A stretch of 64,000 bases of DNA from Gammaproteobacteria bacterium (GTDB lineage: Bacteria; Pseudomonadota; Gammaproteobacteria; Pseudomonadales; Pseudohongiellaceae). Positions 1-64,000 of this stretch are shown piece after piece. Each line of letters begins with the position of its first letter. Position 1 is the first letter of the stretch. A program made the position numbers and the translations under genes. The notes under the pieces are model-generated. The model was not told the DNA's origin. It saw only the letters and a list, made by a program, of their open reading frames with translations, and ran no database searches. The stretch is taken from assembly GCA_018698975.1 (NCBI GenBank), contig JABIPQ010000121.1, positions 1 to 64,000 of the forward strand, given 5' to 3'.

Positions 1-120
1 CTTCAGGTTCTTCTACTTCAGGTTCTTCTACTTCAGGTTCTTCTACTTCAGGTTCTTCTACTTCAGGTTCTTCTACTTCAGGTTCTTCTACTTCAGGTTC
101 TTCTACTTCAGGTTCTTCAT
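1..120 (-). repeat. 15-bp tandem repeat encoding EEPEV
   Basis: Eight 15-bp units lie in tandem and run off the left edge. The first seven are identical, and the eighth differs only in its last two bases. On the minus strand each unit encodes Glu-Glu-Pro-Glu-Val in the frame of the FecR-domain protein. Near-perfect identity at the DNA level suggests recent copy-number change by slippage. Confidence 0.9.
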
Positions 121-1102
121 CATTATTTTCAGATTCAACGAGAGAAAAGACTCCAGAGTTAATCTTCTCTACTTCTACTTCTTCTTCAACGACAGTGTTT
201 TTTTCAAGATTCTGAAGATCCTTAATATTATTGGCTGGATTAATTTGTGTCTCAATATTGGTTGCATTTGAGCCTTGAGGAGAATTTGAAACAGTATTTC
301 TACTTTCACTGGTGACATTTGTCGCTACAAAAGTTGCATTCCCATCTGTCAGATCAACATCATCAGTACCTTCATCATTATCTGGATTGACTTGCCTGCT
401 TGTCTGGTAAAGCGGATAAAGAGAGGCTAAAGCCGGGTTATTGACCAGATTGTCGGTCAGGTTAGGATTTTCATCTGCTGACTCACTTAAACGAGTCAAC
501 GCAGCTATTATCTGGGAATCGTTATTATTCACTGCAGGATTGTTGGCTAAATTGTTATCTGGAGTTTGACTAGCTAGTGTTGAAGTATTAAGCGCAACAT
601 CTGCCTCGTTTTCACCAGTGTTTTCATTATCTTCAGCCACATCAGCGTTATTTTCCTGGCTCTCTCCATCATTTGAATCAGCTACTTCTTGCTCTTCATC
701 GCCATTTTCAGCGCTATCGTCAGATTCAGAATCATCTTCCTCAGCACTGGCCACACCAGCATTCAAGTTTAAATTGCCAAGCTGCTCTGGTATTGATGGC
801 AAGCCTTCAGGTGCACGCCCTCTGTCAGTACGGCTAAAGTCATAATCTGCCCCAAGGCCTAGCTGAATACTCCCATCATTATTCGATACAGTGGTACTGC
901 CATCATAAACCCCGGTGAAAAGTGCATCTTGCAAGGCGTCTATTACTGCCTCATGAGTCGTGCCACGAACACCAATGGATGCAAATTGTGTATCTACCCG
1001 ATACTCATCGTTATCATCGCCGCCAATAAACCCGTCGATCGTTCTAAAGCCACCATGGACTAAATTCATAATTGCACGATCAGATTCCCCTCCCTCCCCA
1101 TC
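1..1102 (-). pseudogene. Downstream part of FecR-domain protein, cut off by an in-frame stop
   Basis: This frame is the direct continuation of the 99-residue FecR reading frame upstream and stays open to the window edge; I checked the phase at several points. It begins with the second half of a FecR domain (NLVHGGFRTIDGFIGG, then FASIGVRGT around nt 970-1065). A long acidic, Asn/Asp/Glu-rich low-complexity stretch follows, and then a run of EEPEV repeats at the edge. The only interruption is the TAA at 1103-1105. An ATG near nt 1070 could restart translation but would lack a signal peptide. The frame may be a pseudogene, a readthrough product or a sequencing error at one base. The C-terminal part lies outside the window. 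Confidence 0.6.
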
Positions 1103-1402
1103 TTAACTATATTCATTAAACTGAAATTCGGAGTTTTCTTTGAGGGCAATTATTGCGGAATCGATAAGTCTGATTTGAGCAAAGCTTTCAGGACTGGTAA
1201 CAATGGTGTCTTCAACAAAAATATCAGAGCGTCTGCGTAACTCCCGCGACTCGCCATCTGCACTCACCGCCTGCACCAGCCCTTTGCTGACCAGAATAGT
1301 CCCAATAGCTTTCTCGTCCTGGGCAAGCACTGTATCTGCCAAGAGAGCCATCAATAGCACTAGAGATGAACCGAAGAAATGAGTGATTGTGTTGCTCTTC
1401 AT
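1103..1402 (-). CDS. FecR-domain protein, N-terminal part with signal peptide
   Basis: This 99-residue product starts with a clear signal peptide (hydrophobic stretch at residues 10-27, ending LADTVLAQ). The first half of a FecR domain follows (GTILVSKG, then a stretch ending LKENSEFQFNEYS). In the family, that last segment is normally followed by a variable acidic turn and the NLV-GG-R half of the domain, and exactly this continues in the same frame past the TAA stop. Proteins of this type are exported and may be surface-associated; the FecR fold here is not the iron-siderophore anti-sigma FecR, because there is no cytoplasmic N-terminal helical domain. On its own this piece would be half a domain and probably non-functional. 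Confidence 0.6.
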   Translation of the reverse strand: MKSNTITHFFGSSLVLLMALLADTVLAQDEKAIGTILVSKGLVQAVSADGESRELRRRSDIFVEDTIVTSPESFAQIRLIDSAIIALKENSEFQFNEYS

Positions 1403-1639
1403 TTTGCTTCTACCTTGAGTTTTAACCCAGTATTTTTAAAGATGACAAGTAGTATGTAAATTTACTTAATACTGCTTTCATCTGGCCAAATCACTTGAGT
1501 ACTTAAGTAGCCACACCATCCATTGGAAGTGAAAAATCCCCTAGATTTCTTAAGGGAATTCCGATTATTAATCATAACCATGAAAATATCAGCTACTTAT
1601 TGTGTTTTCTTAATAGTTAAAGCAACTATCTGACAGTTA

Positions 1640-1655
1640 TGTGACACAAATCACT
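1640..1655. promoter_or_regulatory. CRP/Vfr-like palindrome
   Basis: The site reads TGTGA-N6-TCACT, one base short of the symmetric CRP half-site pair. It lies in a 538-bp AT-rich gap (1403-1940), about 240 bp upstream of the FecR-domain gene. The distance is long for direct activation, so the target is uncertain. I see nothing else clear in this gap. Confidence 0.35.
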
Positions 1656-1940
1656 ATATTGAGTACGATTTTTAAATTCTTAGGAGTTTTATTAATAATC
1701 ATATAATTCAATATTTTATATAAATATATTAAAGTAATATATAAGATAAAAACATTAACTTAATCTCGCAATATCAGGGAATTGAGCAATAAATTCAGTT
1801 TCAAAGGACAGTCAAACTTCCTGACGGCGAAACTACTAGCAATCAGACAAGCCTGAATCCAGTGCAGGTGTGAGGTGTGAGGAGTAATATAAGATTAACA
1901 GGCTCTTGCCATAGCCTGAGCTTACACTTTAAACAAATGT

Positions 1941-4238
1941 TTACTGATCAATACTGCCATCGAAATAACGCTCGGCCCAGCTAAACGCTTCCGGTCCCAC
2001 AATATCACCAATGCGACGACCAGGAATATCATCCGCGGGCGGATGTATACCTCCCCAAATTCGTGACAGACTGGTCTGATCAGACGCATCTTCATAGGTA
2101 GCCCATTGCAGAACCACATCGACACTGGGGCCTTCCTCGAATACCAGGAAATTATTTTTTTCTGCAGTGAATTCACCTATCCCACCCGGAAAATATTCAT
2201 CACCTGTGAGCAAGGTCATCACGTGAGCAGCTGAACGGGAAAAAGTACTGTGTCCCGATATATAACCTGCAAACGGCGGTGTCACAAATGAAGGACGCTG
2301 ATATGGCCACCATTCTTCAGCGAGTATCCAGCCAACCCCGGCAAAATCAGTTTCCGGGTCAGCGACAAAATCAGGTCCGCGCCAGGCATATAGTTTTATT
2401 TTGCCAACATTCTCCTCATTGCTACCAGCCAGTGAATCACCTGTCTGAACCTGCTCAATAAAGCCCGGGATTAACTGTATCCCTTCAGGGTCATAGTGTA
2501 TTGCGCTCATATCTGAGCTTTGGCCTCGTTCCGCCATATAACGAATAGCGGAAATGGGCCTGATATAATCATACCAACCCTTTATTCCCCAGGCAGTAAT
2601 AGCCGAGTCATGCATGGCACCACCCATAGCAAAATAGGCTTTAACATCCCACTCCAGATCATCAAGAATGGCTCCCTCCCCTTTGAAGCGTTTTTCCAGC
2701 AAGGGATGGTCACTGACATAATTCAGGAGTGTGAACCAGTGACCCGGAGGTGTTTCCGAATCAGGCCCATCAGCCCAGAATTCAGCAAGCACACGGGCAT
2801 AGTCGCCACGTGGCACTATTTGGGATTGATAGGGCTCGCCAGTATATGGATTAATTTCATGGCCCACAGAAGGATCTCCCCCTTCTTCCAGTTTATAAAA
2901 ATTCTTATAGCCTGACACCGTGGCAGGCAATTCCTGGATATTGCCAATGCTGGCCGGTGAAATATCCCAAAGCACCCCGTCGCCAGGATCCAGATGAGAA
3001 GACCATTGCGACACAAGCTGGAAGCCCCACTTGTAATATTCACCCAGAGAAAGACCAAAGATCTGATCGTCAATCAATGGAGGGGAATCAGGGTCATGAT
3101 AAACCCACCACTGAGCCCCGTTGCGCTGGTATATTTTCAGATCGCTTTCCTGAAGAGAGAAAGGGTTTACCTTGCCCCATTCAGGACCAACAAACTCCGG
3201 TGTTTCTCCAAAAAAGATATTGCCACTCTGGTCACGAAACTCATCAAATGACAAAGGCTGCCAGCGACCTGGATCATCAAGATTGGGATTGCCTTTCTGC
3301 GCTGGTGCCAGAGCCTCATTTACCGGCGCATAATTTTGTAAGGCATAACTATTTTGCTCATTGGCACCATCCTGCAAACCATAATCAATCATGCACTGAG
3401 CAAGATAATTACCCAGGGCCGCAGCACTGCCTGCACTGTAATCCTGTGAGGAAAAGTTCTTGTCATAACCAAGCGCTGCGAGAGTATTATCAAACTCCTT
3501 ACTCACTTTTACGACCCCCGGGGCATTGGCAAAACGATGACTCAACAAACGATATGCTGCAAAGCTGATAGCTTCATTTCTAGCCTGGGAAATATCCAAA
3601 GGTTTTGGCATACCTGTAAACGGACAGGAGAAGCCATTCACTGTTTTACCCAATAAATATGGGGCTGAAGTATCATCAAACGCGGCCCACAGGTCGTACA
3701 TCAGAGTAGACGCATGAAACAGGTTGCGGGAGTGCACGGTAGGTCGTGCAAAATCATTGCGAATGCCATCCAGTAATACTTCATTCCATATTCTGGCAAT
3801 AGATTGGCTGCTATCAAGCGCAATTTGCTCTCCGCCCGAAACAGTAAACACTACCTCGGATGTACTGCTATCCAGGGAAGCCTGAAACCCCACATCGGCA
3901 AACACAGCGCCATTACTAAATTTGACCACCGGAATTATAAGCCCACCCTGCTGGGTGTACTCTGCGATACCGGGTAAGGATTGCGTCCTTTTGCTGGCAC
4001 TTGCTACGGTAAAAGCATAGCCCGGCCCGTCATCATTCAATTGCAAACAGACATCGAACAGCTTGTTGGAATCGGTGAGTGAGACAGGGAAACAAAGTTT
4101 GCCGCTTGCCAGGTCAAAATCAGCCTGGGATTCAGCAAGAGATTGTGCCTGCAACGAAAATGGCAAACAGGCAGCAATCGACACGAGTATTATGCGGCCA
4201 GGCAGACTAGTCAGCGTTTTAACTGAAAAATTCAACAT
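1941..4238 (-). CDS. Exported vanadium-dependent haloperoxidase/PAP2-type protein
   Basis: This 765-residue protein has a signal peptide (residues 1-31, ending LQAQ). It carries all three parts of the vanadate/phosphate-binding site shared by vanadium haloperoxidases and class A acid phosphatases: K-x6-RP (KGWYDYIRP, about residue 551), SGHS (about 660), and SR-x5-H-x3-D (SRIWGGIHPPAD, about 725). That pattern fits a bacterial VHPO-like enzyme oxidising halides with peroxide, although a phosphatase activity cannot be excluded. The N-terminal half (about 1-400) is not recognisable to me. An AAGGGG ribosome site lies five bases before the ATG. It is divergent from the MFS gene at 4540 with about 300 bp between, and no obvious cofactor gene is adjacent. 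Confidence 0.8.
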   Translation of the reverse strand: MLNFSVKTLTSLPGRIILVSIAACLPFSLQAQSLAESQADFDLASGKLCFPVSLTDSNKLFDVCLQLNDDGPGYAFTVASASKRTQSLPGIAEYTQQGGLIIPVVKFSNGAVFADVGFQASLDSSTSEVVFTVSGGEQIALDSSQSIARIWNEVLLDGIRNDFARPTVHSRNLFHASTLMYDLWAAFDDTSAPYLLGKTVNGFSCPFTGMPKPLDISQARNEAISFAAYRLLSHRFANAPGVVKVSKEFDNTLAALGYDKNFSSQDYSAGSAAALGNYLAQCMIDYGLQDGANEQNSYALQNYAPVNEALAPAQKGNPNLDDPGRWQPLSFDEFRDQSGNIFFGETPEFVGPEWGKVNPFSLQESDLKIYQRNGAQWWVYHDPDSPPLIDDQIFGLSLGEYYKWGFQLVSQWSSHLDPGDGVLWDISPASIGNIQELPATVSGYKNFYKLEEGGDPSVGHEINPYTGEPYQSQIVPRGDYARVLAEFWADGPDSETPPGHWFTLLNYVSDHPLLEKRFKGEGAILDDLEWDVKAYFAMGGAMHDSAITAWGIKGWYDYIRPISAIRYMAERGQSSDMSAIHYDPEGIQLIPGFIEQVQTGDSLAGSNEENVGKIKLYAWRGPDFVADPETDFAGVGWILAEEWWPYQRPSFVTPPFAGYISGHSTFSRSAAHVMTLLTGDEYFPGGIGEFTAEKNNFLVFEEGPSVDVVLQWATYEDASDQTSLSRIWGGIHPPADDIPGRRIGDIVGPEAFSWAERYFDGSIDQ

Positions 4239-4539
4239 ATTCCCCTTTTACAATATAAAAAATACGAAAAGCCATTTATTGGTGTTTTCCTGTCGAAAGC
4301 TCTGGCCTGGCTATATTTTTTTTAAAATTCAGGATTCCCTGCTTACAAACTTGCTGTGGCCTTTGTCCTGACAAATCCATGTAATTCAAACTTGTCCTAA
4401 TTGTATGTTTTTACTGACTAATAAATAAGTGTCTTTCCACTAAATATATGATTTACTCATGACTGCATTTAACAGGGCATCGCCCTGAAAATAATAAAAA
4501 CCAATAACTACAAGCATATTCCGAAGAGGGAAATCTCCT

Positions 4540-5844
4540 ATGTCGCAAAATAATACTGATAATTGGGATACCAGTTACGAGTGGAAAATAATCGCACTGC
4601 TTAGCCTGACCTTTGGCCTGGTGGGCCTGGACCGCTTTATTCTTCCCGTGATCTTGCAAGACCCTAACTCCACTATGGCAATGGATCTGGGGCTAACCCC
4701 GGAAGACGGCGGGATGTTGGCCGGATATCTTGGCATGGCCTGGGGTATTTCGGCATTCGTCATGGGCTATATGGCCGACAAACTCGGGCGTCGCGCAGTA
4801 CTGGTGCCCGCTATCCTGATTTTCTCTCTTATGTCCGCCTTCAGTGGTATGGCAACATCCATCATTATGCTGGTTTTCGTGCGTGTCATTATGGGCCTGG
4901 CAGAAGGTCCGGTGGCATCCACAGGTGTGGCAGTTGCTGTGGAAGCCTCCAAACCATCACGTCGAGGATTAAACAACGGTATTTTTCAATGCATGATTTC
5001 ACTGTTTGGTTTGGCTCTTGCACCAATTATTGCCTCACGTCTATTAGCCATATATGAGTGGCATATCGTTTTTATGCTGGTCGCAATACCTGGGGTGATC
5101 ATCGCAATCGTCATGTGGTTTGTTATTCGTGAACCACTCAAACAAATGGCTGAACAGAAAGAAGGGGGAGCCCCGGCGCCTGGGATGTCAATGAAATCTG
5201 TGTTTGGCATGTTTGGCCACCGCAATGCGAAAGTGGCTCCGCTAACACTCATGTGTGCAATGGGTGGTATCTTTGTTATTGCCGCCCTTCTATTTGCTTA
5301 TCTCACAGCCCCTGATGTCGCTGGAGGTTTGGGACTGGATTCTTTCACTGCTGCTAACGTATTTACCGCAGTCGGAGTAGGTGGTGCTATTGGGCAGTTC
5401 GCCATGCCGGCTCTGTCCGATATTATTGGTCGCAAAGTTGCTACTTTAACGTCCTATATTTTGGCGGCAGTTTTCCTGTACGCCTTTTCCCAGGCAGGTC
5501 CCGAGAGCACCACGGTTTTATGGATACTGCTGTTCTTCTCTTCCATGTTTAATTTTGCAGCACTGGCAATTCTTGCTGGTCCGGTAGCGGCCGAAGCAGC
5601 CCCTCCCGGCATGCTGGCTTCCATGGCAGGTTTTGTCATTTTTGCCGGTGAGTTCATCGGTGGTGGCATCAGCCCTATCATTGCCGGCAGCCTGGCCACT
5701 GATTACGGCCTCAGAGCAGCGATTTACTTTGCTTGCTGTGGTCTTGTACTCGGCTTCATCGTGGCCCTGTTTCTGGAAGAAACAGCCCCGAGCAAGGTTG
5801 CTCATTTACATATGGGTAAGGAAGAAGCTACACCGCCAATGTAA
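4540..5844 (+). CDS. MFS transporter, 12 TM
   Basis: The 434-residue protein is hydrophobic with about twelve membrane segments. It has the MFS signature between TM2 and TM3 (GYMADKLGRRAVLVP, about residue 78) and a second related loop (DIIGRKVATL, about 290). It belongs to the general proton-coupled MFS; the substrate cannot be told from sequence. A GAAGAGGG ribosome site precedes the ATG by ten bases. A strong terminator follows the stop codon, so it is probably transcribed alone. It is divergent from the haloperoxidase-like gene and may share its 300-bp control region, in which I could not identify a specific operator. Confidence 0.85.
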   Translation: MSQNNTDNWDTSYEWKIIALLSLTFGLVGLDRFILPVILQDPNSTMAMDLGLTPEDGGMLAGYLGMAWGISAFVMGYMADKLGRRAVLVPAILIFSLMSAFSGMATSIIMLVFVRVIMGLAEGPVASTGVAVAVEASKPSRRGLNNGIFQCMISLFGLALAPIIASRLLAIYEWHIVFMLVAIPGVIIAIVMWFVIREPLKQMAEQKEGGAPAPGMSMKSVFGMFGHRNAKVAPLTLMCAMGGIFVIAALLFAYLTAPDVAGGLGLDSFTAANVFTAVGVGGAIGQFAMPALSDIIGRKVATLTSYILAAVFLYAFSQAGPESTTVLWILLFFSSMFNFAALAILAGPVAAEAAPPGMLASMAGFVIFAGEFIGGGISPIIAGSLATDYGLRAAIYFACCGLVLGFIVALFLEETAPSKVAHLHMGKEEATPPM

Positions 5845-5865
5845 TTTCTGCTTTGTTCAAGTCAT

Positions 5866-5896
5866 AAAAAACCCGGCAATCGCCGGGTTTTTTTTG
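5866..5896 (+). terminator. Rho-independent terminator after MFS gene
   Basis: AACCCGGC and GCCGGGTT form a GC-rich stem with an AATC loop, flanked by A and T runs (eight or more T after the stem). It begins about 20 bases after the MFS stop codon. Confidence 0.9.
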
Positions 5897-5904
5897 TTTA
5901 ATGT

Positions 5905-5935
5905 AGGTACAAGGTACAAAATAAAAGGTACAAGT
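5905..5935. repeat. GGTACAA heptamer array
   Basis: Two adjacent GGTACAA units, a short spacer and a third GGTACAAG make up the array. The 29-base core differs at one base from the segment at 9057-9086, which lies inside the coding region of a cytochrome c. It is one member of a family of short tandem arrays scattered over the window. Confidence 0.75.
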
Positions 5936-5982
5936 GGACATCTTTTAAATGCCATGAAACTTTCCGTTTTTACTTTGAATTC

Positions 5983-6048
5983 TCTCGCGGTTAAGACCGC
6001 TCCTACAAACTTTCCACTTGTACCTGTTCTATCTTGTACCTGTTCTAA
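5983..6048 (-). repeat. Heptamer array plus GTAGG-headed REP
   Basis: Read on the minus strand, the stop codon of the TPR gene (6045) runs straight into two copies of an AACAGGTACAAG-type unit. About 15 bases later comes a REP palindrome, GTAGGAGCGG-TCTTAA-CCGCGA (5983-6007). GTAGG heads are the mark of REPs mobilised by RAYT transposases; no RAYT gene is in the window. Confidence 0.75.
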
Positions 6049-6590
6049 ATAGCACTATTACGCAATACCTGCTCCAACATCTCAACATTATTCTTCACCC
6101 CGGGCATGGCCGGATAAACTTCCAGTAAAGTCAGAAAAGAACTACGCGCCATAAAGTAATCTTCTTTGCCCATATAAACCAAACCACGTCCGGATAGCGC
6201 ACCGAAATGGAAAGGCTCCAGTTTCAATACTTCATCAATATCCCTGAGTGAAGCATCATATTCGCCTATTTGGTAATAAATCGTTGCCCTTCTGTTCCAG
6301 GCCTCTGCAAACCCCGGTTTCAAGGCAATCAGGCGATCAAAGGTATCAAGCGCAGCACGAACCGAGTTGCGGTTCATTTGCTGTATCCCCCTCTCCATCA
6401 AACCACTAGCCTGGGGGTCTTCATGAATAAACCAGATTTGCCAGATTTGGTCGGCAATAGTGTTGGCCCGATAAACATCAGTTTCTGACTTCAGGTCAGC
6501 AAAAAGATCTTCAAGACGCGGATCATTTTGATCGGCAAGCAAGAAAACAGGAGTCAGCAAACCGATCAACAGAATATAAAGTGCTTTCAT
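6045..6590 (-). CDS. Exported TPR protein
   Basis: The 181-residue protein has a signal peptide (residues 1-19) and about three tetratricopeptide repeats. The clearest are MNRNSVRAALDTFDRLIALK (about 72), YYQIGEYDASLRDIDEVLKL (about 106) and a third around residue 140. TPRs mediate protein contacts, and its place 24 bases after the PQQ dehydrogenase stop suggests a role in assembling or docking that enzyme in the periplasm. This is an inference from position. The ribosome site is weak (AAGAG), so translation may depend on the upstream gene. The 3' end merges with a heptamer array. Confidence 0.85.
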   Translation of the reverse strand: MKALYILLIGLLTPVFLLADQNDPRLEDLFADLKSETDVYRANTIADQIWQIWFIHEDPQASGLMERGIQQMNRNSVRAALDTFDRLIALKPGFAEAWNRRATIYYQIGEYDASLRDIDEVLKLEPFHFGALSGRGLVYMGKEDYFMARSSFLTLLEVYPAMPGVKNNVEMLEQVLRNSAI

Positions 6591-6614
6591 GCTTACTGAC
6601 TCTTGTCCTTTTTA

Positions 6615-8327
6615 TTATTCTGGCAAGGCGAACACAAACAAGCCTGCCCCTGCCGAAATCGCTACATACTGCTTGCCATTGATGGCATAGCTCATCGGTC
6701 CGGAAGCAATCTGGCCACCCAGTGTTCGTCGCCATAATTCCTCACCCGTTTCCGCATCCAGAGCATAAAAGTGCCCTTCGCGGCCACCGGCAAAAACAAG
6801 ATTGGTGGCAGTGCTTAGTACGCCACTGTCTGTCACATTATTCATCACATGACGCCAGACAATTTCACCATTCTGAGGATTGATGGCCTGTATCGCACCA
6901 AGTCCTTCTTCCGGCGTGCGTTGGTTTACTGCATTTACACCAAGTGCCGGCATCGCCATGGTAGGAAAGGCACCGACGTATTGCTGGCCCGGCGTATATT
7001 CAACAGGACGCTTGGTGTATACAGAAAAAGTATCCAGCCAGGTGGGCACATAAAGCAGTTCAGTGACTGGTGAATACGAAGGCGGATACCAGTTAGTGGC
7101 GCCCTGATTGTTCGGCATAATGAAGGTGCCTTCCTCTGTAGGATAAAGCGCGCGAATGGGGCGTCCATCCTCTTCAAAACCACTCATCCAGTTTACCGAG
7201 ACAAAAGGCTCTCCCAGCAGAAATTTACCAGTTTCCCGATCCAGTACGTAAAAAACCCCGTTACGATTGGCAAACAGCATGACTTTTCTTTCTTCCCCAC
7301 GCCAGTTGAGATCGGCCAGCACCGCCGTCTGGGTTGCGTCATAATCCATTTCGTCATGGGGGGTGAACTGATAATGCCATGCGATTTCACCGGTATCCGG
7401 ATTCAATGCCACAACAGATTCGGTATACAGGTTGTCTCCTGGACGGGAATCCCCGTTCCAGTCGGGTCCGGGATTACCAACGCCCCAATAGGTCAGGTTA
7501 AGCTCAGGATCGTAAGAGCCGGTTTGCCAGATAGAGCCACCACCGGTTTCCCAGGCTTGCTGTGCTGCATCTGTCCAGGTTTCTGAACCCGGGTCGCCTG
7601 GCGCAGGAATCGTATTAAACTGCCAAAGTTTTTCACCGCTATCCACATCAAAGGCGGCAATAAAGCCTCTGATGCCGTATTCACCCCCGGCAGGACCAAC
7701 TATTACCTTGTTATCAATAATCAGCGGTGCCAGGGTCAGGGCATAACCCAGTTCCGGCGGCGCCACGTCAATCATCCATTGTGGTTTACCATTACGGGAA
7801 TCAATTTTTACCAGCTTGCCATCAATAGTTCCCATGAACAGGCTATTACCGTGCATGGCAAGTCCACGGTTTACACGTCCGCAACAAACGCGGGCATCAA
7901 GTGATGGTGTGTAGTTGTAAATCCAGAATAAACGGCCGCTAACCGGATCAACCGCTATCACGTTGTTAGGCGCGGCGACGGTATACATCACACCATCCAC
8001 CACCAGCGGTGTCGCTTCAAATTTCTGTGAAGCACCATCAGGTGCCCGGTTTTGCCAAACCCACTGCAACTCCAGATCGGCTACGTTAGCCTTGGTAATC
8101 TGAGTCAGTTCACTATGGCGCTGGCTGTCATAGTCACCGCCATATAATAACCAGCTATCCGGCTCGTTTTCAGCATTCAGTAACCTGTCAGGCGTCACCT
8201 GGGCCAGGGCCGATTGCAGGCATAAAATTAAAAATACAATACTAATTAAGGGTTTTAATGCACACTTCATTATTTTTTCCATTCCAGTGAATTCGTGTGT
8301 AACAAAGGGATTTGGTTTTCTATTCAT
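6615..8327 (-). CDS. PQQ-dependent alcohol dehydrogenase (quinoprotein), lanthanide-type site
   Basis: The 570-residue exported protein is an eight-bladed PQQ propeller of the methanol/ethanol dehydrogenase family. Visible are the adjacent-cysteine ring motif (VCCGRVNRG, about residue 147), the metal-ligand Glu in GGEYGIRGF (about 212), the Asn in GNPGPDW (about 283) and the catalytic Asp in HDEMDYD (about 325). The second Asp of DYD, two residues downstream, marks the lanthanide-dependent XoxF/PedH type; calcium enzymes have a small residue there. Start chosen: ATG overlapping the upstream cytochrome stop (TAATG) with an AAGGGGAAG ribosome site. Later Met codons at residues 16 and 20 are closer to the hydrophobic signal core. 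It oxidises an alcohol in the periplasm and passes electrons to cytochrome c, probably its operon partner. Confidence 0.9.
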   Translation of the reverse strand: MNRKPNPFVTHEFTGMEKIMKCALKPLISIVFLILCLQSALAQVTPDRLLNAENEPDSWLLYGGDYDSQRHSELTQITKANVADLELQWVWQNRAPDGASQKFEATPLVVDGVMYTVAAPNNVIAVDPVSGRLFWIYNYTPSLDARVCCGRVNRGLAMHGNSLFMGTIDGKLVKIDSRNGKPQWMIDVAPPELGYALTLAPLIIDNKVIVGPAGGEYGIRGFIAAFDVDSGEKLWQFNTIPAPGDPGSETWTDAAQQAWETGGGSIWQTGSYDPELNLTYWGVGNPGPDWNGDSRPGDNLYTESVVALNPDTGEIAWHYQFTPHDEMDYDATQTAVLADLNWRGEERKVMLFANRNGVFYVLDRETGKFLLGEPFVSVNWMSGFEEDGRPIRALYPTEEGTFIMPNNQGATNWYPPSYSPVTELLYVPTWLDTFSVYTKRPVEYTPGQQYVGAFPTMAMPALGVNAVNQRTPEEGLGAIQAINPQNGEIVWRHVMNNVTDSGVLSTATNLVFAGGREGHFYALDAETGEELWRRTLGGQIASGPMSYAINGKQYVAISAGAGLFVFALPE

Positions 8328-9127
8328 TATTCTTCCCCTTTCAATGAAATCATGTAGGCAACAAGGTCTGACACTTCATCAGGTGACAGTACATCCAGGT
8401 AGGACGGCATGGGTGATGGAATAAATCCATGATTTTGTAAATCTTCCTTTTGATAAGAGGCCAGTCTCTCACCTTCACGTAATAACTGAACAGAATGAGT
8501 ATCTTGATTCAGTAGTAATCCGTTCACGGTATTACCCTGCAAGTTGGTCACCTGATAAAAGCGCTGACCTGCCCGCACTTCGGCTATTGGGTCCAGCATC
8601 GCCGTCTCCAGTGTTGCCGGTGTTCTGGTTGCACCGACATTACTCAAGTCAGGACTTAACAGGTTGCCGCCACCATTAACACCATGGCAGGCACTGCACT
8701 GTGTCTGGTTGGAAAAGAACAGCGCTTCACCTCTTGCTGCATCGCCGATACGCACTTCCCGCTCATCAGCTACCAGAGCGCCACCTGACGGCAGGGCCCT
8801 GAGGAATGCTACGATAGCGCGAGTATCGCCATAAGACAGATTGGTTTTTGGGATCATCAAGGTGTTGGGGATACCCTCACGTATCAAGCGGATCAGGTCT
8901 TCATCAGAACTGGCACGACGAAAGCGTCCGGTGCTTAGATTAGCGCCTTCTACAGCATCGGCATCGTTACCATGACAGCCCAGACAATTGGCTTGATAGA
9001 GCCCGCGACCATTTTCGATATCGCTAGGGGCATAAGAGTGCTCCTGAGCTTGAAGTAAGGTACAAGGTACAAGATAAAAGGTACAAGCAAGTGCACCTGT
9101 GACGAGCTTTCTACATAGTTCTTTCAT
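8327..9127 (-). CDS. Diheme cytochrome c, partner of PQQ dehydrogenase
   Basis: The 266-residue exported cytochrome has two heme motifs, CLGCH (about residue 48) and CSACH (about 141). The C-terminal region (YQVTNLQGNTVNGLL to LVAYMISLKG) resembles the heme-binding domain fused to or paired with many membrane dehydrogenases. It sits first in the operon and overlaps the PQQ dehydrogenase start by one base, so the two are probably made in fixed ratio and work as an electron pair. Oddity: the signal peptide core (CTFYLVPCTLLQAQ, residues 15-28) is encoded by a GGTACAA repeat almost identical to one lying between genes at 5905. A GGGGAAG ribosome site precedes the ATG. Confidence 0.85.
   Translation of the reverse strand: MKELCRKLVTGALACTFYLVPCTLLQAQEHSYAPSDIENGRGLYQANCLGCHGNDADAVEGANLSTGRFRRASSDEDLIRLIREGIPNTLMIPKTNLSYGDTRAIVAFLRALPSGGALVADEREVRIGDAARGEALFFSNQTQCSACHGVNGGGNLLSPDLSNVGATRTPATLETAMLDPIAEVRAGQRFYQVTNLQGNTVNGLLLNQDTHSVQLLREGERLASYQKEDLQNHGFIPSPMPSYLDVLSPDEVSDLVAYMISLKGEE
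9055..9093. repeat. GGTACAA heptamer array inside a coding region
   Basis: The array GGTACAAGGTACAA, a spacer and GGTACAAG match the intergenic array at 5905-5935 at 28 of 29 bases in the core. Here it lies within the cytochrome c gene and, read on the minus strand, supplies the hydrophobic part of its signal peptide. Confidence 0.75.
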
Positions 9128-9220
9128 ACATCTGCTTCCCCAATAAATATTTTGATAATTGCCTCTTTATATTTAACTATAAACTCAAATAAAAAGCCTG
9201 CTTTGTTTAAACAAGGAGAG

Positions 9221-9262
9221 CACCTTGCACCTTGCACCTTGCACCTTGCACCTTGCACCTTG
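9221..9262. repeat. Perfect CACCTTG heptamer array, six units
   Basis: Six perfect 7-bp units lie in tandem, followed by a diverged TAATG tail. The array is in the gap between the diheme cytochrome and AvtA, about 95 bases upstream of the cytochrome start. Confidence 0.9.
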
Positions 9263-9314
9263 TAATGTTGAATGGTGGCTCTGGCCTAGCTGTCAAAATG
9301 ATTCGCAACCTTTT

Positions 9315-9405
9315 GTAGGAGCGGTTTTAACCGCGAAGAACAAGACTCTTTCATTCGGGGTTAAAACCCCTCCTACATCAATTACACTATTGCACCTTGC
9401 ACCTT
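9315..9405. repeat. Two facing REP palindromes plus GGTGCAA array
   Basis: GTAGGAGCGG-TTTTAA-CCGCGAA at 9315-9337 (head on the plus strand) faces the copy at 9354-9376 (head CTCCTAC, minus strand). A GGTGCAA doublet at about 9384-9402 abuts the AvtA stop codon. The inverted pair resembles a BIME-type arrangement of enteric REPs. Confidence 0.75.
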
Positions 9406-10662
9406 CTAATTATTTTCGTAAAGCTTGCGCACTTCCCGGGCAATAATTTCAACGCCTTTATTAACCTGACCGGCATCCTGAGCATAAGAGATACGTATAC
9501 ATTCATGGGCATGCTGCCAATCTGCTTTGAGCCCGGCGAAGGAATCATGCCCAGGAATAATTAAGACACCTGCTTCTTTTAAGATTTCGTATAACTTCGC
9601 AGATGAAACAGGCAAATCCTTAAACCAAAGCCAAAGGAAAATAGCCCCTTCCGGCTTGTGTATATACACAGGCAAATCAGCCATCGCCTGGATAAACAGA
9701 TCCATGGTACTAAATGCCCTTTCCTTGTAATACGGCATAATTATATTCTTGCTGATTTCCAGCACTTCCCTGTTTAGAAACAGTTTACTGGCTATTGCCG
9801 GCCCCACTGTGCCACATGCCAGGTTTTGAATAGTATTTGCATTGGCATAGGCCTGAATAATTTCTTCACTGGCAACAATAAAGCCTGTTCTGACCCCGGG
9901 CAAACCAAGTTTGGACATGCTCAGCAAGAGGATGGTGTTTTTACTCCAGTGCGGACTCACTTCATCAAATATGATGTCAGGAAATGGCGTTCCATAGGCG
10001 CCATCGATTATCAGAGGTATGTCATGCTCGGCCGCGATAGCATCCAACTGTCTGATTTCGTCATCAGTAAGCACATTGCCTGTGGGGTTAGTCGGACGGG
10101 AGACACAAAAGGCCGCAGTACTGTCTGTGACCTTCATATTTTCAAAATCAACACGGTACTTGAAAACGTGGTCACCCAGCATTTCAATTGTTGGCCGCGT
10201 AGAGGTGAAAAAATTTGCCTCAAGACCTGCATCGGTATACCCCAGATATTCAGGTACCAGGGGAAACTGAATCTGTTTCATGGAGCCGTCTGAAAAACGT
10301 CCGGCGAACAGATTAGCCAACACATAAAATGCGGACTGCCCACCATTGCTGATGGCGACATTTTTATCCGTGATGGGCCAGCCATATTCATCTCGTAAGA
10401 GCGCTGCCAACTGCTTTAGTAATAATTCATCCCCTTGCGGTGACTGATATTTACCCAGAATGTTATAGGCACCATCATCTTCTTTTAGTAAGTTGATCAG
10501 GTGGTTTTTATATATGGTTTCCACTTCCATAATGCGGGCAGGATTTCCGCCGCCCATAGAGATCATGTCGGGTCTGGTGTGCAGCGCTTCACCAAGATCC
10601 GCCATCAAATCCACAATACCGGATTGACCAGTGTACTTATCACCAAAGCTGGAAAGTTTCAT
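9406..10662 (-). CDS. avtA: Valine--pyruvate aminotransferase
   Basis: The 418 residues match the full length of E. coli AvtA and share its distinctive segments: an N-terminal FGDKYTGQSGI, GGGNPA (about 38), SRPTNPTGNVLTDDE (about 188), SMSKLGLPG with the PLP-binding Lys (about 247) and HKPEGAIFLWLWFKDLP (about 335). It is a cytoplasmic fold-type I PLP enzyme exchanging amino groups between valine and pyruvate or alanine. The ribosome site is poor. It lies between the two PQQ dehydrogenase units on the same strand, about 80 bases after the second enzyme, but has no evident functional tie to them. Confidence 0.93.
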   Translation of the reverse strand: MKLSSFGDKYTGQSGIVDLMADLGEALHTRPDMISMGGGNPARIMEVETIYKNHLINLLKEDDGAYNILGKYQSPQGDELLLKQLAALLRDEYGWPITDKNVAISNGGQSAFYVLANLFAGRFSDGSMKQIQFPLVPEYLGYTDAGLEANFFTSTRPTIEMLGDHVFKYRVDFENMKVTDSTAAFCVSRPTNPTGNVLTDDEIRQLDAIAAEHDIPLIIDGAYGTPFPDIIFDEVSPHWSKNTILLLSMSKLGLPGVRTGFIVASEEIIQAYANANTIQNLACGTVGPAIASKLFLNREVLEISKNIIMPYYKERAFSTMDLFIQAMADLPVYIHKPEGAIFLWLWFKDLPVSSAKLYEILKEAGVLIIPGHDSFAGLKADWQHAHECIRISYAQDAGQVNKGVEIIAREVRKLYENN

Positions 10663-10722
10663 AGGGTGTACATCTTTAAGATTACCTGGTTAATACCAAT
10701 TACTGCTGGAGCGGGCCGGATC

Positions 10723-10747
10723 ATTCGCGGCTGTAACCGCTCCTACT
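10723..10747 (-). repeat. REP palindrome at the end of a PQQ dehydrogenase gene
   Basis: TTCGCGGCTGTAACCGCTCCTAC is a GTAGG-headed palindrome on the minus strand. Its head overlaps the stop codon of the PQQ dehydrogenase at 10746. Confidence 0.7.
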
Positions 10748-12851
10748 ACTCTGGTAGTGCAAACACATACAATGCATTCCCCGTGTCAGGATACTGAATC
10801 TCTGGTGTTAATCTTGAGGGTACTATGCGTGGACTACCACCGCCAAGGCCCGTAGACATTGCTATATATTGCCTGCCATTAGCCGTAAAGGTAATTGGAA
10901 ATCCCTGCACAGAAGTGCCCAGTCGAGTTTCCCATTTTACCTCCCCGGTTTCCACATCAAAGGCGCGGAAACGTCGATCCAGGTCACCCGCGAAAGCGAG
11001 ATTGCCACCAGTGCTAAGCACACCGGTGAGGAACGATGCTGGCTGCTCAAATGACCAGAGCTCTTCCATAGTACGAACATCGTATGCAGCAAGCTTGCCT
11101 ACATTACCGTCAGTCCCGGGCATGGCAAACCAGTCACGATTTACAGCAGCACCACCGCCACCCTGCACAAAATCTATTTCTGTTGCGCGCTGACGCAGGC
11201 AGCTTTGGCTTAGGGGGATAATCAGTCTGGCGGTTCCCGGATGATAACTCATGGCATGCCAGTTCTTGCCTCCTGCTGAAGAAGGACACACCTCCAGCCA
11301 ATCCCCCAGACCCGACTCAATCACATCAGCACGATACTGGGGACGTCCGGTGTCCGGATCAAAATAGTCAAAAGCATTTTGAAATACAGTTTCCTTGTGA
11401 GAAATATACTTGCCAGTCTCACGATTGAGTTTCCAGAGAATGCCGTGTTTGCCGATAGAAAAAACCACTTTTTCGCCATCAATATCTACCAGCATGCGTT
11501 CAAACACTTCGTCCAGATCAAATACTTCGCCAGGCACATGCTGGTAGTACCAGAGCAGCTCACCGGTATCAGCATCCAGGGCCAGGGTGGAGTTGGAATA
11601 CAAGGCATCATCAAATACGGTCATGCCACGACTTACCGGCATCCAGGGCTTGGGTTGTGAGACGCCCACATAAACAATATCCAGCTCGGCATCATAGGTT
11701 GGCGTAATCCAGGGGTCATTACCGGCGCGGAACATATCATCGATGCCCCCCCAGGTATCGCCGCCGGGAGTGCCTTCCCGTGCTACAGTTTCAAATTTCC
11801 ACAAGAAGCTGCCGTCATCGGCATCCCAGGCACTGACATAACATTTTTCTGCACGAAAACGCAGGCAGTTACCCATGCCGGTAAACACTTTGCCATCAGC
11901 GACCAAAGGCCCACTGGAATTACCAAAACCTTCTCCAATCAAGGTGCTCCAAACCTGTTCACCATTGACTGCGTTAAGCGCTACCATACGAGCATCCGGC
12001 ACATTCACAATTATTTTGTCTTCATAAATAGCCATGCCGCGCATGGTGCCAGTGCGACCTCCCAGGCTTTGTTCCCAGATCAAATCACCGGAAGCCGCTT
12101 CCAGCGCCTGGACCTTGTTGCCCGGATTAAAAATATACATGATGCCGTCATGCACAATCGGTGACAGCTGACTGGCACCTTCATTACCAAGCGCCCACAC
12201 CCACTGTAATTGCAGACCGTCAACATTGTCCTGATTGATCTGATCAAGTTCACTGTAGCTCCAGGCTTGCTGATTACCACGATGAATCAACCAATCGCTA
12301 GAATCAGGATTTTGTAGCATCTGCTCTGTTACAGGTCGAAAATTGGGGACGGTTCCGGCGATAGTTACCCCTGTGGGCCCATCATTTTCCGGCCCGGCCA
12401 GTGGGGGTGCAAAGTTTGTCGGAGAGCCTTGTGTAGTGAACTGGTTCACCAAGGCGGCAGAATCAAATTGCAGTGCCACATCGCCAACTTCAGCGCCATT
12501 GGCTGACAGAATAAATGCGGCAAGATCTACATAGGTTTGTTGTGGCAGACCACCAACATTGGTAGGCGGCATGGCAGAACGCATGGTATCAACCAGCTCA
12601 GCGACGCTACGATTATTCCAGACGCTGGTAAAGGCAGGGCCTCGCAACGATGCAATAGGCCCGTTACCCTGCATATCATTTTGATGACAGCCCTCTGAAC
12701 AGTTTGCCTGATATGCTGCAAGCCCGGCCGCTACCTGAGCTTCGGTAAAACTCGCCACAGCATCAATGCTGACTTCCGTATCCACCTGGGCGACGGTACT
12801 GTTTACTATTAATGCCCCCAGAATTCCTGCTGCAACTTTTATTAATCTCAT
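10746..12851 (-). CDS. PQQ-dependent dehydrogenase with N-terminal cytochrome domain
   Basis: The 701-residue exported protein has a signal peptide (1-21), a small cytochrome c-like domain (about 30-115) and a PQQ beta-propeller (about 195-700) ending [10 protein letters not shown]. The heme motif is unusual: CSEGCH, with three residues between the cysteines instead of two. In the propeller, the usual metal-ligand Asn position reads GVSQPKPW (Gln for Asn), the adjacent-Cys pair is absent and no clear GxE-GxRGF segment is seen, while FDLDEVF keeps the catalytic Asp region. It is thus a diverged quinoprotein whose metal or cofactor binding may differ. Electrons would pass from PQQ to the fused heme. 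The substrate is unknown. Confidence 0.85.
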
Positions 12852-13422
12852 GATGCCGCCTGCTATCAGTAATTATTTTTCGCGGATATAACCGCTCCAG
12901 TATTTTTAAATGTCATCTTTTAGCGTTGCACTCATTCGGGGTTAAAACCCCTCCTACATTCTTCCCACTTTTAACTTGTACCTTGTACCTTGTAACTTGT
13001 AACGCGTAATTATTCACGCCCACTGTGCTCTTTAACCCTCGTTAATCTATTTTTCCTTGCATACGTCTAATAATACCCAGTAATTGCTGTTTTTTGCCAG
13101 CTGGTGTTTTTTACCGATTGTTAGCAATTAGCCCCAGTGAAGATGACAGCAATAAAATCGAAAAGCAAACTATCCCATTGTTTCTACACAGTATTTTAAA
13201 GCTACAGCAGTGTTTTCGGAATCATGTTCAAGTGAAGGAATAAGTAACAAAGAAAGCATATGCCCTCTTTACTAAAAAAAAATGCCCTGACTCCATACCC
13301 AAAAAAACATGCAGAAAATAGTGCTTTAGTTCTTTGCAACACAGCCTTAATGAATTCAGGTTTACTCCCTTACGGCATCCGATTACTATTTCCCCAGCGT
13401 ATTTATTCTTTAGGGGAAAACG
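12852..13422. repeat. 571-bp gap with REPs and a heptamer array
   Basis: A partial REP (12881-12899), a full REP TTCGGGGTTAAAACCCCTCCTACA (12935-12958) and a run of ACTTGTAC and CTTGTAAC units (about 12970-13004) follow each other. The rest (13010-13422) must hold promoters for the genes on both sides, but I see no convincing gene or operator in it. Confidence 0.65.
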
Positions 13423-13884
13423 ATGACAGCCCGATCTACTATTTATTCGACTTATTCAAGAAGTTATCCGGGATTATTTTCGATGATTCACCCAACAGTT
13501 TTTTTAAAACTTCTATTAACACTAACAGTGCTATTGACCAGCTTTTCAACTGCAGCTCATCATTCCTTTGCTGCACAGTACGATATCAACAAGCCCATTA
13601 TCCTGGTAGGTAAAGTGACCAAAGTAGAGTGGACTAATCCCCATGCAAGAATTTATATCGATGTACTTGATGAGGCCGGCAACACCCTGAACTGGAATAT
13701 AGAACTTGGCAGCCCTAATTTTTTGAAACGCGCTGGCTGGTCTCGCAACGACCTGAAGATCGCTGATGAAGTTACTATCAACGGATCAATGGCACGCAGC
13801 GGTGCTAATATGGCTAATGCATCCAGCATTATTTTAAAAGGTGGACGCCAGGTGTTTGGTAGAAATGCAGCCGATAATTTTTAA
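13423..13884 (+). CDS. Exported DUF6152 family protein, first copy
   Basis: The 153-residue product has a signal peptide ending STAAHHSF. The mature protein has the DUF6152 pattern: an N-terminal HHSF, GKVTKVEWTNPHARIYIDV, an N-W-N-I-E-L-GSP segment and GDEVTINGSMARSG-type turns. The function is unknown; the small beta-rich fold with conserved His suggests a binding or accessory role. The ATG used has an AGGGG ribosome site seven bases upstream; a second ATG at 13483 would give a more usual signal peptide. It is followed by a WYGHS-motif secreted protein, an arrangement repeated elsewhere in the window. Confidence 0.8.
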   Translation: MTARSTIYSTYSRSYPGLFSMIHPTVFLKLLLTLTVLLTSFSTAAHHSFAAQYDINKPIILVGKVTKVEWTNPHARIYIDVLDEAGNTLNWNIELGSPNFLKRAGWSRNDLKIADEVTINGSMARSGANMANASSIILKGGRQVFGRNAADNF

Positions 13885-13919
13885 TCAGGCAGTTCCATTT
13901 GCTTTCAACTTTAAATTCA

Positions 13920-13943
13920 TTCGGGGTTAAAACCCCTCCTACA
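13920..13943 (-). repeat. REP palindrome between paired genes
   Basis: TTCGGGGTTAAAACCCCTCCTACA is identical to the copy at 12935. It sits between the DUF6152 gene and its partner. Confidence 0.8.
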
Positions 13944-13987
13944 ACTTAATGGCATTTAGCAAGAGTTTATTCCGTAACGGTAATCAA

Positions 13988-14722
13988 ATGAAAAAAGCGC
14001 TATTGATATTCTTTGTGTTCATTTCCAACTTCTCTATGGCCCAGGATGCGGATGCAGTGTCTGCCCCGCGCCTTCCATCCGGTACGCCAGACTTCAACGG
14101 TCTCTGGTCTGGCGGTGGTCCTATTGGGGATATTGCCGGTGGTCTGATGCCCGGTGAAGCCATGGTATTAACGGAAGAATATGCTGGTATTAAGGCCCGA
14201 CGTTTGGCCAATGAAGATCCGGAAGCCAATTGCCTGCCCACGGGTGTACCACGAATAGCACCCTACCCCTGGCGCATAGTGCAGGCGCCTGCCTATGGTC
14301 CGGCAACGCATCTGTACTTTTTATTTGAAGGTAATGTACACAGCTTCCGACAGATTTTTATGGACGGACGCGAACATCCCTCAGCTGAAGAACTTGATCC
14401 AAGCTGGTACGGTCACTCTATCGGCTGGTGGGAAGGCGACACCCTTGTCGTTGATTCAGTAGGTTTTAACGATCTGACCTGGTTTGATTTTCTCGGCAAC
14501 CCGCACTCTACAGAACTTCATACCATTGAGCGCTATACCCGTCTTGATAATGACACTCTGGAAAACATTACCACGATAATCGATCCTCTGGCTTACCGAC
14601 AGCCCTTCACCATCCGCTATGAAGCACGCCTGCAGCCCGCCGACTGGGATTTAATGGAGTATGTATGTAATGAGAATAATCAGGACGTAGAACATATCGA
14701 AGGGCCAGCGCGCCTGTTTTAA
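13988..14722 (+). CDS. Secreted WYGHS-motif protein, DUF6152 partner, first copy
   Basis: This is a 244-residue exported protein from the ATG giving MKKALLIFF and a signal peptide ending MAQ. An ATG 39 bases upstream is in frame but lacks the features of a signal start. Recognisable segments are SGTPDFNGLW at the mature N-terminus, CLPTGVPR (about 84), FMDGREHPS (about 123), WYGHSIGWWEGDTLVVD (about 140) and PHSTELHTIERYTR (about 172). It belongs to a widespread but uncharacterised secreted family; no catalytic site is known to me. It resembles the proteins at 20600, 29841 and the C-terminal half of 31700, always next to DUF6152. Confidence 0.8.
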   Translation: MKKALLIFFVFISNFSMAQDADAVSAPRLPSGTPDFNGLWSGGGPIGDIAGGLMPGEAMVLTEEYAGIKARRLANEDPEANCLPTGVPRIAPYPWRIVQAPAYGPATHLYFLFEGNVHSFRQIFMDGREHPSAEELDPSWYGHSIGWWEGDTLVVDSVGFNDLTWFDFLGNPHSTELHTIERYTRLDNDTLENITTIIDPLAYRQPFTIRYEARLQPADWDLMEYVCNENNQDVEHIEGPARLF

Positions 14723-14751
14723 CGCAGTTAAACTGGAGACGCTTGCCCTTT

Positions 14752-14778
14752 TAAACCTTGTTCTAAATCTTGTTCTAA
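14752..14778. repeat. Tandem repeat at the metY end
   Basis: Three loosely repeated units of the CTTGTTCTAA type abut the metY stop codon. They resemble, in place and sequence, the heptamer arrays after other minus-strand genes, but without a REP. Confidence 0.5.
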
Positions 14779-16046
14779 GTCTTGTCTAAAGCCTGACTAA
14801 CATCTGCAATAATATCGTCGATGTGTTCAATGCCAACTGATATCCTGATCAAATCAGCACTTACCCCGGCAGAAACCAGTTCTTTATCATTCAGCTGGCG
14901 ATGGGTAGTAGAGGCCGGATGACAAGCCAGCGATTTTGCATCTCCAATGTTTACCAGGCGTAAGATCATTTCCAGTGAATCAATAAACCTTGTGCATGCT
15001 TCAATACCACCTGAAACCCCAAAACTTAAAATCCCTGAAGCCTTGGAATTGGTGATGTTTTTGCAATTCGTAAAGTAAGGGCTATCGGGTAATGCCGCAT
15101 AATTCACCCACTTAACTTTTTCATGTTGCTGGAGGTATGCAGCAAGTTTTTCAGCATTTTCACAATGACGCTCCATGCGCAAACCAAGAGTCTCAAGTCC
15201 TTGCAGAATCTGGAAAGCATTCATTGGCGACAAGGCCGCTCCGGTATTTCTCAGTGGTACTACTCTGCAACGCCCTATATAGGCTGCAGGGCCCAGAGCT
15301 TCTGTGTAAACAACACCATGATAAGAAGGATCAGGCTCGCTTAAAACGGGGAAACGATCCTTGTTAGCAACCCAGTCGAATTTCCCTGAATCAACAATCG
15401 CTCCACCAATAGATGTGCCATGACCGCCTATATATTTAGTGAGGGAATGCACAACAATATCAGCCCCAAGTTCAAATGGTCGACATAGATAAGGCGTCGC
15501 AACGGTGTTATCAACAATCAATGGCACACCATGCTTGTGTGCTATTTCCGCCAAACGGGCAATGTCTACGATATTCCCCGCTGGATTACCTATTGATTCG
15601 CAAAAGACGGCTTTGGTATTTTCGTCAATGGCTTTTTCAAAGCCTTCATAATCATCGTGCGAGATCATACGTACCTCAACACCTTGCCTTGGCAAAGAAT
15701 GCGCAAAGAAATTATAGGTACCGCCATACAACTCACTGGTACTGACGATATTATCCCCAACCTCAGTAATGCATTGAATGGAATAAGTAATAGCGGCCAT
15801 TCCTGAAGCAACACATAGCGCGGCAATACCTCCCTCCATTGCCGCAATACGTTTTTCCAACACATCTGTCGTTGGATTCATGATGCGGGTGTAAATATTG
15901 CCAGGCACTTTAAGGTCAAATAAATCAGCACCATGCTGAGTATTATCAAAGGTATAAGAGGTGGTCTGATAAATGGGAACAGCTGCAGCTTTAGTTGTTT
16001 CTTCCGATTTGTAACCTTCATGCAATGCGATTGATTCTAGTTTCAT
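14775..16046 (-). CDS. metY: O-acetylhomoserine sulfhydrylase
   Basis: The 423-residue protein is of the Cys/Met-metabolism PLP family, with the MetY-type insertions (length near 420-430, against about 390 for MetB/MetC). Visible are the N-terminal HEGYKSEETTKAAAVPIYQT, YTRIMNPTTDVLEKRIAA (about 52) and the PLP-binding Lys in VHSLTKYIGGHGTS (about 203). It makes homocysteine from O-acetylhomoserine and sulfide in the cytoplasm. The gene lies about 90 bases after the propeller gene at 16136 on the same strand; the gap shows no MetJ box or SAM riboswitch that I can recognise. Its end is followed by a CTTGTTCTAA-type repeat. Confidence 0.92.
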   Translation of the reverse strand: MKLESIALHEGYKSEETTKAAAVPIYQTTSYTFDNTQHGADLFDLKVPGNIYTRIMNPTTDVLEKRIAAMEGGIAALCVASGMAAITYSIQCITEVGDNIVSTSELYGGTYNFFAHSLPRQGVEVRMISHDDYEGFEKAIDENTKAVFCESIGNPAGNIVDIARLAEIAHKHGVPLIVDNTVATPYLCRPFELGADIVVHSLTKYIGGHGTSIGGAIVDSGKFDWVANKDRFPVLSEPDPSYHGVVYTEALGPAAYIGRCRVVPLRNTGAALSPMNAFQILQGLETLGLRMERHCENAEKLAAYLQQHEKVKWVNYAALPDSPYFTNCKNITNSKASGILSFGVSGGIEACTRFIDSLEMILRLVNIGDAKSLACHPASTTHRQLNDKELVSAGVSADLIRISVGIEHIDDIIADVSQALDKT

Positions 16047-16135
16047 GCTATTCCTCTACTAAGTGATCATATCTATTGAAGGCTTGATCATGTATCCACA
16101 TCAACCCGTCTTGTTATTGCCAAGATAATAAGGAG

Positions 16136-17185
16136 TTAACGAACTACCGAGGTCGTTATATTTCTCTTCGGCGCTGAGCCTACCTTTATTCTTTCCACCT
16201 CTACCAGCCGGTCTATATCTATAACTGACACATCGTCACTGGCACCATTGGCAGCATAGGCATATTTACTATCAGCACTGAAAGTAATCCAGTCTGGATG
16301 ACTGCCCACTTTAACGCCACCCAGTAAAGCCATCTCCGGTAATGAATAAGCGTATACCGTGCCATTCCAGCGACTGCATACCCACAAGGTATTTCCATCC
16401 GGCGCTACACCAATGCCGTGAGCCGGCGCCTGGTTATAGGGCGGAGGGTCTCTATCTTGTTCCGGGATTGACGGCAAAATAACCCTGCCGATTTCCGTGC
16501 GTAAATTAAAATCCACCACAGCAAAACCATGGACGTTGGAGATTTGTACGTACATGTTTTTGGTTGAGCCATCAGGATGGGTGTCGAAGGCTATCGGGCG
16601 AATACCATCCAGTGCATCAGAAGACGTTGGCGGATATAGTTGAAATTCGCGTTCACGGCTTTGCAGGTTAAACACATCAAGATTACCCTCCCCGCCAAAA
16701 GTGCCTGAGACAAGATGTTTTCCATCCGGTGTGACATAGGTGTTATGTACCCGTGAGCCAGTATCAATATGATCAACGTTTTCTCGGGAACGTGTATCAA
16801 TCACATCGATACCACCAGGTTCCTGCATGATGCCTACATAAACAAAACGCCCATCTTTACCAATAGAAATATTATTGGGCCTGCCGCTTAAGGGAATTTC
16901 CGCTTCGATTTTCAGACTGAAAGCATTTACCACATCCAGAGTGAATTTCGCTTCACTGGAAAAATACAGCTCACTGCCATCGGGAGCGCCGGCAGCACCG
17001 TGGTTGACAGGAATGCCTTCAATCGTGCCAATGATTTGTTGAGTAGAAGGATCAATAAGATGAACAACCTCATCACGGGAATTGGTTTGCACAATGACAG
17101 ACCGCAGGGTATTGGCAGATTGCTGAGCACAGGCAGTATTTGCCAATGCGGCCATAATTACCATAAACACCAATTTACAATTCAT
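16136..17185 (-). CDS. Exported YVTN-type beta-propeller protein
   Basis: The 349-residue protein starts at the ATG giving MNCKLVFMVIMAALANTAC, with an AGAGGG ribosome site eight bases upstream. The frame extends 32 codons further upstream, but that stretch is only a translated CTTTCCA repeat. Repeated blades are visible: DEVVHLIDPSTQQIIGTIEG, GGIDVIDTRSRENVDHIDTG, VSVIDIDRLVEVERIKVG. Such YncE/YVTN-like seven-bladed propellers are periplasmic and often accompany dehydrogenases. A Cys at the end of the signal peptide might be lipidated, though the lipobox is poor. It follows the FAD dehydrogenase genes and may be part of that unit. Confidence 0.85.
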   Translation of the reverse strand: MNCKLVFMVIMAALANTACAQQSANTLRSVIVQTNSRDEVVHLIDPSTQQIIGTIEGIPVNHGAAGAPDGSELYFSSEAKFTLDVVNAFSLKIEAEIPLSGRPNNISIGKDGRFVYVGIMQEPGGIDVIDTRSRENVDHIDTGSRVHNTYVTPDGKHLVSGTFGGEGNLDVFNLQSREREFQLYPPTSSDALDGIRPIAFDTHPDGSTKNMYVQISNVHGFAVVDFNLRTEIGRVILPSIPEQDRDPPPYNQAPAHGIGVAPDGNTLWVCSRWNGTVYAYSLPEMALLGGVKVGSHPDWITFSADSKYAYAANGASDDVSVIDIDRLVEVERIKVGSAPKRNITTSVVR

Positions 17186-17193
17186 CTGTGATC

Positions 17194-17310
17194 CCTCTTT
17201 CCTCTTTCCTCTTTCCACTTTCCACTTTCCACTTTCCACTTTCCACTTTATATAGCGGCGGATATCACTGCCCACTTCCACCCTACATTGTAACTTGTAA
17301 CTTGTAACTT
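17194..17310 (-). repeat. CTTTCCA heptamer array, degenerate REP and GTTACAA array
   Basis: From 17194 to 17250 run about seven 7-bp units (CTCTTTC then CACTTTC types). A degenerate GTAGGG-headed palindrome follows (17255-17287), and then a TTGTAAC triplet (about 17288-17310) just past the stop of the cytochrome at 17315. In minus-strand order this is stop, heptamers, REP, second heptamer array. Confidence 0.7.
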
Positions 17311-17314
17311 GTGA

Positions 17315-17638
17315 CTATCCTTCCGTACCAAAATATTTAGCCAGATAACGTGTCACTACAATCTTTTCATCATTATCCAGTTCAGCCCCATGCTCAATCA
17401 TGTTTTCTACCATGGGCAGCCAATGGTTAAAACCCCAGTATTTCTGATAGGCAGGCACTCCCTCAAGAGTATGACATGTGGTACAGGCACGAAGTATCAA
17501 GTTCCGTCCCTCGGCCAAAGGTAATTCTATGCCCGGTGCAAATTTCTCTGACTTATTGTCAGCAGCAGTTGACTCTAAACAGATGAAGCACAGCAGAACC
17601 ACCAGAGCTTTGAAATTCACGCAGTAATATCGTCCCAT
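17315..17638 (-). CDS. Small cytochrome c subunit of FAD dehydrogenase
   Basis: The 107-residue protein has a signal peptide (1-26) and one heme site, CTTCH (about residue 52), followed by a W-x-x-M-V-x-x-M-I segment whose methionines could be axial ligands. It overlaps the end of the GMC flavoprotein by 22 bases, so it is translationally coupled. This is the usual order in membrane-bound gluconate-type dehydrogenases, where a cytochrome subunit accepts electrons from FAD. Here it is a small monoheme protein rather than the triheme subunit of classic gluconate or alcohol FAD dehydrogenases. Confidence 0.85.
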   Translation of the reverse strand: MGRYYCVNFKALVVLLCFICLESTAADNKSEKFAPGIELPLAEGRNLILRACTTCHTLEGVPAYQKYWGFNHWLPMVENMIEHGAELDNDEKIVVTRYLAKYFGTEG

Positions 17639-19338
17639 GAATCAACCAGATGCTGCGCTGTACGCCAGGCCAATGCCTGCAAGGTCTGCGTGGGATTTCT
17701 GGCGCCTGCTGTTGGCATCACCGAACCTCCAATGATACCCAGGTTTTTCGCTTCAAAAGAAAAGCCCCAGGGATCACATACACTGGTCTCGGGATTATTA
17801 CCCATTCGGGTACCGCCGTGAGCATGAGTTGAAAGCCCTGGTCCAACACCACCACCGGTATTCACAATATCCGAGGCGCCGGCGGCGCGAAACCATTCTT
17901 CCATTTTGTTGGCAGCATGGCCTGCTGCCATTGGTTCATTAAGCTTTGGTCCGTGAGTGACTCTGAGCACCGGATCGCCATAAGGATCTCTGACGTTGGG
18001 ATCAAGATCGGCCCAGGTGTGCTCATAGGGAAAGGTATTGGTTTGCATATAAGCTGTCTGGGTACGACCGGCGTTTTCCTTTATAAAGCCTTTCCAGTCT
18101 GAACCCCAGCGCCGCTCCACCTTGCCAAAGGTGCCCATAGCAGCGGCACCAATCGGATGTTTTTCTGTATACACATGCAGACTGGCTCCACCAATAAAAC
18201 CAAGACCGCTATGATCAAAATTATCATCTGCCCAATCATCCACCATAACACCCTGGGCGATAGCGCCGTACCAGATATTGATATCAAATGGGAACAGTGC
18301 CGTGACAAGCGTGCCGCCCTGAATATCCCAATGACCAAAGTAATGCCGACCTACCTGCCCACGATTATTGCCCAGACCATTGGGGTAATACGCCGATGTA
18401 GACAACAACAGAGTACGAATATTTTCATAGGTGTAACAGCCCAGCAAAACCGCGCGGGCTGGCTGAAAATACTCTTCGCCATCACGTATATAAGTGACAC
18501 CTGTCACTTTTCCGGTATTATCGACTTCGATGCGGCGTACATTGGCATTATCTCTAACTTCAAGATTGCCGGTGGCCACCGCCTTCGGAATGGTAGAGAC
18601 ATCGGTGGAATTTTTTGCCCGCACATGACATCCGCCCCTATCGCAGTAGCCGTGATACTGACAACCCGGGCGCCCATCATAAGGCTGTGAATTAATTGCT
18701 GCGGGACCATGGTAAGGATGAAAACCAATCTCCTGACCCGCTGTCTGCATATGATCGAGAAAATCACAGGACCTAAGTGGCGGCATCGGATAGTCACGCT
18801 GGCGCGGACCTTCAAATATATTGCCTTCGGAATTTATCTGTCCTTGTATGTTACCTGCACGCCCGCTGACGCCGACCTCGTATTCGATATGATCATAGAA
18901 AGGTTCCATATCATCGTATGAGACCGGCCAATCTTCCAGGGTGGTGCCTTCGGGAATATATTCAGCACCATAACGCTCAAGGGTGGCACTGCGAACTTTA
19001 AAATCCCAGGGATTCAGGCGCCAGCTCTGCGCATGGTAATGAATGGAAGTGCCTCCTACCGCGTTCATCATTGGGTGGCTTGCCTGCTGTACCGCAGTCT
19101 CGGTGGGCGACCTTCTGACCGTCGGAATTTCTCCAGCGACCTTATTACCCGTTGTCACCAGGGAGCGCACATTGTTATGGATTTCGTCCGCCTTGTAGTC
19201 CCGCCCCGGATTCATCCAGGTACCGGCTTCCAGCCCTACCACATTGAGTCCTGCTCTGGTCAGAGGCAATACAGCAACACCGCCTGCAGCACCGAGGCCT
19301 ACAACAACGACATCAACTTCTTGTAGATTATTCGCCAT
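17617..19338 (-). CDS. GMC-family FAD dehydrogenase, large subunit
   Basis: The 573-residue protein starts at the ATG giving MANNLQEVDVVVV, which has a GGGAG ribosome site eight bases upstream. An earlier ATG 15 bases upstream lacks one. The FAD motif GLGAAGGVAVLPLTRAG is at the N-terminus, followed by GGTSIHYHAQSWRL (about 93) and the C-terminal HGGTRMGNNP and MPTAGARNPTQTLQALAWR, typical of gluconate 2-dehydrogenase alpha-like GMC enzymes. It oxidises a sugar or alcohol in the periplasm, exported with its Tat-signal small subunit, whose gene overlaps its start by 11 bases. The substrate is unknown. Confidence 0.9.
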   Translation of the reverse strand: MANNLQEVDVVVVGLGAAGGVAVLPLTRAGLNVVGLEAGTWMNPGRDYKADEIHNNVRSLVTTGNKVAGEIPTVRRSPTETAVQQASHPMMNAVGGTSIHYHAQSWRLNPWDFKVRSATLERYGAEYIPEGTTLEDWPVSYDDMEPFYDHIEYEVGVSGRAGNIQGQINSEGNIFEGPRQRDYPMPPLRSCDFLDHMQTAGQEIGFHPYHGPAAINSQPYDGRPGCQYHGYCDRGGCHVRAKNSTDVSTIPKAVATGNLEVRDNANVRRIEVDNTGKVTGVTYIRDGEEYFQPARAVLLGCYTYENIRTLLLSTSAYYPNGLGNNRGQVGRHYFGHWDIQGGTLVTALFPFDINIWYGAIAQGVMVDDWADDNFDHSGLGFIGGASLHVYTEKHPIGAAAMGTFGKVERRWGSDWKGFIKENAGRTQTAYMQTNTFPYEHTWADLDPNVRDPYGDPVLRVTHGPKLNEPMAAGHAANKMEEWFRAAGASDIVNTGGGVGPGLSTHAHGGTRMGNNPETSVCDPWGFSFEAKNLGIIGGSVMPTAGARNPTQTLQALAWRTAQHLVDSWDDITA

Positions 19339-19990
19339 CGTAGTCACTCCCATAAGCAGAAGTATGCAGTGGTGGCAACCTTCCCCCCATTTTTTGCATT
19401 TCGGCTGAACTACTCATCACAGCACCTGGATAGCCAATTAAATCCCAACCTGCGTAATTCTGGTTACCCCCGTAATAAGGATCACTGAACATCCCCTCAA
19501 GGGTAAGCCGATGCAAACGATTAAAGATTTGTGCAGAATTATCAAAGCCGGCAATTTTTCCATCTTCCATATCCCTGAGTAGTGCATCCTTGTTATTGTC
19601 AGACAGCAACTGGAACTCAAGATCATAGCGACTGCGGGCGGCACGTGTCAGCGCAAAAAGTCCTTCACTGAGTAAATCCAGTTCATTATTGTTCCAGTCT
19701 GCAAGTGAGTTATCAATGTAATAAGGCACTCCAGCGGCAACCGCGCCAGGGCCATTGTTATCGGCTGGAATAATTCGATCGGCAAAGGCTTCAAGAATCA
19801 GCCAGGCTTCCCGGGACAGTATTCTTTGTGGGGCCGGCATGGGTGTTGTGCAGGATGTATTGGCAAGTGGAATCAGGACCACAGAAGAAGCAGTCACCGC
19901 AGAGCCAAGGACTTTTCGTCGACTAACTGAATGCATACTCTCTGGAGTAGTATCGGCCGTTATTATCTTGTTCTCACTTTCATCATCCAT
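19328..19990 (-). CDS. Gluconate 2-dehydrogenase subunit 3 family protein (Tat)
   Basis: The 220-residue protein has a twin-arginine signal (SRRKVLGSAVTASSVVLIP, about 24-42) after an unusually long n-region. The mature part has the small-subunit pattern LSREAWLILEAFADRIIPAD, then a spaced Asp/Gly region and YAGWDLIGYPGA near the end. It chaperones the flavoprotein through the Tat system and stays in the complex. It is the first gene of a unit: small subunit, flavoprotein, cytochrome, then the propeller protein. It diverges from the DUF6152 gene at 20165 with about 170 bp between. Confidence 0.87.
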   Translation of the reverse strand: MDDESENKIITADTTPESMHSVSRRKVLGSAVTASSVVLIPLANTSCTTPMPAPQRILSREAWLILEAFADRIIPADNNGPGAVAAGVPYYIDNSLADWNNNELDLLSEGLFALTRAARSRYDLEFQLLSDNNKDALLRDMEDGKIAGFDNSAQIFNRLHRLTLEGMFSDPYYGGNQNYAGWDLIGYPGAVMSSSAEMQKMGGRLPPLHTSAYGSDYDGE

Positions 19991-20164
19991 AGATTTTTCC
20001 TTAGCGTGTTATGTAATAGCAAAAAACTTAGCATAATAATACGTTGGAGGATAATCCCTTTTCCACCACCTTAATGGCCAAGCGATAATTCTTGTGCCAA
20101 TGAAAAGATTAACACTATACTTTAACGATTAATCATCTCTGCTCATTTGGAGTAATTTCCAGCC

Positions 20165-20593
20165 GTGGAAAAATCAACGACATCTGCAACGCGCCACAAG
20201 GTCGGAACTGCATTAATCTGCTTGCTTACCCTGCTGACCTGCTCATCAATAGTTTATGCACATCACGGCACAGCAGTGTCCTATGAGCAGGAAGAATTCA
20301 TAACGGTTACTGGTACAGTCACAGAATTCAGATGGCGCAACCCACATTCAGCGCTGTTTCTGGATATCAAGAACGACGCAGGGGAAACGGTAAACTATGC
20401 CATAGAGCTGGCCAGCCCGGTACTCATGTCCCGGTCCAGCGGCTGGACCCGAAACACCTTCAGACCCGGTGATAGCGTACAATTCAGGGTCCACCCCTCC
20501 AGAACCGGCGCGCCGGTCGGCGAATGCCTGTTCAACTGCGAAGTATTGATTAATGGTGAAGCACCCGTATCAGCGCTGGATAATCAGGAGTAA
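20165..20593 (+). CDS. Exported DUF6152 family protein, second copy
   Basis: The 142-residue product has a GTG start and a signal peptide ending SIVYAHHGT. It shares GTVTEFRWRNPHSALFLDI and the NYAIELASP segment with the copies at 13423 and 29426, and has a Cys pair near the C-terminus (GECLFNCEV) not seen in the first copy. A GGAG lies about 12 bases before the GTG, a long spacing. It is followed six bases later by a WYGYS-motif partner. It diverges from the FAD dehydrogenase genes, so a shared control region is likely. Confidence 0.8.
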   Translation: MEKSTTSATRHKVGTALICLLTLLTCSSIVYAHHGTAVSYEQEEFITVTGTVTEFRWRNPHSALFLDIKNDAGETVNYAIELASPVLMSRSSGWTRNTFRPGDSVQFRVHPSRTGAPVGECLFNCEVLINGEAPVSALDNQE

Positions 20594-20599
20594 ACCGAT

Positions 20600-21355
20600 A
20601 TGAAAAAACTCTCTGCATTCATACCGACTATGCTGTCCCTGGTGATCCTTTTTATCCCGACGACTTCCCTGGCACAAAGTGATTTAAACGGCGTCTGGTT
20701 ACGCGGCTCTCGCTCTGATGCTTATCCAGTGTCGCAATGGAGCCCGGATATACTGCCCTTCACTACTCTCGGACAAACCCAATTTGACAGCAATGTGCCG
20801 GGCAAGGGACCACGCCAGAGTATGCCGGCCTTTGGTAATGATCCACTGGGAGATGCCAATCCCCCGGGTTTGTATCGGACGCTGGTCTATGGAAGACCCT
20901 GGGAATTTATTCAGCTGCCCAACAAAATTGTGCAGATGTTCGAATGGGGAAAACACTGGCGCACCATCTGGACTGATGGACGCGCTGTACCCGATGTCAT
21001 TGTTGCCGGACCGTACTGGTACGGTTATTCCGTAGGGGAATGGCAAGGCGATACTCTGGTAGTTAAAACGGTGGGCCTGGATGGACGCGCATGGCTGGAT
21101 GAATGGGGTACACCCTTTTCCGATTTCGCCTTAATCGAGGAACGCTGGACGCGTGTCGGAAATTCTCTGGAAATGAAACTGACAGTGAACGATCCGGATC
21201 TCTATCGTGAATCCTGGACCAGTGACACCAAGCAATTCAATTATCAAGACCCTGATACCCTGAACGGTGAATTGATGGAACAGATTTTTGCACCTATAGA
21301 TGAAATGGAATTTAACAGAACTATTCGGGATCCTGCTGCTGCCGGGCCTCAGTAA
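20600..21355 (+). CDS. Secreted WYGYS-motif protein, DUF6152 partner, second copy
   Basis: The 251-residue product has a signal peptide ending SLAQ. It shares SDLNGVW, WTDGRAVPD (about 124) and YWYGYSVGEWQGDTLVVKT (about 138) with its paralogues, and an ERWTRVGNSLEM segment. The central His of WYGHS is Tyr here. It lies six bases after the DUF6152 stop. The mature N-terminal region, with several Pro/Gly-rich turns, differs from the first copy. The function is unknown. Confidence 0.8.
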   Translation: MKKLSAFIPTMLSLVILFIPTTSLAQSDLNGVWLRGSRSDAYPVSQWSPDILPFTTLGQTQFDSNVPGKGPRQSMPAFGNDPLGDANPPGLYRTLVYGRPWEFIQLPNKIVQMFEWGKHWRTIWTDGRAVPDVIVAGPYWYGYSVGEWQGDTLVVKTVGLDGRAWLDEWGTPFSDFALIEERWTRVGNSLEMKLTVNDPDLYRESWTSDTKQFNYQDPDTLNGELMEQIFAPIDEMEFNRTIRDPAAAGPQ

Positions 21356-21369
21356 TCAATCCTATAACA

Positions 21370-21762
21370 CTAACGTCCATAACCCAGTGTTTTTATGCGA
21401 GTCACCCTATTATCGGTGAAGGTCACTTCACGCATGAAGTGACGAGGACCAAAATTATAGGTCCAGGTTTCAACCGGCACTTCAACCACTGAACGATTGT
21501 GATGGAGTAATTCACTACTGGTGATATCTAAATAATAACCATGGCTTAAAGACAATACGCCAAAGCGGCGAGCAGGTATTCCCGAGCGATAAATGGTTTT
21601 GTGTGTGGTAATAATTGGGTCGCCACAATTTGCCAGGACTTCACCCAGATGGTCTCCCCGTGAAATCACATTGCGATTACAACGCATGGTGTCAGCCTGC
21701 CCCGTCTGTGCAAACAGAGAAAAGGCCAGAGTCGATACAGTAAGAATGAAGCGCTTGTTCAT
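21370..21762 (-). CDS. DUF2845 family exported protein
   Basis: The 130-residue product starts at the ATG giving MNKRFILTVSTLAFSLF, with a GGAGG ribosome site eight bases upstream; an earlier ATG is in frame but lacks a signal-like start. After the signal peptide come DTMRCNRNVISRGDHLGEVLANCGDP-type residues with two Cys, then VETWTYNFGP and F-T-D-N-R-V-T-R-I near the end. This fits DUF2845, a small periplasmic family of unknown function that resembles SmpA/BamE-like folds. It is convergent with the DUF6152 pair and has no clear partner. Confidence 0.8.
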   Translation of the reverse strand: MNKRFILTVSTLAFSLFAQTGQADTMRCNRNVISRGDHLGEVLANCGDPIITTHKTIYRSGIPARRFGVLSLSHGYYLDITSSELLHHNRSVVEVPVETWTYNFGPRHFMREVTFTDNRVTRIKTLGYGR

Positions 21763-21877
21763 GGGTATTGCCTCCAGATTCAATCATACTGGTCTGGAGA
21801 TGAATTAGAACTTAATACAGCAGCCAGAGGCTGCCAGTTGCGAGTCTCAAGTCTCAAGCAGGCGTCTTTCAAACGCC

Positions 21878-21956
21878 ATGTCGGATGACGGCCTTGCAGG
21901 CCTTTTCCGACCTACAGTCTTTCCTCTTGTACCTTGTACCTTATAACTTGTAACTG
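21878..21956 (-). repeat. GTAGG-headed REP plus heptamer array after oadB
   Basis: On the minus strand the oadB stop is followed by a GTTACAA/GGTACAA array (about 21921-21955). A long palindrome follows, TGTAGGTCGGAAAAGGCC to GGCCGTCATCCGACAT (21878-21915), close to the enteric REP consensus. Confidence 0.8.
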
Positions 21957-23123
21957 TTATCCCAAATAACTAATCATCACACCAGCGGCCACCGCTGAAC
22001 CAATAACTCCGGCAACATTCGGGCCCATGGCGTGCATTAACAGAAAATTCTGTGGGTTAGCTTCCAGACCAACTTTATTGGCAACCCGTGCCGCCATTGG
22101 GACTGCTGAGACACCGGCAGCGCCGATCAAAGGATTGATTGGGGTGTTGCCATATTTATTCATCAACTTGGCCATCAGAATGCCGGTTGCAGTACCAATA
22201 CCGAAGGCGACAATCCCCAGTAACAGTATCCCCAGGGTTTCAATATTCAGGAAAGACTCTGAACTGAGTTTTGAGCCTACTCCCAGGCCCAGAAAAATAG
22301 TGGTGATATTTATCAGGGAGTTTTGTGCAGTATCGCTCAGACGCTCCACTACTCCGCTTTCCTTCATCAGGTTCCCAAAACAAAACATCCCTAACAGCGG
22401 AGCGGCCGTCGGCAGGAACAAGGCCACCAGCATCAACAGGCTGAGGGGGAAGATAATTTTTTCTCTCTGACTGACCGGGCGCAATTGTTCCATGCGGATT
22501 TCCCGCTCGGCCTGTGTTGTCAGGGCCCGCATGATGGGAGGCTGGATCATCGGCACCAGTGCCATATAGGAATATGCGGCTACGGCAATGGCACCAAGCA
22601 AATCAGGGGCCAGACGACTGGAGACAAAAATAGCGGTGGGGCCGTCCGCTCCACCAATAATGCCAATGGCTGCAGCATCAGCGAGACTAAAATCCATCAA
22701 GCCCAAAGAGGTTAAACCTATAGCGCCGATGACTGTTGTGAAAATACCGAACTGCGCAGCGGCGCCCAAAAATAATGTGCGGGGATTTGCCAGCAAGGGC
22801 CCAAAGTCCGTCATGGACCCAACCCCCATAAAAATAATCAGTGGAAAAATGCCTGTAGAAATCCCGGCTTCATAGATGTAATAAAGAATACCGCCAGGAG
22901 ACTCCAGATGGCCTGCTGCATCATAAATGGGTTCTGCCAGGAAACCGGCGCCAGGAATATTGACCAGAATTGCACCCATGCCGATAGGCAAGAGCAACAG
23001 CGGCTCAAATCCTTTGCGGATGGCAAGGTAGACAAGCAGCAGACCAACCAGCAGCATAACGAACTGCCCTGCTTCGATCTGGTATATACCGGAATCCTGA
23101 AAAAGCTTAAGCAAGCTATCCAT
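21957..23123 (-). CDS. oadB: Oxaloacetate decarboxylase beta subunit, sodium pump
   Basis: The 388-residue membrane protein has about ten hydrophobic segments. It carries the conserved [13 protein letters not shown] (about 154), with the Asp of the sodium path, and [18 protein letters not shown] (about 330). It couples decarboxylation of the carboxybiotin made by the alpha subunit to sodium export. The length is somewhat below the 430 residues of enteric OadB, which is normal for many marine forms. It lies 65 bases after oadA in the order gamma, alpha, beta on the minus strand. Confidence 0.93.
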
Positions 23124-23188
23124 TAATTTGCATTCCCGAGATTACAAAAACGTGCTTTTTAATTACAAGCAATGCTGTACCTGAAGAC

Positions 23189-24997
23189 TTATCCAATGGT
23201 CAGCAACTCATCGCCAACCGAAACCGCATTGCCATCAGCTACCTTGATCCCCTGAATAGTGCCTGCCTTGGGGGCCTTGACCTCGGTTTCCATTTTCATG
23301 GCTTCCAGAATGATCAGTACTTCTCCCTCGACAACCTTCTGTCCAACACTCACATTGACCTTGAAAATATTGCCTGCTAATGGCGCTAACAACGGCTCGC
23401 TCTTCTTGGATGAGGGAGTGGCCTCTGCGATAACTGGCGCATCAGATTGCCCTGACGCTGCCTGAATATTGCTGATATCGCCACCTTCGGAAACCTGAAC
23501 CACATAGGTCTGACCATTTACGTTGACTGAATACACGCTGGCTTCACCAGCTTTCGATGCAGCTGGTAGTGTAGCAGCAGGGGCGAGCTCTTCCCCGGTT
23601 GGGACTGGTTCGAAGGCATCAGGATTACCACGGTTCTTCAGAAACTTCAGACCAATCTGCGGGAAAAGTGCATAGGTAAGCACATCATCAATTTCATTTT
23701 CCCCTGACTCAATGCTAAAGCCTTCTTCTTTTGCTTTTTCCTTCAGTTCCCTGGTCAGAGCCTCCAGTTCAGGTTCGAGAAGGTCGGCAGGACGACAGGT
23801 GATTGCCTCAGCGCCATCAAGTACTTTGGCCTGTAATTCCTTGTTAACTTCAGAAGCCGTCGCGCCGTACTCCCCTTTCAGAATACCGGCTGTCTCTTTC
23901 GTAATATTTTTATAGCGTTCGCCGGATAGTACGTTGATAACAGCCTGTGTCCCCACAATCTGTGAGGTTGGCGTCACCAGGGCTATGTTGCCAAGATCTT
24001 CACGTACGCGAGGGATTTCTTTAAGCACTTCACCCATCTTATCGCCGGCATTTTGTTCGCGCAGCTGACTTTCCATATTGGTGAGCATGCCGCCTGGCAC
24101 CTGGGCCAGCAGGATGCGGGCATCAACTCCTTTCAGAGCTCCTTCAAACTTGGCGTATTTTTTCCTCACCACACGAAAGTACTCTGCAATCTCAGCCAAC
24201 AATGGCAAATCCAGTCCAGGGTCGCCAGGCAGGCCTTCATAAATGGCATTAATGGTTTCGGTTGGTGTATGGCCGTAAGTCATGCTCATGGAAGAAATAG
24301 CGGTATCTACATTGTCAATATTCGCCTCAATGGCCTTCACCAGCGTGGGAATCGATAAACCGGTAGTGGCATGAGCATGTAATTGAATAGGTAGTGAAGT
24401 GTCAGCTTTCAGGCGCTTGACCATTTCATAGGCTTCATAGGGCTTCAACAAGCCGGCCATGTCCTTGATACAAATAGAGTCGGCGCCCATTGATTCAAGC
24501 TGTTTCGCCAGAGTCAGCCAGGTATCAAGGTTATGGACCGGGCTCACGGTATAAGACAATGTGCCCTGTGCATGACCACCAACCTTGTTCACGCCCTTGA
24601 TCGCTGTTTCCATATTGCGGGGATCGTTCATGGCATCAAAAATGCGGAACACATCCACGCCATTTACATGCGCACGCTCACAGAATTTTTCTACCACATC
24701 GTCCGCATAGTGTCGGTAACCCAGAATATTCTGGGCCCGGAACAACATCTGGTGAGGCGTATTGGGAATGGCTTTCTTCAGTTCACGGATGCGATACCAG
24801 GGATCTTCACCCAGATAGCGAATACAGGAATCAAAGGTGGCGCCGCCCCAGGTTTCTACTGACCAGAAACCTACCTGGTCAATCTTCTCAGCAATAGGAA
24901 GCATGTCTTCCAGACGTAGCCGGGTGGCAAACAGTGACTGGTGAGCGTCACGTAGTACCAATTCTGTAATACCAACAGGATTTCTTTGTTCAATCAT
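23189..24997 (-). CDS. oadA: Oxaloacetate decarboxylase alpha subunit
   Basis: The 602-residue protein has an N-terminal carboxyltransferase domain ([16 protein letters not shown], about 13; the [11 protein letters not shown] Lys region, about 176), a linker rich in Pro/Ala (about 480-510) and a C-terminal biotinyl domain with the biotin Lys in EAMKMETEV (about 570). It removes CO2 from oxaloacetate and passes it to biotin. It belongs to the OadGAB sodium pump encoded around it. Some bacteria use the same subunit for methylmalonyl-CoA or pyruvate-linked reactions, but the beta and gamma neighbours support the oxaloacetate pump. Confidence 0.93.
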
Positions 24998-25127
24998 TGG
25001 AATAACCCATTTTCAATTTTTATATTGCCTGCATATAGCACGATGAAAAATGCAGACTAAATTAGCACTTTCGCTGGATGCCAGGTGAAAAGATATTTTT
25101 AAAACGCTTGCTTATTAATCACACCGT

Positions 25128-25367
25128 TTACTGCCTGGAACGATGCGCATGTATAGCAGCGGTGATGACAGCGAACAGAGTTGCTTGGTCAAGCTGCCCT
25201 GTTGCTCCGGGATCATTTAGGTCTGCGGGTTGAACAGCCCCGTATTTTTGCACCAGTGTGGACATGATAGAAGTCACAAACACCAGTATGGTCAGGAACA
25301 CAAATACTGTGCCCATGCCCAGCAACATCAGATTAAGCCCTTCTGATATCAACTCTCCGGAATTCAC
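25128..25367 (-). CDS. oadG: Oxaloacetate decarboxylase gamma subunit
   Basis: The 79-residue protein has one N-terminal membrane helix (LMLLGMGTVFVFLTILVFVT, about 11-30) and a soluble C-terminal tail ending in a His/Arg-rich stretch (AIHAHRSRQ), as in OadG proteins that bind zinc. It starts at GTG with a GAGGA site eight bases upstream. It is first in the pump operon, and 130 bases separate it from oadA. Confidence 0.88.
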   Translation of the reverse strand: MNSGELISEGLNLMLLGMGTVFVFLTILVFVTSIMSTLVQKYGAVQPADLNDPGATGQLDQATLFAVITAAIHAHRSRQ

Positions 25368-25583
25368 TCAACATTTCCTCGTTTTCTTCATTTCACCAGC
25401 ACTTCCAGTGGAAATTTCAGTGTGCGCACTTTACAGGAAAACAGGGAATTTTTCCATTAAAACAGGGGCTTCAGACAACTTTTCTGAGATTACTTTAACT
25501 TTTGCTTCACATTTGCCAAAATCCTACCCAAGCAACAAGCAAGTCAGCGCAATATACGGTAAATTATTCCCTATCTCACCGGG

Positions 25584-26387
25584 ATGCATACTTCGTTTGA
25601 GCAGTTGACTGAACTTTACTGGCCAGACTCATTGCGGGGAAAAATAGTAGAAAATTATTTCAAATTATCCAACGGTTTTTTGTTTCGCCACACCGAAGCA
25701 GTTCTGGGTAATGCCGAACCCATTCTTGAACAGGCGCTGGCAATGGGCGCACCTGATACCCGGCTTATTGGTACGCCATTAGCCTCTGAATTTATTAACC
25801 CTGCATATAAACCCCACCGCGGCACACTGGAGAGCTGTCTATTTGCCGGGCGCCTGGCCAAGGAAAAAAACATCGAGGCTCTGCTGCAAAGTGTTGCCGA
25901 CTTTCCCGAGATCAAATTTAGTATCGCTGGTGACGGCCCCTTGCGTGAACAAATAATCAAGGCAAGCAGTCAGCATGCAAACCTGGATTACCTGGGCTGG
26001 CTGAGTCGCGAGGAACTGCGCAAAACGCTCGACCAGCACGATGCCCTTTTACTGCCCTCACACTTTGAGACATTTGGTACTGTGGCACTTGAAGCCATGG
26101 CGCGAGAAAAACTGGTTTTCGTTTCAAAAGGCTGCGGAATCACTCACTGGAACAGGTTGCTGCCCGGACTGATCATCATTGATGAATCCGGTCTTTCGCG
26201 CGCTATAAAACATGTATTACGCAAAACTCCGGATGAGAGAAAAGAGATCGCCAGTACGGCCAACAGTCTTGCCATCGCCTGGAATAATGATGTGTTGAAT
26301 CGCTGGAATTTGATCATCAGCGAAACTATCAGGGATTATACTGAACAACCCGACACTGAAAATTCCCAATCTGAAAAGAATCAATAG
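25584..26387 (+). CDS. Glycosyltransferase, group 1, short or 5'-truncated
   Basis: The 267-residue protein has the C-terminal half of a GT-B family 4 transferase: FAGRLAKEKNIEALL (about 89), IAGDGPLREQI, and the donor-binding LLPSHFETFGTVALEAMA (about 156). The N-terminal acceptor domain, usually about 150 residues, is represented only by its last part. The frame has a stop at 25560-25562, just before the ATG, and the two other frames upstream show nothing resembling a GT N-domain. There is no good ribosome site. It is therefore probably a truncated gene or remnant. It is followed ten bases later by a DUF2334 protein. Confidence 0.65.
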   Translation: MHTSFEQLTELYWPDSLRGKIVENYFKLSNGFLFRHTEAVLGNAEPILEQALAMGAPDTRLIGTPLASEFINPAYKPHRGTLESCLFAGRLAKEKNIEALLQSVADFPEIKFSIAGDGPLREQIIKASSQHANLDYLGWLSREELRKTLDQHDALLLPSHFETFGTVALEAMAREKLVFVSKGCGITHWNRLLPGLIIIDESGLSRAIKHVLRKTPDERKEIASTANSLAIAWNNDVLNRWNLIISETIRDYTEQPDTENSQSEKNQ

Positions 26388-26397
26388 CAACCAAACA

Positions 26398-27087
26398 ATG
26401 CACGCACTGATTTCCATTCATGATGTCATGCCCGCTACTCTGGGCAGAGTTCAATATTTTGCTGAGCAACTCGCGCATGTTGATATAGAAAATGTTCCCC
26501 TTCTGGTTGTGCCGGGACTAGCCTGGTCAGACCAGCAAATTGATATCCTGAAGGAACTGGAAAAACAGGGTTTTATCTTATCCGGACATGGCTGGCATCA
26601 CACTGCTAAAAATATTCACGGCTGGTATCACCGTTTACACTCAACACTGATATCACGCAATGTCGCTGAACACCTGTCTCTTGGTGAAAACGAAATCCAG
26701 CAACTTATGGACGAGTGTTACAACTGGTTTTTAGATCGCGATTTAAGCCCACCAGATCTTTATGTTCCACCTGCCTGGGCGATGGGTAAAATCAGCGCGC
26801 ACAATCTGGAAGCGTCCCCGTTTCGCTATTTTGAAAACACTGCAGGTTTTTATGACAGCACAAGCCGCCAACAAAGAAATCTGCCCTTGTCAGGATTTGA
26901 AGCAGATACTTTATTGCGGGCAGGGACCTTAAAGTTCTGGAATGGAATGAATAAACTGATCGCCCACGAGAGAAGGCCGGTGAGAATATCAATTCATCCT
27001 TTTGATCATGAATTGCTGCTCAGTAAATCCCTGTTTGCAACCCTCAAATCAGTTACTGCTACAGTGAATTACCGCGCATTATTTTGA
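26398..27087 (+). CDS. DUF2334 polysaccharide-deacetylase-like protein
   Basis: The 229-residue protein has the NodB-like pattern: ISIHDVMPATL at the start with Asp/His residues for metal, SGHGWHHTAK (about 61) as the H-x-x-x-H-type motif, a PPAWAMG segment and RISIHPFDHE near the end. DUF2334 proteins are predicted to deacetylate cell-surface sugars. Here it is not exported (no signal peptide), like many of this family. It follows the glycosyltransferase-like gene closely, and the two probably formed a surface-glycan unit. Confidence 0.8.
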   Translation: MHALISIHDVMPATLGRVQYFAEQLAHVDIENVPLLVVPGLAWSDQQIDILKELEKQGFILSGHGWHHTAKNIHGWYHRLHSTLISRNVAEHLSLGENEIQQLMDECYNWFLDRDLSPPDLYVPPAWAMGKISAHNLEASPFRYFENTAGFYDSTSRQQRNLPLSGFEADTLLRAGTLKFWNGMNKLIAHERRPVRISIHPFDHELLLSKSLFATLKSVTATVNYRALF

Positions 27088-27126
27088 AGGGATCAACAAT
27101 GCTTTTTTGCGATGTACCTTTACTTT

Positions 27127-27156
27127 GCCGGACAGCGCTTCGCTCTTCCGGCCTAC
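27127..27156 (-). repeat. GTAGG-headed REP palindrome
   Basis: GCCGGACAGCG and CGCT-CTTCCGGC pair around a short loop, followed by CTAC, giving a GTAGGCCGG head on the minus strand. It lies between the convergent DUF2334 and PQQ genes. A weaker related sequence occurs at about 27177-27208. Confidence 0.7.
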
Positions 27157-27234
27157 GCAAAATTATGGATCAGTTGCAGGCCTCAAGAGCAAAGCGATGT
27201 CCGGCTTCGATAATTTTTAATCTTTATTCGTCTT

Positions 27235-29055
27235 CTAATCGTCTTCAATCGTAAAGGCTAATAAAACGTTGCCTGGGCGTCCAACAAACCCTGCACTTCC
27301 TGACAACATATACATAACGCCATCAACGATAACTGGTCCTGGTCCATCGAATGAAGCGCCATTGGCTTCAATACCATTTACCGTTTCAAAGGAACGGTTG
27401 GCATCAAAGGTCCAGATCACCTCACCGGTATCAGCATCATAAGCACGCATGCCGCCATCGGCTGAACCGGAAAATACTGCACCAGGAATGGCTGTCACCG
27501 CAGCGGACTGGGTAGCCGAGCAACCCGGCCCTTCAGCACATAACAGTTCCTGCGGTGGTGTGTACCATTGACGTTCACCGCTTTCCAGATCGATACCATG
27601 AATGCCGCCACCCTGAGTAAAGATATAACCGCCAACTGCCACATAGGCCAAACCATCGCCTACAGAGGCGCCCCAGACCCCGCCAACGGGACTGCCAGGG
27701 CCAGCACGATATTGCCAGACCAATGCTCCCTGCTCATTGGGATCAAGCGCATAGGCAAAGCCGGATTTTTGCGGAATAACCAATAATTCCCGTCCAGTTG
27801 CTGTTGTTGTCAGGAGCGGCGATGCCGAGAAATCAAAATCGGGACCTATGTCTTGCGGGCAATTGGGATTGTCTTCAGAATTACATCCCCCTATCCACGC
27901 ATCTCCGGGCGTTAACTGAGTCACCCAGGCAATTTCCCCGTTGCTGATCCTGATTGCCACCACCGCATCGGAGGTTTCCGGTGCCGGTTCAGCATAGGCA
28001 TTGCCTGTTGCTACATAAATCAGGCCCCGGTCATCATCAATGGTGGGAGCACTCCAGATCCCCACGCCAGCAGGACCATAAAGAATCACCCCGCTACTAC
28101 TACTGCCTCGCGGGCGGGGTTCGGGCACCATGTAGGACTTCCAGTTCAGGTCGCCGCTTTGTGCATCAAAAGCGCTGACACTGCCGCGGAAAGTACAGCA
28201 GGCATAATCCGGATTGGAGGATGATGTCTCTTCCCCAACCCCGGACATTGGTACATAAAGCACCCCCTTATGCAGGGTAACGGCGCCAGTGCCACGAACA
28301 TTGGGATGATCATCAACTTTGCGAACCCACAGTACTTCACCGTTTTGTGCATTCACTGCATAAGCATTAGCGCCTCTATCAACAAAATAGACGGCATATC
28401 CATCTGATCCATCTTCAAATTGATAAGGGCCTACTGAGATCGCGCTGCGAATACCGCTGCGCGGCAAGTAGGTCCAATATGTACAAGCGCTTTCAGCATC
28501 CAGTGAGTAAAGTGCACCGGCGCCATTGCCGACAAATATCCTGCCGTCTATCACTGCTGGCTGCGCCCTGGCCTGGCCTTCACCGGGTAAACCATAGGCC
28601 CATTTCAGGCGTAGATTGGGCAGATCCTCCCGGGTAATGCCGCCGTTTTCTGAAAATCGCGTATTGCGTACATCCGGCCCCCAGCCATTCCATGAAGGTT
28701 TCAGGGCCGGGTTTTGAATGGGGGGATTTGATGCACACATGTTCTCGGTAATTTCCAGATTCAGATCTGCCACTTCACTGCCCGTCAAAAAAGCAGCCAC
28801 AGTACGCATATCACTATCCGACATTCCGGTAGCCTGAATCTGCATCAAGCCGCCATTCATGGCAGCGTAAACCGAATTAGGGGTAAAACCAGCCATGTTG
28901 GCACGTGCTGGTGCATGGGCATTGGTTTCCGGGTCAGGATTGTCATGGCAGCTTGCGCAACGTGTGTTGTATAGCGCCTCGCCATCCTGGGCAAATACTG
29001 GCAAAGCCAGAAGTAAACTGAAAAAACCCAGTCCTTTTAGAAAACGTGCAAACAT
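27235..29055 (-). CDS. Cytochrome-PQQ dehydrogenase, polyvinyl-alcohol-dehydrogenase-like
   Basis: The 606-residue exported protein has a signal peptide (1-22), a short cytochrome c domain with CASCH (about residue 34), and a PQQ beta-propeller. The segment EETSSSNPDYACCTFRGS (about 270) with adjacent cysteines is typical of PVA-dehydrogenase-like quinoproteins, as are VATGNAYAEP (about 345) and TPGDAWIGGC (about 374), which hold the Asn and Asp of the active site. It oxidises secondary alcohols or diols on the outer face of the membrane, with internal transfer to heme. The natural substrate need not be PVA. It stands alone on the minus strand, divergent from a DUF6152 pair. Confidence 0.88.
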   Translation of the reverse strand: MFARFLKGLGFFSLLLALPVFAQDGEALYNTRCASCHDNPDPETNAHAPARANMAGFTPNSVYAAMNGGLMQIQATGMSDSDMRTVAAFLTGSEVADLNLEITENMCASNPPIQNPALKPSWNGWGPDVRNTRFSENGGITREDLPNLRLKWAYGLPGEGQARAQPAVIDGRIFVGNGAGALYSLDAESACTYWTYLPRSGIRSAISVGPYQFEDGSDGYAVYFVDRGANAYAVNAQNGEVLWVRKVDDHPNVRGTGAVTLHKGVLYVPMSGVGEETSSSNPDYACCTFRGSVSAFDAQSGDLNWKSYMVPEPRPRGSSSSGVILYGPAGVGIWSAPTIDDDRGLIYVATGNAYAEPAPETSDAVVAIRISNGEIAWVTQLTPGDAWIGGCNSEDNPNCPQDIGPDFDFSASPLLTTTATGRELLVIPQKSGFAYALDPNEQGALVWQYRAGPGSPVGGVWGASVGDGLAYVAVGGYIFTQGGGIHGIDLESGERQWYTPPQELLCAEGPGCSATQSAAVTAIPGAVFSGSADGGMRAYDADTGEVIWTFDANRSFETVNGIEANGASFDGPGPVIVDGVMYMLSGSAGFVGRPGNVLLAFTIEDD

Positions 29056-29425
29056 ACTTCTTCCCCTTGATTCACTTATATACTTTTATATACTTTTTAT
29101 TATGGCTATTCAGCGCAAACTGGCAACAAGGCATTGTTTACCTTGTCCCCTGCCTTTTGTTCTCTGAGAAAAACCATGTGTGCTGTCATTGATAATAAAA
29201 TGATTCCATTGACAAGAATAGAGAAGAATTTTAAATACCCACCGAGCCCGTCTTCTCCAGGTAATGAATCAGGCTACTTTAATTCAATATTATGATTAAG
29301 CAGTTATGGCACAGCTGCTTCCTTTGGCGCTACACTCTGACTAAACAATATTCGCATTGCATGTTTGATAAGCCATAATGCAAGTAATGCAAGTAATGCA
29401 TTTTTGTCTCACAGGGGGAAACATC
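29056..29425. other. 370-bp divergent control region
   Basis: This region lies between the PVA-dehydrogenase-like gene and the third DUF6152 gene. It is AT-rich, with a 9-bp TAATGCAAG direct repeat (2.5 units, about 29377-29400) just before the DUF6152 ribosome site. The repeat places in-frame ATG codons upstream of the true start. No known operator was recognised. Confidence 0.4.
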
Positions 29426-29818
29426 ATGAAAAAAATATTCACCACCAAACTAATTATTGCCCTGGTCATGTGTCTACCGGCTATTTCCATCCAGGCACAT
29501 CATTCACTTGTCGGGGAATTTGATACCGCCGTTCAATTTGAACTACAGGGAACAATCACTGACCTTGAGTGGTTCAATCCCCATATCTGGTTTTATATGG
29601 ATGTGACCAACGATGCTGGTGAAGTAGAAAACTGGCAATGTGAAATGGGTTCGCCGAATCAACTTATTCGCCTTGGATGGGCAAAGGAAGATCTTCCTGT
29701 CGGTACGGTAATTATTGCTCGCGCCAACCCGGCCCGAGATGGCACTAAAACCTGCAGTACGCGCAGGATTACTCTGGAAGATGGTACTCCGGTTTTCAGC
29801 CGTACCGGGAATCGCTAG
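29426..29818 (+). CDS. Exported DUF6152 family protein, third copy
   Basis: The 130-residue product starts at the ATG giving MKKIFTTKLIIALVMC, with an AGGGGG ribosome site seven bases upstream; in-frame ATGs in the upstream 9-bp repeat are not used in my reading. The signal peptide ends SIQAHHSL. GTITDLEWFNPHIWFYMDV and NWQCEMGSPNQLIRLGW match the family, and two Cys occur (C about 78 and C about 112). It is followed 22 bases later by a WYGHS partner. Confidence 0.83.
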   Translation: MKKIFTTKLIIALVMCLPAISIQAHHSLVGEFDTAVQFELQGTITDLEWFNPHIWFYMDVTNDAGEVENWQCEMGSPNQLIRLGWAKEDLPVGTVIIARANPARDGTKTCSTRRITLEDGTPVFSRTGNR

Positions 29819-29840
29819 AAGCAAACTCAAGGAGAAGAAG

Positions 29841-30617
29841 ATGAAATTTTTACCAAACTTTACACGTACTTTTAACTCACTTTTCACACTTCTCACTTTG
29901 CTGTTTTGCCAGACATTGCTTGCCCAGGATGACATTCCTCGCCTACTCTCAGGCAAGCCCGACCTTAATGGTGTATGGGCAAGACCCTATGTTCCCAACA
30001 TGCTTTCTGCGGGTAATGGCAGAAATCAGACAGGCCCTGGCGAAGAGCCCTTTACTGCAGCCGGGCGCAGAAATTTTGATAACTACAACCCCACAGATGG
30101 AGACTATACCGGGTCATGTCTCCCATTTGGTCTGTTAAGAGCAATGAACTCACCGGACCCTATTCAGTTTATGCAGACAGAAACACATTTCGCTTATCTT
30201 TACGAACAAAACACCTGGTTCAAGGTTGTCAATCTGGACGGACAGGATCATGGCGGCAGATTACCTCCAGCCTGGTATGGACATTCTATTGCTAAATGGG
30301 AAGGCGACACGCTAATCATCACTACCAATCGATTCAACGGTAAGACACGACTGGATACTATTGGTCATCCGCATAGCGATCAGATGACAGTAATAGAACG
30401 CTTTGCACTCACCGATGCAGACACTATGGATTATGAAGTTACTATTGATGACCCTGTTTATTACAGCAAACCCTGGACCAATAAACGGATATTTATAAGA
30501 CAGTCTGATTTTGATCTGATCGAATATTCCTGCATGGAAAACAACAAGAGCTTGTTTGAAGGAAGAGTCGTGCCACCAAATTACGAAAACTGGCATACCT
30601 ATGACACGGAAGATTAA
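29841..30617 (+). CDS. Secreted WYGHS-motif protein, DUF6152 partner, third copy
   Basis: The 258-residue product starts at the ATG with an AAGGAGAAGAAG ribosome site directly upstream. A longer frame reaching back to 29715 only reads through the DUF6152 gene. The signal peptide ends LLAQ; then come GKPDLNGVW, CLPFGLLRAM (about 91), NLDGQDHGG, AWYGHSIAKWEGDTLIITT (about 142) and PHSDQMTVIERFAL. It has the full motif set of the first copy. Unknown function, presumably acting with the DUF6152 protein in the periplasm. Confidence 0.83.
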   Translation: MKFLPNFTRTFNSLFTLLTLLFCQTLLAQDDIPRLLSGKPDLNGVWARPYVPNMLSAGNGRNQTGPGEEPFTAAGRRNFDNYNPTDGDYTGSCLPFGLLRAMNSPDPIQFMQTETHFAYLYEQNTWFKVVNLDGQDHGGRLPPAWYGHSIAKWEGDTLIITTNRFNGKTRLDTIGHPHSDQMTVIERFALTDADTMDYEVTIDDPVYYSKPWTNKRIFIRQSDFDLIEYSCMENNKSLFEGRVVPPNYENWHTYDTED

Positions 30618-30672
30618 ATAGTTTTGTAAGAACCCGTGCTTTTCCGGGCTACCTGCCGTCGCTTATTTATTG

Positions 30673-30726
30673 TAGGGCGGAAAAGCGCAGTATCATCCGC
30701 CCAGGGAAGGCGCAGCCTTCCCTGAA
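30673..30726. repeat. GTAGGGCGG-headed REP-like palindromes
   Basis: GTAGGGCGGA is paired with TCCGCCC around a loop, followed by a second small hairpin (GGGAAGGC-GCA-GCCTTCCC). They lie between convergent genes and could end transcription from both sides. Confidence 0.6.
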
Positions 30727-30767
30727 TCTATAAATGCTCACTGCACCATCACAATTATTTCGACAGC

Positions 30768-31628
30768 TTACTGCTTATCCAGAAAATCAAAAATTTCTGC
30801 AGCAAAGGTCAGATAAGCCGTTAAATGTTCACCGTTCGGCACATCATAAAAAGCCGCATTTATCCCATGCCCTGCCAGTTCACGAGTTACCCTTAATGAA
30901 GCATCCCGAGTATTAGCCGTGTCATTGGTGCCATGAACCATCAACACCGTCACCTTGCCTACCAGGTTTTCAAAAGGGTAATTATCGGTAACGATAGGGC
31001 CCGCACTGGCAATAATTGCATTAACTGCATCGGGATATTTTGCCGCAAAATGAAAAGCCGAGGAACCTGACGGGTTTTGCCCATGCACAAAGATTCGTGA
31101 AACATCCGCATTGTATTCCTGAGCGACAAGATGAAGCACATTGATCACATCCTGTTCTGACCTTGCATTTTCCTCTTGCGTCCAGCCAGCTGCCGGCACC
31201 GAAGGACCTGCTGGTCGGTCTACCGGATAGGGACTGCCATAATACGGCTGGGCATAACCACGATAGCCTAATGGCGATATCACGATATAGCCCCTTGCCC
31301 GGGCCTGAACTACCAGGTCATTATTATTGCGATGGTTATTATTAATACTGGGGCCTGCGCGCAGCGTAATCAGAATTGGTGGCGACTGCTCCGGACTCCA
31401 GTTTTCCGGAACATACAAGCGGTAAGGAATGGACTCCCCTGTTCCTGGAAAATCATAGGAGCGGTATTGCTCACCTGTATGACGATACAAGGGTGCGTCC
31501 GGGTTTGGCGCCAGCGATGCATCAACTTCCATGCCAGGAATTGAAAATGTCTGGGCAGAAACCGCTAGGGATAAAAATGCCAACGGCAAAAAATAGAGGG
31601 AACTAACAATGTGTTTTATTATTCTCAT
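30768..31628 (-). CDS. Exported alpha/beta-hydrolase (esterase-like)
   Basis: The 286-residue protein has a signal peptide (ending SAQ) and an alpha/beta-hydrolase fold similar to PHB-depolymerase/feruloyl-esterase-type enzymes: an IPYRLYVPENW start, a nucleophile region FVHGQNPSGSSAFHFA (about 180), an Asp region HGTNDTANTRDASL (about 231) and a His region GEHLTAYL (about 262). The nucleophile motif reads N-P-S-G-S rather than the usual G-x-S-x-G. It probably cleaves an ester in the periplasm. An AAGGG ribosome site lies upstream. It follows the fused DUF6152 gene by 71 bases. Confidence 0.75.
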   Translation of the reverse strand: MRIIKHIVSSLYFLPLAFLSLAVSAQTFSIPGMEVDASLAPNPDAPLYRHTGEQYRSYDFPGTGESIPYRLYVPENWSPEQSPPILITLRAGPSINNNHRNNNDLVVQARARGYIVISPLGYRGYAQPYYGSPYPVDRPAGPSVPAAGWTQEENARSEQDVINVLHLVAQEYNADVSRIFVHGQNPSGSSAFHFAAKYPDAVNAIIASAGPIVTDNYPFENLVGKVTVLMVHGTNDTANTRDASLRVTRELAGHGINAAFYDVPNGEHLTAYLTFAAEIFDFLDKQ

Positions 31629-31699
31629 AACTTTTTCCCTTAAAATTTATTTTTGTAATAAGACTGTAATTTTTCGTATCCAGAAAAAGTGAAAACCGC

Positions 31700-32707
31700 C
31701 TAGTCATCCAGGAATCGTCTGGCAGCCTCCAGATTACAACTTTCATTGGAATGCTCCATACCTGGACGATAAACCCAGGTCCCTGTCCATTCGACAGGTT
31801 CTGCAAGATACACAGGATCACTCAGTGTGCCGGAATAAATCATTTGTTTGCCATCATCACTGATTTGAAATCTTTCAATCATGTGTTTTTGAACACTCCC
31901 CGGGAGACTTGTGGAAAGTCCCATCGCGTGTTCACTGAAATTAGCGCTATCAACCACGAGCGACTCTTCTTCCCAATGCCCGATTGAATGCCCCTGCAAT
32001 GATGTCTGCGAGGAATCTGGATGTGCTCTGCCATCCAGAAAAATAGTGCGCACTGAATCAAGCCAATCAATTGTCATGACTACCCGGTCTTCATACACTT
32101 CAATAGTATTCGCTACCGGATAAAACATTAGCCCTGGTATACCGATAGGGATGCAGTCCTTATGCGTTGTATCCAGAGGATTGGTATTTGCCCTGGCATT
32201 GCTGCCAGCCTCAGTTAAAGACCAGCTTCCTGAACCTCCCAAAAATCCAAAAAAAGATGTTCTTGGTGAAAACCAGGTGCCCTCTATGCTCTGGGCCACA
32301 TCATCGCCATAATCATTAATGCTGCGCGATGAAATATTCAGAGGAAAGTAAGTACCATCCTGATGATAGAGTTCCCTGCCCAGCAATAAACCATCGGGAT
32401 TTCTTCGCCCCGGATTACCAATAATCGTGACTGTATCACCTGATGAAACTGAATCCCGGGTAAAACCCAGTGGTGAAATAACTGAACCCGCACCAGCTTC
32501 CACGTTTACTTCCCGGACTGAGCCATCACTCTCTGTAACTGACAGTGTCATGTAAACATGGGGATTACGAAAACTATAATCGACAATCGTTCCTGTCACT
32601 TCTACCGTTTCCTGCGTATTAAACGCCGCAGGGCTATGATGTGCTGTTAGTGGCAATGGATATATCAGGGCGGGTAGGATGGGAAGTATAAGATGGAGTT
32701 TCTTCAT
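31700..32707 (-). CDS. Fusion of DUF6152 and WYGHS-type domains
   Basis: The 335-residue exported protein starts at ATG; a TTG directly before it is also in frame. Residues 20-120 are DUF6152-like (LTAHHSPAAF, GTIVDYSFRNPHVYMTL), and residues 165-330 match the partner family (CIPIGIPG, IFLDGRAHP, QGHSIGHWEEESLVVDS, a MIERFQ segment, and DPVYLAEP). The WYG of the motif is replaced by LQG, and acidic residues replace GDT. The one-gene form shows that the two proteins of the separate pairs act together. It is probably co-transcribed with the downstream esterase. Confidence 0.78.
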   Translation of the reverse strand: MKKLHLILPILPALIYPLPLTAHHSPAAFNTQETVEVTGTIVDYSFRNPHVYMTLSVTESDGSVREVNVEAGAGSVISPLGFTRDSVSSGDTVTIIGNPGRRNPDGLLLGRELYHQDGTYFPLNISSRSINDYGDDVAQSIEGTWFSPRTSFFGFLGGSGSWSLTEAGSNARANTNPLDTTHKDCIPIGIPGLMFYPVANTIEVYEDRVVMTIDWLDSVRTIFLDGRAHPDSSQTSLQGHSIGHWEEESLVVDSANFSEHAMGLSTSLPGSVQKHMIERFQISDDGKQMIYSGTLSDPVYLAEPVEWTGTWVYRPGMEHSNESCNLEAARRFLDD

Positions 32708-33010
32708 CAATTGTCTCTACAGTTAATTATTAAAAGCCAAAACGAGCGTCCCGCGCCAGTCGTTAACTTGTTCCAGTCCCTGCTATAAATAGCAGTGCGG
32801 AAATACGACCCTGAACAGAACTAAACACACAATACAGGCATTCTCCCATTCAGCAATCGGCTCATCAAGCTCAGCACCGCTAAATAGCCAAGCGACACGC
32901 CTGAGCAGGACCAACAATAGGGGCAGATCTATTATATTGTCACCCCGGGACCCTTCTGCTAGTCTTTTCAGCTCGGCTTTTTAGCTTACCAGTTTACCGG
33001 GGGACTCATC

Positions 33011-35197
33011 ATGAGACATTTCAAGATCATTAGCATAGTAGCTTTTACCACATTCATTGCTGCCTGCTCAGGGGAAAATACCAGCCAGCAAACCAGCACT
33101 GTAACGCCAGCAGCGCCTTCCATGGAGGCAACTGCTGAAACAGGCATCATTGGAGGGACAGTGGTGAGCACCAATGGACCCGAAGCCGGTGTCTGGGTCA
33201 TTGCTGAAACTCATGATCTTGATACACGATTTGCCAGAATAGTCGTGACTGATAATGATGGCAGATATCTTATCCCTGATTTGCCCAAGGCTTCATACGA
33301 TGTCTGGGTGCGTGGCTACGGCCTGGTGGATTCCGAAAAAACCCAGGCAGATCCTGGTGCAACCCTGGACCTGACAGCTGTTCTGGCGCCGGATGCAGCA
33401 GCCGCGGCACAATATTATCCCGCAGGAAACTGGCTTTCTTTACTTGAAGTTCCTGATGCCAGCATGTTCCCCGGTACTGGCCCGACAGGTAATGGCATCA
33501 GCCCAAACATTCAGCATCAGGCTGACTATATTCGCATGATCACCTCTGGTGGCTGCGTGGTTTGTCACCAACTTGGTAACAAGGCTACCCGTGAACTGCC
33601 AGCACTTTTTAATGGTTATGATACCAGTGCGGCTGCCTGGAACCGTCGTATTCAGTCAGGTCAGGCTGGCGGTTTCATGACCCGTACCTGGACCGGAATG
33701 GGCCTGGATCACAGCTCTAAAATATTTGGTGACTGGACCGACCGTATTGCTGCCGGAGAATTACCTCCGGTACCTGAACGCCCCCAGGGCGTGGAACGTA
33801 ATGTAGTTATTACCCAGTGGGACTGGGCTGATGAAACAGCTTATTTACATGATGTAGTCTCAACTGACCGCCGTAATCCCACCTTGAATGGCTACGGAAA
33901 ACTTTATGGTGCAATGGAAGAAAGTGCAGATTACCTGCCCATGCTTGACCCTGTAACAAATTCAATCGATCGCATGCCTCTGACCATGATGGACCCGGAT
34001 GCAGGTCCGGTTTCCGGGCCAAATCTGGCTGAGTCACCCAACTGGGGTGATGAGGCCATCTGGGATTCACGGGCCAATGTACATAACCCGATGTTTGATC
34101 AGGACGGCAGAGTATGGATAACAGCGCGGGTGCGAGGCCGGACTAACCCGGATTTTTGTCAGGAAGGTTCTTCCCATCCTTCAGCACAGGCCTACCCTAC
34201 TCAGGCTAATGGCCGACAACTTGGCATGCATGACCCTTCAACAGGAGAATACACCCATATTGATACCTGTTTCGGCACTCATCACTTGATGTTCGCCGAA
34301 GACGAAGACAATACACTTTGGACCAGCGGTGGCGGACAGGTGATTGGCTGGCTTAATACCAGGCAATACCTGGAAACCGGAGACTACCAGGCCGCTCAGG
34401 GCTGGACTCCCTTCATTCTTGATACCAATGGCAATGGTGTACGAGATGATTACGTGGCGCCAAATGAGGACCCGGATCCCACAAAAGATTCCCAGATATT
34501 TCCTGGCTTTGGTTTTTATGCAGTGAACCCGGCACCTGACGGAAGTGTGTGGGGAACAATCCTGGGCTATCCGGGTGCGGTCGCCAGATTGGTGCCTGGG
34601 GACAATCCCAGTGAAACAGCCATTACCGAACTCTATGAATTACCTGTAGATGAAAATGGCGATGCCATCGAGGGTTTTTCTCCGCGCGGAGGTGATGTCG
34701 ATCGAAATGGCGTGATGTGGGCAGCTCTGGCCAGCGGTCACATGGCCAGCTTTGATCGTCGCTTATGCACTGGACCATTAAACGGACCTGAAGCCACCGG
34801 CCAGCATTGCCCCGAAGGCTGGACCCTGTATGAAGAACCCCTGCCCCAATTCAAAAACCTGGATCGTCCAGGAAGTTCTGAAGGCTCCTATTTCACCTGG
34901 GTGGACCAGCACAACACGCTTGGACTTGGTGAAAATACACCTATCAATACCGGTAACCAGAGTGGAGCACTACTGGTACTGAATGATGGTGAATGGGTAC
35001 GCATGCGTGTCCCTTATCCACTGGGCTTTTACACCAAATGGATGGACGGCAGAATTGATGATCCTAATGCAGGCTGGAAAGGCCGTGGCGTCTGGGCTAC
35101 TTTCAGCGGTCGCGCCCCTTTCCACATGGAAACTGGCAAAGGTACCACCAGTATCGTCTATCACTTTCAGGTGCGACCAGACCCTCTGGCACAGTAA
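33011..35197 (+). CDS. Lipoprotein with carboxypeptidase-regulatory, heme and propeller domains
   Basis: The 728-residue protein has a lipobox (FIAAC, about residue 19) and an Ig-like carboxypeptidase-regulatory domain (GGTVVSTNGPEAGVWVIAE to YDVWVRGYG, about 45-115). One heme site, CVVCH (about 182), is followed by a large region with repeated propeller-like blades (ANVHNPMFDQDGRVWITARV; MFAEDEDNTLWTSGGGQVIGW; GGDVDRNGVMWAALASG), as in streptogramin-lyase-type propellers. A GGGGA site lies seven bases before the ATG. It is probably anchored in the outer or inner membrane and works in periplasmic electron transfer or substrate binding, but no function is established. A terminator follows. Confidence 0.82.
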   Translation: MRHFKIISIVAFTTFIAACSGENTSQQTSTVTPAAPSMEATAETGIIGGTVVSTNGPEAGVWVIAETHDLDTRFARIVVTDNDGRYLIPDLPKASYDVWVRGYGLVDSEKTQADPGATLDLTAVLAPDAAAAAQYYPAGNWLSLLEVPDASMFPGTGPTGNGISPNIQHQADYIRMITSGGCVVCHQLGNKATRELPALFNGYDTSAAAWNRRIQSGQAGGFMTRTWTGMGLDHSSKIFGDWTDRIAAGELPPVPERPQGVERNVVITQWDWADETAYLHDVVSTDRRNPTLNGYGKLYGAMEESADYLPMLDPVTNSIDRMPLTMMDPDAGPVSGPNLAESPNWGDEAIWDSRANVHNPMFDQDGRVWITARVRGRTNPDFCQEGSSHPSAQAYPTQANGRQLGMHDPSTGEYTHIDTCFGTHHLMFAEDEDNTLWTSGGGQVIGWLNTRQYLETGDYQAAQGWTPFILDTNGNGVRDDYVAPNEDPDPTKDSQIFPGFGFYAVNPAPDGSVWGTILGYPGAVARLVPGDNPSETAITELYELPVDENGDAIEGFSPRGGDVDRNGVMWAALASGHMASFDRRLCTGPLNGPEATGQHCPEGWTLYEEPLPQFKNLDRPGSSEGSYFTWVDQHNTLGLGENTPINTGNQSGALLVLNDGEWVRMRVPYPLGFYTKWMDGRIDDPNAGWKGRGVWATFSGRAPFHMETGKGTTSIVYHFQVRPDPLAQ

Positions 35198-35207
35198 AAC
35201 ATAATCA

Positions 35208-35238
35208 ATAAAAAACCCGCCAACAGGCGGGTTTTTTA
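35208..35238 (+). terminator. Rho-independent terminator
   Basis: AAAAAACCCGCC and GGCGGGTTTTTT form a perfect stem with a short AACA loop, directly after the heme lipoprotein. The flanking A run would also let it act on the minus strand for the Zn-ribbon gene at 35253. Confidence 0.92.
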
Positions 35239-35252
35239 TTTCTGTAAAGCAT

Positions 35253-35462
35253 TTAAGATGAAAAGAAATCAAAAACATTTCCCAGCCCGGAAGTGCTGCC
35301 TTTATAAAATTCGGTGTATCTACAATTGTCACAAGTTACTGCACTATATTTACTGCCCTGAACATCAAATATTTTTGACCAAAATCCACCTGCAACACGC
35401 ATTTCTCCGACTGTAAAATCCAGGTCTTTGCATTTTGTGCATTCCCATTTTTTATGGCGCAT
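35253..35462 (-). CDS. Small zinc-ribbon protein
   Basis: The 69-residue protein has two Cys pairs, C-T-K-C (about residue 8) and C-D-N-C (about 44), forming a zinc ribbon, and a hydrophobic Phe-rich C-terminus. It resembles widespread small bacterial proteins annotated as nucleic-acid-binding Zn-ribbon, whose role is not established. An AAGGA site lies eight bases before the ATG. It shares a bidirectional terminator with the heme lipoprotein. Confidence 0.75.
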   Translation of the reverse strand: MRHKKWECTKCKDLDFTVGEMRVAGGFWSKIFDVQGSKYSAVTCDNCRYTEFYKGSTSGLGNVFDFFSS

Positions 35463-35687
35463 CTATTTCATCCTTTTGTTAAATCATGTTTTTTAACCAT
35501 GTTTTTCACAGTTAAACTCAATAGAATTTTTTTCTTCAAACAAAGGTGTGTAACTGGAAAAAATATTCCACAAAATCCAAACTAATTTATTTAAATTGCA
35601 CTGGCAATCAATAATTCAGTGCATGGGTTTTAAGGGGGATAATTTATAAAGACAAAAGCGGGATTTATTTGACGATTACTGAGGAAA

Positions 35688-36983
35688 TTATTGTGGCGGT
35701 TCCAGCCAACGCGCATCAACGTCAATTGGTGACTGCAAAGTGCCAAGAAAAGCTTCCAACTGGTTCAGCTCAAATGAAAGCATGCCTAAAATTTCTTCTG
35801 CTTCATTATGACCTATCATGGCAAAGGGAGCAGTATTGTAATGATTCAGTGTTTCCGCCAGCGTCCGTATTTGGCCTTTATGCATGTAAGGCGCGGTTTC
35901 TTTCAGGTTGCGTAGAGAAGGTGTTTTCAAAGCGCCAATCAATTCCACGCCTTCTCTGGCATGAATTAATTCCAGACATTGCTCCGGCTCTTGATCGCTG
36001 TATAAACCCTGGCAATTAAAAGGGTCACGGCGAACTTCGCGCACACCATCGACCCGCCCTCTGTCGGGCAAGTCCCCGGGATAGGAAATAATACCGGTGT
36101 TATGAAATTCAAAATTGGTCAACAAAGGTCCGTTATGACATTCTATACAGCGAGCTTCGCCAATAAATAAACGCAGACCCTTTATTTCATCGTTGGAAAA
36201 GATATCCCTACTGTTTTCACTCTCTTTGCTCACCAGACTCTGTACATAGGCATCAAAGCGTGAAGGCGCAGGTAGCAAAATTCTCTCGTAAGCTGCGATA
36301 GCTTTGCCTACGTTAGCGAATGTCTGATTGACCAGGACCTGATCATCTTTCTCCATTTCTACCCATGCTGCATACCACTCACTTTTCAGTTCGGGTCCTG
36401 CATTTTCCGGAAAGCGGGAACGATCACTAAAATCCGGCAGCTCACCAAATATGGCCTGGTACTGCTGACTGTATTCCACATCCTCAGTTACCAGACGCGC
36501 AATCGCCATGCGATTGTTGCCCTGCTCCTGCGGGTCTTCAAGCGGGGAAAGTGCTTGTGCCCACAGCGAATCCCGACGTCCATCCCAATATAACCAGGGA
36601 CTATAGGCCAGCCCTACGATACTGGGTGTATTGCGACGCGACTTTCCCAGGGCCCGAGCCTTATCCAGGCCATCGGTGAAACGTAATTCAGGACGATGAC
36701 ATGTTGCACAGGAGATCTGCTGATTCACACTCAGCCGGGAATCAAAAAACAGGGCATGGCCCATTTCAACGGCGCGTATGTCTGTTGAAGCAGCATTACT
36801 CCGATCAACTGGTAGTGGCGGCAGGCTTGCCAGAAAAAGAGTATTAATTACTGCTTTTTCAGCCTCAGTCCATGCGGCCGGTGGCTTATAAGCAAGTACC
36901 AGCCAGACGCAAAGTCCGACAGCCAAAAGCAAACCAGAAGTCAGAATAAATTTAAAAAATTGGGCAAAGATAAAAAGCTTCAT
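35688..36983 (-). CDS. Diheme cytochrome c peroxidase family protein (MauG/CCP)
   Basis: The 431-residue protein has an N-terminal membrane anchor (about 8-30) and two heme sites, CATCH (about 93) and CIECH (about 285). It has the family motifs LFFDSRLS, NTPSIVGLAYSPWLYWDGR and KTPSLRNLKETAPYMHKGQ. It is a di-heme peroxidase of the periplasm, or a MauG-like enzyme acting on a protein; the Met or Tyr ligand that separates these cannot be settled by eye. Its start overlaps the stop of the upstream YtkA-like gene (ATGA), so the two are co-translated. Confidence 0.88.
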   Translation of the reverse strand: MKLFIFAQFFKFILTSGLLLAVGLCVWLVLAYKPPAAWTEAEKAVINTLFLASLPPLPVDRSNAASTDIRAVEMGHALFFDSRLSVNQQISCATCHRPELRFTDGLDKARALGKSRRNTPSIVGLAYSPWLYWDGRRDSLWAQALSPLEDPQEQGNNRMAIARLVTEDVEYSQQYQAIFGELPDFSDRSRFPENAGPELKSEWYAAWVEMEKDDQVLVNQTFANVGKAIAAYERILLPAPSRFDAYVQSLVSKESENSRDIFSNDEIKGLRLFIGEARCIECHNGPLLTNFEFHNTGIISYPGDLPDRGRVDGVREVRRDPFNCQGLYSDQEPEQCLELIHAREGVELIGALKTPSLRNLKETAPYMHKGQIRTLAETLNHYNTAPFAMIGHNEAEEILGMLSFELNQLEAFLGTLQSPIDVDARWLEPPQ

Positions 36984-37387
36984 AAGTCCAGTGTGATAAT
37001 TACCGTATCGCTAATACTGCCCTGGCTGACACTTAATTCCAGCTCCCAATATCCCATCATATGAAAACGTAAGCCCTGTAATAAATAGTTGCCGTCTCCA
37101 CTCGCTTCAATCGAAGGTGCAGTAGCAAGACCATGGTTATGCTCTGGCATACCACCCTTAACAGTTATCACCGCGTCACTCACAGCATTCCCTTCTGCAT
37201 TCATCACATGCAGTTTCCAGCCATGAATCTGATTGATAATGATGGGATTGAGCTGACTTTCATAACTTACCTGAAACAATTCGTCTTCGGAAAGCCAGAC
37301 ATTTTCGCCATTTTGTTGCGCCGCAACAACTGCAGGATTTGTCTGTAAGAGCAACAACAAGGTAAAACTTAAAAAATTCTTTAGCAC
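36980..37387 (-). CDS. Exported YtkA-like protein
   Basis: The 135-residue product starts at GTG with an AAGG site about ten bases upstream. It has a signal peptide (1-23), then a beta-sandwich pattern typical of YtkA/FixH-like domains: WKLHVMNAEGNAVSDAVITVKGGMPEHNHG (about 56-86) and LQGLRFHMMGYWELELSV (about 103). The Met/His cluster (MPEHNHG, FHMMGYW) is like those in copper-binding periplasmic proteins. It overlaps the peroxidase gene by four bases. It may deliver copper or shape the peroxidase site; this is inference. Confidence 0.75.
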   Translation of the reverse strand: MLKNFLSFTLLLLLQTNPAVVAAQQNGENVWLSEDELFQVSYESQLNPIIINQIHGWKLHVMNAEGNAVSDAVITVKGGMPEHNHGLATAPSIEASGDGNYLLQGLRFHMMGYWELELSVSQGSISDTVIITLDL

Positions 37388-37454
37388 GATTTTTGACCTT
37401 TTTTACTTTAATTCGGGACTGTCGTCCGTCCTATATATAGATTCACTATTCCTG

Positions 37455-37620
37455 ATAGGAGCGGCTTCAACCGCGAAGAACGCAGCACATTTCTATCGGG
37501 ACTAAAGTCCCTCCTACATACTTTTAAATTGTTAATTATGACTTCACCTGACGATTTTGTTCGCCATGTCGGATGACGGGCTGCGCCCTAAGCCGACCTA
37601 CATCCTGTAAACTTGTACCT
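37455..37620. repeat. Cluster of three REPs and a heptamer array
   Basis: There are two facing palindromes, ATAGGAGCGGCTTCAACCGCGAA (37455-37478) and CGGGACTAAAGTCCCTCCTAC (37497-37517). An enteric-like palindrome ending CGACCTACA follows (37566-37602), and then a CTTGTAC/CTTGTAAC array up to the stop codon of the gene at 37626. Confidence 0.8.
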
Positions 37621-37625
37621 TGTAA

Positions 37626-38228
37626 CTAATCACTCTTTTCTTTCTTTTCCCGATTCAACCACCAGTATCCTCCTTGTATAAGCAAGATTAATATGATGAA
37701 TATTGGCAAATAACCATAACCCACATAACCCACTTCAAAAGGAAACACTGCCGTATATAGCTCATTGGTATCCGGATGCCTGGCGGTAACAATGCCCAGA
37801 TAGTTTCCCGACTCCTGAAAGTAATGATTAATGGCATAGATGTCGGGTTGCTTTACCGGGGCTCGATAGACCACGGTAGCGGCATCAAGTTCTGCCTTGC
37901 TCAGAGCATCGACATCCTGCAACTGAGCGAAACGCCCCATCCCGGTAACATCACGAATCACACGAAAATCCACGGGAACCTCACCCAGATCACCATAAGT
38001 ATATTCCATGACAAAAACCGTCTCACCACTGTCAGGTAAGTCTTCACAGTAATCTTTATGTTCCCGGGTACGTGGCTGGTAAATTTTGAAATGGGCGCTA
38101 TAAAAACCGATTTTGATAATGCATAAATCAGCATCCGCAGTCACACTGCCATGTCCATAACTCAAAGAAGAAAGGGAGCATGAAAAAAATAGTAAGAAAT
38201 ATTTGAAAAAATTGGCAGGGCTGATCAT
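37626..38228 (-). CDS. Exported membrane-anchored protein of unknown function
   Basis: The product has 200 residues from the ATG giving MISPANFFKYFLLFFS; a GTG 39 bases upstream gives 213. Neither start has a good ribosome site. It has a signal peptide, a periplasmic domain of about 150 residues with two Cys (DADLCIIKIGFY and DYCEDLP) and one C-terminal membrane helix (LPIFIILILLIQGGYWW) with a basic tail. The HGS at the mature N-terminus could bind a metal. I do not recognise the family. It lies between the peroxidase unit and an AraC-type regulator, with a REP cluster downstream. Confidence 0.7.
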   Translation of the reverse strand: MISPANFFKYFLLFFSCSLSSLSYGHGSVTADADLCIIKIGFYSAHFKIYQPRTREHKDYCEDLPDSGETVFVMEYTYGDLGEVPVDFRVIRDVTGMGRFAQLQDVDALSKAELDAATVVYRAPVKQPDIYAINHYFQESGNYLGIVTARHPDTNELYTAVFPFEVGYVGYGYLPIFIILILLIQGGYWWLNREKKEKSD

Positions 38229-38322
38229 GGGATGCGCAGGATAACTATCCAGATTAGTCTTGTCCACTGATTCAGACTTGTTTTCTCAAACACTTCTCAC
38301 TGCTTGATTTTCATCAATTAGT

Positions 38323-39213
38323 TTATCGAATTGGCAGGTAAATATCAGTGATCATGTCTGGCTCCCGTACATGAGGGCCAACATTAACGTAGTGGAAATA
38401 GATCGGAAAATCTCTTAATTGCTCACCACTTTGAGGTAGCCATTCATGAATCAGGTATTCTACTTCAGCCACCATCCAGTCCCGTGAGCCCATATGACGA
38501 ATTACCGCACAACGCCCCCCCGGAATAATTTTAGTGATTACCCCCTGGGGATTTTCTTTTATGGGCTTATTTACTGAAACACAAATATCCTGGCGATAAT
38601 CCTCAGGGAAAGTATTTTTTGGATCCGTGTAATGGATACCGTAAGTCTCTCCCTGATCAAATTTGACGCCATTTTCCTTGCGCCACTTCACGAACTTCAT
38701 GGCGGTATTGTAAGTCTGTGTCTCAGGGCCATGATGCTCAATGGCAGCAATCATGGTTTCAGGAAATTCAATTATTTCAACTTGCATGTCTATGATCTCC
38801 TCTTGTTTGAGTGCCAGCTCATTATGTACTTGCCGCCAGAGCTCCCATTTCGGAAATCGTCGAAATTGAGATAGCGATTGCATGTAAACGCGCCTGAATG
38901 CTCTTGAAAATGACTTGGCGTTTTCAAAACCAGCATCCAGTGCAATATCTGTTATTCGGCAAGTTCTGTTAAATACCAGTTGCAGAGAGGCTCTTTTCAA
39001 ACGCGTTAGCTGCACCATTTTCCCAGCGCTCATCCCTTTGTGCGCCTGTAAAACCCGAAGGAAATGGAATTTTGAAAAATTGACAAGTCTGCTTAATGTT
39101 GCAAGTGACAAATCATCTTCGAGGTGCTGAAGTATGTAGTCAACGACTCGATCTATTCGGGATTCTATCGACTCAGTTCTGTGCCTTCCCAACTCAACAA
39201 GTTGATCAACCAC
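38323..39213 (-). CDS. AraC-family regulator with GyrI-like effector domain
   Basis: The 296-residue product starts at GTG with an AGAGG site eight bases upstream. The N-terminal part holds two AraC helix-turn-helix units (LSLATLSRLVNFSKFHFLRV, about 38; TDIALDAGFENAKSFSRAFR, about 88). The C-terminal part (about 145-296) is a GyrI/Rob-like small-molecule domain (YGIHYTDPKNTFPEDYRQDI; GGRCAVIRHMGS; FPIYFHYVNVG). This order is that of Rob and related sensors of drugs or other small molecules. Targets are unknown; the nearest genes are the unknown membrane protein and the cox operon. Confidence 0.88.
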   Translation of the reverse strand: MVDQLVELGRHRTESIESRIDRVVDYILQHLEDDLSLATLSRLVNFSKFHFLRVLQAHKGMSAGKMVQLTRLKRASLQLVFNRTCRITDIALDAGFENAKSFSRAFRRVYMQSLSQFRRFPKWELWRQVHNELALKQEEIIDMQVEIIEFPETMIAAIEHHGPETQTYNTAMKFVKWRKENGVKFDQGETYGIHYTDPKNTFPEDYRQDICVSVNKPIKENPQGVITKIIPGGRCAVIRHMGSRDWMVAEVEYLIHEWLPQSGEQLRDFPIYFHYVNVGPHVREPDMITDIYLPIR

Positions 39214-39391
39214 TGCAATTCCTCTCTAACTGGTGATGCCAAGTATTCTACCTGATCAGCCAAAAGACTTGACCAAAATTGCCAAGTTGGAAAAAAAATG
39301 AAAATTTTCTCCCAGAGTATTACAATCGCGGCCCTGGAATTGCCCATTCAATGTGGCAGTATGTCTAAACACCCCAAGATACCTACTCTTC

Positions 39392-39667
39392 ATGAACAAA
39401 ATTATCGCCTGCCTGTTAATTGGTTTCGCTTATCTGCTATATCTCGTCAGCGCTGGTGCTTTTATAGACTATATATACTCGCTCACCATCCGCGACACAG
39501 TGACTGCTATGGAGAATGCTTTTGGCACTCTGGTAATCCTGATTTTTATGTTGGTACTGGCAAAATTCTCTCTGACCGCAGGTAAAAACAAGCTAAAAAT
39601 CAACCCTGAAACAAGCGCGTCCGATAAAAATGCCAAGGCCACAGAATCGAAGTCGGAAAACTCCTGA
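39392..39667 (+). CDS. Small membrane protein, unknown
   Basis: The 91-residue product starts at the ATG giving MNKIIACLLIGFAYLLYLVS; 13 upstream in-frame codons look unrelated. Two hydrophobic stretches (about 3-25 and 44-60) are followed by a charged Lys/Glu/Ser-rich tail (about 62-91). There is no good ribosome site. I cannot place the family. The gene lies in the gap between the AraC regulator and the cox operon and is weakly supported. Confidence 0.5.
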   Translation: MNKIIACLLIGFAYLLYLVSAGAFIDYIYSLTIRDTVTAMENAFGTLVILIFMLVLAKFSLTAGKNKLKINPETSASDKNAKATESKSENS

Positions 39668-39760
39668 CAAGAACAGAAAAGTAGTCAGCTTGACCCATGT
39701 CAACTCACTGCTGGAAAGAAGCTGAATATTACAAAAAATCTGGCACGTTGGAGCCAAAAA

Positions 39761-39865
39761 CCCTTGCCCTGTAAGGGGTGATGCTTTACCATCACGACCT
39801 TGTTACAAGCCAGGTCTACAGTACTGGTTTCAGGTTTGACGAAGAATCTGAAAAATAATTTTTTC
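39761..39865 (+). ncRNA. Possible structured RNA: three tandem hairpins and a terminator-like end
   Basis: Three hairpins lie head to tail: CCCTT/AAGGG (39761-39777), GTGATG/CATCAC (39778-39795) and GACCT/AGGTC (39796-39816). A weak TTCAG/CTGAA stem follows, and then a T-rich run ends near 39865. The element sits in a 440-bp gap, about 250 bases upstream of the cox operon. It could be a small RNA or a leader. No known RNA family was recognised, and the T run is imperfect. Confidence 0.3.
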
Positions 39866-40111
39866 CCATTTAAACCATGCACTTAGGATATTTCTAGTAC
39901 TTGAGGTTGAGATCGTCGACTGAAGTACGATTTGTAGCTTGAAAAAGATGTCCAATAACTCAAATAACACCATAATCTTTCCCTTATGTTCACCCCTGAA
40001 AGTGGAAAGACCAGCTACCCCTCACAAAAAAACCAAATTTCACAAAATCTATAAACTCTGCACTGACCTTATCGGTTAATGTGCAAGCAATACATTAAGG
40101 ACTGAAAAGTT

Positions 40112-41470
40112 ATGGCATTCGTAGTTTCGATCGTTTTACTCGTTATTATCAGTATAGCCCTTCAGCTGTTTACGCCCTGGTGGTTACAACCTATAGCCTC
40201 CAACTGGTCAGGTATTGATGCAACTATCGATATCACCATGTGGGTAACCGGCTTTGTGTTTGTTGCTGTTAACTTATTCCTTGCCTATTGTGTTTACCGT
40301 TATCGGTATGACAAAAATCGCCGTGCCAATTACGAGCCGGAAAATAAAAAGCTGGAAGTATGGTTAACCGGGTTCACTGCCATTGGTGTAGCAGCATTGC
40401 TGACACCAGGACTTTTTGTTTGGGCAAGTTTCGTCAACGTTCCTGAAGACGCTGTTAAAGTAGAAGTTGTCGGCCAACAGTGGCAATGGGCATTTCGCTA
40501 TCCTGGTGCTGACGGCGTTTTGGGTACTGCTGATACTGCTTATGTATCTCCCCGCAATCCTTTGGGTGTTAACCCTAACGATCCTTTTGGCCAAGATGAT
40601 CTGGTGGTCGAAGACAAGGAAATGCATCTGTTAATGAATCAGAATGTACAGCTTTTGCTGCGCTCTAAAGACGTATTGCATGACTACACTGTGGCACCGT
40701 TCAGAGTAAAAATGGACATGGTGCCAGGTTCTGTTTCTTATATGTGGCTGGAACCAACATTAGCCGGTAGTTATGACATCCTTTGTGAAGAGCATTGCGG
40801 TCTTGGGCATTTCATCATGCGCGGCACTGTGTTTGTTGATGAGCAAGCGGATTATGATGCCTGGATAGCTGCCCAAACCACATTTGCCGAAACCCAGGCC
40901 GTTGCTGAAGGCAACGCGCAGGCGGGTCAAGCCAACTATGCTATTTGTTCTGCCTGCCATGGTGTGAACGGTGAAGGCAATCTGGCCCTGAATGCACCGA
41001 AACTGGCCGGTCAGGAAGACTGGTACCTGCGTCAGCAGATTCGCTACTATAAATCCGGTGTCCGTGGCACCCACCCTGATGATGTTTATGGTGCTCAGAT
41101 GGCACCAATGGCAGCGACTCTGGTTAATGATGCGGTCATCAATAATGTCATCGCCTACATCGGAACCTTGCCAGACAATGCCGCACCAGAAACCGTGACC
41201 GGCGATCTTGCCAATGGAGCTGATCTGTACAACTCTACCTGTGGCACTTGCCATGGCGATGATGGTAGTGGCATCTGGTCTCTCCATGCCCCTGCCCTGG
41301 CGGGAATGACTGACTGGTATCTTGTTAGACAATTGCAGAACTTTAAATCCGGGGTTCGTGGCGCACATCCTCAAGACCAGCAGGGATACCAGATGACAGC
41401 AATGGTGTCAGCACTTGAAGGTGACGAAGCGATTAACGATGTCGTCGCCTACATCAACACACTGCGCTAG
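40112..41470 (+). CDS. coxB: Cytochrome c oxidase subunit II with two fused cytochrome c domains
   Basis: The 452-residue protein has two N-terminal membrane helices and a CuA domain with CEEHCGLGHFIM (about 225-236) and an upstream His in LHDYTVAPFR. Two successive cytochrome c domains follow, with CSACH (about 280) and CGTCH (about 377). The two domains resemble each other (YYKSGVRGTHPDD and NFKSGVRGAHPQD) and the diheme cytochrome c4 type, so the oxidase carries its own diheme electron entry: a caa3-like enzyme with two hemes. An AAGGA site lies ten bases before the ATG. It is the first gene of the cox operon. Confidence 0.93.
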   Translation: MAFVVSIVLLVIISIALQLFTPWWLQPIASNWSGIDATIDITMWVTGFVFVAVNLFLAYCVYRYRYDKNRRANYEPENKKLEVWLTGFTAIGVAALLTPGLFVWASFVNVPEDAVKVEVVGQQWQWAFRYPGADGVLGTADTAYVSPRNPLGVNPNDPFGQDDLVVEDKEMHLLMNQNVQLLLRSKDVLHDYTVAPFRVKMDMVPGSVSYMWLEPTLAGSYDILCEEHCGLGHFIMRGTVFVDEQADYDAWIAAQTTFAETQAVAEGNAQAGQANYAICSACHGVNGEGNLALNAPKLAGQEDWYLRQQIRYYKSGVRGTHPDDVYGAQMAPMAATLVNDAVINNVIAYIGTLPDNAAPETVTGDLANGADLYNSTCGTCHGDDGSGIWSLHAPALAGMTDWYLVRQLQNFKSGVRGAHPQDQQGYQMTAMVSALEGDEAINDVVAYINTLR

Positions 41471-41556
41471 ACCAACTAGCATTTGAATAGCCAACAGAAT
41501 TAGAAATTTAAGTAACTGAGCCCGATATTCGAGATCAGTTAAGCGAGGAGAAAGTA

Positions 41557-43323
41557 ATGTCATACATTCCAATAGCGGATCAAACAGATGAGATGCACGA
41601 TCCGCATACGTTTATAGCCAAGTATGTCTGGAGTCAGGATCATAAAGTGATCGCGATCCAGTACGGCACAGTCGCTGTGGCCGTTGGTCTCGTTGCTCTT
41701 GTGCTATCAGCACTAATGCGTCTGCAACTGGGTTTCCCGGATAGCTTCGCGTTTATAGACCCTGCCGAATATTACCAGTATGTAACCATGCACGGCATGA
41801 TCATGGTGGTCTACCTGTTGACAGCCCTATTCCTCGGGGGCTTCGGTAACTATCTGATTCCATTGCAAATTGGCGCGCGAGACATGGTATTTCCATTCCT
41901 CAACATGCTCAGTTTCTGGTTCTATCTGGTGTCTGTGATCATCCTGATGGCAAGTTTCTTTATCCCAGGTGGCCCTACAGGTGCTGGCTGGACTCTATAT
42001 CCTCCTCAGGCGATTACTGCAGGCACCCCGGGTGCCGATGGCGGGATTATGCTGATGCTGGCCTCTCTGGCAGTATTTATCATTGCCTTCACCATGGGTG
42101 GACTAAACTATGTCACCACAGTATTACAAGCCCGTACTCACGGCATGACTTTGATGCGTATGCCACTGTCAGTCTGGGGCATCTTTGTTGCCACCATTCT
42201 TGGTCTGTTTGCATTCCCGGCATTATTTGTAAGTGCCGTAATGATGACTTTTGACAACATGCTCGGCACCAGCTTTTTCATGCCTGCCATGGTCTCTCTT
42301 GGCGAGACACTCGATCACACTGGTGGTGGCCCTGTATTGTTCCAGCATTTGTTCTGGTTCTTTGGCCATCCAGAAGTCTATATCGTTGCCCTGCCTGCAT
42401 TTGGTCTGGTATCAGATGTCCTGAGTTGTCATGCTCGTAAAAATATTTTCGGTTACCGCATGATGGTATGGGCTATTGTCGCCATCGGCGGTCTGAGCTT
42501 CATCGTCTGGGCTCACCACATGTATGTCAGTGGTATGAACCCTTATTTTGGTTTCTTCTTTGCCTTTACCACACTGATCATTGCTGTACCTACGGCGATC
42601 AAAGTGTATAACTGGGTTCTTACCCTTTGGGAAGGCAATATCCGTTTAACGGTACCAATGCTGTTTGCCTGTGGCTTTATCTTTACTTTTGTTCACGGCG
42701 GCTTGACTGGCATCTTCCTGGGTAACGTAACCGTTGACCTGCCCTTGTCAGATACCTACTTCGTAATTGCCCACTTCCATATGGTTATGGGTGTTTCTCC
42801 GGTGATGGTTTTGTTTGCAGCGCTATATCACTGGTTCCCAAAAATGAGCGGCAAGATGTTCAATGTCACTCTGGGTAAAATCCATTTCTGGGCAACCTTC
42901 TTTGGAACCTATGCGATTTACCTGCCAATGCATTACCTTGGTTTTTTGGGTGTACCGCGACGCTACTACTCCATGGGGACGACAGACTTTATTCCTGAAT
43001 CAGCGAACACCCTGAACGCCAATATTACTATGGCCGCTATCTGGGTAGCCGTATTCCAGCTGGTCTTCATCTTCAACATGATCTGGAGCGTCTGGAGAGG
43101 CAAGAAATCTGATCCGAACCCTTGGGAAGCCACCACACTTGAATGGCAGACTCCTGACAACCCTCCTTGTCATGGTAACTGGGGAGCGGAATTACCTACT
43201 GTCTACCGCTGGGCCTATGAATACAGTGTGCCTGGTGTAGTCGACGACTTCGTACCGCAAAACATTCCTGCGAAAGATGTTAAGACTGTTGATGGTTCAC
43301 CTTATATAGGACATGAAGATTGA
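41557..43323 (+). CDS. coxA: Cytochrome c oxidase subunit I
   Basis: The 588-residue protein has twelve or more membrane helices. It has the heme-copper ligands and the A1-type signature: the His of TMHGMIMVV, the His-Tyr cross-link and Glu in WFFGHPEVYI (about 268), WAHHMYVSGM (about 314), and HFHMVMG (about 402) with both heme ligands. The Glu in GHPEVY places it in the A1 subgroup, which uses the D proton path. It is the catalytic subunit reducing oxygen to water with proton pumping. A GAGGAGAAAG ribosome site precedes the ATG. Its stop overlaps the start of the next gene. Confidence 0.95.
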   Translation: MSYIPIADQTDEMHDPHTFIAKYVWSQDHKVIAIQYGTVAVAVGLVALVLSALMRLQLGFPDSFAFIDPAEYYQYVTMHGMIMVVYLLTALFLGGFGNYLIPLQIGARDMVFPFLNMLSFWFYLVSVIILMASFFIPGGPTGAGWTLYPPQAITAGTPGADGGIMLMLASLAVFIIAFTMGGLNYVTTVLQARTHGMTLMRMPLSVWGIFVATILGLFAFPALFVSAVMMTFDNMLGTSFFMPAMVSLGETLDHTGGGPVLFQHLFWFFGHPEVYIVALPAFGLVSDVLSCHARKNIFGYRMMVWAIVAIGGLSFIVWAHHMYVSGMNPYFGFFFAFTTLIIAVPTAIKVYNWVLTLWEGNIRLTVPMLFACGFIFTFVHGGLTGIFLGNVTVDLPLSDTYFVIAHFHMVMGVSPVMVLFAALYHWFPKMSGKMFNVTLGKIHFWATFFGTYAIYLPMHYLGFLGVPRRYYSMGTTDFIPESANTLNANITMAAIWVAVFQLVFIFNMIWSVWRGKKSDPNPWEATTLEWQTPDNPPCHGNWGAELPTVYRWAYEYSVPGVVDDFVPQNIPAKDVKTVDGSPYIGHED

Positions 43324-43937
43324 GCTTTCTAAAAAGCATCTTTGAAAAGCCCTGGGACTACCAGGGCGATGACCCGAACCTTAGCGGGCAAGAAATTGGT
43401 GAAAGTCTGCATCCAAAGCGGATAGCCTTGCGCATGTTTCTAGCCGTGATCTTTGTTGTTTTCATGCTTTTTATTGTGGCTTACTTCATCCGCATGGAAC
43501 TGGAAGACTGGCGACCAATGCCAGAATCCAATTTGTTGTGGGTGAATACGGGTTTATTGTTTATTTGCAGTGTCATCATGCAATGGACAAGAGGCGCTGT
43601 TCATAAAGGCTTACAGAACCCTGTTAAATACGGCATGGTTGCTTCGGGTGTTATTACTCTCGCCTTTGTTTACGGACAATTGTCTGCCTGGGAAGAAATG
43701 AACAACGCTGGATATTATCTGGCCAGCAACCCGGCAAATTCGTTTTTTTATGTACTCACAGGACTTCATGGATTACATATCCTTGGCGGACTTTGGGTCT
43801 GGACCCGAGCAACTTTTAAAGTATTGTCCGGGGCCGAAGTAAAAGCAATCAGATTAAGCATAGAGTTGTGCTCAGTTTACTGGCACTTCCTGCTCCTGGT
43901 CTGGTTGGGAATTTTTGCATTACTTTCATATACCTGA
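43320..43937 (+). CDS. Cytochrome c oxidase subunit III-like protein, first copy
   Basis: The 205-residue protein starts at TTG, with the start codon overlapping the coxA stop and an AGGA site eight bases upstream. About five membrane helices and the subunit III marks FYVLTGLHGLHILGGLWVW (about 143) and SVYWHFLLLVWLGIF (about 181) are visible. The N-terminal EKPWDYQG stretch is hydrophilic. It has fewer helices than the usual seven, and a second subunit III-like gene follows; together they may replace one full-length subunit III. Confidence 0.85.
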   Translation: MSFLKSIFEKPWDYQGDDPNLSGQEIGESLHPKRIALRMFLAVIFVVFMLFIVAYFIRMELEDWRPMPESNLLWVNTGLLFICSVIMQWTRGAVHKGLQNPVKYGMVASGVITLAFVYGQLSAWEEMNNAGYYLASNPANSFFYVLTGLHGLHILGGLWVWTRATFKVLSGAEVKAIRLSIELCSVYWHFLLLVWLGIFALLSYT

Positions 43938-43960
43938 TAATTAAATTTTAGGATGTACTT

Positions 43961-44632
43961 ATGAGTGGAGAATCACTTAGCGTTTCCGGGCAAACCAACA
44001 CTGTAGTAGCAGATTGGGCTGCAGACAAACAAGCCTTCCATGTCCCCTGGGGCAAACTGATGATGTGGATCTTCCTCATCAGTGACACCTTTATTTTTAG
44101 CTGCTTCCTGGTTGGCTATATGAATGTGCGCCGCACCACGACGGACCCCTGGCCCTACCCCAGTGAAGTTTTTGCTCTGGAGTTATTCGGCCAGAATATT
44201 CCCCTGATTCTGATTGCGATCATGACCTTTATCCTGATCACCAGCTCAGGCACCATGGCACTGGCAGTACGTTACGCACATTTCAGGGACAAACAGAAAA
44301 TCTTCTGGTTAATGGTGGTTACTGCTGCCTTTGGCGCTTCTTTTGTCGGCATGCAGGCATTTGAGTGGACCAAACTGATTGGTGAGGGTGTGCGTCCATG
44401 GGGCAACCCGTTTGGCGCACCACAATTTGGCTCAATCTTCTTCATGGTCACAGGTTTTCATGGCTTGCATGTTAGTTGCGGTGTGATCTACCTGCTAGCT
44501 ATCGCATTCAAAGTGAAAAAAGGTGACTATGACAAAAAGAATGACTATTCCATCGTTGAGATCACTGGTTTGTACTGGCATTTTGTTGACCTGGTCTGGG
44601 TATTCATCTTTGCATTTTTCTATCTCTGGTAA
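43961..44632 (+). CDS. coxC: Cytochrome c oxidase subunit III, second copy
   Basis: The 223-residue membrane protein has the subunit III marks WGKLMMWIFLISDTFIFSCF at the start (about 30), FFMVTGFHGLHVSCGVIYLL (about 162) and LYWHFVDLVWVFIFAFFYLW at the end. It stabilises proton uptake by subunit I. It is separated by 23 bases from the preceding subunit III-like gene and by 36 bases from the subunit IV gene. Confidence 0.88.
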   Translation: MSGESLSVSGQTNTVVADWAADKQAFHVPWGKLMMWIFLISDTFIFSCFLVGYMNVRRTTTDPWPYPSEVFALELFGQNIPLILIAIMTFILITSSGTMALAVRYAHFRDKQKIFWLMVVTAAFGASFVGMQAFEWTKLIGEGVRPWGNPFGAPQFGSIFFMVTGFHGLHVSCGVIYLLAIAFKVKKGDYDKKNDYSIVEITGLYWHFVDLVWVFIFAFFYLW

Positions 44633-44668
44633 GACACTAAATTAGAGCGGTAAGAGGTTTTTAAAATT

Positions 44669-45094
44669 ATGGAAAACGTTCAAACGCAACAAGCTGCAGA
44701 TTCACATGCTGATGAAGATCAACATCCTATCGGGATTTATCTGAAGGTCTGGATACTGCTATTCGTACTCAGCACAATGTCATACATGGTCGATTACTTC
44801 GATTTCCAGGGTATGTTGCGCTGGAGCCTGATAATTATTTTCATGTTTCTCAAGGCTGGCTTCATTATTGCCGTGTTCATGCATGTAATGTGGGAACGTA
44901 TGGCATTAATCACTGCTATTCTCGGCCCTCCCCTGCTACTTTTGTTCCTGATTGGCTTTATGATTTCAGAAGGTTTCTGGGTATTCAATACACGAGTTGA
45001 ATACATGGGTCGCCCTGCCGCAGCCGAAAGAATACATGTCGCAGACGTTCATGTTGAAGAACACGGCGAAGAAGCTATGGAAGAGGAACACTAA
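44669..45094 (+). CDS. Cytochrome c oxidase subunit IV family protein
   Basis: The 141-residue protein has a hydrophilic N-terminus, three membrane helices (about 25-45, 52-75, 85-108) and an acidic, His-rich tail ending HVEEHGEEAMEEEH. This matches the prokaryotic subunit IV family found at the end of cox operons; E-M-E-type acidic tails are variable. It probably stabilises the enzyme. A GAGGT-like site upstream is weak. Confidence 0.85.
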   Translation: MENVQTQQAADSHADEDQHPIGIYLKVWILLFVLSTMSYMVDYFDFQGMLRWSLIIIFMFLKAGFIIAVFMHVMWERMALITAILGPPLLLLFLIGFMISEGFWVFNTRVEYMGRPAAAERIHVADVHVEEHGEEAMEEEH

Positions 45095-45145
45095 GTCCCT
45101 TTTAATTTTTTTTCAAAATCCAAGATAACTGACTGAAACTTAATT

Positions 45146-45274
45146 ATGACAATCAACGAAGAAGATAAACTGGAACAATACGAAGAAGGCAGTGACAGCG
45201 ATGCTGACGCTTTTGCCTTCATCATGCTCGTTGTGATTACAGGACTGGCGTTTGTTCTCTATATCAATGGCTAA
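45146..45274 (+). CDS. 42-residue single-helix membrane protein at cox operon end
   Basis: This small frame (ATG to TAA) encodes an acidic N-terminus (EEDKLEQYEEGSDSDADA, about 5-22) and one membrane helix (FAFIMLVVITGLAFVLYI, about 23-40). It lies 51 bases after the subunit IV gene and just before a strong terminator, so it is inside the transcription unit. The charge and helix pattern is like that of small accessory subunits of terminal oxidases (CcoQ- or CydX-like in design, not in sequence). I do not know a matching family. Confidence 0.65.
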   Translation: MTINEEDKLEQYEEGSDSDADAFAFIMLVVITGLAFVLYING

Positions 45275-45284
45275 ATAAAACCAT

Positions 45285-45316
45285 GCGGCTGACAATCTGT
45301 CAGCCGCTATTATTTT
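45285..45316 (+). terminator. Rho-independent terminator of the cox operon
   Basis: GCGGCTGACA and TGTCAGCCGC form a perfect ten-base-pair stem with an ATC loop, followed by TATTATTTT. It starts about ten bases after the stop codon of the 42-residue protein. Confidence 0.9.
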
Positions 45317-45468
45317 CAAATCCTGACTTTCAAGCTCTCTTTCCTGGCTCTACATATCCAAGATATTCAACTCTCTGGTTTTCAAAACCCTAAAATTCTG
45401 CCTACTGATCGGCACAAGCTTTCCATTCAGCGCGCGACCTTTTCCTTGATCCTGTATTAAAAAAACCG

Positions 45469-45510
45469 TTGATCCAAATCAATGCGACTTTTTCTCATTG
45501 TTCGTATAGT
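45469..45510 (+). promoter_or_regulatory. FNR/ANR-dependent class II promoter
   Basis: TTGATCCAAATCAA at 45469-45482 is a perfect FNR/ANR box. A TATAGT -10 element lies at 45505-45510. With transcription starting near 45517, the box is centred at -41.5, the classical spacing for activation by FNR. The promoter reads into the 31-residue membrane protein at 45556 and not into the cox operon, which ends upstream. Confidence 0.75.
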
Positions 45511-45555
45511 CCAAGACAAGTTAAATCAATAAATTGACTGGTTTGAGGAGATCAA

Positions 45556-45651
45556 ATGGTATTCTTGATTTGTGGTGCATTGGCCGTTGTCGCAGTAGGT
45601 GGAATTATTACAATACTTGCAGGCATAGCCTTAGACAAAATTGCAGTCTGA
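45556..45651 (+). CDS. 31-residue membrane microprotein behind an FNR box
   Basis: The frame ATG to TGA encodes one hydrophobic helix covering almost the whole protein (VFLICGALAVVAVGGIITIL, about 2-21), with a short charged end (LDKIAV). A GAGGAG ribosome site lies six bases before the ATG. The combination of perfect FNR box, well-placed -10, strong ribosome site and membrane helix supports a real low-oxygen-induced microprotein. It may be a small subunit or regulator of an oxidase, given its place between cox and the SURF1 gene. I know no matching family. Confidence 0.65.
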   Translation: MVFLICGALAVVAVGGIITILAGIALDKIAV

Positions 45652-45823
45652 TAAAAATAGCCTTATTTGTTAACTGGTAGGCTTTTATGTATTTAATGTA
45701 TTTAATGCATAGAAGTCTGTTTTTTTTATTCAAACTTATCTCTCCTCGTTAATCCTCAATTGCTTTTATGGCATAATGGCGTCCTTTCAAATCGTCCGAT
45801 TAGACACATTTTAAAAAACCACC

Positions 45824-46606
45824 ATGAAAAGCAAATCTTTCACATTTGGGGAGCTGGTAATCCGTTTCAACTGGATTGTTGCCTTCTTTGTATTCGTCGT
45901 TTTTTGCGGCTTTGTCAAACTCGGCCTATGGCAATTTGATCGCGTACAGGAAAAAATTCAGCTTCAGGAAAGTTATACGGAAATGGGAGAAAGTTTTGCA
46001 CTTCCCATTGAAGAAGTATCCATGTCAGGTCTGGAGTCAGATGCCCTGACTATTCAAAATCTTCATGTCTCCCTGAGTGGTGAATTTCAAAACGATAAAA
46101 CGCTCTATCTAATCTATCAAGCATATGAAGGTAATCTGGGTTATGCAGTAATTACTCCATTTTTGCTGGATTCTTCTGACAAAATCGTCTTTGTTAATCG
46201 GGGTTGGTTTAACGCCAACACTTATAACGAACTTAAAGAACAAATCGAGCCAATAAATGGTAAGCATGCCATCGAAGGTCAGATTTTTGTGCCCACCCCA
46301 AAACAGGCTGAAAGAAGCAATGATATCGATTTAAGCGATGTCCAATGGCCACTTGAAATTCGTTATCTGAACACTCTGGAATTAGCGCATCTTTTCCCGG
46401 AAACCTTTTTCCCCTACGAAGTGCGCCTTGATGAAAATCAGCCCGGTGTTCTGATCAGACACTGGCCGACAGTGGCTGTCGATACAGGAAGAAATTTCTC
46501 CTATTCCCTGCAATGGTTTTCCATGGCAATAGCCCTGCTCATCGTCACTTTCATTCTAAGCAGCAATATCCTGCAATTATTGAAAAAACGCTCAAAACCT
46601 CTTTAA
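45824..46606 (+). CDS. SURF1 family oxidase assembly protein
   Basis: The 260-residue protein has two membrane helices, near the N-terminus (about 17-33) and the C-terminus (about 232-250), around a periplasmic loop, which is the SURF1/Shy1 design. Family segments are visible: LGLWQFDRVQEK (about 32), GNLGYAVITPFLL (about 103) and IVFVNRGWF (about 122). It helps insert heme a into subunit I. It follows the cox operon after a terminator and the 31-residue protein, so it has its own promoter. Confidence 0.9.
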   Translation: MKSKSFTFGELVIRFNWIVAFFVFVVFCGFVKLGLWQFDRVQEKIQLQESYTEMGESFALPIEEVSMSGLESDALTIQNLHVSLSGEFQNDKTLYLIYQAYEGNLGYAVITPFLLDSSDKIVFVNRGWFNANTYNELKEQIEPINGKHAIEGQIFVPTPKQAERSNDIDLSDVQWPLEIRYLNTLELAHLFPETFFPYEVRLDENQPGVLIRHWPTVAVDTGRNFSYSLQWFSMAIALLIVTFILSSNILQLLKKRSKPL

Positions 46607-46736
46607 GCAGACTTGCGTTTATACCGTAAATCCTTAAATTGTTGTCTGATATTGCTCCTGTTGCTATTCTTCCCTGCAATTTTTAAACAATAAGCCGCTC
46701 TACTATCAAACTAAATAACCGGGTAAGGAGTACCTC

Positions 46737-47510
46737 ATGTACCGACTGCGTTCGTTAATTATTCTCAGTTTACTATCTGTCTTCAGCGTACCGACCAGTG
46801 CCCAGGCCACCTCTGCAACCCAGCAAAAAATCAACCAGGCCATGGACAGTGATATACGCTCAACAGAAGATAAAGCCCGCGATATATACAGAAAACCTGC
46901 CCAGGTTCTTGATTTTTTTGGTCTTGAAGATGATATGCGGGTCATTGAAATACTGCCGTTTGGTGGCTGGTACAGTAAAATCCTGGGTCCAGTGCTCCGT
47001 GATAATGGTCAGTTCTACACCACTCAACCCGAGCTGGGCTCTTATAGCGACGCACTGGATCCTACCCTGACTCTCCCGGGGATGGACAGAGTCATCAAGC
47101 TGGACTACAACGTACGCGAGAAAAACTCTCCCAGAGAACTGTTTATAGGCACAGGTGGCGACTGGGATGTTGAACCGGTTGATATGGTCCTGACTTTCCA
47201 GAACTATCATAACCTCAATTATGACGACCGTATGGCCCTCAACAGGACCGTATTTAATGCCCTTAAGCCAGGCGGCACGTATGGCATTGTCGATCACACT
47301 CGCCGCCACAATCAGCCAGACGCGCGCTTTAACGGCAGGCGTGTTGATCCTGTTATGCTTATCAAGGAAGTTCAGGAATCTGGCTTTATGTTCAAGGATT
47401 ATAGCGACCTGTTGGCCATGCCCGATGACGGACTGACCCTTGAAGTAGGACAAGCTGAAGTCAGTGGCAAGTCAGATCGCATTACCCTCTTGTTTCGCAA
47501 GCCTGATTAA
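46737..47510 (+). CDS. Exported class I methyltransferase-like protein
   Basis: The 257-residue protein has a signal peptide (1-22, ending TSAQ) and a Rossmann-like fold of the class I SAM-methyltransferase type: DDMRVIEILPFGGWYSKILG (about 64) as motif I region, DMVLTFQNYHNL (about 144) and LKPGGTYGIVDHTRR (about 175). Motif I has FGGW in place of GxGxG. Such proteins are annotated as predicted methyltransferases, yet export would separate them from SAM. It may bind another ligand. A TAAGGAG site lies seven bases before the ATG. Confidence 0.78.
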   Translation: MYRLRSLIILSLLSVFSVPTSAQATSATQQKINQAMDSDIRSTEDKARDIYRKPAQVLDFFGLEDDMRVIEILPFGGWYSKILGPVLRDNGQFYTTQPELGSYSDALDPTLTLPGMDRVIKLDYNVREKNSPRELFIGTGGDWDVEPVDMVLTFQNYHNLNYDDRMALNRTVFNALKPGGTYGIVDHTRRHNQPDARFNGRRVDPVMLIKEVQESGFMFKDYSDLLAMPDDGLTLEVGQAEVSGKSDRITLLFRKPD

Positions 47511-47618
47511 TACCAATGTATAAATAGATAGCCAAGCCCTATATTTTTATAAAATAAAAGATGCCTATATACTTCTAAAATTGATTACAAGCTAAACTCG
47601 ATAAAGGAAATATACTTA

Positions 47619-49781
47619 GTGGAAAATAAAGCAATAAAGGATATTCCTTCTTCTCTACTCCTATTTGAAAAATTCAAACAACACTTCGATCAAGCAGATA
47701 ATCTTGTTTCACCTGATGACAAAGCTAGCCTAATTTCGGTTTGGAGCAGTATAGCTTCACAGCTCGATATAGACAGTATACAAGTCGCAAAAATGTTGGG
47801 AGAGTTATCGAATCTGGAGATGGCTGAAAATATCGACGTCCCACTTGATACCTTGATCAATAAAATCCCTTATAAGTTGGCTATTACTTTCACTTTCTTG
47901 CCACTTCGTGAGGAAGAAAGAACTACCATCATCGCCATTTCCAATCCTTTTGATGATCACTTACATGAAATGATTCAATTCAGCTTTGGTATCAACTATC
48001 GATGTGTAATAACTCCACCAAAAATTCTTGAACTGGCTATCGCTTCCGCTTACGACAATAATTCCAGCGTGGTAGAAAAAGGGAACCTTAACCTGGATGA
48101 AAACAATTTAGACAAAAATGAAGAAAAACAGGTCCCTAAATTAGCCCGCCAAATATTAAAGAAAGCAATACATCAAAATGCGTCAGATCTTCATATACAG
48201 CCTTTTGTTGGAGGCTCAGCAGTTCGAATCAGAGTTGACGGGATTTTAAATCGTATATCGATTATACCAAATAATGTTTCCCAAGCTCTTTTACGCTATT
48301 TCAAGTCACTTGGCGGAATGGATCCAACATCTACAATCCTGCCGCAAGACGGTAGAGTCTCTTTAAATGAAGGCAAACGTGAATACGACTTGCGTATATC
48401 AGTGATTCCTATTCAAGGGAGGCAAGAGAAATTAGTAATACGATTTTTGAATAGAGATACTGTTTACAACCTTTCTACTTCCAGTTTTTCTCTAGATGAA
48501 ATACATACTTTACGAAGAATGGCAGCTAATCCATCGGGTGTAGTATTGATTTGTGGGCCGACTGGCTCAGGAAAAACAACAACACTTTATTCCATTCTCA
48601 GTGAACTCAATGTTGAAGGAGTCAGCATTGCTACTGTGGAGAATCCTGTCGAATATAATATGCCAGGGCTTGCTCAAACCGAAGTGAATGAAAAGTCCGG
48701 ACTTACATTTGCCAAGGTACTAAGGTCAGTATTACGACAGGACCCTGACATAATATTAATCGGTGAAATCCGCGACCAGGAAACTGCTCGTATTGCAATG
48801 CAATCAGCCTTGACAGGTCATCTGGTCTTTTCGACTTTGCATACTAATGATGCACTAAGTGCAATTCCACGATTATTGGATCTGGAGATACAGCCTGCAA
48901 TTCTTTCTGACTCTTTAGCAGGAATAGTTTCGCAACGTCTCCTGAGAAGGCTTTGTGGAAGCTGTTCTGTTAAAACCGAATTACCTCTGACACAAGTAGA
49001 GGAAGTTTTCTGCTCAACTACTAAAGTTAAACCAGGCAATAGAGCTGTCGGCTGTGACACCTGTAATTACACAGGCTACAAAGGACGTCTGGTCATTACA
49101 GAAATGATAGAAGTTAGCCCTGAGCTTAGAGAACTATTACGGCGTGGTGAGAAAGACCTAGATAAACTAAGGCAATCATGTGAAAAACAAAATCAGAACC
49201 TTTCTCTTTCAGCTAGTCGTCTGATTGTTTCAGGAGAAACTACAGCAGAGGAAGCATTACGTGTTATAGGTCGACAATTCTGGATAGATTTGGCTCGACA
49301 ATATAAGACTGAAATTCCAAATATAAATCAGTTAAATAACGATAATGCTCTGGGCAAATCATCTAATGCTTCCATTCTCCTGACAGGAGGCCTTGAATAC
49401 TTCACTGAAGATTTTCAAAAAGAAATGGGCAATGGATGGCTAAATACCTTCCTGGCTGAAAATCCTGAACAAGCAAAATCCATATTAAAAGAAAATGAAA
49501 ATATCGATTTGGTTATAGTGGATATAGACGATCACTTAAATGAAAAAGAAGTGATTGATCTGATAGATGAATATCGTGCTGCATTGGCATGGTCGAGACT
49601 TCCAGCCTTGATAAGATTGCCTGAAGGAAAAGATAATCTTAAAGAAATATTACAAAAAGAAGGGGCGACTTCGAGATTTATTAACAAGACAGCGCCAGTA
49701 AACGATATTATTTCTGAAATAAATGAAGCTTTAACTAAACATATGGATTATTCATGGGGCTCAGATAACTCCCCGGGGTAA
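47619..49781 (+). CDS. GspE/PilB-family secretion ATPase with receiver-like C-terminus
   Basis: The 720-residue protein starts at GTG. Residues 1-150 are a GspE/PilB N-domain; residues 165-570 are the ATPase with Walker A GPTGSGKTTT (about 312), RSVLRQDPDIILIGEIRD (about 370) and STLHTNDA; four cysteines in CGSC and CDTC (about 445 and 478) form the zinc site. Residues 580-710 look like a response-regulator-type alpha/beta domain (IDLVIVDIDDH; SRFINKTAPVNDIISEI). No pilC, gsp or pilin gene is adjacent, so it is an orphan motor. Its base composition is visibly more AT-rich than the neighbours, suggesting transfer. Confidence 0.85.
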   Translation: MENKAIKDIPSSLLLFEKFKQHFDQADNLVSPDDKASLISVWSSIASQLDIDSIQVAKMLGELSNLEMAENIDVPLDTLINKIPYKLAITFTFLPLREEERTTIIAISNPFDDHLHEMIQFSFGINYRCVITPPKILELAIASAYDNNSSVVEKGNLNLDENNLDKNEEKQVPKLARQILKKAIHQNASDLHIQPFVGGSAVRIRVDGILNRISIIPNNVSQALLRYFKSLGGMDPTSTILPQDGRVSLNEGKREYDLRISVIPIQGRQEKLVIRFLNRDTVYNLSTSSFSLDEIHTLRRMAANPSGVVLICGPTGSGKTTTLYSILSELNVEGVSIATVENPVEYNMPGLAQTEVNEKSGLTFAKVLRSVLRQDPDIILIGEIRDQETARIAMQSALTGHLVFSTLHTNDALSAIPRLLDLEIQPAILSDSLAGIVSQRLLRRLCGSCSVKTELPLTQVEEVFCSTTKVKPGNRAVGCDTCNYTGYKGRLVITEMIEVSPELRELLRRGEKDLDKLRQSCEKQNQNLSLSASRLIVSGETTAEEALRVIGRQFWIDLARQYKTEIPNINQLNNDNALGKSSNASILLTGGLEYFTEDFQKEMGNGWLNTFLAENPEQAKSILKENENIDLVIVDIDDHLNEKEVIDLIDEYRAALAWSRLPALIRLPEGKDNLKEILQKEGATSRFINKTAPVNDIISEINEALTKHMDYSWGSDNSPG

Positions 49782-49831
49782 TCTTGAGGAGCTACCTCGG
49801 TATATTTTTTAACTACACATCAGACAGGCAT

Positions 49832-49867
49832 AAAAAAAGCAACTCTCCACCTGGTGAAGTAACTGCT
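49832..49867 (-). terminator. Terminator of the tRNA-Arg gene
   Basis: On the minus strand AAGCAGTTACTTCACC pairs with GGTGGAGAGTTGCTT, followed by seven T. It starts about 20 bases beyond the CCA end of the tRNA. Confidence 0.75.
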
Positions 49868-49887
49868 TGATTGTCTAACTCATGATA

Positions 49888-49964
49888 TGGCGCACCCGGC
49901 ACGATTCGAACGTGCGACCCCCTAGTTCGTAGCCAGGTACTCTATCCAGCTGAGCTACGGGTGC
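49888..49964 (-). tRNA. tRNA-Arg (ACG)
   Basis: A complete cloverleaf can be read on the minus strand. The acceptor stem GCACCCG pairs with CGGGTGC, followed by G and an encoded CCA. The D arm is GCTC-AGCTGGATA-GAGT, the anticodon stem is CCTGG/CTAGG with the loop CTACGAA, and the T arm has GTTCGAATC. The anticodon ACG is read as ICG and decodes CGU, CGC and CGA. It stands alone, with no genomic island seen at its 3' end. Confidence 0.95.
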
Positions 49965-50027
49965 GTAAAAGTTTTAAAATTTAAAATCCGTAATATCGAT
50001 CTAACTTTTTGGTCAGTTCAATACACC

Positions 50028-50056
50028 GGCGGATATCGCTGCGCTCTTCCGCCCTA
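50028..50056 (-). repeat. REP-like palindrome next to the tRNA
   Basis: GGCGGATATCGC and GCGCTCTTCCGCC pair around a short loop, followed by CTAC, giving a GTAGGGCGGAAG head on the minus strand. It lies between the tRNA and the ModF gene. Confidence 0.65.
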
Positions 50057-50231
50057 CGCTACGGGTACGTAAGCTTCAAAAATGGCGCCATTTTTGAAGG
50101 GTGTGAATTGTCGATTATTTGGCCCTGCAAGTCAATTTCAAAGACGACTTTTCCTGTAAATTCAATCACTTTTCTCTGTCTGGCCGGTATAATGGGCAAC
50201 TTATTGTTTCAAGCCAGATTACTTCATTTCA

Positions 50232-51602
50232 ATGCACCTTAAAAATATACTCACCTCACAGCTCAGCATCCAGGATTGGCAGATCAATACGGATCAGTGC
50301 TGGGCGGTGATTGGGCGTAATGGCTCTGGGAAGCACCTGCTGGCTAATCTGATTAGCGGGGAAACAGTCCTGGGACAGGGCGAAATGAGCCATAATTTCA
50401 GCAAGATTGCAGTGCTTTCCTTTGAGCAGCAGCAAAGCCTTTATGAGCAGGAGCTGAAACAGGACGACAGCGACTTCATGGACCGGCTTGATACCGGGAG
50501 TACCGTGAGGGAGTTGCTGGCCATTTCCGGTGAAATTCCTGAAGAACTGGCGTTTCTGGGCCTGGACAGAATTATGGAGCGCGGCTATCGCCTGTTAAGC
50601 AGTGGTGAAAGCCGCAAAGCACTGCTGGCACAAGCGATTCTTACAAAACCTGATTTTTTGATCCTCGATGAGCCCTATGACAGCCTGGACCTTCAGTCCA
50701 GAGCCGAATTACAGCAATTCTTTTCCCACCTGATCACTCAGCATCAGACTCAATTGCTTTTTCTGATCAACAATATCGATGAAATAAGCCCCTGGCATAC
50801 TCATCTGGCGCTGATGGAAAAAGGCGAGCTTATTGCCCAGGGCAAACAGGCCGAAATCCTTGCCGATTCTGCCATCAGGTCACTGCTTTCTTTTAACCCG
50901 GCAGAATTACCCGAATGGCCTGAAGACTTGCCGCGCCAAACGCTTGGCAATCCATTGCTCACCCTGACTGAAGGCAAGGTGCAATATGGCGACCTGAATA
51001 TATTTTCAGGCATTAACCTTACCGTGAATCAGGGCGATCATACCCTGCTTACTGGTGCCAATGGTTCAGGAAAATCTACCCTGCTTAACCTTGTCACAGG
51101 CGATCATCCCCAGTGTTACGGGAATGATCTCAAGGTTCTTGGTTTTAAACGCGGTTCAGGTGAAAGCATCTGGGAAGTGAAGAAAAAAATAGGAATTGTG
51201 ACTCCAGGCTTGCATCGCGATCATCGTGTCGCCGGAACGGCCTTGCATATCACCCTGAGTGGATTTTTTGACACAATTGGCCTTTATGATGAACCGAGCG
51301 CTTTGCAAATTACCCACTCCAGGCAATGGCTGGCTCTGGTAGGAATGCATGAAAATTCATCCAAACCTTATAAGCATCTAAGTTATGGCGAACAACGCCT
51401 TGTGCTAATCGCCCGCGCCCTGGTCAAACAACCTGCCCTGCTTATTCTGGATGAACCTACGCAAGGCCTGGATGAAGTCAATCGACACCGCGTCATGTTT
51501 TTCCTGGAGCATCTCAGTAGCCAGCAGAGAACCACTATTGTCATGGCCAGTCACCGACTGGATGAAAGACTGCCATTGTTTAAACAACATTTAGCGCTTT
51601 GA
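50232..51602 (+). CDS. modF: ModF-like protein with two ATP-binding cassettes
   Basis: The 456 residues hold two ABC domains in tandem. The second (about 235-456) has GANGSGKSTLLNLVTGDHPQ (about 274), a SYGEQRLVLIARALVKQ signature and LLILDEPTQGLD, and shares the GSGESIWEVKKKIG region with E. coli ModF. The first (about 1-220) has GRNGSGKHLL (about 29), in which the Ser/Thr after the Walker A Lys is His, so its nucleotide binding may be impaired. It is likely cytoplasmic; its role in molybdate handling is only presumed from the E. coli name. No modABC genes are in the window. Confidence 0.85.
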   Translation: MHLKNILTSQLSIQDWQINTDQCWAVIGRNGSGKHLLANLISGETVLGQGEMSHNFSKIAVLSFEQQQSLYEQELKQDDSDFMDRLDTGSTVRELLAISGEIPEELAFLGLDRIMERGYRLLSSGESRKALLAQAILTKPDFLILDEPYDSLDLQSRAELQQFFSHLITQHQTQLLFLINNIDEISPWHTHLALMEKGELIAQGKQAEILADSAIRSLLSFNPAELPEWPEDLPRQTLGNPLLTLTEGKVQYGDLNIFSGINLTVNQGDHTLLTGANGSGKSTLLNLVTGDHPQCYGNDLKVLGFKRGSGESIWEVKKKIGIVTPGLHRDHRVAGTALHITLSGFFDTIGLYDEPSALQITHSRQWLALVGMHENSSKPYKHLSYGEQRLVLIARALVKQPALLILDEPTQGLDEVNRHRVMFFLEHLSSQQRTTIVMASHRLDERLPLFKQHLAL

Positions 51603-51621
51603 AAGGCGCCGGGAAAGTTAT

Positions 51622-51966
51622 TTATTCCTGTTCTACTGCTATATCTTCGGGAATTCGGTATTTAGAGGCATACAATAAATCCGACTGAAAAATGATGCCG
51701 TTGTGTGGTTCATTAATATTTGCCCGAAAATAAATATACTCAAATATTTCATCCGCTTTTTCAGAGGGCACAATGACCGTCAGCATTTCTTTTTCAGTCT
51801 GCTCACCTATCCCCCTTAAAGCCAGCGGGTTGTACTGTCCGGCACCACGCGCCATTTTTATATTGCCGGTCTTGATGCCGTGATCTTTACGCAAGCCCAG
51901 TAACACATCATGACCTGCGCCTTTCGGCATAATACTGGTAATAAGTTTTTGTCTGGATAGTTTCAT
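51622..51966 (-). CDS. P-II-like signal protein, second
   Basis: The 114-residue protein has the P-II-type ferredoxin-like pattern: KLITSIMPKGAGHDVLLGLR, then EKEMLTVIVPSEKADEIFEYIY (about 65). It lacks the T-loop Tyr region of GlnB. Three bases separate it from the stop of the upstream P-II-like gene. It would bind a small ligand and control the DUF1538 membrane protein encoded first in the unit, as P-II-like proteins do for transporters. Confidence 0.82.
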   Translation of the reverse strand: MKLSRQKLITSIMPKGAGHDVLLGLRKDHGIKTGNIKMARGAGQYNPLALRGIGEQTEKEMLTVIVPSEKADEIFEYIYFRANINEPHNGIIFQSDLLYASKYRIPEDIAVEQE

Positions 51967-51969
51967 TGC

Positions 51970-52362
51970 TTATAGTCTGTCGTTGGGAGCAGGCTTTATT
52001 TCCCCGGCTTCAAGTTTTTCAAGTATTTCCTGAGGAATATGAGTTGCCGCCTTATCGAGTTTTGTCATATAAATAAAACCCATACCCGGAGTATCCAGTT
52101 CACCGGCAATATACATGCGCTCAAATATATGATCAGCCTGATCATCAGCGACCGCCACGATGATGACTTCTTTTTCAGCTTCTACAGCCAGTGCCAGGAT
52201 TCCAAGGCGCTCCCTCACTCCTTCTCCCCGGGCAAAGTATATAGTCGCTCCTGTAGCACCGGCTTCATGGGCAGCCGCCACAATCTTGTCGGCGATGCCC
52301 CTTTGCACGATGCAGGTAATCATGGAGACATCCGTTAAAACGGTGATTTCGCGTTTACTCAT
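51970..52362 (-). CDS. P-II-like signal protein, first
   Basis: The 130-residue protein has the P-II pattern TCIVQRGIADKIVAAAHEAG (about 12), GATIYFARGEGVRERLGILA (about 34) and KEVIIVAVADDQADHIFERM (about 63). It overlaps the end of the DUF1538 gene by four bases, with a GGAG site inside that gene. It is paired with a second P-II-like gene three bases downstream. The two may form heterotrimers or read different ligands. Confidence 0.85.
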   Translation of the reverse strand: MSKREITVLTDVSMITCIVQRGIADKIVAAAHEAGATGATIYFARGEGVRERLGILALAVEAEKEVIIVAVADDQADHIFERMYIAGELDTPGMGFIYMTKLDKAATHIPQEILEKLEAGEIKPAPNDRL

Positions 52363-54134
52363 GTCGTTACGACTCCTACTTCAATTGGCGCTTGTTCTCT
52401 TTCTATAAGCAAATGTCTGCGCCTGATTTTCCATTGCACCCAGACACCGGTTAACAACACAGCAATAATTGGACAGATGGATGCCAGTGACAAAATGCCG
52501 AAACCATCCAGTGATCCCATGGCATTACCAAAACCCAAACCCATCGCCAAAACCAGAGGTACCGTCACCGGTCCTGTGGTCACACCGGCACTGTCCCAGG
52601 CAATATTGACAAAATCTTCGGTCGATATATAAGTAAGGAATATGGCAAATCCATATAAAGGTAGCAAGAATAAAACTACCGGAACGGTAATCACCATTTT
52701 AAGAATCCCCAGACCGATACCACAAGCAACACCAAAGGCTACTGAATACATCAATATGGATTTTTTGAAGGCGCCATTGGTGAGATTTTCCACTGTCGAG
52801 CCCAAGGCATTCAATGCGGGTTCAGCCAATGTAGCACCAAAGCCGAGAATCCAGGCAAAAGTCAGGGCAATAAAAATGCCGAAGCCATAGGAATATAATG
52901 GGGAGTCTTCGACAAAGTTAATGTAAGTAAATGCCGCCGGGACAAGGCCGCCAGATTGCCCGCCAAGCTTGGCCAGGCCATAACTTAGCCCCACGTTAAA
53001 AATAACCATACCTAGTACACAAAGGGAAATACCGTAGAAAGTGTTCAGTTTGTTCTTCACCTTTTCTTTCAGTAGAAAAGTCAGAACCAACAACAGGAAT
53101 AATACCAATGGCACAATTGCCTGCACCCCCAGTTTAATTTCAAGCCAGGGCGTTACTTCATGCCAGGCTGGCTCAACGAATTGGGAAGCCAGTGCTGCAC
53201 TCGCAATTATCTCTTCAACCGAAACTGTCGAGTAAAGGTAAATTGCCAGACTTAACACTCCGATGATAGGAAATAATGACGCCAGTGTAACAATGCCAAA
53301 ACCGGATAAAGAAGAGCTGCCCTTCCCCGCTGCAGCAGCAATGCCTATACCAAGAGATAATACCAGTGGCACTGTCACCGGGCCGGTAGTCACTGCGCCA
53401 CTGTCCCAGGCCAGGCCCAGCACATTGGCAAGAGCGGGATTACCCATCACATAAACGGTCAGTGCCAGGGTTGGAATCAGCGTGCAGTAAATCAGTGGTT
53501 TCATACTCCAGCTATACAAAAAGCGTAAAGTACCAATAACCGCAGCAAGCCCCACTCCCATACCGACCACCAAGACCAGCACATTGGAATAACTATTTAA
53601 CAGGGCATACAGATACGGGGCATCGTTGACATTAACGATGGAACCCGCTGTCTTCAATGCGCCAATGGCAGGTTCGGCGAAGGTAACGCCTATGCCAAGA
53701 ATAAAAGCCACAAGCAGGACAACAGGCAAAGGGGATTTACTCGGCAGAATATTACCTATGGTTTCCCCAAATGGCATAAGACCCACTTTGAGACCTTCCA
53801 TGAATAACATCAAACCAATAATGACAGATGCCAAACCGGCTGTGATCTGCCAATGGTCGGCAACGTTTTGTTTGAGGATAAAAAGCTGAAATAAAACCAG
53901 GTATACGGCCAGAGGAAGAACGGCGCGGATTTGTTCATTCAACCTGACACTGACATAAGGCTTTATTAGCCTGGCGATGTCCAGAGAACGTAAGTGAATT
54001 CTTGGTGCACGATAGGGAATATCATTCCCCTCTGCATCTTTTTGGATTCGGTGGCTTAAATGATTAAAACTGATCTGTCTCTGCTTAAGAGAGACTTCTC
54101 TGACATAAGCTCCGTAGCGAATCTTTTTATTCAT
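52359..54134 (-). CDS. DUF1538 integral membrane protein, duplicated domain
   Basis: The 591-residue protein has about 14 hydrophobic segments and two copies of the DUF1538 domain. Each copy has a FAEPAI/LAEPAL motif (about 152 and 431) and a W-D-S-G/A-x-VTTGPVTVPLVL motif (about 237 and 511). The repeated VTTGPVTVPLVL looks like the path of a transporter or channel. The substrate is unknown. The following P-II-like genes overlap it or lie a few bases apart, which suggests that transport is controlled by nitrogen or energy state. Confidence 0.88.
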   Translation of the reverse strand: MNKKIRYGAYVREVSLKQRQISFNHLSHRIQKDAEGNDIPYRAPRIHLRSLDIARLIKPYVSVRLNEQIRAVLPLAVYLVLFQLFILKQNVADHWQITAGLASVIIGLMLFMEGLKVGLMPFGETIGNILPSKSPLPVVLLVAFILGIGVTFAEPAIGALKTAGSIVNVNDAPYLYALLNSYSNVLVLVVGMGVGLAAVIGTLRFLYSWSMKPLIYCTLIPTLALTVYVMGNPALANVLGLAWDSGAVTTGPVTVPLVLSLGIGIAAAAGKGSSSLSGFGIVTLASLFPIIGVLSLAIYLYSTVSVEEIIASAALASQFVEPAWHEVTPWLEIKLGVQAIVPLVLFLLLVLTFLLKEKVKNKLNTFYGISLCVLGMVIFNVGLSYGLAKLGGQSGGLVPAAFTYINFVEDSPLYSYGFGIFIALTFAWILGFGATLAEPALNALGSTVENLTNGAFKKSILMYSVAFGVACGIGLGILKMVITVPVVLFLLPLYGFAIFLTYISTEDFVNIAWDSAGVTTGPVTVPLVLAMGLGFGNAMGSLDGFGILSLASICPIIAVLLTGVWVQWKIRRRHLLIEREQAPIEVGVVTT

Positions 54135-54317
54135 GAGTAATACAAACCATCCACTCTAGATTTATTGATCCATCATAAACAATGTCACCAATTTATGGAA
54201 TGGAAAAGAGTATAAATCCAGCGAAAACAACAACTTGCATTGATTGAGTGCAATAAATCCGTAAAAAGGGATAATGTAAACTATTGTGACAAAAACTGAT
54301 TTCCTGGAATCCTTATT

Positions 54318-54803
54318 GTGAATATAAGCAGATATATCTTGATGGCACTATTTCTCCTTTCTTCGTTGACCGCTGCAGCTCAAAAAGTTATAGATCAGCC
54401 TCTAGATGATCTTGCTTCCAGAATTCAGAAAAATGAAGATGATGCCAATACCTTAAGTATTGAAAATGAAATCACCACAACTTTTACAATTCCGGAAATT
54501 AAGCTAATTCCCTGTCAGGCCACCATATCTCTTGGTTATTACCAAAGAAACACCTTTGCTCATGTTGAAACATCAATAGAGAACAACTCTTGCATCGTGG
54601 GGACTGGTAGCCTCGAGATTAGTGCAACAATCAGGGAGGAAGACGGAAACACCTCTACCTTGGCATTTCCACAACAGTGGCAACAAAATGGCGAGACAAA
54701 ACTGGAATTTGTTGGTGATTATCCTATAGGAGAAAATGTCGAATTATTGAGAGTGCGTTCCAGCAAAATAAAATGTGATTGTTCACAAAATATTGTTGAA
54801 TAG
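54318..54803 (+). CDS. Exported protein of unknown function
   Basis: The 161-residue product starts at GTG; an ATG eight codons later would also leave a signal peptide (ALFLLSSLTAAAQ). The mature protein is rich in Asp, Glu, Ser and Thr with beta-strand-like stretches, and has Cys residues near C-Q-A-T, N-S-C-I-V and C-D-C at the end. I do not recognise a family. It stands between the DUF1538 unit (divergent) and an SDR gene, about 150 bases from the latter. Confidence 0.65.
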   Translation: MNISRYILMALFLLSSLTAAAQKVIDQPLDDLASRIQKNEDDANTLSIENEITTTFTIPEIKLIPCQATISLGYYQRNTFAHVETSIENNSCIVGTGSLEISATIREEDGNTSTLAFPQQWQQNGETKLEFVGDYPIGENVELLRVRSSKIKCDCSQNIVE

Positions 54804-54955
54804 AACTATTAAAAGCACTCTCTGTGAAAATATCTATGGAAATACCTTTAGAACAATAGTGCAGAAAGATAAAAAGTAATTGGGCATCAGCTATTAAACC
54901 CTTTAAATCTGGCATATGTGAATATTATACAGCGAGGTTTACAGAGAATATTTTC

Positions 54956-55786
54956 ATGCAGTCATTCCAGAATAAAGTTGCGGTTATAACCGGCGCTGCC
55001 TCCGGCATAGGCCTGGCTAGTGCAAAAGTCTTTGCCAATGAAGGCATGCATGTAGTCTTGCTGGATAATCGTGAAGCACAGCTGCAAGCGGCTGTGGAAA
55101 GCATTCAGATTGACGAGGCCAGGACTTTGGCCCTGACAGTTGATGTAACAGATGCAACAGCTGTAGAAAAAGTGGCTGAAAAAGTTATCGCAGAATTCGG
55201 AGCTGTCCATCTGCTAATCAATAATGCAGCCGTATTTATTCGCGGTCCGGATATTGTGGATGTGGCAGATGATGTCTGGGAATGGCTCCTTGGCGTTAAT
55301 CTTTATGGCACTGTTCATTGCATCCGCAGCTTTCTCCCTCAAATGCAGGCACATAATGAAGAAGGACATATCGTTAACACCTGTTCGCTTTCCGGTCTTA
55401 TTGTAAGACCCCGCAAGAATGGCGTTTATGCGACCTCAAAATATGCCCTGATAGGTCTCTCTGAAGCCCTTGCCCATGATCTTGCAGAATCGAGTATTAA
55501 TGTCTCGGTATTGTTACCCGCTGCAGTGGCATCTGATTTTTATCTAAGCTCTGCTGAGCACCGAGGAACTCTGGGAGGTGAAAATATGTTTGCCTCGACA
55601 CCTGAGGATACCGCTAACGGGATGTCACCCGATGAGGTGGCGGAGCGATTACTTGATGGTGTTCGTGATAAGCGCTTTTTTATAGCAACTCACTCGCAGA
55701 CAAGAGCCATGCTTGAAGAGAAACACAGGGAATTAATGGCAGCTTATGATGCTGCCGATGCCTTTGATCAGGTAAGGCAGAAATAA
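54956..55786 (+). CDS. Short-chain dehydrogenase/reductase
   Basis: The 276-residue protein is a classical SDR: TGAASGIG (about 13) for NAD(P), DVTDAT (about 63), NNAA (about 91), catalytic Ser in the SLSG region (about 143) and Y-x3-K in YATSK (about 160). The Asp after beta-2 (LLDNRE) points to NAD over NADP. The substrate is unknown. It lies near an MmgE/PrpD gene in convergent orientation and is similar in type to the SDR at 60447. Confidence 0.88.
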   Translation: MQSFQNKVAVITGAASGIGLASAKVFANEGMHVVLLDNREAQLQAAVESIQIDEARTLALTVDVTDATAVEKVAEKVIAEFGAVHLLINNAAVFIRGPDIVDVADDVWEWLLGVNLYGTVHCIRSFLPQMQAHNEEGHIVNTCSLSGLIVRPRKNGVYATSKYALIGLSEALAHDLAESSINVSVLLPAAVASDFYLSSAEHRGTLGGENMFASTPEDTANGMSPDEVAERLLDGVRDKRFFIATHSQTRAMLEEKHRELMAAYDAADAFDQVRQK

Positions 55787-55791
55787 ACAGA

Positions 55792-55853
55792 TTATTGCCA
55801 TTACCCGGTCTTAATTCCGGTGCCAGTGAAGCGCTTTTACTGCACGGCAATAA
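55792..55853. repeat. Three-way-junction-like inverted repeat
   Basis: TTATTGCC and GGCAATAA (outer stem) enclose two small hairpins, ACCCGG/CCGGT and CAGT/ACTG. It lies between the convergent SDR and MmgE/PrpD genes and may act as a bidirectional terminator or be a small mobile repeat. I saw only one copy. Confidence 0.4.
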
Positions 55854-55951
55854 CGAGCTGAATCAGGTTAAAGCTCATCAGCAAAGAGCAGATACGATAT
55901 TTTATATTTATAATCATATTCTTCATTTTATTACCCATGTCCTTCGCCGTA

Positions 55952-57346
55952 TTATTTTCCACAAGTAAGCGTAACAATATCGGCGGTATTGGATAATGAC
56001 TCCAGCGAGAGAATATTGTCTGCCAGTACTTGTTGCTCATCCCGGCTTAGCACATCGGCAGAGTTTTCAGTGAACTTATCCATGATTTCTTTTTCTGTCA
56101 TGGGATTTTCTCTGGAGCCCCTATTATGCTCTTCAATTTCTGTTAATGACTCGCCACTTTTTAACTCAATGGTCACCTGTCCCTTGAATTGTTCAGGGCC
56201 CGGGAAAGTATTATCAATCTGATAGTCAATTTTATCGGCCAGGGCCAGTATTGTTTTATCCTTCAGGGAATCGTTGGTATACGAGTTTTTATTGATTTTA
56301 CCAAGCACCAGGGCTTCAGCAAGTGTGTATTGCAAACTAACCCGGCCATGTGAATCGCTATTAGGCCGACGCTTTTCTGTTAAAGGTTCACACACAATAC
56401 CCACTTGATACTCTGGCACTGGACAAACTATACGCTCCACATCTTCAGGCTGAATATTATGCGTTTTAGTCAATCTGAGCAGTGCATCAATATAAGGATG
56501 AATAACATGGGCCACAGGAAAAGGCTTGAATGACGCATTTTCACTCTCCCAGTGAGTGCCAAGATTATCCACCAGCATGCCATAATCCAGCACGAACTTT
56601 TCATCTTGCAAATGAGATGCAAACAATCCAAACCGCCCTTCCAGCACTTCCAGCGGACCTGTCGTTCCATTTTTACCCAATGTTGCCGCAGTAATACCAC
56701 TTTGCGATGCCCACCCTGGGTGTAAAAACTTTGATTGCGTGCCATCAACCCAGCATTGCAATAAGCCAGCGGCATAACTACCAACAATGCCAGCCGCATT
56801 GACCTGCTGTTGTTTGCTCAGTTGTAATAAATATCCCGCTAGCCAGGTAGCCCCAAATGCTGCAAACATTCCGGTGGGATGAAAACCTCTGCGATGAAAC
56901 TGCTGTGGCGCCACACTGCCAATGCGGCAAGAGATTTCATTGCCAATAGCAATAGCAGTAATGAGATCCTTACCGGAAAGCTGGTCCCGTTCTGCCAATG
57001 CCATTGCGGCAGATACTGATGGGCCACTCATATGAACGATTGAGCGGTTATGGGTATCATCAAATTCCAGCGCCTGGGAAAGTGCGCCATTAGTAAATGC
57101 AGCACCGGTGACCGTGGTAGGCTCACCTGTTCCCCAAATGCGACAATTCCCTCCAGGTGAGAGCTCCAGCGTTGATTGTTTTACTGAGCGACCAAAGTCA
57201 GTCCCCAAACCAGCAAGTGCCAGCCCGGTAACATCAAGGACGCGCAAACGGGTATTCTCAATAACCTGAACCGGTAAATCTTCAAAACGTAGTCCCAGGG
57301 ACCAGTCTGTTAGTAATTCTGAGTACGACATAAGGGATATTCTCAA
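55952..57346 (-). CDS. MmgE/PrpD family protein
   Basis: The 464-residue protein has the MmgE/PrpD pattern: VLDVTGLALAGLGTDFGR (about 33), NGALSQALEFDDTHNRSIVHMSG (about 86-108) with the conserved D-D-T-H, and a helical core. The family includes 2-methylcitrate dehydratase and cis-aconitate decarboxylase; the distinction cannot be made by eye. No prpB or prpC is adjacent, so a role in propionate use is not supported. It follows the DASS transporter gene on the same strand with about 50 bases between, suggesting a shared organic-acid substrate. Confidence 0.87.
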   Translation of the reverse strand: MRISLMSYSELLTDWSLGLRFEDLPVQVIENTRLRVLDVTGLALAGLGTDFGRSVKQSTLELSPGGNCRIWGTGEPTTVTGAAFTNGALSQALEFDDTHNRSIVHMSGPSVSAAMALAERDQLSGKDLITAIAIGNEISCRIGSVAPQQFHRRGFHPTGMFAAFGATWLAGYLLQLSKQQQVNAAGIVGSYAAGLLQCWVDGTQSKFLHPGWASQSGITAATLGKNGTTGPLEVLEGRFGLFASHLQDEKFVLDYGMLVDNLGTHWESENASFKPFPVAHVIHPYIDALLRLTKTHNIQPEDVERIVCPVPEYQVGIVCEPLTEKRRPNSDSHGRVSLQYTLAEALVLGKINKNSYTNDSLKDKTILALADKIDYQIDNTFPGPEQFKGQVTIELKSGESLTEIEEHNRGSRENPMTEKEIMDKFTENSADVLSRDEQQVLADNILSLESLSNTADIVTLTCGK

Positions 57347-57399
57347 CTCTTCTCAGTGTTCTTTCTGCATAGGTAGTGAAAGCATTTTATAAATGGGTG

Positions 57400-58821
57400 C
57401 TAATTCAAAATCCAAACGCAAATAAAGGTAATGATCAGTACCCCAAGCAGATTAATAACAACCCCTTCCCTGGCCATGGTTTTAATCGCGAAACGACCAG
57501 TACTAAAGGCAACGCCATTCGGTGTTGTTGCAGTGGGTAACATAAAAGCACAGCTTGCTGACAAGGCCGCTGGCAACATCAGTAATACCGGGTCAATATT
57601 GGCAGCCAGAGCAGCTCCGGCCAGTACCGGCATAAGCAAGGCTGTGGTGGCAGTATTACTGGTTAATTCCGTTAGAAAAGTCACCATCAAACACAAACCT
57701 GCGGTCATTATCAGGATTGGATAAGCGGTTAATCCTGATAAGGCCTGACCAAGAATCGCACTCAAGCCTGATTCAGAAAATGCTCTTGCTATAGCAAAGC
57801 CTGATCCCAGTAAAATCAGGATTCCCCAGGGGATTTTACTTACGCCTTCCCAGTTCAGTAGCCTGCCTCCTTTACTGTCCGGTATTATAAAGAGACTGAT
57901 GGCCGCAAAAAGAGCAATACTGGCATCTGTAACACCAGGTACATTCAAGGCCTGACTCCAGCCGCCAAAGGGTTCAGTTCGAAACATCCAGGCGCATGCC
58001 GTAATAAAAAATACCATCAGCACCCTCTTCTCTTCTTCATGCCAGCGTCCAACTTCCGGCAATTCAATAGCGCCGGTGAAATGTAATTTGCGCGTTACCC
58101 AAAAACCAATGATTGGCAGAAATACCAGAATAATCGGCACACCCCAGGTCATCCATTGCATGAAACCAATTTCAATCCCTGTGGTATCACTGTAGACCTG
58201 GATAAATACCAGATTGGCAGGCGTCCCTATTGGCGTACCCAGGCCGCCAACATTTGCGGCATAGGCAAGCCCCAACAACAGTGGTGTCGCCAGCTTGGGA
58301 TCACGGGTTCTTTCCAACACCGCAAGAATCACTGGTAGCAACATAAGAGACGTCGCAGCATTGGAAATCCACATACTCAGCACAGCCGCGGCAGCCATAA
58401 AACCAAATACTATTCTGCGACTGCTTTGCCCGCCAAATAAATTAATCATGATCAGTGCTACACGCTGATGAGCACCACTGCTCACCATCGATGCTGACAA
58501 AATAAAGCCACCCATTACCAGCAGTACTGTGGGGCTACCATAGGCCTGCCCCACCTGGGCCGGCGTTAATACCCCGGTTGTTGGTAAGAGTGCCAGTGGT
58601 ACCAAAGCGGTGACCGGGATGGGGACTGCTTCAAAAATCCACCAGCAGGCACACAGGCAGGTAATTGCACCGGTCCAGCAAACACTGGGTGAATAGTTGA
58701 AATACCAGAGAAGAAAATAGCAAAGGCAGGCAACAACAAGTCCTATGAACAGATATATAGAATTCGCTTTTGCCAATTTATGTTTTGATTCAGCTGATGA
58801 CTCAGCAGTGTTCTGTGACAC
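57400..58821 (-). CDS. DASS/SLC13-family sodium:dicarboxylate transporter
   Basis: The 473-residue membrane protein has about 12 segments and the DASS marks: WWIFEAVPIPVTALVPLALL (about 60), the sodium- and substrate-site motifs WISNAATSLMLLP (about 150) and LTSNTATTALLMPV (about 387), and GTPIGTPANLVF (about 195). It takes up di- or tricarboxylates with sodium. It lies upstream of the MmgE/PrpD gene and probably feeds that pathway. The sodium gradient made by OadGAB at 22-25 kb could power it. Confidence 0.9.
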   Translation of the reverse strand: MSQNTAESSAESKHKLAKANSIYLFIGLVVACLCYFLLWYFNYSPSVCWTGAITCLCACWWIFEAVPIPVTALVPLALLPTTGVLTPAQVGQAYGSPTVLLVMGGFILSASMVSSGAHQRVALIMINLFGGQSSRRIVFGFMAAAAVLSMWISNAATSLMLLPVILAVLERTRDPKLATPLLLGLAYAANVGGLGTPIGTPANLVFIQVYSDTTGIEIGFMQWMTWGVPIILVFLPIIGFWVTRKLHFTGAIELPEVGRWHEEEKRVLMVFFITACAWMFRTEPFGGWSQALNVPGVTDASIALFAAISLFIIPDSKGGRLLNWEGVSKIPWGILILLGSGFAIARAFSESGLSAILGQALSGLTAYPILIMTAGLCLMVTFLTELTSNTATTALLMPVLAGAALAANIDPVLLMLPAALSASCAFMLPTATTPNGVAFSTGRFAIKTMAREGVVINLLGVLIITFICVWILN

Positions 58822-58983
58822 AGAATTTCCAGTGTTATTATTCTATTAATCATTTAGAAAGGTACAGTAGCAGGATCAGCATTGAAGTAAATAGCACCTG
58901 GCAGGAGACCAATCAAACGCCCGTTCATACCAGTAGCAAACGAGCATTCTTTAGCCTTCCTGGAAACATAATTTTCCCAAGAT

Positions 58984-60246
58984 TTATTTACTGTCTTGCT
59001 CTTTTCTTACCGAGCCAGCAATAAATAATGTCATCACTCCTGCAAGCCCTGCGATAGGTATCAGTGATAATAAAACCTGAGCAGAAGTCATTCCGAATGC
59101 TACCAGATACCCTGTAATCAAAGGCCCGCCGGCTGAACCAAAACGACCCACTGCAACACTAAAGCCAACGCCCGTACCACGGCCTTTTTGTGGATAACAC
59201 ACGGGGGCAAGTGCATAGAGCATGGTTTGGCCACCTATCACAGTGACGCCAGCCAGTGTTGCACCAAGAAACATGACACCGACCGAGACCGGTCCAGTTG
59301 CCAATAAAATAATACCGCCAATGGCCGCAATAAAGATCACTGACAATAAGGCAATTAAATTTCTTTTCAGCAGGTAGTCCAGTATAACGCCGGCAAGGAT
59401 ACTGCCTGGAATTGCGCTGAGATTAATGCCAATTTGAATAATAGATGCCTCTGCAATACTTAAGCCTTTATCTACCAGTAATGTTGGCAACCAACTCAGT
59501 AAAACAAATAACACTAATAAGATACTCAGCAAGCCTGTCCAAACCGCCAGTGTGCGGATTGCTCTGCCTTCACCAAACAGGGTCTCCATGATGCCTGGCA
59601 TAGCCTTGTTTATATCTTGTTTATCACTCGCGTTTGCATTTTCTATGGCTGTTTCTTCTGGCCGATCAGGAAGAAAAAATATTAGCAGGGGCACAACGGT
59701 TAACAAGGGTGCTATACCGCCCACATAATAAATCACTGTCCATTGCTCGGGTGTTGCTGTCATCCCTGCAATGGCACTCACTAATGCTCCCCCTACTCCC
59801 GGACCCGCCAGAATCAAACCAACAGCCGTACTGCGTTTGCCAGGCTCAACACTCTCCACACCCAGGGCAAACATATTGGGTAATGCTCCACCAAGACCCA
59901 GCCCCGTCAAAAATCTTAACCAAAACAGCATCTCAATGCTGGTGGAAAACACGGTGAGCAGCGTAAATACGCTGTAGATTACAATACTGCCAATCAACAC
60001 CCATTTACGACCAATATGATCCGAAAGCCGGCCACCTATCAGGGCACCGAACAACATACCAAAAGTACTCAGACTGAGAAAATAACCGGTATCAATAGAA
60101 TCCATTGAAAATACAGAGGAGACCAAAGGGGCCGAAACACCAGGAACCTGTAGATCGAAGCCCTCAAATACAGCAGCAAGGCAGCACAAAAATACTGACA
60201 TAAAGCCCCGAAAACTGCCTTTAGTTTTTACCGCATCCGCTGTCAT
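58984..60246 (-). CDS. MFS transporter, aromatic-acid:H+ symporter type
   Basis: The 420-residue membrane protein has about 12 segments. It resembles the AAHS family: CLAAVFEGFDLQVPGVSAP in TM1 (with the D-L-Q in the Asp position), GRLSDHIGRKWVLIGS (about 73) and a related loop before TM8. Aromatic acids such as benzoate or hydroxybenzoates are the usual substrates, which fits the flavocytochrome at 61.4-63.4 kb. It is divergent from the SDR at 60447. Confidence 0.88.
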   Translation of the reverse strand: MTADAVKTKGSFRGFMSVFLCCLAAVFEGFDLQVPGVSAPLVSSVFSMDSIDTGYFLSLSTFGMLFGALIGGRLSDHIGRKWVLIGSIVIYSVFTLLTVFSTSIEMLFWLRFLTGLGLGGALPNMFALGVESVEPGKRSTAVGLILAGPGVGGALVSAIAGMTATPEQWTVIYYVGGIAPLLTVVPLLIFFLPDRPEETAIENANASDKQDINKAMPGIMETLFGEGRAIRTLAVWTGLLSILLVLFVLLSWLPTLLVDKGLSIAEASIIQIGINLSAIPGSILAGVILDYLLKRNLIALLSVIFIAAIGGIILLATGPVSVGVMFLGATLAGVTVIGGQTMLYALAPVCYPQKGRGTGVGFSVAVGRFGSAGGPLITGYLVAFGMTSAQVLLSLIPIAGLAGVMTLFIAGSVRKEQDSK

Positions 60247-60446
60247 CGCCTGCCTCTTTTTAGTATTATAATTTTAGTTATACAGATGTGTTATTTTTAC
60301 CATAAAACGTGATTAAGGTAATCATAATTCTGATTCCCTGTACGATTCCTGCTCAATAAAGCCACAAGGGCCCGGCTAAAATCAAGACACTTAACAAATG
60401 ACTGCTTCTGATGCAGTCACTGTAGTTACAAAATACTGGAGAATTT

Positions 60447-61358
60447 ATGAAAGATGTCACAGGTAAAGTCGCTTTTATCACAGGAGGTGCCAGTGGAGTT
60501 GGGCTCGGCATGGCAAAAGTATTCCTGGATGCTGGCATGAAAGTGATGGCCGCTGATATAAGTGAAGCCCATATTGAATCGGCAAAGAGTTTAATGGGTG
60601 AGCGTGATGACCTTTGCTTTCTGCAACTGGATATCACCGATCGCCAGGCTATGGCAGAAGCCGCTAAAACAACGATAAAGACCTTTGGAAAAATCCATAT
60701 CCTGTGTAATAACGCAGGAATAGGTCTGATGGCCAATGCAAAAGAAGCCTCCTATGCTGACTGGGACTGGTCACTCGCAGTTAACCTGACAAGTATCTTT
60801 AATGGTATTCACATTTTTTTGCCTTATATACTGGAACAAGGTGAAGGAGGCCACATAGTCAATACCGGTTCAGTCTCTTCGGTGCTCCCTTCCAATATAG
60901 TTTACGGGGCTGCCAAAACTGCAGTGTTGGGATTGTCAGAAGCATTGTGCACTGAGCTATTGGAAGACAACATTGGCGTAACATGCCTTATGCCTGGCCC
61001 AATCAAAAGTAATATTCATAAAGTCGCTGAATTAAGACCTTCAGAATACTCTGACACCAGGCTGCATGAACAGGAAAAGGAATTAGCACAAAGGGAACCA
61101 CGAGATGGATGGCTTGACCCTCTTCTAGCCGGAGATCTGGTGCTTGATGCCATCAAAAGAAACATATTGTTTGTTTTCACCCACGCCGAACATAAAGATG
61201 GCACAGCAAAACGCTTTGACGCCATCCTGGCAGCATTTCCTGAGGGTGAAGTGAATGAACACAGTGCTGAAAAACTTGGCTTCAGAATTGCCAACCCGCT
61301 GTATGAAGACATCCTGCTTGCGGCAGAACCTCCAGCGCGGCACCGGGACTCTTCTTAG
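60447..61358 (+). CDS. Short-chain dehydrogenase/reductase, second
   Basis: The 303-residue protein is a classical SDR with TGGASGVGLGMA (about 12), DITDRQ (about 63), NNAGIG (about 90), a catalytic-Ser region (TGSVSS, about 139) and Y-x3-K in YGAAK (about 153). The extra C-terminal 50 residues are longer than usual. A TGGAG ribosome site is close to the ATG. Its end overlaps the convergent cytochrome gene end by a few bases. It may oxidise an alcohol in the phenolic pathway around it. Confidence 0.88.
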   Translation: MKDVTGKVAFITGGASGVGLGMAKVFLDAGMKVMAADISEAHIESAKSLMGERDDLCFLQLDITDRQAMAEAAKTTIKTFGKIHILCNNAGIGLMANAKEASYADWDWSLAVNLTSIFNGIHIFLPYILEQGEGGHIVNTGSVSSVLPSNIVYGAAKTAVLGLSEALCTELLEDNIGVTCLMPGPIKSNIHKVAELRPSEYSDTRLHEQEKELAQREPRDGWLDPLLAGDLVLDAIKRNILFVFTHAEHKDGTAKRFDAILAAFPEGEVNEHSAEKLGFRIANPLYEDILLAAEPPARHRDSS

Positions 61359-61741
61359 TTCCCGGCCCGTGAGGACACCGCAAAGTATGCGGCAATGTCG
61401 TCTATTTCTGCATCAGAGAGTTCAGTCTTTCTGAAAGGAGGCATAGACCATGCTCCCATACGCACGAACACTGAGATTACTTCACTGGTTAAATCAGTGC
61501 GATCTTCCAATGCGGCGGGCAGAGTTTCCCCATACTTGATCTTCAGAGAATAAGTCCCTGGCAAGCTCTCACGACCATCATCACCTGCTCCTTTGCCATG
61601 GCAGGGTGCACAACTGTGATCAAACTTGGCTTTGCCACGGGCCACAGCAGCACTGTCCTGTGCATAAGCAGTATAAGTCGTTGCCAGCAGTGTCAGCCCC
61701 AATAAAGCCCCTTGAATTAATTTTTGCTTTCTAGTCTTCAC
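61355..61741 (-). CDS. Cytochrome c subunit of flavocytochrome (PchC-like)
   Basis: The 128-residue protein has a signal peptide (1-27, ending AYAQ) and one heme site, CAPCH (about residue 43), with a likely Met ligand in WSMPPF (about 98). Its start overlaps the flavoprotein gene end by 11 bases. The pair matches the flavoprotein plus small cytochrome of p-cresol methylhydroxylase-type enzymes, in which FAD electrons leave through this heme. It lies at the end of the unit and converges with the SDR. Confidence 0.87.
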   Translation of the reverse strand: MKTRKQKLIQGALLGLTLLATTYTAYAQDSAAVARGKAKFDHSCAPCHGKGAGDDGRESLPGTYSLKIKYGETLPAALEDRTDLTSEVISVFVRMGAWSMPPFRKTELSDAEIDDIAAYFAVSSRAGN

Positions 61742-63389
61742 GATGAGACCCCCTTAGATCAGCGTAGGCTTCTGGCCAGATGCCCGCCCTGCCCGGTGAA
61801 ATAATGCCATTTGGATCAATCGCATTTTTTAATTTTTCATTGAAGCGGCGCAAAATATTATTATTGAAAGAATATTGATCAGCGACATCATCCTGAAGAA
61901 TTGGCGGTGCACGGTAATCGCCATAGCCTAACTTGGCATTTTCCTCCAATAGCCTGCGCAGTAATATTGTCGCGTCTTTCTTTTGTTGTGGCGAATTACC
62001 TTTGGCTGCGCCAAAACCGTTACCCATTAAAAAGCTATTCTGATACCAGTTCACCGGACCTGCCAATGAATTCGGGAAGAAACCGGGCATATCCAGACGT
62101 TTTGAAATATCAGCAAAATCCCGCTGCGCCTTAAAGACAGCCTCACCGCTTCTTCCCACCAGAGAAAACAACCCAATGTGCGTTTCATTCCAGGCGTTTG
62201 GATTGAAATCAGTACGCCCCGTCATATACCAGATTCCCAGCCCAGGTCGGCCCTGTGTGATATTGCGGCGCATGGAACTTTCGTAGGGAGTAGAACTCTT
62301 CTGGATTTGCTCATCAGTCAATGGAACAGGTAGTGATTCACCATCAGTAAATTGAACCCCCGGTATATTACGCGCCATTAATTCCTTGGCATATTCCCAA
62401 TTGGCCAGTGTAGTGCCTTCAGAGCCGTAAAATTGTAATTCAACCCGCCAGGAAGGCAGACCGGCAGCAAGTGCCTGGCGATCCATTTCTTCTTCATTAA
62501 AGTTATTGGCGGCTTCAGCAAATTCGGTGTTATTCATCAGCGCCTGTAGCCCGCCGCTGTACCAGGGTTCGCCAATCATGCCGAGATCTGTCAGGTAATT
62601 CACCGTATCAACCATGGGAATAAAATCCCGACGTCGGGGTACAGTGATCAAGCCATTACGCCAATGTTCCGGTTGCGGCATCAAGCGAAAGCCCATTTTG
62701 GTCACTATGCCAAAATTTCCCTGCCCAAATAGCCCGGCAGGATCAGGGCCAAAACCATGTTTGTATTCTTGCCAACTGTCTGACGCTGGCATTGCTCCCA
62801 TTCCGGTGCGTAATATTTCACCATCGGGCAGGACCACTTCCATACCGCAATGGGCACTGAAATGATCTCGATAAGGACCAAGCGTATAACCGATACCATG
62901 ATCAAGGGCATTACCTATTGGACTCCCCCAACCTGGGTCAGGCGTATCAATCCATACCTTCAAGCCTCGTTCCTGAATGTAGTTATACAAATCAATATAA
63001 GAGACGCCCGGTTCTACCAAAGCAAAATTACGTTTGTCATCAACCTCTAAAACCCGATCCATGCGTTTCAGATCCACGGTCAAACTACCTCGAACATTGG
63101 GTGACGGGCCACCGTAGGCGAAATTTTTACCGGTTGAAATAGAGTACAGCGGTATCTGGAATTCGTTGGCAATTCTTACAATTGCCTGGACCTGCTCAAC
63201 ACTGTCTGGCCCAACGGCAGCACAAGGAATCAGTTCGTTCGGCTCATCCTTGATATAGGAAAAATGGTCACGATAGGCATGAATATCCGCATCGCTGGTG
63301 AAAACCCATTCATCCCCGACCACGCTTTTCAGGCGATCTATTGCTGTATCAAACTGTTGCTGACTGACATTAGGAGGTAATACGGCCAT
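61731..63389 (-). CDS. FAD-linked oxidoreductase of the VAO/p-cresol methylhydroxylase family
   Basis: The 552-residue flavoprotein has the FAD-binding PCMH domain (IPCAAVGPDSVEQVQAIVRI; YSISTGKNFAYGGPSPNV; LVEPGVSYIDLYNYIQ, about 50-135) and a C-terminal catalytic domain ending NGIISPGRAGIWP. This is the pattern of vanillyl-alcohol oxidase, p-cresol and eugenol hydroxylases. The overlapping cytochrome gene supports the dehydrogenase (flavocytochrome) type that hydroxylates 4-alkylphenols with water. The covalent FAD residue could not be placed with certainty. It has no signal peptide of its own; export may depend on the Tat protein encoded upstream. Confidence 0.9.
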   Translation of the reverse strand: MAVLPPNVSQQQFDTAIDRLKSVVGDEWVFTSDADIHAYRDHFSYIKDEPNELIPCAAVGPDSVEQVQAIVRIANEFQIPLYSISTGKNFAYGGPSPNVRGSLTVDLKRMDRVLEVDDKRNFALVEPGVSYIDLYNYIQERGLKVWIDTPDPGWGSPIGNALDHGIGYTLGPYRDHFSAHCGMEVVLPDGEILRTGMGAMPASDSWQEYKHGFGPDPAGLFGQGNFGIVTKMGFRLMPQPEHWRNGLITVPRRRDFIPMVDTVNYLTDLGMIGEPWYSGGLQALMNNTEFAEAANNFNEEEMDRQALAAGLPSWRVELQFYGSEGTTLANWEYAKELMARNIPGVQFTDGESLPVPLTDEQIQKSSTPYESSMRRNITQGRPGLGIWYMTGRTDFNPNAWNETHIGLFSLVGRSGEAVFKAQRDFADISKRLDMPGFFPNSLAGPVNWYQNSFLMGNGFGAAKGNSPQQKKDATILLRRLLEENAKLGYGDYRAPPILQDDVADQYSFNNNILRRFNEKLKNAIDPNGIISPGRAGIWPEAYADLRGSHRED

Positions 63390-63450
63390 GGTTTTGTCTC
63401 TTTTCTAAAAATCTTTTTTCAAAGGTAAATTTATTGAGTGCTGACAGCTT

Positions 63451-63900
63451 TCAGGTGAGTTCATTGGCAATTTGTTTCGGCACAATGATCCAGGAAATTA
63501 ATTCCAGATCTTCCTGAGCTGGCGAATTATCTTCCTGATGAATTTCTGTTCTATAGATAACCCGCATGCCGTAATCCGGTGCCAGTGTTTCCAGAACAAA
63601 CAGAGCATCTTTGCCCGTAACACCGGCTAACGACATTGGTTTTTGCTTCCATTGTTTGGAGTATTGCTGAATCCACAAATCGGTAAGATCTCCGGTTATT
63701 TCAGCAATAGGTACGCCCTGCGCTTTAAGTGAAGAAGCCGTTGCAACAGATTCTCCAAAACGCAGGTCAGAGACAAAACTTTCAAGTTTGAAAGAATGCC
63801 CATCTGGCGAAGCAACAGCCATATTTAATGAACTTAAACCAGTCAGCGGTAGTGCCGTAAAAGAAAGTCCGCACTTTATAAATTGTCTGCGATTGGTCAT
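63451..63900 (-). CDS. Tat-exported protein of the flavocytochrome unit
   Basis: The 149-residue protein has a twin-arginine signal (TNRRQFIKCGLSFTALPLTG, residues 2-21). The mature domain has an alpha/beta look (VPIAEITGDLTDLWIQQYSK; GKDALFVLETLAPDYGMRVI). I know no assigned function. Its place 60 bases before the flavoprotein gene on the same strand suggests that it helps export or assemble the flavocytochrome, as the small Tat subunit does for the GMC dehydrogenase at 19328. This is an inference. The 100 bases between it and the window edge hold no gene I can see. Confidence 0.75.
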   Translation of the reverse strand: MTNRRQFIKCGLSFTALPLTGLSSLNMAVASPDGHSFKLESFVSDLRFGESVATASSLKAQGVPIAEITGDLTDLWIQQYSKQWKQKPMSLAGVTGKDALFVLETLAPDYGMRVIYRTEIHQEDNSPAQEDLELISWIIVPKQIANELT

Positions 63901-64000
63901 GTGTTACCTCTTTTCAATTAATTTTTATTTAATACTTTAATATACTTAATGTCTGTCTAATACAGGCAATAGTCAAAAAACTCACTCATCTGCTACCGAA

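Follow-up and report, generated by a model that had tools for sequence, protein, structure and literature searches.

Adjacent gene pairs that occur in many diverged copies per genome are known from the SusC–SusD glycan-uptake systems, and NanoLuc is a known barrel that acts on its bound ligand. Secreted metalloproteins with an N-terminal histidine have precedent in the accessible parts of PMC12537917 and PMC10952591, the former giving an N-terminal histidine in 79% of DUF4198 and 65% of DUF6702 proteins. The name DUF6152 is absent from the accessible text of PMC12537917, no paper naming DUF6152 or DUF6644 was found among 5.39 million open-access papers searched, and a literature search on Rariloculus returned no paper. 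What is new here is the combination of the DUF6152 domain (PF19649; hereafter D) with a partner domain (P), together with its copy number. In the window, the whole 64,000-nucleotide stretch of DNA analyzed, we find four such combinations.

13423..13884, + strand: D1, DUF6152 gene (PF19649, 109.4 bits)
from 13558, + strand: predicted mature N terminus of D1, HHSFAAQYD, with HH after the signal peptide
13949..14722, + strand: P1, partner, predicted ligand-barrel protein (P profile domain E 2.6e-76)
13988, + strand: alternative start of P1, a downstream ATG
20165..20593, + strand: D2, DUF6152 gene with GTG start (PF19649, 84.7 bits)
from 20261, + strand: predicted mature N terminus of D2, HHGTAVSYE
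20600..21355, + strand: P2, partner, 6 bases 3' of D2 (P profile domain E 6.3e-58)
29426..29818, + strand: D3, DUF6152 gene (PF19649, 94.4 bits)
from 29498, + strand: predicted mature N terminus of D3, HHSLVGEFD
29841..30617, + strand: P3, partner, 22 bases 3' of D3 (P profile domain E 7.7e-79)
31700..32710, – strand: D4–P4, fused chain (PF19649, 60.6 bits; P domain E 4.0e-61)
from 32641, – strand: predicted mature N terminus of D4–P4, HHSPAAFN; in the mature chain, D spans approximately residues 1–105 and P approximately residues 117–293

The coordinates given in the first-pass annotation are all correct, and the four proteins that it had assigned to DUF6152 each exceed the Pfam gathering cut-off of 27 bits. 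Its D–P spacing of 6–105 bases agrees with the 64, 6 and 22 bases found, the first of which becomes 103, close to its 105, if P1 starts at the downstream ATG. The DxNGxW and WYGHS/WYGYS...GDTL motifs that it described are present in the three solo P genes; in the fused chain, which carries both domains as claimed and matches both PF19649 and the P profile, the P motif is degraded (LQGHSIGHWEEESLVV). The neighbors that it listed were also recovered, namely two PQQ/cytochrome c proteins, a GMC oxidoreductase (accompanied by a gluconate-2-dehydrogenase subunit-3 homologue) and a putative esterase. Four versions of the module do exist in the window, as it had noted, but these are really four of 73 in the genome.

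All 73 D domains in the window's 2.79-Mb genome score over 27 bits against PF19649, an independent profile that yields the same set as the D profile that we built, like the P profile, from this genome. Twenty-four are fused to P, which extends the single fusion seen in the window. A same-strand P gene lies within 400 bp of 44 of the 49 solo D genes, versus approximately 2.5% per D expected under a rough uniform model, ruling out chance adjacency; four solo D genes have no P near, and 12 of the 62 solo P genes lie more than 400 bp from any solo D. Contigs C128 and C83 carry P genes and no D. Signal-peptide-like N termini, predicted by a simple home-made rule and not by SignalP, occur on 72/73 D and 55/62 solo P proteins, in keeping with the export that had been proposed. 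Pairing also extends beyond the window: P is found in 25 of 26 loci chosen for a strong D match and in none of 20 chosen for a weak one. Among 80 loci chosen for P, D lies within 1.5 kb of P in 48, and 28 have no D within the stretch covered. One locus (L090) has D with neither P nor a DUF6644 gene. High-GC D genes are partly missed by the gene caller, and open reading frames were therefore used there.

D and P co-diverge. Their distance matrices correlate in both solo pairs (Mantel r 0.69, 44 pairs) and fused chains (0.69, 24 chains), compared with –0.13 in a mispaired control. Joint duplication of the two genes would also lead to such co-divergence, with no need for the proteins to touch. 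Whole modules have relatives across phyla, and a D match occurs in nine plasmid records. The phyletic distribution is nested: in an even draw of 398 genomes (matches with E up to 0.001, at most the best 12, 9 and 7 candidates per genome scored), all 12 genomes with a P match and all 29 with a DUF6644 match also carry D, 21 of these 29 exceeding the DUF6644 family cut-off, and P occurs only alongside D and DUF6644. DUF6152 domains reach high numbers in some members of the Acidobacteriota and Pseudomonadota, and carriers of tens of copies include some soil and marine bacteria. In 19 assemblies reached via P loci, a sample chosen for having P and thus not random, 14 contain from 53 to at least 150 DUF6152 domains and the other five contain 17–50.

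Amplification on this scale could in principle be recent and selfish or neutral, multiplying a secreted pair whose copies have no distinct functions. Copy number is in fact patchy within the family, being very high in two of eight genera sampled and approximately 20 in a third (at most the best 38 matches per genome counted), as such a process might produce. Recent amplification of either kind is contradicted, however, because the copies are deeply diverged: median identity between copies in the window's genome is 35% for D and 30% for P, the top-scoring relative of 39 of 86 P and of 30 of 73 D is not a paralogue but a copy in another genome, and key positions remain conserved. We regard this explanation as extremely improbable. 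The same divergence, with many copies closest to those of another genome, is consistent with the earlier suggestion of substrate-specific copies.

It had also been proposed that the two proteins serve neighboring oxidases, and a related possibility is that D and P are accessory subunits of adjoining PQQ, FAD or heme dehydrogenases. Three of the four window copies do adjoin such genes, the fourth adjoining an esterase. Across the genome, by contrast, there is no clear enrichment: a PQQ gene lies within 5 kb of 9/73 D (at most 6.1 expected, one-sided p 0.15), a GMC gene within 5 kb of 3/73 (at most 1.0 expected, one-sided p 0.08) and a cytochrome c gene near 12/73 (at most 8.3 expected, p 0.12), the uniform expectations being upper bounds that ignore contig ends. 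Moreover, 45 of 69 co-directional runs contain D and P genes only, 18 of these 45 being single genes. A subunit role is thus very unlikely, and on the genome-wide neighbor counts we reject a general tie of D–P to PQQ, GMC or cytochrome genes. What survives of the earlier interpretation is export, pairing outside the window, fusion and divergent copies; service to PQQ/GMC oxidases does not. The neighbors that we scanned, 14 of 37 nearby co-directional genes, encode varied enzymes, many of them degradative.

D carries a conserved set of three histidines. Two follow the predicted signal peptide directly and the third is internal, an arrangement present in all 73 genomic D domains, whereas His-His at the same place occurs in none of 282 other signal-peptide-like genes of the genome's loci. 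The residue preceding His-His is Ala in 63, Ser in five, Gly in three, Cys in one and Pro in one of the 73. Across four sets totaling 197 D domains, all three histidines are present in 195, none in two and a partial set in none, so conservation and loss are joint. The two histidine-less domains belong to fused copies in Bryobacterales loci, each adjoining an intact solo D; these two sequences share the same cassette context and may reflect one event.

AlphaFold2 modeling of the fused D4–P4 chain (pLDDT 89.2, pTM 0.76; mean pLDDT 73 for residues 1–10) gave a two-domain structure with fold matches to both domains. D is predicted to adopt an OB fold, matching, for example, PriB (4apv; Z 10.2, rmsd 2.4, 81 residues aligned), and a Foldseek search with the fused model returned lysyl-tRNA synthetases first, presumably via their OB domain. 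CopC and LPMO folds are absent among the structural matches listed for this model, and the four window D proteins have no match to CopC or LPMO profiles in Pfam up to E 1. A search of PDB sequences with D gave one weak adhesin match (E 1.2e-4 for the whole chain and E 25 for its best repeat taken singly), and NCBIfam gave chance-level matches only, far below cut-offs (D2, E 0.11; P2, E 0.094).

The three solo P proteins of the window have no Pfam match up to E 1, P1 has none in NCBIfam either at that threshold, and a PDB sequence search with a 50-row P profile was likewise negative up to E 1. In models of the presumed mature form of P3 (pLDDT 84.1, pTM 0.81) and of the fused chain, AlphaFold2 predicts a ten-strand barrel with a helical lid. 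All 50 of the matches listed for P3 are intracellular lipid-binding proteins (iLBPs) or of NanoLuc type (Z 9.3–10.7, rmsd 2.6–4.1), a Z of approximately 10 being only moderately above the background of the tool, and the matches of the fused model agree; Foldseek with P alone returned nothing below E 0.001. The predicted fold of P thus resembles fatty-acid- and retinoid-binding barrels. Conserved positions include a likely Cys pair (C89 in 82/87 and C227 in 72/87) and the polar residues R124, S145, E182 and D200. These polar residues, and the presence of NanoLuc among the best fold matches, would also suit an enzyme in which P acts on its bound ligand without help from D, with D as a structural or chaperone component whose histidines serve another purpose. 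The P-chosen loci that lack D as far as the stretches reach, and the histidine-less D of the two fused chains, point in the same direction. Against this stand the almost invariant histidines of D, and D must have a role of its own because it also occurs in P-less loci next to a DUF6644-type gene. We consider an autonomous P enzyme unlikely.

That membrane-protein gene adjoins D in 20/20 of the low-scoring loci without P, and is found within the stretch covered in 12 of the 26 strong-D loci. Two of 27 DUF6644-type proteins match CopD (PF05425) at E up to 1, one of them over the cut-off (36.1 versus 32.1 bits). Haem binding by DUF6644 was considered and dropped, as a 27-row alignment contains one invariant histidine per chain, too few on their own for a bis-His site. 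The adjacency to D, the CopD match and the N-terminal plus internal histidines of D could together indicate metal acquisition, in which P would capture metal–organic complexes, the metal would pass to D, and a DUF6644 protein resembling CopD would carry it inward, a route like that of CopC–CopD but on other folds. The accessible part of PMC12537917 links N-terminal-histidine proteins to transport. Against such a route, the genome has 73 D domains and only two DUF6644 matches, one over cut-off, on contigs (C140 and C62) that are not among its D-bearing contigs; 17 to at least 150 D copies per genome would be odd for metal supply, and the neighboring genes that we scanned encode diverse enzymes, of which many are degradative. 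Metal acquisition therefore seems an unlikely account of the module.

The reading that we favor, with slightly less than an even chance of being right as a whole, is that D is an exported N-terminal-histidine metalloprotein, probably binding copper, that works with a ligand barrel, P, and that this two-part module has been multiplied for different hydrophobic substrates. Signal peptidase would cleave D immediately before the invariant His-His. A histidine-brace-like site on the predicted OB fold could then bind a single transition metal, most likely copper, through His1 and its free amino group, the internal histidine of an NPH motif and probably also His2. P, as a barrel of ten strands resembling fatty-acid- and retinoid-binding proteins, would hold a hydrophobic small molecule and, either fused to D or side by side with it, could present this ligand to the metal, which would most likely oxidize or otherwise activate it. 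Tens of diverged copies could then serve the different ligands of a catabolic generalist. The DUF6644 protein, small and seemingly CopD-related, may be the other and probably older partner of D, loading metal or passing electrons. In short, D probably grips a metal through the histidines at its tip, and P looks like a barrel for oily small molecules.

A more specific and bolder proposal, which we hold to be possible but on balance doubtful, is that D–P modules are secreted mono-copper oxygenases or peroxygenases of a new class, each specific for particular hydrophobic small molecules. These enzymes would combine a histidine-brace-like copper center on an OB fold with an exchangeable barrel of lipid-binding type, and genomes would carry tens of such modules, with one assembly reaching at least 150 copies. 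If the favored reading is true, some Acidobacteriota and Pseudomonadota are rich in an exported protein system that is large and undescribed, and two Pfam families that lack a known function, DUF6152 and DUF6644, would join the unnamed P in one metal-and-ligand machine. Its concrete predictions concern the first two residues of D and one internal histidine.

Several described systems share parts of this design. Like D, the CopC–CopD copper proteins are exported and combine an N-terminal histidine with a further one, and they have a small membrane partner, as D has in DUF6644, one member of which passes the CopD cut-off; unlike them, D has a predicted OB fold, tens of copies and an added ligand barrel. 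Histidine-brace enzymes such as LPMOs, as described in the accessible part of PMC10952591, are likewise secreted, with an N-terminal histidine after the signal peptide and a second histidine elsewhere, whereas D begins with His-His, is predicted to fold differently and is accompanied by a separate barrel of small-molecule type. DUF4198, DUF6702 and the anglerases, in the portion of PMC12537917 available, share with D a metal-chelating first residue (in D a proposed one), although the histidines of DUF6152 are more constant (195/197) than the N-terminal histidine of the first two families. P resembles iLBPs (FABP, CRBP and CRABP) and NanoLuc in its predicted barrel with helices between strands 1 and 2, but is exported and bacterial, has a likely conserved Cys pair and lacks detected sequence similarity to them. 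Finally, by genomic logic alone, the multiplied, adjacent and diverged D–P gene pairs can be likened to SusC–SusD.

All four DUF6152 domains (D; Pfam PF19649, cut-off 27 bits) that the first-pass annotation located in the window were placed correctly and score over the Pfam cut-off. In three cases, a gene encoding a partner domain (P) starts 64, 6 and 22 bases past D, and the fourth is, as had been proposed, a single chain with D first and P second.

13423..13884, + strand, D
20165..20593, + strand, D
29426..29818, + strand, D
29841..30617, + strand, P (P3)
31700..32710, − strand, fused D-P chain

In the genome from which the window comes (151 contigs, 2.79 Mb in all), there are 73 D domains, all above the Pfam cut-off; D is absent from 14 of 14 control genomes. 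A same-strand P lies within 400 bp of 44 of the 49 solo D genes, with one of the remainder having only an opposite-strand P and four having none. The window and 51 fetched stretches yielded 86 ORFs with P, including 24 D-P fusions, always with D first; searching the whole genome for P returned 92 rows, of which a few are fragments of one hit. Variants include a chain with two P domains (L036:8259-9830) and one in which P follows a long N-terminal region that resembles, by eye, a glyoxalase-type domain (L057:6361-8142; a relative in L165 is 64% identical). Long P variants (ORFs of 439-494 aa in L015, L025, L029, L031, L053 and L055) share an extra N-terminal region (DLFTSDDFYADRDLWMDPRYFRCN...), and the D proteins adjoining those of L015, L025 and L053 retain the His of an NPH motif and lack the preceding NP.

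D and P have diverged together. Their distances correlate across the 44 solo pairs (Mantel r 0.69, with p at 0.0005, the lowest value that 2,000 shuffles allow) and across the 24 fusions (r 0.69), compared with r −0.13 for a mispaired control. Against 80 foreign loci, some apparently from the window's own genus as judged by shared coordinates, 39 of 86 P and 30 of 73 D find a closer match in a foreign genome than among their paralogues. Among the rows listed, D and P agree on the same foreign locus in eight modules; for example, both domains of the L021 module point to a locus titled Sulfopaludibacter (L130; identities 68% and 63%), and both domains of the L057 module to L165, from Acidobacteria. 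D and P of the L048 module have their best matches in two different foreign loci. A four-gene cassette consisting of a small protein (K), a D-P fusion, D and P occurs in the window's genome at L018, in Candidatus Rariloculus (L198; 53-74% identity), in a gammaproteobacterial assembly (L173) and in two Bryobacterales loci (L154, L164). K is a secreted protein of ~105-130 aa, with a mature part beginning near EGHPLxGSWxG (L018:1420-1812, L020:5670-6068, L059:3727-4164, L028:3883-4266, L198:3769-4170 and others); the one K protein searched has no Pfam match, and 16 of 18 K matches, from a search limited to loci picked for D or P, fall within 600 bp of either domain. Many copies are accordingly separate lineages of long standing, not recent duplications.

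The pairing seen in the window also occurs elsewhere, with P present in 25 of 26 loci chosen for a strong D match and in 0 of 20 chosen for a weak one. When 80 loci were chosen by P alone, D proved to lie no more than 1.5 kb away in 48 (47 on the same strand); four have it farther off and 28 have none in the examined stretch, which in some cases ends at a contig end. Six plasmid records examined, from Croceibacterium, Novosphingobium, Sphingobium and Sinorhizobium, carry D with P. Across the phylum, 42 of 398 genomes have D, mostly in one copy (more than one in 6 of the 41 besides the window's genome). In a family sample, 118 of 119 genomes have D, with 1 to at least 38 per genome, and 19 assemblies reached via P loci have 17 to at least 150 each; these include, as named in the records, Acidobacteria, Bryobacterales, Gammaproteobacteria and Candidatus Rariloculus. 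A P gene of 52% identity, in a stretch without D, occurs in a metagenome assembly titled 'Bordetella parapertussis isolate HRS-HS12-bin-180' (L139), probably a mislabel.

The earlier suggestion that D-P complexes serve PQQ, FAD or heme oxidases fared less well, as there is no convincing enrichment of PQQ or GMC genes near the 73 D domains. A PQQ gene lies within 5 kb of 9 D versus at most 6.1 expected (p 0.15; three on the window's contig), a GMC gene near 3 versus at most 1.0 (p 0.08; all three on that contig) and a cytochrome c gene near 12 versus at most 8.3 (p 0.12; four on that contig). Moreover, 45 of 69 co-directional runs contain nothing other than D and P (18 of the 45 being single genes). 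Fourteen of 37 neighbour genes were scanned, and the 13 with matches have varied functions (amidase, dienelactone hydrolase twice, FAD enzymes, amidohydrolase, TonB receptor, cytochrome c, enoyl-CoA hydratase and others). The window's contig, which carries five D domains, also has a run at 40112-45094 that resembles, by eye, a cytochrome c oxidase operon.

What, then, does D do? His-His directly follows the signal peptide in all 73 D proteins of the window's genome (the preceding residue is Ala in 63), and the NPH-motif His is likewise invariant; these loci contain 282 further genes with signal-peptide-like N-termini, and His-His stands at that place in none of them. Across four sets, 195 of 197 D domains have all three histidines and two have none. 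The two His-less domains belong to fused D-P chains in Bryobacterales K cassettes (L154:3381-4550 and L164:3234-4319), each followed by a gene for an intact solo D, and may reflect a single event. Retention or loss of the three histidines together suggests that they form one site. Two papers describe an N-terminal His as chelating metal through its amino group and ring, and count CopC and LPMOs among the secreted proteins with such a His, together with DUF4198, DUF6702 and anglerases, which were described recently (PMC10952591; PMC12537917). D is probably a metal-binding protein of this kind, with copper the likeliest metal.

D also has a putative membrane partner. In all 20 low-scoring D loci without P, a small membrane protein adjoins D on the same strand and is the only family besides D common to every locus. 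Proteins of this sort, drawn from the 20 loci and from others, were aligned in 27 rows; 24 rows match DUF6644 at E ≤1, several under the cut-off, and 14 match DUF2214; we therefore call them DUF6644-type. Of the 26 strong-D loci, 12 have tandem pairs of DUF6644-type genes no farther than ~3.5 kb from D, and the examined stretch of the other 14, L090 among them, has none. DUF6644 was matched in all 21 D genomes examined, over the cut-off in 19. In the 398-genome draw, all 29 genomes with DUF6644 have D, and all 12 with P have both (hypergeometric p 2.6e-34, 4e-13 and 1.9e-15 for the nesting, ignoring kinship). Thirteen D genomes gave no DUF6644 match in that search; among the six whose D locus was examined, a DUF6644-type gene sits beside D in G134, G204, G416, G501 and G510, and G128 (L090) has neither P nor DUF6644 in the examined stretch. 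From this nesting, we infer that D and DUF6644 constitute a wider-spread core, which P joined where D multiplied.

Folds were predicted for both domains. In the model of the mature fused chain (pLDDT 89.2, pTM 0.76), D resembles OB folds (PriB 4apv; Z 10.2, rmsd 2.4, 81 aligned) and P resembles fatty-acid-binding proteins (1icn; Z 10.0, rmsd 3.5, 118 aligned). For P3 modelled alone (pLDDT 84.1, pTM 0.81), all 50 matches listed are retinoid-, fatty-acid- or bile-acid-binding proteins or NanoLuc (Z 9.3-10.7); Foldseek concurs, but with E never below 0.001. The P proteins searched have no Pfam match up to E 1, nothing above chance in NCBIfam and no sequence relative in the PDB. A GxW close to the P N-terminus is reminiscent of a lipocalin signature.

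Among 5.39 million open-access papers, most subscription papers being outside the scope of the search, we found none naming DUF6152 or DUF6644. We do not assign the module to the CopC-CopD pairs or to the histidine-brace proteins, because the window's four D proteins match no CopC or LPMO profile up to E 1 and neither fold is among the structural matches listed. One DUF6644 protein (L089:9508-9990) matches CopD at 36.1 bits (cut-off 32.1), and a second matches more weakly. A more speculative reading, in which D-P modules would be substrate-specific copper oxygenases, agrees with their copy number and divergence. In its working, the proposed module would be akin to a CopC-CopD pair or to a histidine-brace protein equipped with a ligand carrier.
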